Shown piece after piece: positions 1 through 31,339 of a stretch of DNA of 31,339 bases. This stretch comes from a virus, in the IMG/VR virus record IMGVR_UViG_3300012920_000153, positions 1 to 31,339 of that record, one strand, 5' to 3'. Each line of letters starts with the position of its first letter. Positions within the stretch are counted from its first letter, which is position 1. The notes beneath the pieces were generated by a model. It had not been told where the DNA came from. It did no database searches and saw only the letters and a program-made list of their open reading frames with translations. Both the position numbers and the translations under genes were made by a program.

Positions 1-357
1 GACTTTGGAACACAAACTGGCACATATATTTGCACTTTAGACAACTATCATCAGGATGTTGACTCAATTGACTACTCAACAAGTGAACAGCCTGCTGAAC
101 ATAAGTCTCATAACCTCTTAGAATTGGATAATGGACAGTTTTGCCTCTATCCTAACAACAGAATGAGGATATATGACAACAGTATCACTCCTGAGACACC
201 TAAGAATCCTGATTTTAAGGTATCAACAGTGTATTATCAGGTGGAAAACGGTCATGATCGTGATGGATTAGGTTCAGAAGAGAATTATTTCTGGAAAACA
301 GCAAAAGAACGTAAAACAGGAAACGTAGAAATCAATATTGAACCAGAATTAGGATGA
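1..357 (+). CDS. Conserved phage protein of unknown function (3' part, start outside window)
   Basis: The frame is open from base 1 to the TGA at 355-357, giving 118 visible residues, so the gene starts upstream of the window. A TTG at 124 could be read as a start, but the open frame continues upstream of it with protein-like sequence (GTYICTLDNYHQDVDSIDYS), so a 5'-truncated gene is the better reading. The visible part is acidic and aromatic-rich, with motifs such as ELDNGQFCLYPNNRM and DFKVSTVYYQVE. It shows no signal peptide, membrane segment or catalytic motif I recognise. It resembles conserved hypothetical proteins of marine T4-like phages that I recall by style only. Its stop overlaps the next start (ATGA at 354-357), which implies translational coupling. 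Function unknown. Confidence 0.75.
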   Translation, partial: DFGTQTGTYICTLDNYHQDVDSIDYSTSEQPAEHKSHNLLELDNGQFCLYPNNRMRIYDNSITPETPKNPDFKVSTVYYQVENGHDRDGLGSEENYFWKTAKERKTGNVEINIEPELG

Positions 358-461
358 AAACGGACACATTACTGAGGATTTACAAGGCAGTAAGAGTAAA
401 AAAGAAGAAATTCAAGTATCCTCCTCGTAGAAAACACTATAATATACACACATACGGATGA
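354..461 (+). CDS. Mini-gene for a 35-residue basic protein
   Basis: An ATG at 354 opens a 35-codon frame ending at TGA 459-461. The product begins MKTDTLLRIYKAVRVKKKKF and ends with HYNIHTYG; about 12 of 35 residues are Lys or Arg. The start overlaps the stop of the upstream gene as ATGA (354-357), and the stop overlaps the speD start as ATGA (458-461). Without it, an unexplained 100-base gap would sit in a region where genes otherwise abut. The double ATGA overlap is the main evidence, since such coupling is used elsewhere in this window (24547, 30817, 31257). The very basic composition suggests nucleic-acid or polyphosphate contact, but that is inference. No ribosome binding site is visible. 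It could be a chance frame or leader sequence. Confidence 0.55.
   Translation: MKTDTLLRIYKAVRVKKKKFKYPPRRKHYNIHTYG
438..443 (+). promoter_or_regulatory. Possible sigma70-type -10 box ahead of speD
   Basis: A perfect TATAAT lies 14 bases upstream of the assigned speD ATG (458) and 38 bases upstream of the alternative in-frame ATG at 482. The bases 17 upstream (415-420, agtatc) do not resemble TTGACA, so it is at best a -10-only or activator-dependent promoter. In an AT-rich genome such hexamers arise by chance. If real, it would let speD be expressed earlier than the late virion genes that follow. Confidence 0.25.
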
Positions 462-808
462 AAAACGTCAAAAATGCTCATATGGGCACTCATTTACTTG
501 TTGAAGTCTATAATGTGTCCTTTGAAAAGTTAAATGATGCAAAAATGATTGAACAAGTGTGCGTTGATGCTTGTAAAATCGAAGGTGTTAAGGTTCTTCA
601 TACATATACACACCAATTTGAACCTCATGGAGTGACTTGTACCCTTACTTTGGGTGAAAGTCACCTTTCTTGTCATACTTGGCCTGAAAAAGGGTGTGTT
701 GCCTTCGATATTTTCACTTGTGGAGCTAAAAATCCACGATGTGTGGCATGGTGGATACTCGAATACTTTAATTCTGATGATTATGTGATGAAAGATTACT
801 CAAGATAG
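458..808 (+). CDS. speD: S-adenosylmethionine decarboxylase proenzyme (auxiliary metabolic gene)
   Basis: This 116-residue protein belongs to the short, prokaryotic class of pyruvoyl-dependent AdoMet decarboxylases. These enzymes convert SAM to decarboxylated SAM, the aminopropyl donor for spermidine. The signature GESHLSCHTWPE spans residues 66-77. Ser68 is the expected self-cleavage site that becomes the pyruvoyl group, His73 the processing histidine, and Cys88 in FTCG the catalytic acid. The residue matching the second conserved serine (GVS in the Thermotoga enzyme) is Thr60 here, a conservative change. The core GTHLLVEVY begins at residue 10, so Met9 (ATG at 482) is an alternative start; I keep 458 because it overlaps the preceding stop as ATGA. 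speD is a known auxiliary gene of marine T4-like cyanophages. A late promoter follows directly, so speD may belong to a different transcription unit from gp25. Confidence 0.93.
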   Translation: MKNVKNAHMGTHLLVEVYNVSFEKLNDAKMIEQVCVDACKIEGVKVLHTYTHQFEPHGVTCTLTLGESHLSCHTWPEKGCVAFDIFTCGAKNPRCVAWWILEYFNSDDYVMKDYSR

Positions 809-809
809 G

Positions 810-817
810 TATAAATA
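810..817 (+). promoter_or_regulatory. T4-type late promoter upstream of gp25
   Basis: The octamer TATAAATA is an exact match to the T4 late promoter -10 element. It starts two bases after the speD stop, with its end 18 bases before the gp25 ATG at 836, in a non-coding gap. No -35 element is expected for gp55/gp33-type late transcription. It would drive gp25, gp6 and gp7. Confidence 0.75.
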
Positions 818-835
818 ATAAAAAAACTCTGTTAA

Positions 836-1240
836 ATGGCAGTAAAACGTATATCTAGAGCATTTAAAGACATTAATTTGTCTTTTTCACCTCATCCTGT
901 CACAAAAGACCTTACTGTATTGCGAAATGAAAACGCAATAAAGAGGTCTGTAAGGAATATTGTGCAAACAATACCGACAGAGAGGTTTTTTAATTCATTA
1001 TTAGGTTCTGATGTGCGTAATTTGTTATTTGATAACTTTGTAGACTTTGGTACTGCATCTGTTATTGAAGATCAAATTAGAATAGCAATAGAAAACTTTG
1101 AACCCAGAGTTGATAATTTACAAGTGAATGTTAATCCCAGACCAGATCAAAATGAGTTTGATGTTAATGTTTTATTTGATATTATCGGACAGGAGTTTCC
1201 AGCACAGAGCTTTACATTCATATTACAAGCAACAAGATAA
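836..1240 (+). CDS. 25: Baseplate wedge protein gp25 (GPW/gp25 family)
   Basis: The product is 134 residues, almost the same as T4 gp25 (132). Members of this family form part of the inner baseplate wedge near the tail tube base, where gp25 binds gp6 and primes sheath assembly. Visible features include the N-terminal FKDINLSF segment followed by KDLTVLRNENAIKRSVRNIV (residues about 24-43), a central helix-rich stretch with TERFFNSLLGSDVRNLLFDN, and a C-terminal beta part ending in FPAQSFTFILQATR. This N-to-C layout is characteristic of gp25. The gene follows a TATAAATA late promoter, and its TAA overlaps the gp6 ATG by one base (TAATG), as expected for subunits made together. No Shine-Dalgarno sequence is visible before the start. 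Confidence 0.93.
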   Translation: MAVKRISRAFKDINLSFSPHPVTKDLTVLRNENAIKRSVRNIVQTIPTERFFNSLLGSDVRNLLFDNFVDFGTASVIEDQIRIAIENFEPRVDNLQVNVNPRPDQNEFDVNVLFDIIGQEFPAQSFTFILQATR

Positions 1241-3159
1241 TGCCATTTACCAAATTTACTAATTTAGACTTTGATCAGATAAGAGAACAGATTAAAGACT
1301 ACCTTCGAGCAAATTCAAACTTTACGGACTTTGATTTTGAGGGTTCTAACTTCTCTGTGTTGATTGATACTCTTGCGTATAACACATATATCTCAGCATT
1401 TAACTCAAATTTAGTTGTAAATGAATCTTTCCTTGATTCTGCTACATTAAGAGAGAATGTAGTGTCTCTGGCAAGAAATATTGGATATGTTCCAAGATCA
1501 AAGACAGCGGCCAGGGCATCTATTAAGTTTCAAGTGGCAACAACCACAAGTAGTCCCACTTTAACACTACAACCCGGTGTAGTCTGTATAGGAACTGAGG
1601 ATAACACTGATTTTGTATTTTCTATATCAGAAAGTATAACCACCACTGTAAATAATGGATTAGCACAATTCGGAACTACTGAAGAACCAATAAGAGTCTT
1701 AGAGGGAACATTTTTAACATCCAGATTTGTAGTTGACGGATCTTTAACTCAGAGATTCATACTTGATAATGCGAATATTGATACCTCATCCATAGTGGTA
1801 TACGTTCGAGGTGCTGCAGATCCCGGTTTAGGTAAACAATATAAAATTATCGATAATATAGTAGGAGTGACATCAAAGTCTGAGACATATTTAATACAAG
1901 AGGTGCAGGATGAAAAATATGAGATATTATTTGGAGATGGTACATTTGGAAAGAAATTAGAAGACGGAGCACAAATAACAGTTCAATACATTATTACATC
2001 AGGTAAAAGTGGAAACGGCCCATCTATTTTTAACTTCGCTGGTAGTTTTGCTGATAAGGATCAAGCAACGTCAACTTTACCAAGTAGCATAGTTGTTCCT
2101 TCATCAGTTCCTACTATTGATGTGATACAGGCTGCCTCCAATGGGGGTGATATAGAAGCATTAGATTCAATTAAATACTTTGCACCTAGATTATATTCCG
2201 CACAGTACAGGGCGGTTACAGCAAGGGATTACGAGTCTATAATACAAACTGTATATCCTAATACAGAAAGTGTATCAGTTGTAGGAGGGGAAGAATTAGA
2301 TCCACCTCAATTCGGTACTGTTTTCATAACAATCAAACCGAAAAATGGTGAATTTGTTTCTGACTTTGATAAAACACAAATTTTAAGAAAGTTGAAGAGT
2401 TACTCTTTGACAGGTATAAATCAACAGATAGTGGATTTACAGATATTGTATGTTGAGGTTGAGTCATTCATATACTATGATTCCACAGCAGTAACTAATG
2501 TGAATGGATTACGCACAAAAATTAGTGATTCATTAAACACCTATTCAAATTCTGGTGACGTAAACCGTTTTGGTGGTAGGTTCAAGTACAGTAAAGTATT
2601 GAATGTTATTGATAATATTGATAAAGCAATCACTTCTAATATTACAAGAGTTAAAATCAGAAGAAACTTAAACGCACTTATCAATCAATTCGCTCAGTAT
2701 GAGTTATGTTATGGTAATCAATTTAATGTAAAACCCGGTGGATTAAATATAAAAAGCACTGGATTTAAAATTCAAGGTAATACTAACACAGTTTATATTA
2801 CTGATACTCCAAATGAAGATCTTAGAACAGGTGTTATATCTATTGTAAGAAAGGACACTGAGACTGGATTAAATGTCGTTGTGATTAAATCAGCAGGAAC
2901 TGTCGATTATATTCACGGTGAAGTGAATTTAAATACAGTTAATATTACAGAAACTGAAAAGGGTAATAATATTATTGAGGTTCAGGCTTTCCCAGAATCA
3001 AATGATGTCATAGGATTACAAGATTTATACTTAGATTTTAACATTCCAAGTAGTACCATAAATATGGTTAAGGATACAATTACATCTGGTGAACAAATCT
3101 CTGGTGTTGGATATAAAGTAACATCATCATACTCAAATGGAGAATTAAACAGGTCATAA
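1240..3159 (+). CDS. 6: Baseplate wedge protein gp6 (J-like family)
   Basis: At 639 residues it is close to T4 gp6 (660). gp6 dimers form the continuous inner ring of the baseplate and hold the wedges together. The N-terminus matches the gp6 pattern: a short helix (FDQIREQIKDYL), then GSNFSVLIDTLAYNTYISAF and ESFLDSATLRENVVSLARNI (residues about 35-85), and IGYVPRSKTAARASI. A middle region carries YEILFGDGTFGKKLEDG (residues about 226-242), the 'F-GDG-fG' motif typical of gp6/J baseplate proteins, followed by the AASNGGDIEALDSIKYFAPR and RAVTARDYESII segments (about residues 305-350). It starts on the last base of the gp25 stop and ends two bases before gp7. Confidence is high from motif order and position. 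Confidence 0.95.
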   Translation: MPFTKFTNLDFDQIREQIKDYLRANSNFTDFDFEGSNFSVLIDTLAYNTYISAFNSNLVVNESFLDSATLRENVVSLARNIGYVPRSKTAARASIKFQVATTTSSPTLTLQPGVVCIGTEDNTDFVFSISESITTTVNNGLAQFGTTEEPIRVLEGTFLTSRFVVDGSLTQRFILDNANIDTSSIVVYVRGAADPGLGKQYKIIDNIVGVTSKSETYLIQEVQDEKYEILFGDGTFGKKLEDGAQITVQYIITSGKSGNGPSIFNFAGSFADKDQATSTLPSSIVVPSSVPTIDVIQAASNGGDIEALDSIKYFAPRLYSAQYRAVTARDYESIIQTVYPNTESVSVVGGEELDPPQFGTVFITIKPKNGEFVSDFDKTQILRKLKSYSLTGINQQIVDLQILYVEVESFIYYDSTAVTNVNGLRTKISDSLNTYSNSGDVNRFGGRFKYSKVLNVIDNIDKAITSNITRVKIRRNLNALINQFAQYELCYGNQFNVKPGGLNIKSTGFKIQGNTNTVYITDTPNEDLRTGVISIVRKDTETGLNVVVIKSAGTVDYIHGEVNLNTVNITETEKGNNIIEVQAFPESNDVIGLQDLYLDFNIPSSTINMVKDTITSGEQISGVGYKVTSSYSNGELNRS

Positions 3160-3160
3160 A

Positions 3161-6100
3161 ATGATAGGAACTGGAATCGAAAAACGTATACAAGTTCAAC
3201 AAGTAATAGAAAGTCAACTTCCTGAGTTCATTCTCTCAGAGAGTCCGAAGACTGTTGACTTTTTAAGACAGTATTATATTTCACAAGAGCATCGTGGTGG
3301 TGTTGTAGATTTAAGTGATAATTTAGATCAGTATTTAAAATTAGATAATTTAACTCCTGAAGTAATTGTAGGTATAACCACACTGACTTCAGGTATAACA
3401 GCAGCAAGTGATACCATTACAGTGTCATCTACGAAGGGTTTTCCAAATCAATATGGATTACTAAAAATAGATGATGAGATTATAAGTTATACAGGTTTAA
3501 CAACAAACACATTCACTGGATGTATTAGAGGATTTAGTGGTATTACATCATACACAGATCCAAATAATCCGGGTGAGTTGGTATTTAAGTCAACAACAAC
3601 AGCAAGTCATACATCTGGTGTATCTGTAAATAACTTAAGTGTTTTATTTTTGCAGGAGTTTTACAAAAAAATCAAGTCATCATTAACTCCGGGTTTAGAG
3701 GATACAAAGTTTATATCAGAATTAGATGTTAGTAATTTTATAAAAGAGTCTAAGTCATTATATCAATCAAAGGGAACTGCTGAATCATTCCGTATATTAT
3801 TCAATGCAATATATGGTGTTACACCTAAAATTATTGATTTAGAAGATTTTCTCATCAAACCATCAGGTGCTGAATTTATACGCAGAGAAATTGTGGTGGC
3901 TGAGGTCATAAGTGGTGATCCAAATAAATTACTAGGACAAACTGTAACCAAATCAACTGATTCACAAACAACTGCTTCAGTGTCTGAGGTAGAGATAATC
4001 ACAAGGAATAGAAAAAGTTTTTATAAGTTAAGTTTATTCGTCGGATATAATGATCGTAGTGGTATTTTAGGAACATTCACAATACCCGGAAAGTCAAAAG
4101 CAATAGGTAATGTGGCAGTAGGATCGTCTGTAATCACTGTGGACTCCACTGTTGGGTTTAACACTACTGGTAGCGTAAGATCGGGCATCAACACGGTTAC
4201 ATACACTGATAAGACTGTAAATCAATTCTTAAATTGTACTGGTATAACTTCAGCGATTTCTTCCACTGATGATGTTAGAGCAGATGAGTTTATATTTGGA
4301 TATGAGGATGGAGATCTTAATAAAAAAGTAGAATTAAGAATTACTGGTGTACTATCTAACTTCGTATTAATACCATCAGATACTTCAAGTGTTACTACTG
4401 AAGGTGAAAGAATTTCGGTAAAAAATCTTGGAGAGGTAATCGCGAACCCTCAAAATAAAACTAAAAAAGAAGTATTCTTTAATTCATGGATCTATAATAC
4501 CTCATGCACCTTTCAAATTGATAATTTTCCGAGTGCACCAACTGGTGGATCAGCTAGTGTTTTACTTAAAACTAATACAGATAGGTCAAACTTAAAAGTT
4601 GGTGATAAAGTTGATATTATAAGAAGAGGTGGTTCGCAACAAGTTGAAGTATCTGACGCTGTTGTAGATGCAATATTACAAAATAATCAGATAGATTTAA
4701 ACAATGTTTTGAATTTCACTCCATCAGCAGATGTAGACTATGATATTCGTAGAAAATTAGACAGAGCATTTAGTTCAACTTCTCAAATTCAGTATGGAAA
4801 TGATGTAATCACATCAAATGTTCAGAATACTTACAATGACAATGATGTAAATTATTATGTAGCTTCATCATCTCTTCCTTCATATGATATTACAGAATCT
4901 GTTTTCAAAAGTACCATTCCTGATACACTAGGTGGAGATTTACAGGGTTTCAATAATGTTACTCAAAAGTTTTCTATTATTTCATTCCCAACTGCAACTA
5001 GATTTAGAACTGGCGATTCCGTATTCTACAAACCAAATAATCCTGATTTAGTTTTAGGTGGTTTAGAAGAGGGTGTATATTACGTTGAAAAATTATCAAA
5101 TGCAAACCAAATTAAACTATATGCATCACGATCATTTATACCAGTTTCTAATAATTTAGAGTTTACTGCTGGAACATTAACAGTTGGAGTTGCAACAACT
5201 GCAATCACAGGTGTAAGCACTATCAAACTTGATAGTGTTAATGGTATAAGAGTAAATGATACACTATCAAATTCTAATATTAGTAACTCTGGTATATCAA
5301 CTGTTACTGCCATTGATCCACTCACAAATATAGTAACTATAAGTGGAACAACCATTGGAACATTAAATCAAGGTTCAATACCTAGAGGAGAGAAGGTAAC
5401 TATCTCAGGTAAACATAGTTTTGTTTTATTAAGACATAAAAATGAAGAAATAGGTGTTCAAAAAATACTTAAGAAGTTTCCTGCCGATGCAAATATTAAA
5501 TCAGGCACTTCATTCCCAACTGAACCCGGTTCAACTGGTATCTTAATAAATGGTGTTGAAATAACAAATTATAAATCAGAGGATAAAATTTTCTATGGCC
5601 CATTATCAAATATCAAAATTTTAAATGGTGGTTCTAATTTTGATGTAATAAATTTACCAAAAGTTGTAATACCTCAAGCAGGATCTGGTACAACTGCCTT
5701 AATGCAACCTGTTATTAAAGGTTCTTTATCAGAAGTACTAGTTGATCCACAGTTTTTTGATATAGAAAAGGTACTATCAGTTAGTATATCTGGTGGAAAT
5801 GGGTCTGGAGCTGTATTGAAACCGATTGTCCGCAAAAGACATAGGGAATTAACATTTGATGGAAGAAAAACTTCAGTTAGAGGTGGGATAGATGTTTTAT
5901 TTGATCAAATTATATTTGATAGACCTCATAATTTATTAAATGGTGAAGCACTGATTTATGATAAAAACGAAAACTCTCCGATAGGTATTGGAACTTCTGG
6001 TGGATCTAACTTAGATCAAAACAGATTCTTATCCGATGGATCTGTATACTATGCTCAAGTTGTTGGTATTTCTTCAATTAAACTATATGACAATATAAAT

Positions 6101-9100
6101 GATTTTAATTCTGGTACAAATCCAGTTGGATTTACTACAATTAATACACAGGGAACACATAAATTTAGAACATTAGAGAAGAAAAATTTCTTAAGATCCG
6201 TATTAATTGAAGATGCTGGTACGAATTATACGAATCGCAAATTGTTGGTGAAACCTGCAGGTATATCATCTATTGAGAATACAGTTAATTTTAAAAATCA
6301 TGGATTTTTAGACGGTGAGATAATTACTTACAATTATGAGTATGGTGGCACTGGTATTGCTGGAATAAGTTCCGCAAATCAATATAAAGTAATAAAATTA
6401 GATGATGATACATTCAGAGTTGCAAATGCTGGTGTAGGTGCGACAAATAATAGCGATTATAATAGAGGTGATTATGTCAAATTTACATCCTCTGGAACTG
6501 GATTGCAAGAGTTTGCATATCCAGATGTTACATTAAGTGTGAATGCTGTTTATTCGCCAACCACATTTACGAGAAATGGAGATTTGGTTATTACTCCTGT
6601 GGTTAGAGGATCGATAATAGAAAACTATCTTTATGAACCCGGAACTAACTATGGATCTGAAATATTAAATTTTGAAGTAAAACCCGGAGTAACACTGCAA
6701 AATGGTAAAGAAGCTGAGTTAAAAGTTTTAACAAATAAGGGTAGAATTACAAATGTTGATGTTAGATTTGGTGGAAAAGAATATTTCTCACCACCTGATA
6801 TTGACCTAGTAGGAGTAGGAACTGGAGTAGGTGCAAGGTTTAGACCTATCGTATCTGATGGAAAGATTACAGAGGTTGTAATAATAAACTCTGGTATTGG
6901 TTACACAGAATCACCTGTAGTAAGAGTAAAACCTGCTGGAGCAGGTCAAATATTTGAACCATCAATAAGATCCCTTACAGTTAACAACTTAGAAAGATTT
7001 GATGATGAAATATTGTTGAAAGAATCCGAGGATAACCTACAGTATGCTGTTGTTGGATATAGCACTTCACTTTATACAAATGAATTTGGTGATCCTAATT
7101 CTATTACAGGACACTCTCCTATTATAGGATGGGCATATGATGGAAATCCAATTTATGGCCCATATGGTTATGATGATCCTAAAAATGAAAATTCATCAAT
7201 TAAAATATTGAACACAGGGTATGTTCTTAACACAGGTAATGTGGTAAATAGACCATCATCATTTAGTAATGGATTTTTCGTTGAGGATTATGAATATACA
7301 GATAGTGGTGATCTTGATGAAAGTAATGGTAGGTTTGCAAAAACCCCTGATTTTCCAAACGGTGTTTATGCTTATTTTGTAGGTGTTGCAACAGGATCTT
7401 CAGGTAACTTAGAACCTAAATTCCCATATTTTATTGGTGAGAATTACAGATCAGAACCCGTATCAGATAATTTTATTATCGATCAAAGTAATTTTGATTT
7501 AAATTCACAAGGATTAATAAGAAACACACTTCCATATAAAGTATCAGACAAATTTGCTGATAACGATTTTATAATTGAATCGAATGAGATTATTGAACAA
7601 AATTCAATTGTTGAGTCTGTTACTAGCGGAGGAATAGAAGATTTTCAAATAATAGAGTCAGGTAGTGATTATAAGGTAAATGATACATTAAACTTTGATA
7701 ATTCAGGTACCTCTGGAGGAGGTGCTAGTGCCTTTGTTTCGGAAGTTAGGGGTAAAGATATATCAAGTGTCAACACTAATATCCAGACGTATAGAAACGT
7801 CGTTTACGTAAGGGAAAATGATAAGCAAGTGAGTGCTTTCATTTCAACATCACATACATTTGCTAATAATGATAATATTGTTGTTTCAGGGTTAACAACA
7901 AGTATTCCTAATCTTACAGACTCTCATGTAGTCGGTGTTTCTTCAGATAGGTTTGTATTATACAAATCTATGGGGGCTAACAACACTGTTGGAGTTGTAA
8001 CTGACATATATGTCTCCAAGATACCAGATAGAGTATCTGCAGGTAGTAGTATTGGTATTGGTACAGAAAGATTAAGAGTTTTGAATGTTTTTGGTAAAAA
8101 ACAAATTCTTAGAGTAAAGAGAGGTCTTGTATCAAATGCAAACATAGCATCACATGCATTATCATCTGCAATTTTAACTGTTCCACAAAAGTTTACAATA
8201 CCGTTAGAAACTCCACCTTTTGAATCAAAAATTAATGAAAAAGTATTTTTCAATCCACAAGAGCAAGTTGGTTTAGCATTAACTGCTGGAACTGCTATTC
8301 CGATGACTAAACCATTTACAGAGGGTGAAACATCAAAAGTAATTAGTGTTCCTGCAAAGAGTATATTTTTACCAAATCATCCATTCATCAACAATCAACA
8401 GTTAACGCTTACTATACCTGCTGGTGCTGGTGCAATATCTTGTGGAACAGGTACAACATTATCATCTACATCAAGTTTTAATCTAATTAACGGTGCAACT
8501 GTATTTGCTAAGAGAATATCTAAAGATTTAGTAGGTTTATCAACTGTAAAAACTGGAGAAACAATTTTCTTTAAAACTGCACCTAATGATAACTTTGAAT
8601 ATCTATTAGAATCAAACCACACTCAAGTTACAGGTAAGGCACAAAAAATTATTGCTCATGTAGCAGTCACAACATCTCATAATTTAAATGAGTTGGATAC
8701 TATTAACTTAAGTGTCAAACCAAATTTGACTGGTGGAACTGGAATAAACACCTCTGTCATTGTTAAATATGTCGCATCAGAAGATAAGATATTAATCGAT
8801 CCACAAATAATTGCACAAGCAAATATTGGTGCTGATACAATATTTAAAACTGATCATGGATTTGAGACTGGTCAAAAGATTTTTTATGATGGATCAACAA
8901 ATCAAGCCACTGGATTAACAACATCTGCTTACTTTGTTTACAGAATTGATGATGATTCATTCCAATTAGGTGAAACAAGAAAGGATGTAACTAATGAACC
9001 ACCAACAATTGTTGCTATTTCTACAAATACAGGTGGTAATTCACAAACTATATCTTTAATTAATCCACCATTATCAGTTGTTAGAAATAATGATTTGGTA

Positions 9101-12100
9101 TTTTATGTTTCGGATTCTTCATTAAATGGATATAATTTTAATTTTTATTATGATAGTGATTTTAACAATGAATTTGTTTCAACTGGCACAACAAGTTCGT
9201 TTGTAGTTGAAAAAAATGGAACTATTGGTGTAGGAACTACCTCAACTGTTACCTTAAAGTATAATTCTGAAAATCCATTAAACATTTATTATGCTATTGA
9301 AAAATCTGGACATATTAGCACCACAGATAGTGATGTGAAAAATGGGTCAAAAATTAATTATGTTAATAGTGAGTATGATGGAAAGTATACTGCATTTGGA
9401 GTAGGAACAACCTCATTTAATGTTTCACTAAAATCTGTTCCAGAAAAAATAAGTTATATTAGAAATGAAGTTGATGATATATCATACTCAACTAATTCAA
9501 GTAGTGTATCCGGTGGTATCTCCAAAATTAATTTGGCATCAAGTGGTTTTGGATACAAAAAAATACCCGGAATTTCAAGTATTACATCAATAAATGGAAT
9601 AAATGGTAAAGTTCTTTGTTTATCTAGAAATATTAACAAGATTAATAAAGTTCGTATACTAGATCCCGGATTTGAATATCATTCTGATAAAACTCTCAAA
9701 CCTGAAGCTAGAATTTCCCCAACAATTACTCTTAAAAATTCCGACTCAATTAGTAATATAGAAATATTATCTGGAGGAGCAGAATATCTTACTGCACCTG
9801 ATATAGTTGTGGTTGATCCTGAGACTGGAAAATTAACAGATCAAGGTGTTATTGAAGTAACATTAACATCAAGTTCTATTTCATCTGTTGACATCAAAAG
9901 TTCACCTAAAGGCTTAAAACCTGTTGAGCAAAGAATAAGAACAATTAATAATTCTAATGGAGTGTCAGTATCTAATGTTGTTGGCATGTCAAATACCACT
10001 ACGACAGGTATTGTAACATGCACATTAGTAACACCTATTGGAGGATTTACTCCTGCTCCATTTGCAGTTGGTGATAAAATTTTTGTTGAAGGTATTCAAC
10101 TTGATGATCCTACTGCTGGTACAGGATATAATTCCACTGATTATGGATTCGATTTTCTTACTATTTCTGATTATCAAAACACAAGTCCTGCAAAATTAGA
10201 GTTTAATTTGGCAGGTATATCTACTGCGATAGGTATTGCAAAAACAAATCAACAAAATTATGCAACAATCACCAATTTTAACAAATATCCACAATTTAAA
10301 ACAACACAGAGAACATCTGAATTTACTGTTGGAGAACGATTAAGTATTAAGGAAAATAATAGTTTTGTAATTGTTGATCTAAATGTTCTAGAGAACAATC
10401 CTGACGAATTCATAAAAGTAATAGGATCTAGAGAATTACTTAAAGGTGATGTCATCAGGGGTGATATATCAGGAACTGTTGCGACAATTAACACAGTCTC
10501 TAACAATCGTGGTATATTTGAAATTGATTATTCACTTAAACAAGCTCGTGGTTGGAATGATGAGGTAGGAAAGTTGAGTGAAGACTATATGGTTCTTCCA
10601 GATAATGACTACTATCAGAACTTGTCATATACAATTCAAAGTCCACAAACATTTGAGGACATAGTTGATCCAGTGAACAGACTTGTTCATACAAGTGGAT
10701 TAAAGAATTTTGCTGATACCGGAATCACTTCTACAGCAAGATCTGGAATAAGTTCTGATAGTGTTTTGTTTATAAACAGAGACTTAATTACTGAAGAAAG
10801 GGTTGATACAATCAATAACTTTGACTTTGCTGTAGATGTAGATACTCTAGATGGTGGAAGTAAATCGAAATTCTTGAAGTTGAAAGATAGAAAACTTTCA
10901 AGTTTTATTGAGTGTTTAACAAACAGAGTATTGGATATTGATGATATAAGTTCACGATTCTCAAATACAGATAGCACACAAAATAATAGAGTTGAATTAC
11001 CAATTAATGATAATTATGAAAGTTTCTTAATACAATCAATAAATCCATCAACGAATGAGATACAGATAGATGAAGTAATTGTGTTTAAGGATAACAATGA
11101 CACATTTACATTTGAAAGAAATAATATTGGAATCGGTACACAAAAGATATTAGATGTACAAGGTTTTACTGATTCAGCGACAAATGATACTACTTTAAGA
11201 ATCACACCTACTGATCCGTTTGAAGATGATTTGGATATAAAAGTTTATCGTAGTAAATTTAATAGTCCAACAGCTGGAATCAATACAGAGGCGATTGGAT
11301 TTGTAAATCTCATAGGTGTTGCTAAAACTGCTGCCCCAAGCACAACAATTAGTCTTGTGAGTTCACCAGTTGGAATTACATCAGCATTTTATTCAACTAT
11401 TGAGGTAACAGATAATAAAACTAATGAGAAAAACTTAGTTGATATCTATGCTACTCATGATGGAACTAATTCATACTTTAGTGAGTATTACGTTGATAGT
11501 GGTGATATTGACAACTTCTCTAATAATTTTATTGGTACATTTACATCAAATTTAAGTGGCGGTGTTTTGTCAATTGATTTCCAGAATACTGGTATTAATA
11601 CAGCAACATTAAGATCTAAAACTGTTGGATTTGGAACTACTTCAGTTGGTATTGGCACATTTAGATTTAAAGATGCTGCCCAGATAGATGGTACAGAGAG
11701 AACCTTAAATTTACAATCTAATTTCAAGAGAGTATCTGGAACATCTACAATAGTTGGTGTAGATTCAAATAAATTTAGTACTATTAAAAGTATCGTTAAA
11801 GTTGCTTTTGGATCAACAATAGCGATTCATGAAGTTTTGGCAACTCATAACGGTACAGATACTTCAATAGTTCATTACCCATTCATTTCTATAGGTAGCA
11901 CATCAGGTATTGGTACATTCGTTTCCAATTTTGCTAATAATAAGTTTAATGTAAGATTCAATCCTGATAGTGGTGTAAGTAATGCTGAAGTATCTGCTTA
12001 TAGTGAGGTAGTTTATACTGATCTAGATTTATTCAATACTCCACCAGACTTTACATACGGACGTATCACTGAATCAGTTGCAGTTCGTCAATACAATGCT

Positions 12101-15100
12101 GTCAATGGAACAAGAGCAAATACAACTGAATTTGATCTAAATCATGAAGGAGTGCCAATTTTTGCAAAAACATTTACACCAACTGATGCAACAAAATTGA
12201 ATCCTGTTACAGGTGTATTTACAATTAGAGATCATTTCTTTAGCACTGGAGAAAAATTAAAATACACACCGGGTAGTACATTTATAGGTATTACAGCTGA
12301 TGCAATGGAAACTGCTGCTGGTGTAGATTTACCAACTGATGTTTTTGCGATTAAAGTTGATGATGATAAATTTAAACTTGCAACATCACTATCTAACGCA
12401 AGTGCAGGAACCGCAGTTACATTCACTTCACTAGGTGCTGGTAATGTTCATACTCTTTCTATGGATAAGAGGTTAGAAAAGGCAATTATTAATATTGATG
12501 GTTTGATTCAGTCACCAATCGCATTTACACCAATTAATACAACTCTAACTAATAACGGTGGAAGTATATCAGCATCAGATTCAATCATAAGTATCGCTGG
12601 TATATCATCAATTAGTGATGGAGATATTTTGAAAATTGGCACAGAATTGATAAAAGTAAATGCAGTTGGTCTTGGAACATTAGCGATAGGGCCAATAACA
12701 GGTGATGGTGCGTTCAAATTAGTTGGTGTTGAGAGAGGAACATTAGGCACAACAGCAGCATCTCATAATGATTCAACTGCTGTAAGGAAGTTTAAAGGAT
12801 CTTACAATATTGTAAACAGTAAAATTCATTTTACAGAGGCACCAAGAGGCACTAACTTTGCTACTAAAAATGCATCTGGTTTACAGTTCCCAAGATCTGA
12901 ATTTCATGGAAGAGTATATCTAAGAAATGACTACACAAAAAATAGAATATTTGATGATATATCAGATGGATTTACAGGTATAGGTGCAACACATATTGTT
13001 AAAGTTGGTGGTGCTAATACAACTGGAATTCAAACAGGTGGTAGCATAGTTTTATTAAATGGTATTTTCCAGACACCTACCACTGAAAATAACCAAGGTA
13101 ATAATTATGACTTTATTGGAGATAACACAGCAGGTATCACAACAATTACATTTACAGGTATTACCTCAACAGATGGTGTTACAAAAGTAGCAAGTCAATC
13201 TGACGTTAACTTAAATCAGTTACCAAGAGGGGGCATGATTGTTTCTCTCGGTTCCACTGGTGGTTTAGGTATTGCACCAACTGTAGGTGCTGCTGTTACT
13301 GCAGTTAAAAATAATGATGGTCAGATAACTGCAGTAGGTATAGGAACTTTAGATAGACACGGATCTGGATATCGTGGTTCAGTTGCAATAGGTATAACTG
13401 ATATTGCTTATGAACATAGATTTATAAGATCTGGAATAGGTTCTATAAAAACTCATCCAACTAATTCAAATATATTCACTAGAACTGCAAGAACTGCTTC
13501 TAACGCAGTTTACACATCTCATACTGGGTTCTTAGAAATAACTGTTGCAAATCATGGATTAGGTATAGGAACATTTGTCGGAATCGATACTGGAGGATTG
13601 GTCTTTAGTTGTTCTAAAGATCATTTTGGTACCGAACACCCTTATCCAAGATCTGGCCCAACACCAAGTAATTCATCCGGTGGAGATCCAATTGTTGGTA
13701 TTGCAACTGATATTAGATCAGTAACAGATGATACTTTCACAATCTTTGTAGGACAAGGAGGTGGAGGAGGAAATGGTGCAAGTATAACAGCAACTGTAGG
13801 TGCTGGTGGAACATTGGCTTTCACTGTTGCCGGTGCAGGAATATCTTACACTAACCCTCAAATTATTGTACCAGATCCATCGTATGAGGATCTTGAGGTC
13901 ATAGGTGTATCTCGTTTAGGAATTGGTGCTACAACCGAAACAGGACTTGGATTGAAGGTATCTGTAAATGTAGGTGCTAGTTCAACTGTTGGTGTAGGTT
14001 CAACCTTACATACCGTCGAATCATTTAAAGTTACAAGAAGTGGTTTTGGGTTTAAGAAAGGTGATGTTGTTAGACCAGTTGGTTTAGTTACTGCATTAGG
14101 TTTGTCAAGCAAAGTAAGTGAATTTGAGTTAACTGTCACAGAAATATTTACTGACAATTACGCATCATGGGATTTTGGTGAATTTGATTTTGTTGATAGT
14201 ATAAAAGCACTACAAGATGGTGTAAGAACAAGATTCCCAATTGAGTTAAATGGTGAACTACTAAGTTTTGAGAGTGATAATCCCGAAATTAAAATGGAAA
14301 ATCTTCTTTCCATCTATGTCAATGGTGTCTTACAAGAACCCGGTGTTTCATATACTTTTGAAGGAGGAACTACATTTGACTTTAACGATCCCCCAGATGC
14401 TGATGATGATATTTCAGTATTTTTCTATAAAGGAACATCTGGAGGGTCGAATCCTGATACTCGAATAAAGGAAGTGCCTGAAACATTAAAAACTGGTGAT
14501 GTTGTTGAAATCGGTGCAACACAGAGTGATCCTGTAGCACAAAATCCAAGAACTGTCATAGGCATAACAACCTCTGATACATTTGAAACTGAAATATACA
14601 CTGGGCCAGGTATAGGACAAACATTTAAACCAGTAAGTAGTTGGAGAAAACAAAAAATTGATAAGATAATTAGAGGAGAGGTGGTATCTAAATCAAGGAA
14701 TTCCATTGAACCATTAATTTTCCCAACATCAAGAATAATTGGTGATCTTTCAACTAGTGAAAATGATAGTATATTTGTTGATGATGCTAAATTCTTTAAC
14801 TATGAGGAAGATAATTCTGCTCTTGTAATTAATAGCATAGGAGTAAGGATTGTTAATGATGTTAGTCCTGTTGCTGCTGCTTTAACAGCGACAGTATCTA
14901 CTTCAGGAACTATTTCTGCTATCACAGTAGTAAATGGTGGTAGTGGATACGTAGGGACTACCACAAGCATTTTGATCGGAGCACCATTAGGTGTTGCAGC
15001 CACCACAGCACCAGCAGTTACTTCAGGTATTGCTACATTTGCAACTGCTACAGGTAACATATCAAGTGGTATCATCACTACAGTCACAGTAAACAACATA

Positions 15101-15721
15101 GGACTTGGTTATACAAATACCAATCCTCCACAGGTTCTTGCACCTGCTCCTGAACCAATCACTGAAAAAATTACAAATATTAAAGATATTCAGGGATTTA
15201 GTGGTATTGTAACAGGAATATCAACTGCTGTGGTTGGTGTATCTACTCTTGGATTAAGAATAGGTTTAGCAAGAACTGCAGGTAACTTCAGTACACTTCA
15301 ACCCGGATATCCAATTTATGTGTTCAATACCACAGTTGGTAATGGTGTTACATCATTAAACTTAAGTGGTAATAATAACGACATTGTAGGAGTCGGCACA
15401 CAGTTTGCAGATAACATTTACATTATCAAATCTATTACAACGAGTGGCACAACTGCGGAAATATTGACAAATATTCATTCAGGAACTGTTCATGCTGGTT
15501 TAACCACCTCCGTGGGAACCACTGGTGATAGAGGTAATTTCTCTTGGGGTCGTTTATTTACTAATACAGGTAATATGAGTAGACCAGACCCAGTTGCAAT
15601 AGGTGTCACAGGTCATACGGTTGGACTTTCAACTGGTGTAGGAATATCAACATTCCCAACCATAGAGAGAAGAATTTATGGTATTCGTGATACTGGTGCA
15701 GTTAAAGATAAACTAACTTGA
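3161..15721 (+). CDS. 7: Giant gp7-like baseplate wedge protein (4186 aa)
   Basis: One uninterrupted frame encodes 4186 residues, about four times T4 gp7 (1032 aa). The assignment to the wedge initiator gp7 rests on position between gp6 and gp8 and on end segments in the style of marine-phage gp7. The N-terminus has RIQVQQVIESQLPEFI, then FLRQYYISQEHRGG and NLDQYLKL (residues 10-65), with GTAESFRILFNAIYG near residue 210. The C-terminus ends FPTIERRIYGIRDTGAVKDK. The middle is a string of small beta-modules: three 'RG...H' modules (near residues 75-160, 1625-1670, 3130-3215); a 'GIS..T.I..I' module (677-734); many 'GxGY/GxNY' repeats; a YHYH-type motif GWAYDGNPIYGPYGY (from residue 1323); at least six 'HGF..G..Y...DDDxF' units; a Cys-Asp-His-YPR motif (about 3480-3500); and a NGVLQEPGVSYTFEGG module (about 3680-3765). 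No signal peptide or membrane span is seen. Some modules may form peripheral spikes or receptor-contact sites, which is inference. Confidence 0.85.
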   Translation: MIGTGIEKRIQVQQVIESQLPEFILSESPKTVDFLRQYYISQEHRGGVVDLSDNLDQYLKLDNLTPEVIVGITTLTSGITAASDTITVSSTKGFPNQYGLLKIDDEIISYTGLTTNTFTGCIRGFSGITSYTDPNNPGELVFKSTTTASHTSGVSVNNLSVLFLQEFYKKIKSSLTPGLEDTKFISELDVSNFIKESKSLYQSKGTAESFRILFNAIYGVTPKIIDLEDFLIKPSGAEFIRREIVVAEVISGDPNKLLGQTVTKSTDSQTTASVSEVEIITRNRKSFYKLSLFVGYNDRSGILGTFTIPGKSKAIGNVAVGSSVITVDSTVGFNTTGSVRSGINTVTYTDKTVNQFLNCTGITSAISSTDDVRADEFIFGYEDGDLNKKVELRITGVLSNFVLIPSDTSSVTTEGERISVKNLGEVIANPQNKTKKEVFFNSWIYNTSCTFQIDNFPSAPTGGSASVLLKTNTDRSNLKVGDKVDIIRRGGSQQVEVSDAVVDAILQNNQIDLNNVLNFTPSADVDYDIRRKLDRAFSSTSQIQYGNDVITSNVQNTYNDNDVNYYVASSSLPSYDITESVFKSTIPDTLGGDLQGFNNVTQKFSIISFPTATRFRTGDSVFYKPNNPDLVLGGLEEGVYYVEKLSNANQIKLYASRSFIPVSNNLEFTAGTLTVGVATTAITGVSTIKLDSVNGIRVNDTLSNSNISNSGISTVTAIDPLTNIVTISGTTIGTLNQGSIPRGEKVTISGKHSFVLLRHKNEEIGVQKILKKFPADANIKSGTSFPTEPGSTGILINGVEITNYKSEDKIFYGPLSNIKILNGGSNFDVINLPKVVIPQAGSGTTALMQPVIKGSLSEVLVDPQFFDIEKVLSVSISGGNGSGAVLKPIVRKRHRELTFDGRKTSVRGGIDVLFDQIIFDRPHNLLNGEALIYDKNENSPIGIGTSGGSNLDQNRFLSDGSVYYAQVVGISSIKLYDNINDFNSGTNPVGFTTINTQGTHKFRTLEKKNFLRSVLIEDAGTNYTNRKLLVKPAGISSIENTVNFKNHGFLDGEIITYNYEYGGTGIAGISSANQYKVIKLDDDTFRVANAGVGATNNSDYNRGDYVKFTSSGTGLQEFAYPDVTLSVNAVYSPTTFTRNGDLVITPVVRGSIIENYLYEPGTNYGSEILNFEVKPGVTLQNGKEAELKVLTNKGRITNVDVRFGGKEYFSPPDIDLVGVGTGVGARFRPIVSDGKITEVVIINSGIGYTESPVVRVKPAGAGQIFEPSIRSLTVNNLERFDDEILLKESEDNLQYAVVGYSTSLYTNEFGDPNSITGHSPIIGWAYDGNPIYGPYGYDDPKNENSSIKILNTGYVLNTGNVVNRPSSFSNGFFVEDYEYTDSGDLDESNGRFAKTPDFPNGVYAYFVGVATGSSGNLEPKFPYFIGENYRSEPVSDNFIIDQSNFDLNSQGLIRNTLPYKVSDKFADNDFIIESNEIIEQNSIVESVTSGGIEDFQIIESGSDYKVNDTLNFDNSGTSGGGASAFVSEVRGKDISSVNTNIQTYRNVVYVRENDKQVSAFISTSHTFANNDNIVVSGLTTSIPNLTDSHVVGVSSDRFVLYKSMGANNTVGVVTDIYVSKIPDRVSAGSSIGIGTERLRVLNVFGKKQILRVKRGLVSNANIASHALSSAILTVPQKFTIPLETPPFESKINEKVFFNPQEQVGLALTAGTAIPMTKPFTEGETSKVISVPAKSIFLPNHPFINNQQLTLTIPAGAGAISCGTGTTLSSTSSFNLINGATVFAKRISKDLVGLSTVKTGETIFFKTAPNDNFEYLLESNHTQVTGKAQKIIAHVAVTTSHNLNELDTINLSVKPNLTGGTGINTSVIVKYVASEDKILIDPQIIAQANIGADTIFKTDHGFETGQKIFYDGSTNQATGLTTSAYFVYRIDDDSFQLGETRKDVTNEPPTIVAISTNTGGNSQTISLINPPLSVVRNNDLVFYVSDSSLNGYNFNFYYDSDFNNEFVSTGTTSSFVVEKNGTIGVGTTSTVTLKYNSENPLNIYYAIEKSGHISTTDSDVKNGSKINYVNSEYDGKYTAFGVGTTSFNVSLKSVPEKISYIRNEVDDISYSTNSSSVSGGISKINLASSGFGYKKIPGISSITSINGINGKVLCLSRNINKINKVRILDPGFEYHSDKTLKPEARISPTITLKNSDSISNIEILSGGAEYLTAPDIVVVDPETGKLTDQGVIEVTLTSSSISSVDIKSSPKGLKPVEQRIRTINNSNGVSVSNVVGMSNTTTTGIVTCTLVTPIGGFTPAPFAVGDKIFVEGIQLDDPTAGTGYNSTDYGFDFLTISDYQNTSPAKLEFNLAGISTAIGIAKTNQQNYATITNFNKYPQFKTTQRTSEFTVGERLSIKENNSFVIVDLNVLENNPDEFIKVIGSRELLKGDVIRGDISGTVATINTVSNNRGIFEIDYSLKQARGWNDEVGKLSEDYMVLPDNDYYQNLSYTIQSPQTFEDIVDPVNRLVHTSGLKNFADTGITSTARSGISSDSVLFINRDLITEERVDTINNFDFAVDVDTLDGGSKSKFLKLKDRKLSSFIECLTNRVLDIDDISSRFSNTDSTQNNRVELPINDNYESFLIQSINPSTNEIQIDEVIVFKDNNDTFTFERNNIGIGTQKILDVQGFTDSATNDTTLRITPTDPFEDDLDIKVYRSKFNSPTAGINTEAIGFVNLIGVAKTAAPSTTISLVSSPVGITSAFYSTIEVTDNKTNEKNLVDIYATHDGTNSYFSEYYVDSGDIDNFSNNFIGTFTSNLSGGVLSIDFQNTGINTATLRSKTVGFGTTSVGIGTFRFKDAAQIDGTERTLNLQSNFKRVSGTSTIVGVDSNKFSTIKSIVKVAFGSTIAIHEVLATHNGTDTSIVHYPFISIGSTSGIGTFVSNFANNKFNVRFNPDSGVSNAEVSAYSEVVYTDLDLFNTPPDFTYGRITESVAVRQYNAVNGTRANTTEFDLNHEGVPIFAKTFTPTDATKLNPVTGVFTIRDHFFSTGEKLKYTPGSTFIGITADAMETAAGVDLPTDVFAIKVDDDKFKLATSLSNASAGTAVTFTSLGAGNVHTLSMDKRLEKAIINIDGLIQSPIAFTPINTTLTNNGGSISASDSIISIAGISSISDGDILKIGTELIKVNAVGLGTLAIGPITGDGAFKLVGVERGTLGTTAASHNDSTAVRKFKGSYNIVNSKIHFTEAPRGTNFATKNASGLQFPRSEFHGRVYLRNDYTKNRIFDDISDGFTGIGATHIVKVGGANTTGIQTGGSIVLLNGIFQTPTTENNQGNNYDFIGDNTAGITTITFTGITSTDGVTKVASQSDVNLNQLPRGGMIVSLGSTGGLGIAPTVGAAVTAVKNNDGQITAVGIGTLDRHGSGYRGSVAIGITDIAYEHRFIRSGIGSIKTHPTNSNIFTRTARTASNAVYTSHTGFLEITVANHGLGIGTFVGIDTGGLVFSCSKDHFGTEHPYPRSGPTPSNSSGGDPIVGIATDIRSVTDDTFTIFVGQGGGGGNGASITATVGAGGTLAFTVAGAGISYTNPQIIVPDPSYEDLEVIGVSRLGIGATTETGLGLKVSVNVGASSTVGVGSTLHTVESFKVTRSGFGFKKGDVVRPVGLVTALGLSSKVSEFELTVTEIFTDNYASWDFGEFDFVDSIKALQDGVRTRFPIELNGELLSFESDNPEIKMENLLSIYVNGVLQEPGVSYTFEGGTTFDFNDPPDADDDISVFFYKGTSGGSNPDTRIKEVPETLKTGDVVEIGATQSDPVAQNPRTVIGITTSDTFETEIYTGPGIGQTFKPVSSWRKQKIDKIIRGEVVSKSRNSIEPLIFPTSRIIGDLSTSENDSIFVDDAKFFNYEEDNSALVINSIGVRIVNDVSPVAAALTATVSTSGTISAITVVNGGSGYVGTTTSILIGAPLGVAATTAPAVTSGIATFATATGNISSGIITTVTVNNIGLGYTNTNPPQVLAPAPEPITEKITNIKDIQGFSGIVTGISTAVVGVSTLGLRIGLARTAGNFSTLQPGYPIYVFNTTVGNGVTSLNLSGNNNDIVGVGTQFADNIYIIKSITTSGTTAEILTNIHSGTVHAGLTTSVGTTGDRGNFSWGRLFTNTGNMSRPDPVAIGVTGHTVGLSTGVGISTFPTIERRIYGIRDTGAVKDKLT
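3380..3640 (+). repeat. RG...H beta-module, copy 1 (gp7 residues ~74-160)
   Basis: The encoded segment runs from TLTSGITAASDTITV through GLLKIDDEIISYTGL and CIRGFSGI to TTTASHTSG. The pattern (short beta strands, an 'I.xE.I' strand, then RG followed by [A/S]-S-H) recurs four more times in this window in three different proteins. Homology is at protein level only; I see no long nucleotide identity. Confidence 0.55.
6630..6960 (+). repeat. GxGY-type beta repeats inside gp7 (residues ~1157-1267)
   Basis: Consecutive units read YEPGTNYGS, then KGRITNVDVRFGGKEYFSPP, then DGKITEVVIINSGIGYTESP. Each has the scheme 'G-x-I-x-x-V-x-V-x-(N)-x-G-x-G/E-Y-x-x-x-P' followed by a short 'GtGvGA' turn. Further units lie at about 5620-5720, 6205-6260, 7645-7760, 9535-9800 and 14930-15130. 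Confidence 0.6.
7127..7180 (+). other. YHYH-family motif within gp7
   Basis: Residues 1323-1340 read GWAYDGNPIYGPYGYDDP, matching the signature 'G-x-A-x-DG-x-P-I-Y-GP-x-G' of the YHYH domain family. That family is found in secreted and phage structural proteins; its function is not established. The segment is preceded by VVGYSTSLYTNEFGDP and followed by an aromatic stretch ending FPYFIGENYR, so the domain probably spans about residues 1280-1440. Confidence 0.7.
8020..8180 (+). repeat. RG...H beta-module, copy 2 (gp7 residues ~1621-1674)
   Basis: The segment reads RVSAGSSIGIGTERLRVLNV, then KKQILRVKRGLVSNANIASH. It keeps the 'E.L.V' strand, the 'L.V.RG' strand and the terminal A-S-H of the other copies, but is shorter between the strands. 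Confidence 0.5.
12560..12800 (+). repeat. RG...H beta-module, copy 3 (gp7 residues ~3134-3214)
   Basis: The segment reads GGSISASDSIISIAGI, DGDILKIGTELIKVNAV and KLVGVERGTLGTTAASHNDS. This is the fullest version of the module, with 'RG.lGTtAAsH', a form widely seen in phage structural proteins. Confidence 0.6.
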
Positions 15722-15731
15722 TGATTTCACG

Positions 15732-15739
15732 TATAAATA
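15732..15739 (+). promoter_or_regulatory. T4-type late promoter upstream of gp8
   Basis: An exact TATAAATA lies in the 36-base gap between the gp7 stop (15721) and the gp8 start (15758), with 18 bases between the octamer and the ATG. That is the same spacing as the gp25 promoter. The gap is A-rich and holds no clear Shine-Dalgarno sequence. It restarts transcription after the 12.6-kb gp7 gene. Confidence 0.78.
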
Positions 15740-15757
15740 TAGAAAAAAAGTAATAAA

Positions 15758-17329
15758 ATGCCAGCAGTAATTACGGATCAGTTCAGAATATTGAATGCGA
15801 GTAACTTTGTAGACACTGTTACTGGTATTGGAGGAGCTAGTCCAACAAATTCATTTTATGTTACATTAGGGTTGCCAAACGCTACTGTAGTGGGTTTTGG
15901 TAGGCAGTCTGATTTTGATGATAATCCTCCAAATCCAGTCGATAATATTAATACAAATAATCATATTGGTGACACCACATTATTTGGTAAGAGAGTAACA
16001 GGTAAAAATGTAAGAAGATTGATAAGAAAAGTTGATTGGACTCAGGGAACAAGATATGAGATGTATAGGCATGATTATAGCATCAATAATCAATCTCCTG
16101 TAACTAAATCAGCAAGACTCTATGATGCAAACTATTATGTTATAAATCAAAATTTTAACGTATACGTTTGCATTGACAATGGATCATCTGGAATTAACAC
16201 TACAGGAAATGCATCACAAGACGAACCTACATTTACAGATTTAGAACCATCAAAGGCTGGAGAAAGTGGTGACGGTTATATTTGGAAGTTCCTATACACA
16301 GTTTCACCTAGTGATATTATCAAGTTTGATTCAACTGAATTTATCGCTGTGCCAAACGATTGGACTATTACAACAGAGTCTCAAATTCAATCTGTTAGAG
16401 AAAATGGAGATTCTGATGTAAATAACAATCAAATTAAAAAGGTATACATCGATAAGCAAGGTGGAGGGGGATACACTGGTGGTTTAGGTCAAGAGGTTGA
16501 CATATTAGGTGATGGATCTGGTGGAAAAGTTGTAGTAGATGTGGTCGGTGGTAAGATTACTAATGCCATTGTATCATCTGGTGGAAAGGGTTATACATAC
16601 GGAATTGTTGATCTCGGAAAAATTAACGATCAGGTTACAGACCATGCTAAATTAATTCCAATTATACCTCCATCAAAGGGTCATGGATTTAATATTTACG
16701 AAGAGTTAGGAACTGACAGAGTACTTTGTTATGCAAGATTTGGAGGTGATAACAAAGATTTTCCTGTTGATACTCAATTTGCACAAGTAACTTTAGTTAA
16801 AAATCCAACATCAATTGGAACTACTTCTGTATACTTTAATGATTCTTATTCATCTATGAGTGCAATTAAATTCCCAAGCACTACCACTCAAAACCCAACG
16901 GTGGGTAAAGTGGTTCAACAGAATGTAACTGGTGGAGTCGCTTATGGTTATGTTGCATCGTGGGATAAAGAAACTAAAGTTCTAAAATATATACAGGACA
17001 GATCATTGTACTTTGATCCAACAAACGCAGCTGTAATTGATCAAACAGATTATGATAATGTTGATTCAAGAGGTAAAGTTCTTGCTTTTGAATCAAGTCC
17101 AAACGCTGTTACATCTGACGGGTTCAACTCAGCCATTGAAACTACTTTTAGTTCTGGTATTGCAACTGTTGGTACAAAAAATGTTGATCTGGGTGTAACC
17201 TTCACAAATGGTCTTGCATCTCCTGAAATAAATAAAGGGTCAGGTACAATACTATACATTGACAATAGGGCGACTATAAAAAGGGACTCTAGACAAAAAG
17301 AAGACATTAAAATCATTCTGGAATTCTAA
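15758..17329 (+). CDS. 8: Baseplate wedge protein gp8
   Basis: The product has 523 residues against 334 in T4 gp8. The N-terminal half carries the T4-like gp8 pattern: ITDQFRILNASNFVDTV at residues 4-20, SFYVTLG, VRRLIRKVDWTQGTRYEMYRHD (about residues 86-107), YYVINQNFNVYVCIDN, and EPTFTDLEPSKAGESGDGYIWKFLYTVSPSD. In T4, gp8 dimers sit in the wedge and bind gp7, gp10 and gp6. The extra length is explained in part by a glycine-rich segment at about residues 234-290 with two 'GGxGY' units (GGGGYTGG and SSGGKGYTYG), the same module type found in gp7, gp14 and the next protein. It has its own late promoter and is followed after three bases by the DUF4815 gene. Confidence 0.9.
   Translation: MPAVITDQFRILNASNFVDTVTGIGGASPTNSFYVTLGLPNATVVGFGRQSDFDDNPPNPVDNINTNNHIGDTTLFGKRVTGKNVRRLIRKVDWTQGTRYEMYRHDYSINNQSPVTKSARLYDANYYVINQNFNVYVCIDNGSSGINTTGNASQDEPTFTDLEPSKAGESGDGYIWKFLYTVSPSDIIKFDSTEFIAVPNDWTITTESQIQSVRENGDSDVNNNQIKKVYIDKQGGGGYTGGLGQEVDILGDGSGGKVVVDVVGGKITNAIVSSGGKGYTYGIVDLGKINDQVTDHAKLIPIIPPSKGHGFNIYEELGTDRVLCYARFGGDNKDFPVDTQFAQVTLVKNPTSIGTTSVYFNDSYSSMSAIKFPSTTTQNPTVGKVVQQNVTGGVAYGYVASWDKETKVLKYIQDRSLYFDPTNAAVIDQTDYDNVDSRGKVLAFESSPNAVTSDGFNSAIETTFSSGIATVGTKNVDLGVTFTNGLASPEINKGSGTILYIDNRATIKRDSRQKEDIKIILEF
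16457..16620 (+). repeat. GxGY-type insertion in gp8 (residues ~234-288)
   Basis: Two units, QGGGGYTGGLGQEVDILGDG and GGKITNAIVSSGGKGYTYG, flank a 'GdGSGGKV' turn. The layout 'GY...I.G.GSGa....v.gGkIt.aiv..GG.GY' matches units in gp7 and gp14. T4 gp8 lacks such a segment as far as I know. Confidence 0.55.
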
Positions 17330-17332
17330 AAA

Positions 17333-20300
17333 ATGCCACAAAAAACGAATCTTAATATAAGTCCTTACTACGACGATTTCAAGAAGGATAATAATTTTTA
17401 TAGAGTCTTGTTTAATCCGGGTAAACCCGTTCAAGCAAGAGAACTAACAACTCTTCAATCTATCTTACAAGATCAGATTGAATCTTTTGGTAGTCATATG
17501 TTCAAAGAGGGATCAATGGTGATTCCCGGTAATATACAGTATGATGCAGAATATTTTTCAATAAAATTAGATTCTATTCACTTAGGAACAGCAGTCTCAG
17601 TATATGTTGAAAATTTAAAGGGTAAAATTTTAACAGGAGCTAGTAGTGGCATCAAAGTTCTTGTTGATAATTACTCACTTCCAAATGATTCGACAGGAAT
17701 CACAGATTTAACATTTTTTATTAAGTATCTGGATTCTGGAAATTCTAATACTGTATCTTTCTTAGAAGATGGTGAGGATTTATTAGTAGATGAGGGATTT
17801 GTTTATGGCAATACACCAATAAATTCTGGAGATTCTGTAGCGTCTCTTATTGAAACAGACGCTTGTGCAACAGGTAGTGCTGTATCAATTGCTAATGGAA
17901 CTTTCTTTGTAAGAGGTTGTTTTGTTAATGTATCTGCAGATAAAATTGTTTTAGATCCATATACAAATAATCCATCATATAGAGTTGGTTTATTCATACA
18001 GGAAGAATTAGTTTCAGCAGATTCAGATTCTTCACTTAATGATAATGCAAGAGGTTTTTCAAACTTTGCAGCTCCCGGTGCTGATAGACTTAAAATATCT
18101 ACCACCTTAACAAAAAAAGGTTTAACTGATTTTAATGATAAGAACTTTATTGAATTAATTCGTCTTGATGATGGAGTTATAAAAAAATTACAAAATGAAA
18201 CTCAATATTCTTTAATAAGAGATTATTTTGCAAAAAGAACTTTTGAAGAGTCTGGAAATTATTCTTTAAAAAATTTCAAACTAGAAGCATTTGAGTCATT
18301 AAATGATAGTATATCAAATGAGGGTATTTTTACAGACGATGAGTTAACTGATCAAGGTGCAACTCCTTCTGATGAATTACTAGCTCTAAAAGTATCTCCC
18401 GGAAAAGCATATGTAAGAGGTTATGACATCGAAAGACCTGTTACAACAGTATTAGATATTAATAAACCAAGAGACAAAAAAACAATTGAAAATTCATCTG
18501 TTCCATTTAGACTTGGCACTCTAATACAAGTTAATCGTGCAGCAGGAACACCTAAAATTGGTTTAGATGGAAGTGGCACTATCAGTTTATTTGATCAAAG
18601 AAAAGGGGCAACAAATAATGCAACTAGTGGCTCAGGAACTTCAATTGGACATGCAAGAGTATATGCATTTGAGAATCATGATAGGACAGGCGGTGACGCT
18701 GATATAAAGTTTGATTTATACCTATTTGATGTACAAACAAAGACATTTTTAACTGTAAATAAAACATTAAGTAATAGTCAATTACCTGCTACAGCGTTTG
18801 TAGAAGGTTTAAAGAGTGGTGCGACAGGATTTGCTCATGCAGCAGGTGGTAATAGCACAACATTTACTCTGATGAACACATCAGGAAAATTCATAAAGGG
18901 TGAAGAGATAAGTATAAATGGAAGAACTGTTGATACAAGAACTATAGTAACTGTAGATGAAAAATCACTGAGAGATGTTAAATCTGTATTTCAAGATGCA
19001 ACTGCTTTAGGTTTACAGACTGATTTTAGTGCAGACGTAGTTCTAAAACCTTCACCAATAAAAGAATTAGGGCCTGGGGATAATGTTAGTATAAGTGGAT
19101 CTAATGTTTTAACCTGTGCAGGTAAGACATTTGGTTCACTAAGAGTTGGTGATATATTAATATTCAATTTACCGGCAACATCCAATGCACCAAGATTTAA
19201 TCGTGTATCTGCTATTTCTAATGATTTAAAATCAGTAACACTAGCAGCAGTGACAAATGTATCAGGAGTTTGTGTAGGAACTGTATTAGCATCCACAACT
19301 TCAACTGGTGTTCATGTCGGTAAACCTGCGGTAGGTAATGAAAATACTGGATTATTTGCACAATTACAGGAAAAAAATGTATCAGACGTTGATTTAACTG
19401 GATCAGAGTTAACAATAAAAACTCAAATTACAGGTAAATCAACTGATTCTGTAGGAACACTTACATTTAATTTATCAGATCTAGTAGGTATTTCAAGTGC
19501 CTTGTTTGAAACATTTGATAATGATAGATATTCGGTTCATTTTGATGCTGGTGGTATTGCATCATTATCATCTGATCAATTTACTTTGTCGAATAATGCA
19601 TCAACAGTAACTTTAAAAGGATTACCCGCAAGTCAATCAGATCTAGTCATAAATGCAACTGTTAAAAAAGTTTCCATAAGCACAAAACAAAAAACATTTG
19701 GTCGAAGTCAACCAATTCTTGTAGATAAATGTATTTCAGGTATATCAACCGTAAATGGACTCACACAAAATACTGTTGCGTTTGGATTAAGAGTTGAGGA
19801 TAAGGTTATTTCTTTAAATACACCTGATGTGGTTGATGTTGTTGGTGTATATGAATCAGTTACAAATACTTTTCCTGTATTAGATAAATTAGTATTTGTT
19901 AGTGGACTTTCATTAAATACTGCATCAATATTAGGTGAAAAGGTTAAGGGTTCTCAGAGTGGTGCGATTGCTCAAATAACTGATAGACCAAATGCCACTG
20001 AAGTTGAGATCGCATATCTCACTAGCAAAAGATTTAGAGTTGGAGAACTTGTAACATTTACAGAGAGTAATATTGTTTCTAATTTACAAAATGTAACTGC
20101 AGGATCATACTTAAACATAACATCTAATTACACTTTAGATAAAGGGCAAAGACAGAGTTTCTATGATTATTCTAGGTTAATTAGAAAAGATAATGTAAAA
20201 GTTCCAAATAGAAAATTAAAAATTATTCTTAACAGATATACCGTGCCATCTAATGATAAAGGTGATGTATATACAGTAGGTTCATACGATGAAGCTAGAT

Positions 20301-23300
20301 TTGGAAAAGATATTCCAATTCTTGAAGGTGGAATCAGAGCAACAGATACACTTGATTTTAGACCAAGAGTTGCTGATTTTACTGGAACAACTACATCACC
20401 ATTTGATTTTAATAGTAGAACTTTTCAGACTGCTGGCACCAATCCAACGTTAGTTCCTTCACCAAATGAAAGTTCAATCATAGGTATTAGTCATTATTTA
20501 CCAAGAACTGATAAAATTATATTAGATCCATCTGCGAATATTGATCAAAGGTATACCTCTGGTGAGTTTGTTGTAGTCGAGGGTGTTTCATCTAAAAATC
20601 CATTACCCCCAAATGATATTGAGTTGGGTATGACAGTTGCTACACTTGAATTACCTGCATATCTGTATGATCCTAAAGACGCTGTAATCACTGTCGTTGA
20701 TAATCGTAGATATACAATGAGAGATATTGGTAAAATTGAAGATAGAGTTGAAAATTTAGAGGTTGTAACATCTTTAAGTTTACTAGAATTAGATACAAAA
20801 ACTTTACAAGTCCAAGATGCTGATGGTTTATCAAGATTTAAATCTGGTTTCTTTGTAGATGATTTTAAAAACAATTCGCTGTTGGATATATCCAATCCTG
20901 ATTGTAAAGTAGATATAGATTTAGAAAATCAAAATCTAATTGTCCCAACAGATTTTTATGCATTAAAACCTGAATTAGCATTAGATCCATCAATAGATTC
21001 CACAACTGCTGATTTTTCATCAAACCTAACACTTCTTGATTCTGGAGTTAGAAAAACAGGTGATCTATTAACTTTGGATTATGAAGAGGTAACACTATTA
21101 GATCAACCACTTGCTTCTAGAATTGAAAATGTTAACCCATTTAGTGTCATAACATTTAGAGGTAATATGACAATAAATCCTAGTGCTGATATTTGGACTA
21201 GGAATGTTATATTAGATAATGGTAATAGAAGTGTATTTGGAGATACTGAGGGTACATTTGCATCACAGGTCTTGGTTAGTAGTGAACCTGAAGTTCATAT
21301 ACGTTCTAGAAATATTGAATTTGATGCAGGGACATTAAAACCTAATACACAATACTATGCTTTCTTTGATAGTGCAAGTGGAATTGATATAATTCCAAAA
21401 TTAATTCAGATTGAAATGGAATCTGGATCATTTCAAATCGGAGAAAGAGTATTTGCAGTCATTCAAAGTAATACATCAGGTGATTTTGGGCCTGAGATAA
21501 TAGGAAGATTTAGAATATGTCAACCAAATCATAAGAGTGGGCCTTTTTCAGATCCATCTTTGGTTTATGCTGCTGATCCTTATAATCCAAGTGTTACAAT
21601 ACCGAGTGCATATTCAGCGTCATCAACTATTCTTAACGTTGATACTGCATCATTAGCAGAGGAAGCACAAGGAAGATTTTTTGGAAGAATAGATCCATTA
21701 GCAGTATTCATTGGAGAAACAAGTGGTGCTATTGCTGTCATATCTAGAAGTGTAACTAGTATAAGACTTATAACTGATGGAGTAGGAAGTGTTAGAGGTT
21801 CATTCTTTATAAGAGATCCATTAACCACTCCTGTCCCACCATTAAGATTTACAAATGGACAAAAAACATTTAAATTGACATCAAGTTCGAGTAATTTACT
21901 AACTCAGGAAAACTCTCCTGCAGTAAGTAGTGTATCATCAACTTACATAACCACAGGAACAGTAGATACTTTATCACAAACTGTGATTGGAATAAGGGAA
22001 TTACCACCACCTCCCATACCTCAAATTATTAATATTACAAATATATTCCAAACAGTTGAAGTAGATGACGGAGACCCTCTTGCACAATCATTTACTGTTG
22101 ATGAGACCGGAGCATTCTTAACATCTGTTGACATCTTTATGAAGAAGAAAGATGTTAAAGAAAATCTAATAGTTCAAATAAGAACAATGGAGTTGGGAAC
22201 ACCAACATTGCTACAAGTGCAAAATTTTGCAAGTGTAACTCTTGATCCATCACAAATTAATATATCAGATGATGCTTCTGCTGCAACAAATGTCGCTTTC
22301 CCTTCACCACTTTATCTTGAGGGTGGAAGATCTTATTGCGTTGTTCTCCTTGCACCTACAACAAATAATTATGAAGCATGGATCGCTAGAATGGGTGATA
22401 CTACCATTGATACCCAAACACTACCAGCATCAGAGAGTGTAGTTATATCTCAACAATATATTGGTGGTAGTTTATTTAAATCTCAAAACGGATCAATTTG
22501 GACTCCAAGCCAATTTGAAGATTTAAAAATAAAAATTAACAAAGCAAAATTCACAACGAAAAATGCAACAGCATTCTTCTACAATCCATTGATAGATTAT
22601 GAGAGTGGTCAAGTTCCTACTCTGACATCTAATGCCATTAAAGGATTACCACGTAAACTAATAGTCAGAACCGATAATATGACTTCTTCCGGTATGACAA
22701 ATTTACTTGTGTCGGGTAGAAAGGTAAGTGATAGCACATCTGCTGGTGCAGTCAATGGATTGATTGAATCTACTGGTGGCCCAATTAATGCTAGAACTAT
22801 AACAAATCCCGGTATTGGATATTCAAATGGACAATTCACTAATGTTCCATTATATGCAATCACTGGTAACGGAACTGGTGCTACAGCAACAGTGGATATT
22901 TCTGTTGGTGTTGTGAATTCGATTAGTATTAGTAATGCTGGTAACGGATATGCGGTTGGGGATGTGGTTGGTTTGACCACAGCAAACATGGTGAAGGGTG
23001 GGGGTGCTGAGATAACTGTTTCAACAATCACAGGCACTGATACTTTATACTTAACTAACGTTCAAGGTCAGGAATTTACTGCTGGACAGGATTTAGTTAT
23101 TTACAATAATAACGGTACTGCTGTTGCATATGCAAACACAGACATTGTTTCATCATCAGTGTTAAGTCCTCTATTTGAAGGAAATGTAGTTGAAGTATCA
23201 CATTATAATCATGGAATGAGTGCAGACAATAACAAACTTCAATTATCTAATGTAGAACCAACAACAAAACCGGTTAAAATTGAATCTGCAATTTCATTAC

Positions 23301-24550
23301 AAGATAGCACTATCATTGTGGGATCAGCAAATACATCTGAGTTTGCTACATTTGAAGGTATTACAACATCCACTGGTTTTGTAAAAGTTAATAATGAAAT
23401 TATTTTCTACAATACGATCACAAATGTCGGTCTTGGCATATCTGAAAGGGGTGTTGATAGTTCATTAATTTCATCTCATCCTATTAATAGTCTTGTTCGT
23501 AAATATGAGTTTAATGGATTATCTCTAACAGGCATCAACACAACACATACAATGCCTAGCACTAACCTATTACAATCTAAAAAAGATATTGATAAGTACT
23601 ATCTTGAGATATCAAGAGGAACTGGAAGACCTAATCTTCAAGATAGGTCAAGTGGTGATAGTATGGCATGCTTCACAGACGAAAGATCTGGTGGTGGAGA
23701 TAGAATAAACGCATCTAAAAATATTCAGTACAATTCTGTTTATCCAGTGTTTAATACACTTCAGCCCGGTCAAACTAAAATTTCCACACAATTAAGAAGT
23801 GTGAGTGGAACCAGTGCGGGATCATTCAACTCATCCACAAATGCATTTACAGAGGTTTCATTCCTTGATCAAGGATATGAGGATATTGAATTAAATAAAG
23901 TAAATCCTCTAACAACAACAAGATTGGTTGCTTCTTCTCAGAATGAGAACGAACATCTAACTAATTTACCGAAGAGTAGATCTAGTACTTTATCCATGAA
24001 CTTATCAACTGAGGATGAGAATCTTTCACCTGCCATTGATACTATGAATGGAACTGTGATTTATGTGAGGAACAGACTTAACAAACCTGTTACTGATTAT
24101 GCAAATGATAATAGAGTGAATTTGAATACAGGTGATCCACACGCTGCAGTTTATATTTCCAATCGTGTAAATATCAAACAACCAGCAACATCATTGAAGG
24201 TATTGGTCAGTTCAGATCGTAGAGATTCAGCTGATTTCCGTGCACTATTCAAATTATTCAGACAGGATGCTGAAGCAACAGAACCAACATTTGAGTTATT
24301 CCCCGGATTTGATAATTTAGATGATACTGATGGAGATGGATTTGGTGATCAGGTTATTGATTCATCTAAAAACTCTGGTAGACCAGACGCATTGACTCCT
24401 GCAAGCACAGAAGGTGAATTTGTGGAATATGTTTTCACAATTGATAATCTTAGTGAATTTACAGGATTCCAAATCAAAATTGAAATGAGTGGTTCAAATG
24501 AAGCAGAATCACCTATATTTAAAGATCTAAGAGTTATTGCACTAGCATGA
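17333..24550 (+). CDS. DUF4815-type giant tail/baseplate structural protein (2405 aa)
   Basis: The N-terminus (residues about 1-65: NLNISPYYDDF, NNFYRVLFNPGKPVQARELT, TLQSILQDQIESFG, GSMVIPGN) is the hallmark of DUF4815 proteins of T4-like marine phages. It continues with VSPGKAYVRGYDIERPV near residue 355. A second conserved block (about 1050-1190) includes AYLYDPKDAVITVVDNRRYT and MRDIGKIEDRVENLEVVTSL. A third (about 1580-1690) begins DPLAQSFTVDETGAFLTSVD. Later come a GxGY module (about 1821-1883), an RG...H module (about 1982-2061), and a C-terminal beta region with an Asp-rich loop at 2330-2339. By position after gp8 it stands where T4 has gp9/gp10, so a role at the wedge periphery or in fibre attachment is likely; equivalence to gp10 is inference. 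It starts three bases after gp8 and ends in an ATGA overlap with the next gene. Confidence 0.85.
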   Translation: MPQKTNLNISPYYDDFKKDNNFYRVLFNPGKPVQARELTTLQSILQDQIESFGSHMFKEGSMVIPGNIQYDAEYFSIKLDSIHLGTAVSVYVENLKGKILTGASSGIKVLVDNYSLPNDSTGITDLTFFIKYLDSGNSNTVSFLEDGEDLLVDEGFVYGNTPINSGDSVASLIETDACATGSAVSIANGTFFVRGCFVNVSADKIVLDPYTNNPSYRVGLFIQEELVSADSDSSLNDNARGFSNFAAPGADRLKISTTLTKKGLTDFNDKNFIELIRLDDGVIKKLQNETQYSLIRDYFAKRTFEESGNYSLKNFKLEAFESLNDSISNEGIFTDDELTDQGATPSDELLALKVSPGKAYVRGYDIERPVTTVLDINKPRDKKTIENSSVPFRLGTLIQVNRAAGTPKIGLDGSGTISLFDQRKGATNNATSGSGTSIGHARVYAFENHDRTGGDADIKFDLYLFDVQTKTFLTVNKTLSNSQLPATAFVEGLKSGATGFAHAAGGNSTTFTLMNTSGKFIKGEEISINGRTVDTRTIVTVDEKSLRDVKSVFQDATALGLQTDFSADVVLKPSPIKELGPGDNVSISGSNVLTCAGKTFGSLRVGDILIFNLPATSNAPRFNRVSAISNDLKSVTLAAVTNVSGVCVGTVLASTTSTGVHVGKPAVGNENTGLFAQLQEKNVSDVDLTGSELTIKTQITGKSTDSVGTLTFNLSDLVGISSALFETFDNDRYSVHFDAGGIASLSSDQFTLSNNASTVTLKGLPASQSDLVINATVKKVSISTKQKTFGRSQPILVDKCISGISTVNGLTQNTVAFGLRVEDKVISLNTPDVVDVVGVYESVTNTFPVLDKLVFVSGLSLNTASILGEKVKGSQSGAIAQITDRPNATEVEIAYLTSKRFRVGELVTFTESNIVSNLQNVTAGSYLNITSNYTLDKGQRQSFYDYSRLIRKDNVKVPNRKLKIILNRYTVPSNDKGDVYTVGSYDEARFGKDIPILEGGIRATDTLDFRPRVADFTGTTTSPFDFNSRTFQTAGTNPTLVPSPNESSIIGISHYLPRTDKIILDPSANIDQRYTSGEFVVVEGVSSKNPLPPNDIELGMTVATLELPAYLYDPKDAVITVVDNRRYTMRDIGKIEDRVENLEVVTSLSLLELDTKTLQVQDADGLSRFKSGFFVDDFKNNSLLDISNPDCKVDIDLENQNLIVPTDFYALKPELALDPSIDSTTADFSSNLTLLDSGVRKTGDLLTLDYEEVTLLDQPLASRIENVNPFSVITFRGNMTINPSADIWTRNVILDNGNRSVFGDTEGTFASQVLVSSEPEVHIRSRNIEFDAGTLKPNTQYYAFFDSASGIDIIPKLIQIEMESGSFQIGERVFAVIQSNTSGDFGPEIIGRFRICQPNHKSGPFSDPSLVYAADPYNPSVTIPSAYSASSTILNVDTASLAEEAQGRFFGRIDPLAVFIGETSGAIAVISRSVTSIRLITDGVGSVRGSFFIRDPLTTPVPPLRFTNGQKTFKLTSSSSNLLTQENSPAVSSVSSTYITTGTVDTLSQTVIGIRELPPPPIPQIINITNIFQTVEVDDGDPLAQSFTVDETGAFLTSVDIFMKKKDVKENLIVQIRTMELGTPTLLQVQNFASVTLDPSQINISDDASAATNVAFPSPLYLEGGRSYCVVLLAPTTNNYEAWIARMGDTTIDTQTLPASESVVISQQYIGGSLFKSQNGSIWTPSQFEDLKIKINKAKFTTKNATAFFYNPLIDYESGQVPTLTSNAIKGLPRKLIVRTDNMTSSGMTNLLVSGRKVSDSTSAGAVNGLIESTGGPINARTITNPGIGYSNGQFTNVPLYAITGNGTGATATVDISVGVVNSISISNAGNGYAVGDVVGLTTANMVKGGGAEITVSTITGTDTLYLTNVQGQEFTAGQDLVIYNNNGTAVAYANTDIVSSSVLSPLFEGNVVEVSHYNHGMSADNNKLQLSNVEPTTKPVKIESAISLQDSTIIVGSANTSEFATFEGITTSTGFVKVNNEIIFYNTITNVGLGISERGVDSSLISSHPINSLVRKYEFNGLSLTGINTTHTMPSTNLLQSKKDIDKYYLEISRGTGRPNLQDRSSGDSMACFTDERSGGGDRINASKNIQYNSVYPVFNTLQPGQTKISTQLRSVSGTSAGSFNSSTNAFTEVSFLDQGYEDIELNKVNPLTTTRLVASSQNENEHLTNLPKSRSSTLSMNLSTEDENLSPAIDTMNGTVIYVRNRLNKPVTDYANDNRVNLNTGDPHAAVYISNRVNIKQPATSLKVLVSSDRRDSADFRALFKLFRQDAEATEPTFELFPGFDNLDDTDGDGFGDQVIDSSKNSGRPDALTPASTEGEFVEYVFTIDNLSEFTGFQIKIEMSGSNEAESPIFKDLRVIALA
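22795..22980 (+). repeat. GxGY-type module in the DUF4815 protein (residues ~1821-1883)
   Basis: Units ARTITNPGIGYSNGQF and VVNSISISNAGNGYAVGD bracket a TGNGTGATATVDI turn. The order and spacing match the gp14 and gp7 repeats. Confidence 0.6.
23277..23515 (+). repeat. RG...H beta-module, copy 4 (DUF4815 protein residues ~1982-2061)
   Basis: The segment reads ESAISLQDSTIIVGS, GFVKVNNEIIFYNTI and LGISERGVDSSLISSHPINS, keeping the 'v.nEii.y' strand, the RG turn and the S-S-H end of the copies in gp7 and gp15. Confidence 0.55.
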
Positions 24551-24744
24551 TAAGAGTTGAAGGACACAAGAATCTCTATAGGGATGAAAAATCTGGTGCT
24601 ATTATCAATCATGATAGCACTGGATATGCTCAATATAAGAAAATGAAGTCTGTAAGACTATCAGAAAAATCAGAAATTCAGAGTTTGAGAGCAGAATTAG
24701 ACGAAATTAAATCATTACTTGCTGAACTTATAAATAAATCATAG
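24547..24744 (+). CDS. Small conserved phage protein with C-terminal coiled coil (65 aa)
   Basis: The ATG overlaps the stop of the DUF4815 gene (ATGA at 24547-24550). The N-terminal half (MIRVEGHKNLYRDEKSGAII, then NHDSTGYAQYKKMK) is compact and polar. The C-terminal half (SEKSEIQSLRAELDEIKSLL) shows heptad spacing of leucine/isoleucine, suggesting a short coiled coil. The type is familiar from marine T4-like phages next to tail genes, but I know no function. Its coupling to the DUF4815 gene suggests the two are made together, perhaps as an oligomerisation or attachment partner. The late promoter of the following gene overlaps its last codons. Confidence 0.75.
   Translation: MIRVEGHKNLYRDEKSGAIINHDSTGYAQYKKMKSVRLSEKSEIQSLRAELDEIKSLLAELINKS
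24729..24736 (+). promoter_or_regulatory. T4-type late promoter inside the end of the 65-aa gene
   Basis: An exact TATAAATA lies over codons for L-I-N-K near the end of the upstream gene, with 29 bases between the octamer and the ATG at 24766. The following 21-base gap (24745-24765) holds no other signal. It would start the fibre/neck/packaging block. Confidence 0.6.
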
Positions 24745-24765
24745 ATCATCATTATTATTGTATAG

Positions 24766-25110
24766 ATGGCAGCAGTATATGTTAGCAATCTTGTTATAAA
24801 CACAGGAGCAACATTCACACAGAAATTCACACTTGAAAATGTTTCATCCAATTCAGCATTAGAATTATCTGGATTTGGAATCAAGTCTGAGATGAGAAAA
24901 CACTCTGGAAGCGTAGCAGCAGCTGCGACTTTTACAGCGTTGATATCTGATCCAGCCGCTGGAATAGTTCAGGTAGGTCTTACTAGCACGACTACTGCCG
25001 ATTTAAAACCCGGACGATATGTTTATGACGTAATTGTTTCGGACACTGCAGGTGAGGTTACAAGAGTCGTAGAAGGATCCGTTTTAGTTCGTCAAGGAGT
25101 TACACGCTAA
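24766..25110 (+). CDS. Phage beta-sandwich structural protein (114 aa)
   Basis: The protein is beta-rich and follows the scheme 'F.q.f.Len....a.eLsGfgi.se.Rk...a.v.........dp..G.v.v.L......dLkPGrYvYDviv.d..GeVtRvveG.v.V...VTR'. The end (LKPGRYVYDVIV, VTRVVEGSVLVRQGVTR) matches a small family common in phages and prophages that I associate with fibre or baseplate connector proteins. The exact family name is not certain. It heads a cassette of four short and medium genes between the third late promoter and gp13, and its TAA overlaps the next ATG (TAATG at 25108-25112). A structural adaptor role in fibre assembly is inferred from position. Confidence 0.7.
   Translation: MAAVYVSNLVINTGATFTQKFTLENVSSNSALELSGFGIKSEMRKHSGSVAAAATFTALISDPAAGIVQVGLTSTTTADLKPGRYVYDVIVSDTAGEVTRVVEGSVLVRQGVTR
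25094..25099 (+). promoter_or_regulatory. Shine-Dalgarno for the 76-aa gene
   Basis: AAGGAG lies 10 bases before the ATG at 25110 and is inside the last codons of the upstream gene. It is one of the few strong ribosome binding sites here and supports the 25110 start. Confidence 0.6.
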
Positions 25111-25340
25111 TGCCTGATAACATAAAAGTTAGAGTTGGTCAACAAAACGCTGTCAAAGTTGTATCGTCTTTGGCAGGAAACGTTAGTGGAAGTTTAGCGG
25201 GTTTATCTGATGTTGACGTAACAAATCCACAAAATGGAATGGTTCTTGTATATAATTCGACTACAACAAAATGGACAGGAGTTCTTGAATTAACACCCGG
25301 TTCGACACAAAATTTAGATATCAACGGAGGAAACTTCTGA
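25110..25340 (+). CDS. Small phage structural protein, 76 aa, ending in INGGNF
   Basis: The start overlaps the previous stop (TAATG) and has an AAGGAG ribosome binding site. The N-terminus NIKVRVGQQNAVKVVSSLAG is followed by SLAGLSDVDVTNPQNGMVLV and YNSTTTKWTGVLEL. The 'L.DVDvtnpqnG.vLvynsttkkW' pattern is common in marine phage fibre proteins, where it looks like a fibre shaft or trimer segment. The C-terminus INGGNF resembles the end of the next protein (IDGGSF). The GGA GGA codons for the two glycines supply the ribosome binding site of the next gene. I infer a fibre-associated adaptor; no enzymatic motif is seen. Confidence 0.72.
   Translation: MPDNIKVRVGQQNAVKVVSSLAGNVSGSLAGLSDVDVTNPQNGMVLVYNSTTTKWTGVLELTPGSTQNLDINGGNF
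25326..25330 (+). promoter_or_regulatory. Shine-Dalgarno for the fibre gene, within GGNF codons
   Basis: GGAGG lies 11 bases before the ATG at 25342. It is formed by the codons of the conserved Gly-Gly near the C-terminus of the 76-aa protein. Confidence 0.55.
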
Positions 25341-25341
25341 A

Positions 25342-27024
25342 ATGGCAAGTTTTATTAGAATAAAAAGATCTACTGGTTCAACAGCACCCAGTAATCTGCA
25401 ATTTGGTGAATTAGCATTAACAATCGCTGCAGGAACACAGGGAAATAGAGGTGAAAGACTCTTCGTAGGTGATGACGGTGGAACCTCTGATATAATTGGT
25501 GGTAAGTATTATACTGATCTGATGGCACATACTGCTGGATCAGTTACTGGTGTATCTAACTCTGCAAACGCAGCAAATGGTTTTGTAGCAATACTTGATC
25601 AAAATAGAAAGGTAGATGAATGGAATGTAGATAATTTAACATTAAATGCAAACACCTTATCATCAACTGATACAGACGGTGATATAATTTTTAATCCTGA
25701 TGGATCTGGTGATGTAATGATCCCAGATGACACCAAACTTGGATTTGGTGGTGGTGCAAATGGAACAGCAGCTCCTGATGCGACAATAGAGTATGATGAG
25801 AATGGAACAGATAAATTAAGATTCGCTGGTTCACAAATAAGTTTCGATAATACAACTCAATCAACTAATAAAGATACTGGTTCAGTAATATTTGAAGGTG
25901 GTGTTGGAATAGAGAAAAACTTGAATGTTGGTGGTGACTTAAAAGTTACTGGAGTGAGTACATTTGTTGGTGGAATTATATTACCACCATCAGCAGCACT
26001 TACTGTTGGTAATATCGGTATTCATTCAAATAGAATAGAAACATTAACAGGTGGTGGTAATCAACTATTCATTGACCCATTCCCAAGTGGATTGAGCAAT
26101 GAAGGTGATGTTATTATTAAAGGTAACTTACAGGTAGATGGTACAACAACTAATGTTAACTCTACTACTGTAACAGTTAATGACGCTATCATGAAGGTTG
26201 GTGACGTTACCAGCGTCCGAACTGTGATGGCTGCAGTGGGTAGTGGTAATAATACCATAACGGTTGATTCAGTCGTTGGATTACAAGTTGCTGATGTTAT
26301 TGCTGCAACAGGGATTCCCGGTAATACAACTATTACTAATATAAACAACGGAACAAAAGTAATTACTATCAGTAATAATACAACTGCTGGAATTACGACA
26401 TCTTCTCAGTTAACAATAACTCACGCAAAGGATACAAATACTGACCGTGGTATTTCATTCAACTATAATACAAGTTCTGGTGTAGGTAATAACAAACTTG
26501 GATTCTTCGGAATGGATGATAGTGCTACTGCTGATACTGATGGCAGTAGAAAATGGACTTATGTTCCTGATGCAACAAATACTGCTGAAGTTATTTCAGG
26601 TACTAAGGGATATCTTGACATCAAAGGTATCTACTATCAGTCAGGAGACTTCGCAACACATGGTATAGTATATTTTACCAATGCAGGTCTACAAACCTCC
26701 ACAACTGCACCTAGTGCCTCTGTAAGCGTTTCAGGAAAAATCTTGACCGCTGTAACTGAGGTAGTTCTAACATTACCAAGTGCACTTAGTGTAACTGCTG
26801 GACAATATGTTAGACAACCTAGTAGTGGTGCTGGCATAAATGGTATTGTAAAGTCAACATCCAATACAACATCCGTTATACTGATAGGTGTTGAAGGGAC
26901 ATTTACAACATCTGCTGACATTACATTGAATGGAGCAGGAACAGGTATTACACCATCAGCAGTGACGGTGAATTATACTGACAAACCTATGTTTACAAGC
27001 ACCATTGACGGGGGCTCATTCTAA
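25342..27024 (+). CDS. Tail-fibre-like structural protein (560 aa)
   Basis: The N-terminus SFIRIKRSTGSTAPSNLQFG followed by ELALT resembles the phage fibre head domain 'IkikRstgs..aPs.Lq.GElA'. Downstream are beta-helical or shaft-like segments: TDGDIIFNPDGSGDVMIP (about residues 112-129), GVGIEKNLNVGGDLKVTGVS (about 189-208), and GNLQVDGTTTNVNSTTVTVN (about 257-276), a familiar marine-phage fibre repeat. A module at about residues 298-360 (TVDSVVGLQVADVIAATGIP, then NTTITNINNGTKVITISNNT) also appears in gp7. The protein ends in TIDGGSF. It is low in Cys and rich in Gly, Thr, Ser and Asn, as in trimeric fibres. It is likely the host-contact or whisker-like appendage in place of T4 gp12/wac, but receptor binding is inferred. 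No intramolecular chaperone domain is visible. Confidence 0.75.
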   Translation: MASFIRIKRSTGSTAPSNLQFGELALTIAAGTQGNRGERLFVGDDGGTSDIIGGKYYTDLMAHTAGSVTGVSNSANAANGFVAILDQNRKVDEWNVDNLTLNANTLSSTDTDGDIIFNPDGSGDVMIPDDTKLGFGGGANGTAAPDATIEYDENGTDKLRFAGSQISFDNTTQSTNKDTGSVIFEGGVGIEKNLNVGGDLKVTGVSTFVGGIILPPSAALTVGNIGIHSNRIETLTGGGNQLFIDPFPSGLSNEGDVIIKGNLQVDGTTTNVNSTTVTVNDAIMKVGDVTSVRTVMAAVGSGNNTITVDSVVGLQVADVIAATGIPGNTTITNINNGTKVITISNNTTAGITTSSQLTITHAKDTNTDRGISFNYNTSSGVGNNKLGFFGMDDSATADTDGSRKWTYVPDATNTAEVISGTKGYLDIKGIYYQSGDFATHGIVYFTNAGLQTSTTAPSASVSVSGKILTAVTEVVLTLPSALSVTAGQYVRQPSSGAGINGIVKSTSNTTSVILIGVEGTFTTSADITLNGAGTGITPSAVTVNYTDKPMFTSTIDGGSF

Positions 27025-27037
27025 CTCATAAAAAATC

Positions 27038-27247
27038 ATGGCACAAAATAATGACGTTGATGTGAACACTTTGATTAAACTTTATAATCAAAAAATTGCA
27101 ACATTAACAAACCAAAATATTCTTTTGGAAGCGAAATTGACAACAGTAATGACTGACTTTAATGATGAAAAAACCAAGTTAGCTGCAGCAGCACTTGAGT
27201 GGCAAACAAAGTACGAAAACTTAGCATCTGAGGTAGAAGCAGAATAA
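27038..27247 (+). CDS. Small coiled-coil phage protein (69 aa)
   Basis: The protein is almost entirely helical in composition: DVDVNTLIKLYNQKIATLTN, then QNILLEAKLTTVMTDFNDEK and a tail rich in Ala, Glu and Lys. Leucines and isoleucines fall at roughly heptad spacing over residues 10-65, so a coiled coil is expected. There is no clear ribosome binding site (ctcataaaaaatc before the ATG). Its TAA overlaps the gp13 ATG (TAATG at 27245-27249). Its position between the fibre and the neck suggests a structural, scaffold or chaperone role, but I recognise no named function. Confidence 0.72.
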   Translation: MAQNNDVDVNTLIKLYNQKIATLTNQNILLEAKLTTVMTDFNDEKTKLAAAALEWQTKYENLASEVEAE

Positions 27248-28104
27248 TGGCAAAACCATCCACCAGACAAGGGTTAATTGATTACGCACTTAGAAAGTTG
27301 GGTGCACCTGTACTTGAAATCAATCTTGATGACGATCAAATTGATGATATGGTGGACGATGCATTGCAATATTTTCAAGAAAGACACTTTGATGGTGTCG
27401 AGGAAATGTTTTTAAAACATGAGTTTACTCAAGATGAAATTGATAGAGGAAATGCTCATACAGGCCCAAATACTTCAAACACCGCAGGTATTGTAACTAC
27501 AACAGGTTCATCAACAGCAATCAGTGGTTATGGATCTACAACATCTACTTTTGTGGAGAACTCTAACTTTATTCAAGTTCCAGATTCAGTCATAGGTGTT
27601 GAAAAGATATTTAAATTTGATTCTAGTTCAATATCTGGAGGAATGTTTAGTATTAAGTATCAGTTATTTTTAAATGACTTGTACTACTTTAACTCTGTTG
27701 AATTACTACAATACTCAATGGTCAAGAGTTACTTAGAAGACATTGACTTCTTACTAACTCCTGATAGACAAATAAGATTTAACAAGAAACAAAATCGTTT
27801 ATATCTTGATATGGATTATAAATCTCTAAAAGCAGGAGATTTCATAGTCATAGATTGCTTAAGGATATTAGATCCAGATGATTTTACGAAGGTATATAAT
27901 GATATGTTTTTAAAAATGTATTTGACTGCCTTAATGAAACGTCAATGGGGACAAAATTTAATTAAATTTAGAGGAGTAAAACTTCCCGGTGGTTTAGAAT
28001 TGAACGGTAGAGAAATATATGAAGATGGTCAAAGAGATCTAGAATTTGCATTAACTAAATTAAAAGAGGAGTACGAATTACCTCCTCTAGACTTTGTTGG
28101 GTAA
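27247..28104 (+). CDS. 13: Neck protein gp13
   Basis: At 285 residues it is close to T4 gp13 (309). The N-terminus STRQGLIDYALRKLGAPVLE followed by DDDQIDDMVDDALQYFQERH (residues 5-45) is the strongly conserved gp13 start. Later landmarks are FIQVPDSVIGVEKIF, FLNDLYYFNSVELLQYSMVK, FNKKQNRLYLDMDYKSLKAG, and the end LPGGLELNGREIYEDGQRDL. gp13 joins gp14 in the neck that seals the DNA-filled head and connects it to the tail. A Thr/Ser/Gly-rich stretch at about residues 70-105 (TSNTAGIVTTTGSSTAISGY) interrupts the conserved core and is probably a surface loop. Start and stop positions are constrained by the TAATG junction and a 5-base gap to gp14. Confidence 0.94.
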   Translation: MAKPSTRQGLIDYALRKLGAPVLEINLDDDQIDDMVDDALQYFQERHFDGVEEMFLKHEFTQDEIDRGNAHTGPNTSNTAGIVTTTGSSTAISGYGSTTSTFVENSNFIQVPDSVIGVEKIFKFDSSSISGGMFSIKYQLFLNDLYYFNSVELLQYSMVKSYLEDIDFLLTPDRQIRFNKKQNRLYLDMDYKSLKAGDFIVIDCLRILDPDDFTKVYNDMFLKMYLTALMKRQWGQNLIKFRGVKLPGGLELNGREIYEDGQRDLEFALTKLKEEYELPPLDFVG

Positions 28105-28109
28105 TATGT

Positions 28110-29774
28110 ATGGCACTCAATCCATTTTTTCTACAAGGATCACCCGGTGAACAGAGATTAATTCAAAATCTCATAAATGAGCAATTGCAAATTTATGGGG
28201 TAGAGGTTACTTATATTCCAAGGAAATTTGTAAATAGACAATCAATAATAGAAGAGGTTCAATCGTCAAAATTTGACGATAATTTTTTATTAGAAGCTTA
28301 TGTCAACACATATGAAGGTTACTCAGGTGCTGGAGATGTGATGACAAAGTTTGGTGTGAGTTTGAGGGATGAGGTTTCACTCACAATATCAAAAGAAAGA
28401 TTTGAAGATTTCATCGCACCATTTTTAGATCCAGATGATTATGAATTATCAACAAGACCTAGAGAAGGAGACTTAATATTTTTCCCACTTGGTAGTAGAT
28501 TATTTGAGGTAAAATTTGTTGAACATGAAAAACCTTTCTATCAGTTAGGAAAGAATTATGTTTATGAACTTCAATGTGAACTCTTTGAGTATGAGGATGA
28601 AGTCATTGATACATCAATTGATGAGATTGATACACAAGTTCAAGACGAAGGATTTATTACAACACTTAATCTTGTAGGTTCAGGAGCAACTGCGTCTGCA
28701 ACTGCTGTATTATCGCCTATATTATCAAATAGAGGTTATATAAGATCTATTACTGTGTTAAATGATGGTAGTGGTTATACATCAACACCCACAGTCTTCA
28801 TTTCGACATCAAGAGATGGTGCAGGTGTTAATGCTGCTGCTGTTGCAATTACAACAAGTGTAGGTGGATTAAACTCTGTCAAAGAATTAATATTAACAAA
28901 TGCGGGTGCTGGATATACACAAGCACCTGATATTAATATCGTAGGTGGTGGAGGAAGTGGTGCAATTGCTACATGTACAATCGAAAAAACACAAAGAGGT
29001 GTAATAGCATTTAATGTTATAAATGGTGGATCTGGATATTCAAGTTCTCCAGTGATTACAGTTTCTGGGCCAGGAGCAGGGGTTACTGCATTAGGAGAGT
29101 CAGTTATCGATATAGGAAATGCTACATTACAATCTATTAGAGTAAAAAATCCCGGTATAGGTTATACTACTGTACCAACTGTCACAGTTGGCAATCCGAA
29201 TATTATCACTGGTCGTGGTAATTTTGAATTAAATGATTTAGTAATTGGATTAGAATCAAATACAGAAGCACGAGTTAAAGAATGGGATGCAGATACTAAA
29301 GTTCTCAAGATATCAAATGTCGGTATCGGATCAACAGTTTCAGGATTTAACCCCGGTGAAGAGATTAGAGTTCAGACAAGTTTGAATGACGATAACACTA
29401 GAAACTTCAAGACTCTATTTGTCGGTGATTCAACAACAGCAGGTACAATTGGAGTACAAACTAATAAGATAACTGGTATCACTACGACAGGTATTAATGT
29501 TGGAGCAGCACTATCTGAAGTTAGTGGTGTTATAGGAATAGGAGTTACAGTACTAAGTATACAACCATCAGTTGTGATAATGAGTAGAGATTCACTGAAT
29601 ACTACCTCTACTACTATTCAGGTTGGTGCCGGAACCACTGCATTTGTTGCATATAATGTTCGCGAATATGATAAGAGAGATATATATGATGAATACAGTG
29701 ATAACGATGAGTTTGAAACTGAGGCAGATTCTATCATAGATTTTGCTGAATCTAATCCCTTTGGTACATACTAA
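28110..29774 (+). CDS. 14: Neck protein gp14 with a large repeat insertion
   Basis: The N-terminal 185 residues match gp14: NPFFLQGSPGEQRLIQNLIN, EQLQIYGVEVTYIPRKFVNR, DNFLLEAYVNTYEGYSG, DPDDYELSTRPREGDLIFFP, and FYQLGKNYVYELQCELFEYE. The C-terminus YDEYSDNDEFETEADSIIDF with SNPFG is also in gp14 style. The protein is 554 residues against 256 in T4. The excess lies between about residues 189 and 500. It begins with four GxGY units (NDGSGYTSTPTV, NAGAGYTQAPDI, NGGSGYSSSPVI, NPGIGYTTVPTV), followed by a segment ARVKEWDADTKVLKISNVG of a kind seen in marine-phage proteins. An upstream ATG at 28106 is in another frame and is not used. The TAA overlaps the gp15 ATG. Confidence 0.93.
   Translation: MALNPFFLQGSPGEQRLIQNLINEQLQIYGVEVTYIPRKFVNRQSIIEEVQSSKFDDNFLLEAYVNTYEGYSGAGDVMTKFGVSLRDEVSLTISKERFEDFIAPFLDPDDYELSTRPREGDLIFFPLGSRLFEVKFVEHEKPFYQLGKNYVYELQCELFEYEDEVIDTSIDEIDTQVQDEGFITTLNLVGSGATASATAVLSPILSNRGYIRSITVLNDGSGYTSTPTVFISTSRDGAGVNAAAVAITTSVGGLNSVKELILTNAGAGYTQAPDINIVGGGGSGAIATCTIEKTQRGVIAFNVINGGSGYSSSPVITVSGPGAGVTALGESVIDIGNATLQSIRVKNPGIGYTTVPTVTVGNPNIITGRGNFELNDLVIGLESNTEARVKEWDADTKVLKISNVGIGSTVSGFNPGEEIRVQTSLNDDNTRNFKTLFVGDSTTAGTIGVQTNKITGITTTGINVGAALSEVSGVIGIGVTVLSIQPSVVIMSRDSLNTTSTTIQVGAGTTAFVAYNVREYDKRDIYDEYSDNDEFETEADSIIDFAESNPFGTY
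28674..29205 (+). repeat. Array of four GxGY beta-repeats in gp14
   Basis: Protein-level repeats of about 40-50 residues each carry N-[DAGP]-G-[SAI]-G-Y followed by T/S-x-x-P-x-[VI]. The four hallmark motifs are at about 28760, 28899, 29022 and 29148. The region is absent from T4 gp14 and resembles units in gp7, gp8 and the DUF4815 protein. Confidence 0.7.
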
Positions 29775-30820
29775 TGTTAGGTACATATTACTATCACGAA
29801 ATACTTAGAAAGACAGTTATATCGTTTGGAACATTGTTCAATGATATTCATATTCGCCATAAAGGTAACGATGGAAAATCTATCAGTGACATGAAAGTTG
29901 CATTGGCATATGGCCCAATGCAGAAATTCTTAGCAAGACTTGAGCAACAACCCGAATTGAATCGTGCAACTCAGATTACATTGCCTAGAATGTCTTTTGA
30001 GATGACTAATATTGCTTATGATTCAACCAGAAAGGCAGGTATAACTCAGACGTTCAAAGCATCTGATGGCACAAATCTTAGAAAGGTTTTCATGCCAGTT
30101 CCTTATAATATTGGATTTGAATTAAATATTCTTGTTAAATTAAATGATGATGCACTTCAAATAGTAGAGCAGATATTACCATATTTTCAACCAGCGTTTA
30201 ATTTATCTGTGGACTTGGTAAGTGTGATCGGAGAGAAGAGGGACATAAGTGTCGTATTAGATAATATATCTTTTCAGGATGATTATGAAGGAGATTTTGC
30301 AACAAGGAGAGCATTAATATACACACTTAACTTCACTGCTAAAACATATCTGTTTGGCCCTGTTGCAGATACACCAGAGGGTATTATTAAAAAGGTTCAG
30401 TTGGATTATCATACAACTATGGACAGAGAGAATGCAAGAAGAGAACTCAGATATGTTGCTACACCGCAAGCAGTTAAGGATTATGATAATGATAACACTG
30501 CAACATTAACATTTAATGTAAATACATCTCAAGTCAGAATTAACGTAAATGACACATCAGGATTCGCTGTAAATGATCGAATTGTTATTGATAGTGAGGT
30601 CATGCAAATTAAAGAAATACCAGATGCAACAACCCTTGCAGTTAAGAGAGGATTTAGTCGAACTTTAAAGGCAGAACATATTGAAAATACAAAAGTTAAT
30701 AAATTAACTACAGCAGACGATTCTCTGATTGAAGTTGGAGATGATTTCGGATTTAACGAAACATCTAGCATATTCACAGATTCATTACAATTTAATCCTG
30801 CTACAAGGACAGACTCATGA
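29774..30820 (+). CDS. 15: Tail terminator / proximal sheath stabiliser gp15
   Basis: The N-terminus LGTYYYHEILRKTVISFGTL, then FNDIHIRH, and the segment KVALAYGPMQKFLARLEQQP with LPRMSFEMTNIAYDSTRK are hallmarks of gp15. It forms the hexamer at the head-proximal end of the tail and binds gp3/gp18. Other landmarks are VPYNIGFELNILVKLNDDAL, QIVEQILPYFQPAFNLSVD and the end of the core, FTAKTYLFGPV. The protein has 348 residues against 272 in T4. The extra part is C-terminal (about residues 240-315): VNDTSGFAVNDRIVIDSEVM and TTLAVKRGFSRTLKAEH, an RG...H module like those in gp7. It starts in a TAATG overlap with gp14 and its stop overlaps the gp16 start (ATGATGA). Confidence 0.94.
   Translation: MLGTYYYHEILRKTVISFGTLFNDIHIRHKGNDGKSISDMKVALAYGPMQKFLARLEQQPELNRATQITLPRMSFEMTNIAYDSTRKAGITQTFKASDGTNLRKVFMPVPYNIGFELNILVKLNDDALQIVEQILPYFQPAFNLSVDLVSVIGEKRDISVVLDNISFQDDYEGDFATRRALIYTLNFTAKTYLFGPVADTPEGIIKKVQLDYHTTMDRENARRELRYVATPQAVKDYDNDNTATLTFNVNTSQVRINVNDTSGFAVNDRIVIDSEVMQIKEIPDATTLAVKRGFSRTLKAEHIENTKVNKLTTADDSLIEVGDDFGFNETSSIFTDSLQFNPATRTDS
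30500..30715 (+). repeat. RG...H beta-module, copy 5 (gp15 C-terminal addition)
   Basis: The segment reads NTSQVRINVNDTSGFAVNDR, IVIDSEVMQIKEIP and LAVKRGFSRTLKAEHIEN. The order of strands, the RG turn and the final H match the modules in gp7 and the DUF4815 protein. Confidence 0.6.
30805..30809 (+). promoter_or_regulatory. Shine-Dalgarno for gp16
   Basis: AAGGA lies 7 bases before the ATG at 30817, within the last codons of gp15. It favours 30817 over the adjacent in-frame ATG at 30820, although either is close enough. Confidence 0.5.
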
Positions 30821-31260
30821 TGAACACAGATTTTGGTAGTATTGAAAAATCACTTAACGTAGAAACATCAATTATTCCCAAGGAAGAGGATAAAAAACCT
30901 GAATTACCAAATGTAGTTCTCAAGAAAGATGATGTTGAAAAAGATTACAAATATACAAGAGGTCAATTATATTCACTAATTGAAAAAGGTCAAGAGGCAA
31001 TAAATGGCATCATGGAGGTAGCAGGTGAAAGTGCGAGTCCAAGGGCTTATGAAGTTGCTGGTCAATTGATAAAATCAGTTGCAGATAGCACTGATAAATT
31101 AATGGATCTTCAAAAGAAGATGAAAGATATTGATGAAGATAATTCAAAAACACAAGGGAACGTAACTAATAATTCCTTATTTGTAGGAAGCACTGCAGAA
31201 TTACAAAAGATGCTAAAGAAAGGTTTTCTAAATAATAAGGAGTCAGAAACTGATAAATGA
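30817..31260 (+). CDS. 16: Small terminase subunit gp16
   Basis: At 147 residues it is slightly shorter than T4 gp16 (164). The small terminase binds the DNA end and stimulates the gp17 motor. The core at about residues 43-97 (DYKYTRGQLYSLIEKGQEAI, NGIMEVAGESASPRAYEVAG, QLIKSVADSTDKLMDL) forms the expected central helical region with the conserved PRAYEV motif. The C-terminus has NNSLFVGSTAELQKMLKKG, which matches the 'FvGSTaELqk' end typical of T4-like gp16. The N-terminal 40 residues are charged and probably flexible. Two adjacent ATGs (30817 and 30820) are possible starts. The first overlaps the gp15 stop and has AAGGA seven bases upstream. Confidence 0.93.
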   Translation: MMNTDFGSIEKSLNVETSIIPKEEDKKPELPNVVLKKDDVEKDYKYTRGQLYSLIEKGQEAINGIMEVAGESASPRAYEVAGQLIKSVADSTDKLMDLQKKMKDIDEDNSKTQGNVTNNSLFVGSTAELQKMLKKGFLNNKESETDK

Positions 31261-31339
31261 AGTCCTGCAAAAAAGGATACTACTATTGCAACACTGAACA
31301 AAAGTGTAAACCTATTCCTGATGGGTATACTGTCAAGGA
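31257..31339 (+). CDS. Unknown Cys/Lys-rich protein (5' part, runs off window)
   Basis: The ATG overlaps the gp16 stop (ATGA at 31257-31260). AAGGAG sits at 31237-31242, a long 14 bases upstream. The 27 visible residues start MKSCKKGYYYCNTEQKCKPI and continue PDGYTVK, with three cysteines and several lysines. It is not the start of gp17 (large terminase), which would be expected next in T4 order, so a small gene probably intervenes. The C-x6-C-x5-C spacing could bind a metal or be disulfide-linked, but the visible part is too short to judge. Similar starts occur in marine T4-like phage proteins that I recall without a function. Confidence 0.6.
   Translation, partial: MKSCKKGYYYCNTEQKCKPIPDGYTVK

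Follow-up and report, generated by a model that had tools for sequence, protein, structure and literature searches.

The window analysed is the whole stretch of 31,339 nucleotides that makes up positions 1 to 31,339 of IMG/VR virus record IMGVR_UViG_3300012920_000153, and it contains 13 ORFs, three of which, all on the + strand, encode the virion proteins considered here. The gp7-like baseplate wedge ORF (positions 3161-15721, 4186 aa) matches phrog_2885 with an E-value of 0; in a profile of its residues 1-400, positions 193-224 correspond to residues 727-758 of T4 gp7 (E-value 0.005), and a YHYH domain was also found in the protein. The DUF4815 protein (17333-24550, 2405 aa) matches PF16075 (E-value 5.9e-54), and some of its relatives are annotated as VrlC or VriC. 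The tail sheath stabiliser / tail terminator gp15 (29774-30820, 348 aa) matches PF16724 over residues 5-246 (E-value 3.9e-86).

The first-pass annotation had described five copies of one small beta-module in these proteins. All five were found in frame in the gp7-like ORF, the DUF4815 ORF and gp15, but the tally was incomplete, as gp7 holds a sixth, degenerate copy. Copies in gp7 are, in order, A (aa 69-166, 3365-3658), in which the E, RG and H residues are present and an additional loop separates RG from H; the degenerate A2 (aa 309-390, 4085-4330), in which the E ... RG ... H signature lacks both RG and H; B (aa 1605-1684, 7973-8212), the weakest copy; and C (aa 3119-3222, 12515-12826). The DUF4815 protein is host to copy D (aa 1973-2066, 23249-23530). 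In gp15, the barrel core of copy E spans aa 240-312 (30491-30709), and the segment used for its profile aa 233-326 (30470-30751). This copy had been taken for a C-terminal addition; it is in fact internal, followed by a conserved gp15 tail (DDFGFNE..., 30740-30817) that also occurs in most barrel-free marine gp15s. The core is flanked by the two halves of a split calcium-type loop, the left at aa 236-241 (D-Y-D-N-D-N, 30479-30496) and the right at aa 312-318 (T-T-A-D-D-S-L, 30707-30727).

Compared as single sequences, the five copies are nearly invisible to each other, with pairwise scores close to chance (best values 0.006 for A against gp15 and 0.034 for A against D). Such scores would be expected if the likeness of the five segments reflected strand patterns common in beta-rich phage proteins and no homology. 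Profiles were built from context-checked orthologs (68, 43, 37, 28 and 74 distinct sequences for A to E), and their comparison with hhalign gave probabilities above 90% in 7 of the 10 pairs, including A-D (96.9%), C-E (96.8%), D-E (95.4%), B-C (95.3%), C-D (95.2%) and A-C (90.8%). The B-E pair reached 77%, the A-B and B-D pairs failed, and every copy had at least one partner copy at 95% or more. A2 was aligned with A at 96.2% (E-value 2.4e-9), and against B, C, D and E nothing above 9% was obtained. All 13 ORFs were scanned as 201 tiles, each 95 aa long; with every one of the six profiles (A, A2, B, C, D and E), the highest-ranking tile beyond the query copy's own stretch belonged to a different copy. 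The scan also yielded counter-evidence: profile C gave 87% to a non-copy tile, against 86% to copy B, which is a point for non-homology, and profile A2 gave 64% to a non-copy tile.

HMMs built with one copy left out recovered A at 1.2e-9, C at 4.6e-9, D at 4.2e-6, E at 1.4e-16 and B at 0.012, the best non-copy values ranging from 0.037 (B left out) to 0.46. With four of five copies recovered at 4.2e-6 or better, chance resemblance is ruled out for A, C, D and E, and B remains weak; as an account of all five segments, non-homology is thus very improbable. The earlier suggestion that a profile of one copy should find the others was borne out in part: single-copy HMMs of A, C and D each found other copies, but those of B and E gave no other copy a value under 0.05 (best values on reversed proteins used as controls, 0.041 to 0.69). 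Leave-one-copy-out HMMs, hhalign and the tile scan together confirm the proposal of one module dispersed across three virion proteins, and at the level of sequence profiles it holds that A, C, D, E and, weakly, B represent one homologous domain.

Across 72 aligned sequences (A to E with orthologs), E and R were found in 72, H in 71 and G in 67, which is a further argument against unrelated strand patterns. The same residues are kept by copy E in 85 distinct gp15s (E275 and R292 85/85, G293 79/85, H302 84/85). Columns with one letter at 80% or more in all five copies are limited to E, R and H, and between 7 and 28 columns per copy are conserved with a letter that no more than one of the other copies shares. 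The E, RG and H residues provide a sequence signature for a domain that stays below the Pfam cut-off in the window copies.

The models of E, A and A2 show one small beta-barrel, which again speaks against non-homology; a common fold is supported for these three modelled copies, all of which belong to the same group of barrels. Copy E has six strands with pLDDT block means of 80-94 (aa 241-320), within a gp15 model that is poor beyond the module (mean pLDDT 53.5), and the A2 model is a six-stranded barrel. The model stretch that contains A2 (residues 237-400) exceeds residues 762-844 of T4 gp7 by 81 residues, with 83 aligned, and A2 is read from this model as a probable insertion relative to the T4 counterpart. 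Copy E (aa 240-313) matched a VP1 capsid protein (Z 13.1), the JBD30 hub (Z 11.1, rmsd 1.9, 77 aligned residues), the Chi tail tip (8vjh; Z 11.0, rmsd 1.6, 77 aligned) and the Mystique tail tube (Z 10.7, rmsd 1.4, 67 aligned). Five phage chains fell at VIA Z scores of 10.5-13.1, followed by F1-ATPase barrels from 8.5. Copy A matched VP1 (Z 11.2) and the JBD30 hub (Z 10.3). For A2, the Mystique tail tube gave Z 8.9, and JBD30 and Chi were not among the matches listed.

Solved structures were also found by sequence. A combined C+E profile matched the Chi minor tail protein (8vjh, 1.3e-7) and the JBD30 hub (8rk3, 1.1e-4), the E, RG and H positions being in register; a pooled profile gave 4.3e-5 and 0.028, respectively, and with an A+D profile neither 8vjh nor 8rk3 nor any other phage structure was recovered. 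The matched JBD30 domain VI probably corresponds to about residues 478-559. PF05354 Phage_attach (E-value 0.055 for copy E, under the cut-off), MJ0548_C (6 of the 72 modules, best value 4e-4) and PDZ matches of the profiles were judged to be due to chance.

We regard the five segments and A2 as copies of one accessory six-stranded barrel domain, each of which would serve as a rigid brace (probability of roughly 0.6). The barrels would sit in loops or linkers of proteins that are in other respects usual T4-type components, those of gp7 and the DUF4815 protein bracing their own neighbours in the baseplate and that of gp15 its own neighbour at the tail-neck junction. The conserved E, R, G and H residues would then contribute to barrel cohesion and not to ligand contact. 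By analogy with the JBD30 hub barrel, for which a bracing role has been reported, this function appears a better fit than carbohydrate binding.

A carbohydrate or surface-binding role had been suggested at first, with the barrels sharing a common ligand and aiding the hold on cells. Several matches point in that direction. Six-stranded barrel insertions in the tailspikes LKA1 gp49 and KP34gp57 deepen a catalytic, sugar-processing groove, according to PMC5701251 and PMC10653864, and since tailspike barrels of this general fold occur in sugar-processing sites, bracing is not the sole possible role. A2 resembles the LKA1 barrel (4ru4, residues 285-369) at a middling Z of 8.1, and the pooled profile matched the first half of a capsule depolymerase domain (0.0034). 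A marine roseophage is described in PMC10276861 as having several carbohydrate-binding accessory domains, one of them on the hub, and the YHYH domain, present in gp7, is tied to carbohydrate binding in PMC7029224. Direct support was nevertheless not found in Pfam or in common conservation. None of the six window copies reached the cut-off of any Pfam family, and the carbohydrate-related names among the 72 module sequences were weak (PG_binding_5 in 1/72, E-value 0.021; K1-lyase_Rider in 3/72, best 0.026). The columns common to all copies come down to E, R and H. Moreover, the gp15 copy lies at the tail-neck end and the P-RSM6 pair described below in the sheath, where a receptor is not expected. 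Carbohydrate binding is thus considered an unlikely common function.

Exchange of the module between genes, as proposed earlier, agrees with its dispersal over three proteins but not with ongoing exchange, as each position has its own lineage. In a module tree of 126 rows, chosen by position and similarity (84 usable columns, computed quickly and without bootstrap), A, B, D and E could each be cut off from all other rows at a single branch, whereas two changes were required for C; all five groups jointly required 4 changes, the minimum. The branch that isolates E had an SH-aLRT of 92 and was not starred. Copies at the same position had a median identity of 0.36-0.68, against 0.14-0.26 for copies at different positions. 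Because every position keeps its own lineage, exchange between genes would be ancient. Continuing recombination that carries copies from gene to gene within a genome might be suggested by the frequent changes in gp15 barrel presence and by the two tandem copies found in the tail sheath of P-RSM6 (in a wider survey that used tblastn with a computed consensus, and the profile on four fetched proteins). It is quite improbable, as all E copies, even those of distant phages, cluster together and away from A-D, with only 4 changes in all.

The gp15 site was surveyed in 256 marine sequences, of which 91 had the barrel, 84 a loop and 81 neither (short form); the D-x-FGF tail was found in 91/91, 84/84 and 77/81 of these, respectively, and was absent from T2 gp15. 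A separate tblastn count gave at least 35 records with a gp15 barrel and misses Syn2, whose barrel is found by the profile. Among cultured cyanophages, P-HM1, S-SM2 and Syn2 are examples that carry the barrel, and S-RIM2 is one that lacks it. The 84 barrel-free loops, 79 of which come from one query (S-H9-1), were chosen by the first half (D-x-[ND]-x-D-G) of the 12-residue pattern D-x-[ND]-x-D-G-x-[VI]-[DN]-x-x-D, so that the second half alone is a test; up to position 12, it fitted in all 31 distinct loops. No significant match to the Pfam Dockerin or EF-hand models was obtained, Dockerin_1 giving an E-value of 0.75 in one of four tails and the other three having no match, and the loop is for this reason named EF-hand-like only.

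In the window gp15, positions 1, 3, 5 and 12 of the loop are kept, but position 6 is N241 in place of Gly and the barrel breaks the continuity of the loop. Of 85 distinct barrel-bearing gp15s, 83 keep D236 in the left half, 81 have N or D at position 238 and 79 keep D240; in the right half, D315 is kept by all 85 and L318 by 81. All four calcium-ligand positions are kept in 77. Judged by these residues, the gp15 copy interrupts a loop whose counterpart in other phages is intact and EF-hand/dockerin-like, which is a new finding. Most likely, the barrel entered a gp15 linker that was formerly such a loop.

The reverse order, in which the EF-hand-like linker is a scar left by barrel loss, is rather doubtful. 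The flanks of the EF-like loop do match the barrel flanks, and in a tree of the gp15 core one EF-like row (L277) lies amid barrel-bearing and short rows; however, a second half that fits in 31 of 31 distinct loops is not what the loss of a barrel would be expected to leave behind. With the core tree rooted on T2, EF rows of the S-H9 group also branch first among marine rows, on a root whose T2 branch is very long. Barrel presence required 10 changes on this tree, 6 of them forced by well-supported (starred) branches. Because all E copies group together, the later gains and losses most likely arose as phages recombined their gp15 C-termini with one another.

Since the loop ligands are kept on both sides, the barrel would sit on a split EF-hand-like base; if the two ends of the barrel are near each other, as they would be in a closed barrel, the acidic loop residues may still meet at that base. 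We tentatively propose, as a possibility short of an even chance, that, at the tail-neck junction, gp15 of marine T4-type phages carries a toggling barrel on a putative split EF-hand-like base that depends on calcium. If so, neck assembly or stability would be calcium-sensitive, and the neck decoration could be exchanged with the gp15 core undisturbed.

The general view is that phage virions expand as small domains are added to old parts, and clear before-and-after sites of such additions are, to our knowledge, rare. Here, one domain can be traced through five or six copies within a single genome fragment, and filled, loop-bearing and short states of the gp15 site can be followed in 256 marine sequences. 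As the gp15 barrel comes and goes among related viruses, it offers a good case for how virus particles acquire parts. Marine baseplate proteins are also now tied to solved siphophage domains. Among the titles and abstract openings listed from the open-licence literature searched, neither the domain as a dispersed family nor the EF-hand-like loop in gp15 seems to have been named.

Among known systems, the Ig-like domains of phage virion proteins, reportedly described by Fraser et al., are similar as small promiscuous domains spread over virion proteins. They appear to differ in fold: the structure matches listed here are barrels resembling F1-ATPase and elongation-factor domains, and no Ig family was present in the 21 Pfam families listed for the 72 modules. 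The tailspikes LKA1 gp49 (4ru4) and KP34gp57 share the general fold and its insertion within another domain, but were not among the sequence-profile matches listed. The LKA1 paper likens its barrel to residues 222-345 (I-domain) of the P22 coat protein, a likeness that is second-hand here, P22 not being among the structure matches listed. The Chi tail-tip minor tail protein (8vjh) is the best sequence match, in two stretches (536-572 and 941-983), and belongs to another protein family at the tail tip of another phage. The JBD30 baseplate hub is comparable in that a small domain matching in both sequence and fold is borne by a baseplate protein. It is, however, the hub of a siphophage, in which a single stretch was matched, whereas the five or six copies of the window are spread over three T4-type proteins and the copy in gp15 lies at the neck end.

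The structural operon of the window, contained in a virus record of 31,339 bases, is of the T4 type and comprises gp25, gp6, a gp7-like protein of 4186 aa, gp8, a DUF4815 protein of 2405 aa, a head-tail adaptor, a head closure protein and gp15; of the named phages in the collection searched, the cyanophages S-SRM01 (61%) and P-SSM2 (60%) are closest to it by gp6. A YHYH domain (PF14240) was detected in the baseplate wedge protein gp7 at aa 1316-1409 (window 7106-7387, E = 1.5e-23), and a small ORF at window 458-808 is presumably related to S-adenosylmethionine decarboxylase, which it resembles.

The five segments bearing the E...RG...H signature (copies A, B and C in gp7, D in the DUF4815 protein and E in gp15) hardly match one another as single sequences. 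Comparison of ortholog profiles paired A-D at 96.9%, C-E at 96.8%, D-E at 95.4%, B-C at 95.3%, C-D at 95.2%, A-E at 92.3%, A-C at 90.8% and B-E at 77%, with no match for A-B and B-D. When 201 tiles across all 13 ORFs of the window were scanned with six profiles, each profile had a further copy as its top tile beyond its home region, profile C also matching one non-copy tile at 87%, just over copy B. Pooled profiles omitting a copy's own orthologs recovered A (1.2e-9), C (4.6e-9), D (4.2e-6) and E (1.4e-16), and B only at 0.012, the best non-copy matches lying at 0.037 to 0.46; the rows had been pre-aligned by the all-copy profile, which may have helped slightly. Profile pairs and leave-one-out searches thus confirm the first-pass annotation in treating the five segments of three virion proteins as one module, copy B being weak. 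Of the single-copy HMMs, by which it had proposed to refute this, those of A, C and D matched other copies, and those of B and E gave no other copy below 0.05 (reversed-protein control, at best 0.041). All rows of a 72-row alignment have E and R, 71 have H and 67 have G, and only E, R and H were the same letter at ≥80% in all five copies. A sixth, degenerate copy, A2 (gp7 aa 309-390, window 4085-4330), paired with A at 96.2%, gave nothing above 9% with B, C, D or E in profile comparison, and has neither RG nor H.

Predicted models were made for gp15, good in the module alone (block means of 80-94 over aa 241-320; whole mean 53.5), and for gp7 1-400 (A and A2 at block means of 62-88, except a loop of A at 45); E and A2 were each modelled with six strands. 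The E model matched VP1 capsid 61-151 (Z 13.1, rmsd 2.5, 80 aligned), the JBD30 hub (11.1, 1.9, 77), the Chi tail tip (11.0, 1.6, 77), the Mystique tail tube (10.7, 1.4, 67) and a 116-aa chain of GP4 (10.5, 3.4, 91), followed by F1-ATPase barrels from 8.5. The A model matched VP1 (Z 11.2), GP4 (10.4) and JBD30 (10.3), and the A2 model Mystique (8.9) and LKA1 gp49 (8.1); since all three models match phage barrels, E, A and A2 are predicted to share a fold, as had been proposed for E and A. In sequence searches, a C+E profile found the Chi protein (1.3e-7) and the JBD30 hub (1.1e-4) with E, RG and H aligned, and VP1 at 0.25 with E and RG present and no H; an A+D profile found no phage chain in the same type of search, and none of the six window copies reached a Pfam family cut-off. 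The module is a real, ancient, reused domain of an already known kind.

The module profile was run over 185 loci retrieved with queries from gp15 and gp7, where it matched only gp7 (106 ORFs), gp15 (80) and DUF4815 proteins (28). Four further proteins, fetched since a consensus search had matched them, were all positive: the N-terminal part of the P-RSM6 tail sheath carries tandem modules (aa 96-170 and 180-246, both with E, RG and H), and Pelagibacter phage Skadi-1 'tail tube B', a Roseobacter phage CRP-902 protein and a Staphylococcus phage SAP3 tail protein carry one each. A search of predicted viral structures with gp15 had further proteins among the matches listed, a fibre and a major capsid protein being two of them; as the matching part of gp15 is not given there, these are to be taken as a lead.

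Within the window, 26125-26421 (ORF 25342-27024, aa about 262-360) weakly resembles the first half of the barrel: the A2 profile matches it at 52-64%, and it is the top non-copy match in four of five leave-one-out searches. It may be another degenerate copy. A different gp7 repeat, HGF..GE.ITY...Y.VIK.DDDTFR, lies at aa 1065-1096 (window 6353-6448), with other occurrences in gp7 spotted by eye, and gave a weak cross-match to profile C (iE 0.0016). A second dispersed element, made of 'GSGYTxxPxVxI' repeats, seems common to gp7, gp8, the DUF4815 protein and ORF 28110-29774 in its C-terminal portion (PHROG cross-matches).

The gp15 site was compared in 257 proteins: that of the window, 20 named phages picked to cover both kinds (10 with a barrel, 10 without), 80 contigs retrieved with the window gp15 (barrel in all) and 156 retrieved with two barrel-free gp15s (barrel in none), a set whose proportions, being assembled by query, carry no meaning. 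T2 apart, 91 have the barrel, 84 an EF-hand/dockerin-like loop (79 from one query) and 81 a short state. The barrel-free loop proteins (fetched loci L194, L195, L269, L270 and L277, and 79 contigs of L286-L365) read DxNxDG...D before a conserved DDFGFNE tail. A D-x-FGF tail lies downstream in 91/91 barrel, 84/84 loop and 77/81 short proteins, so the barrel is internal in gp15 and not the C-terminal addition first described. The 84 loops were selected on the first half of the loop pattern, and its second half was also fitted by 31/31 distinct loops; Pfam gave no confirmation (Dockerin_1, E 0.75, in one of four tails). Among 85 distinct barrel gp15s, D236 is found in 83, N/D at 238 in 81, D240 in 79, D315 in 85, and all four together in 77. 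In the loop pattern these residues fall at positions 1, 3, 5 and 12, and the barrel lies between them; position 6 mostly carries N in place of G. Core identity in the closest differing-state pairs, among those compared, was 87% (barrel/short) and 80% (barrel/loop). What is new here, and can be tested, is this site with its putative split calcium-type loop.

A tree was built from 70 gp15 cores (tail excluded, bootstrap not fully settled); on it the barrel label requires 10 changes, of which starred branches force 6, against a shuffled mean of 21.2. A quick tree was also made for 126 modules, from few columns (84) and with some long branches meeting; there the E copies fall into a single group (SH-aLRT 92), as do A, B and D (100, 100 and 97 respectively), and C requires two changes. 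Grouping by position points to a spread of copies between genes long ago, and the core tree together with the single E group to gain and loss of the gp15 barrel since then, for which recombination between phages at the gp15 ends is the likeliest route; that the change ran from loop to barrel is likely, not proven. The module exchange between genes suggested earlier is thus retained as an ancient spread, but the copies at each position now group together, C excepted.

In gp7, T4 gp7 762-844 aligned over 83 residues with model residues 237-400 (Z 9.1), leaving 81 extra residues in the model; A2 lies within that stretch and is about as long, and on this model we take it to have been inserted into a gp7 domain of the T4 type.

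A bracing role of the barrel is most likely. The JBD30 hub resembles E and A in its barrel and the C+E profile in sequence, and we infer that the stretch matched is domain VI, which is described as a small six-stranded barrel touching domain VII and thereby stabilising the baseplate (PMC11445458). LKA1 gp49 is matched by A2 in structure (8.1); the six-stranded barrel insertions of the LKA1 and KP34gp57 tailspikes are described as contributing to a catalytic groove (PMC5701251, PMC10653864).
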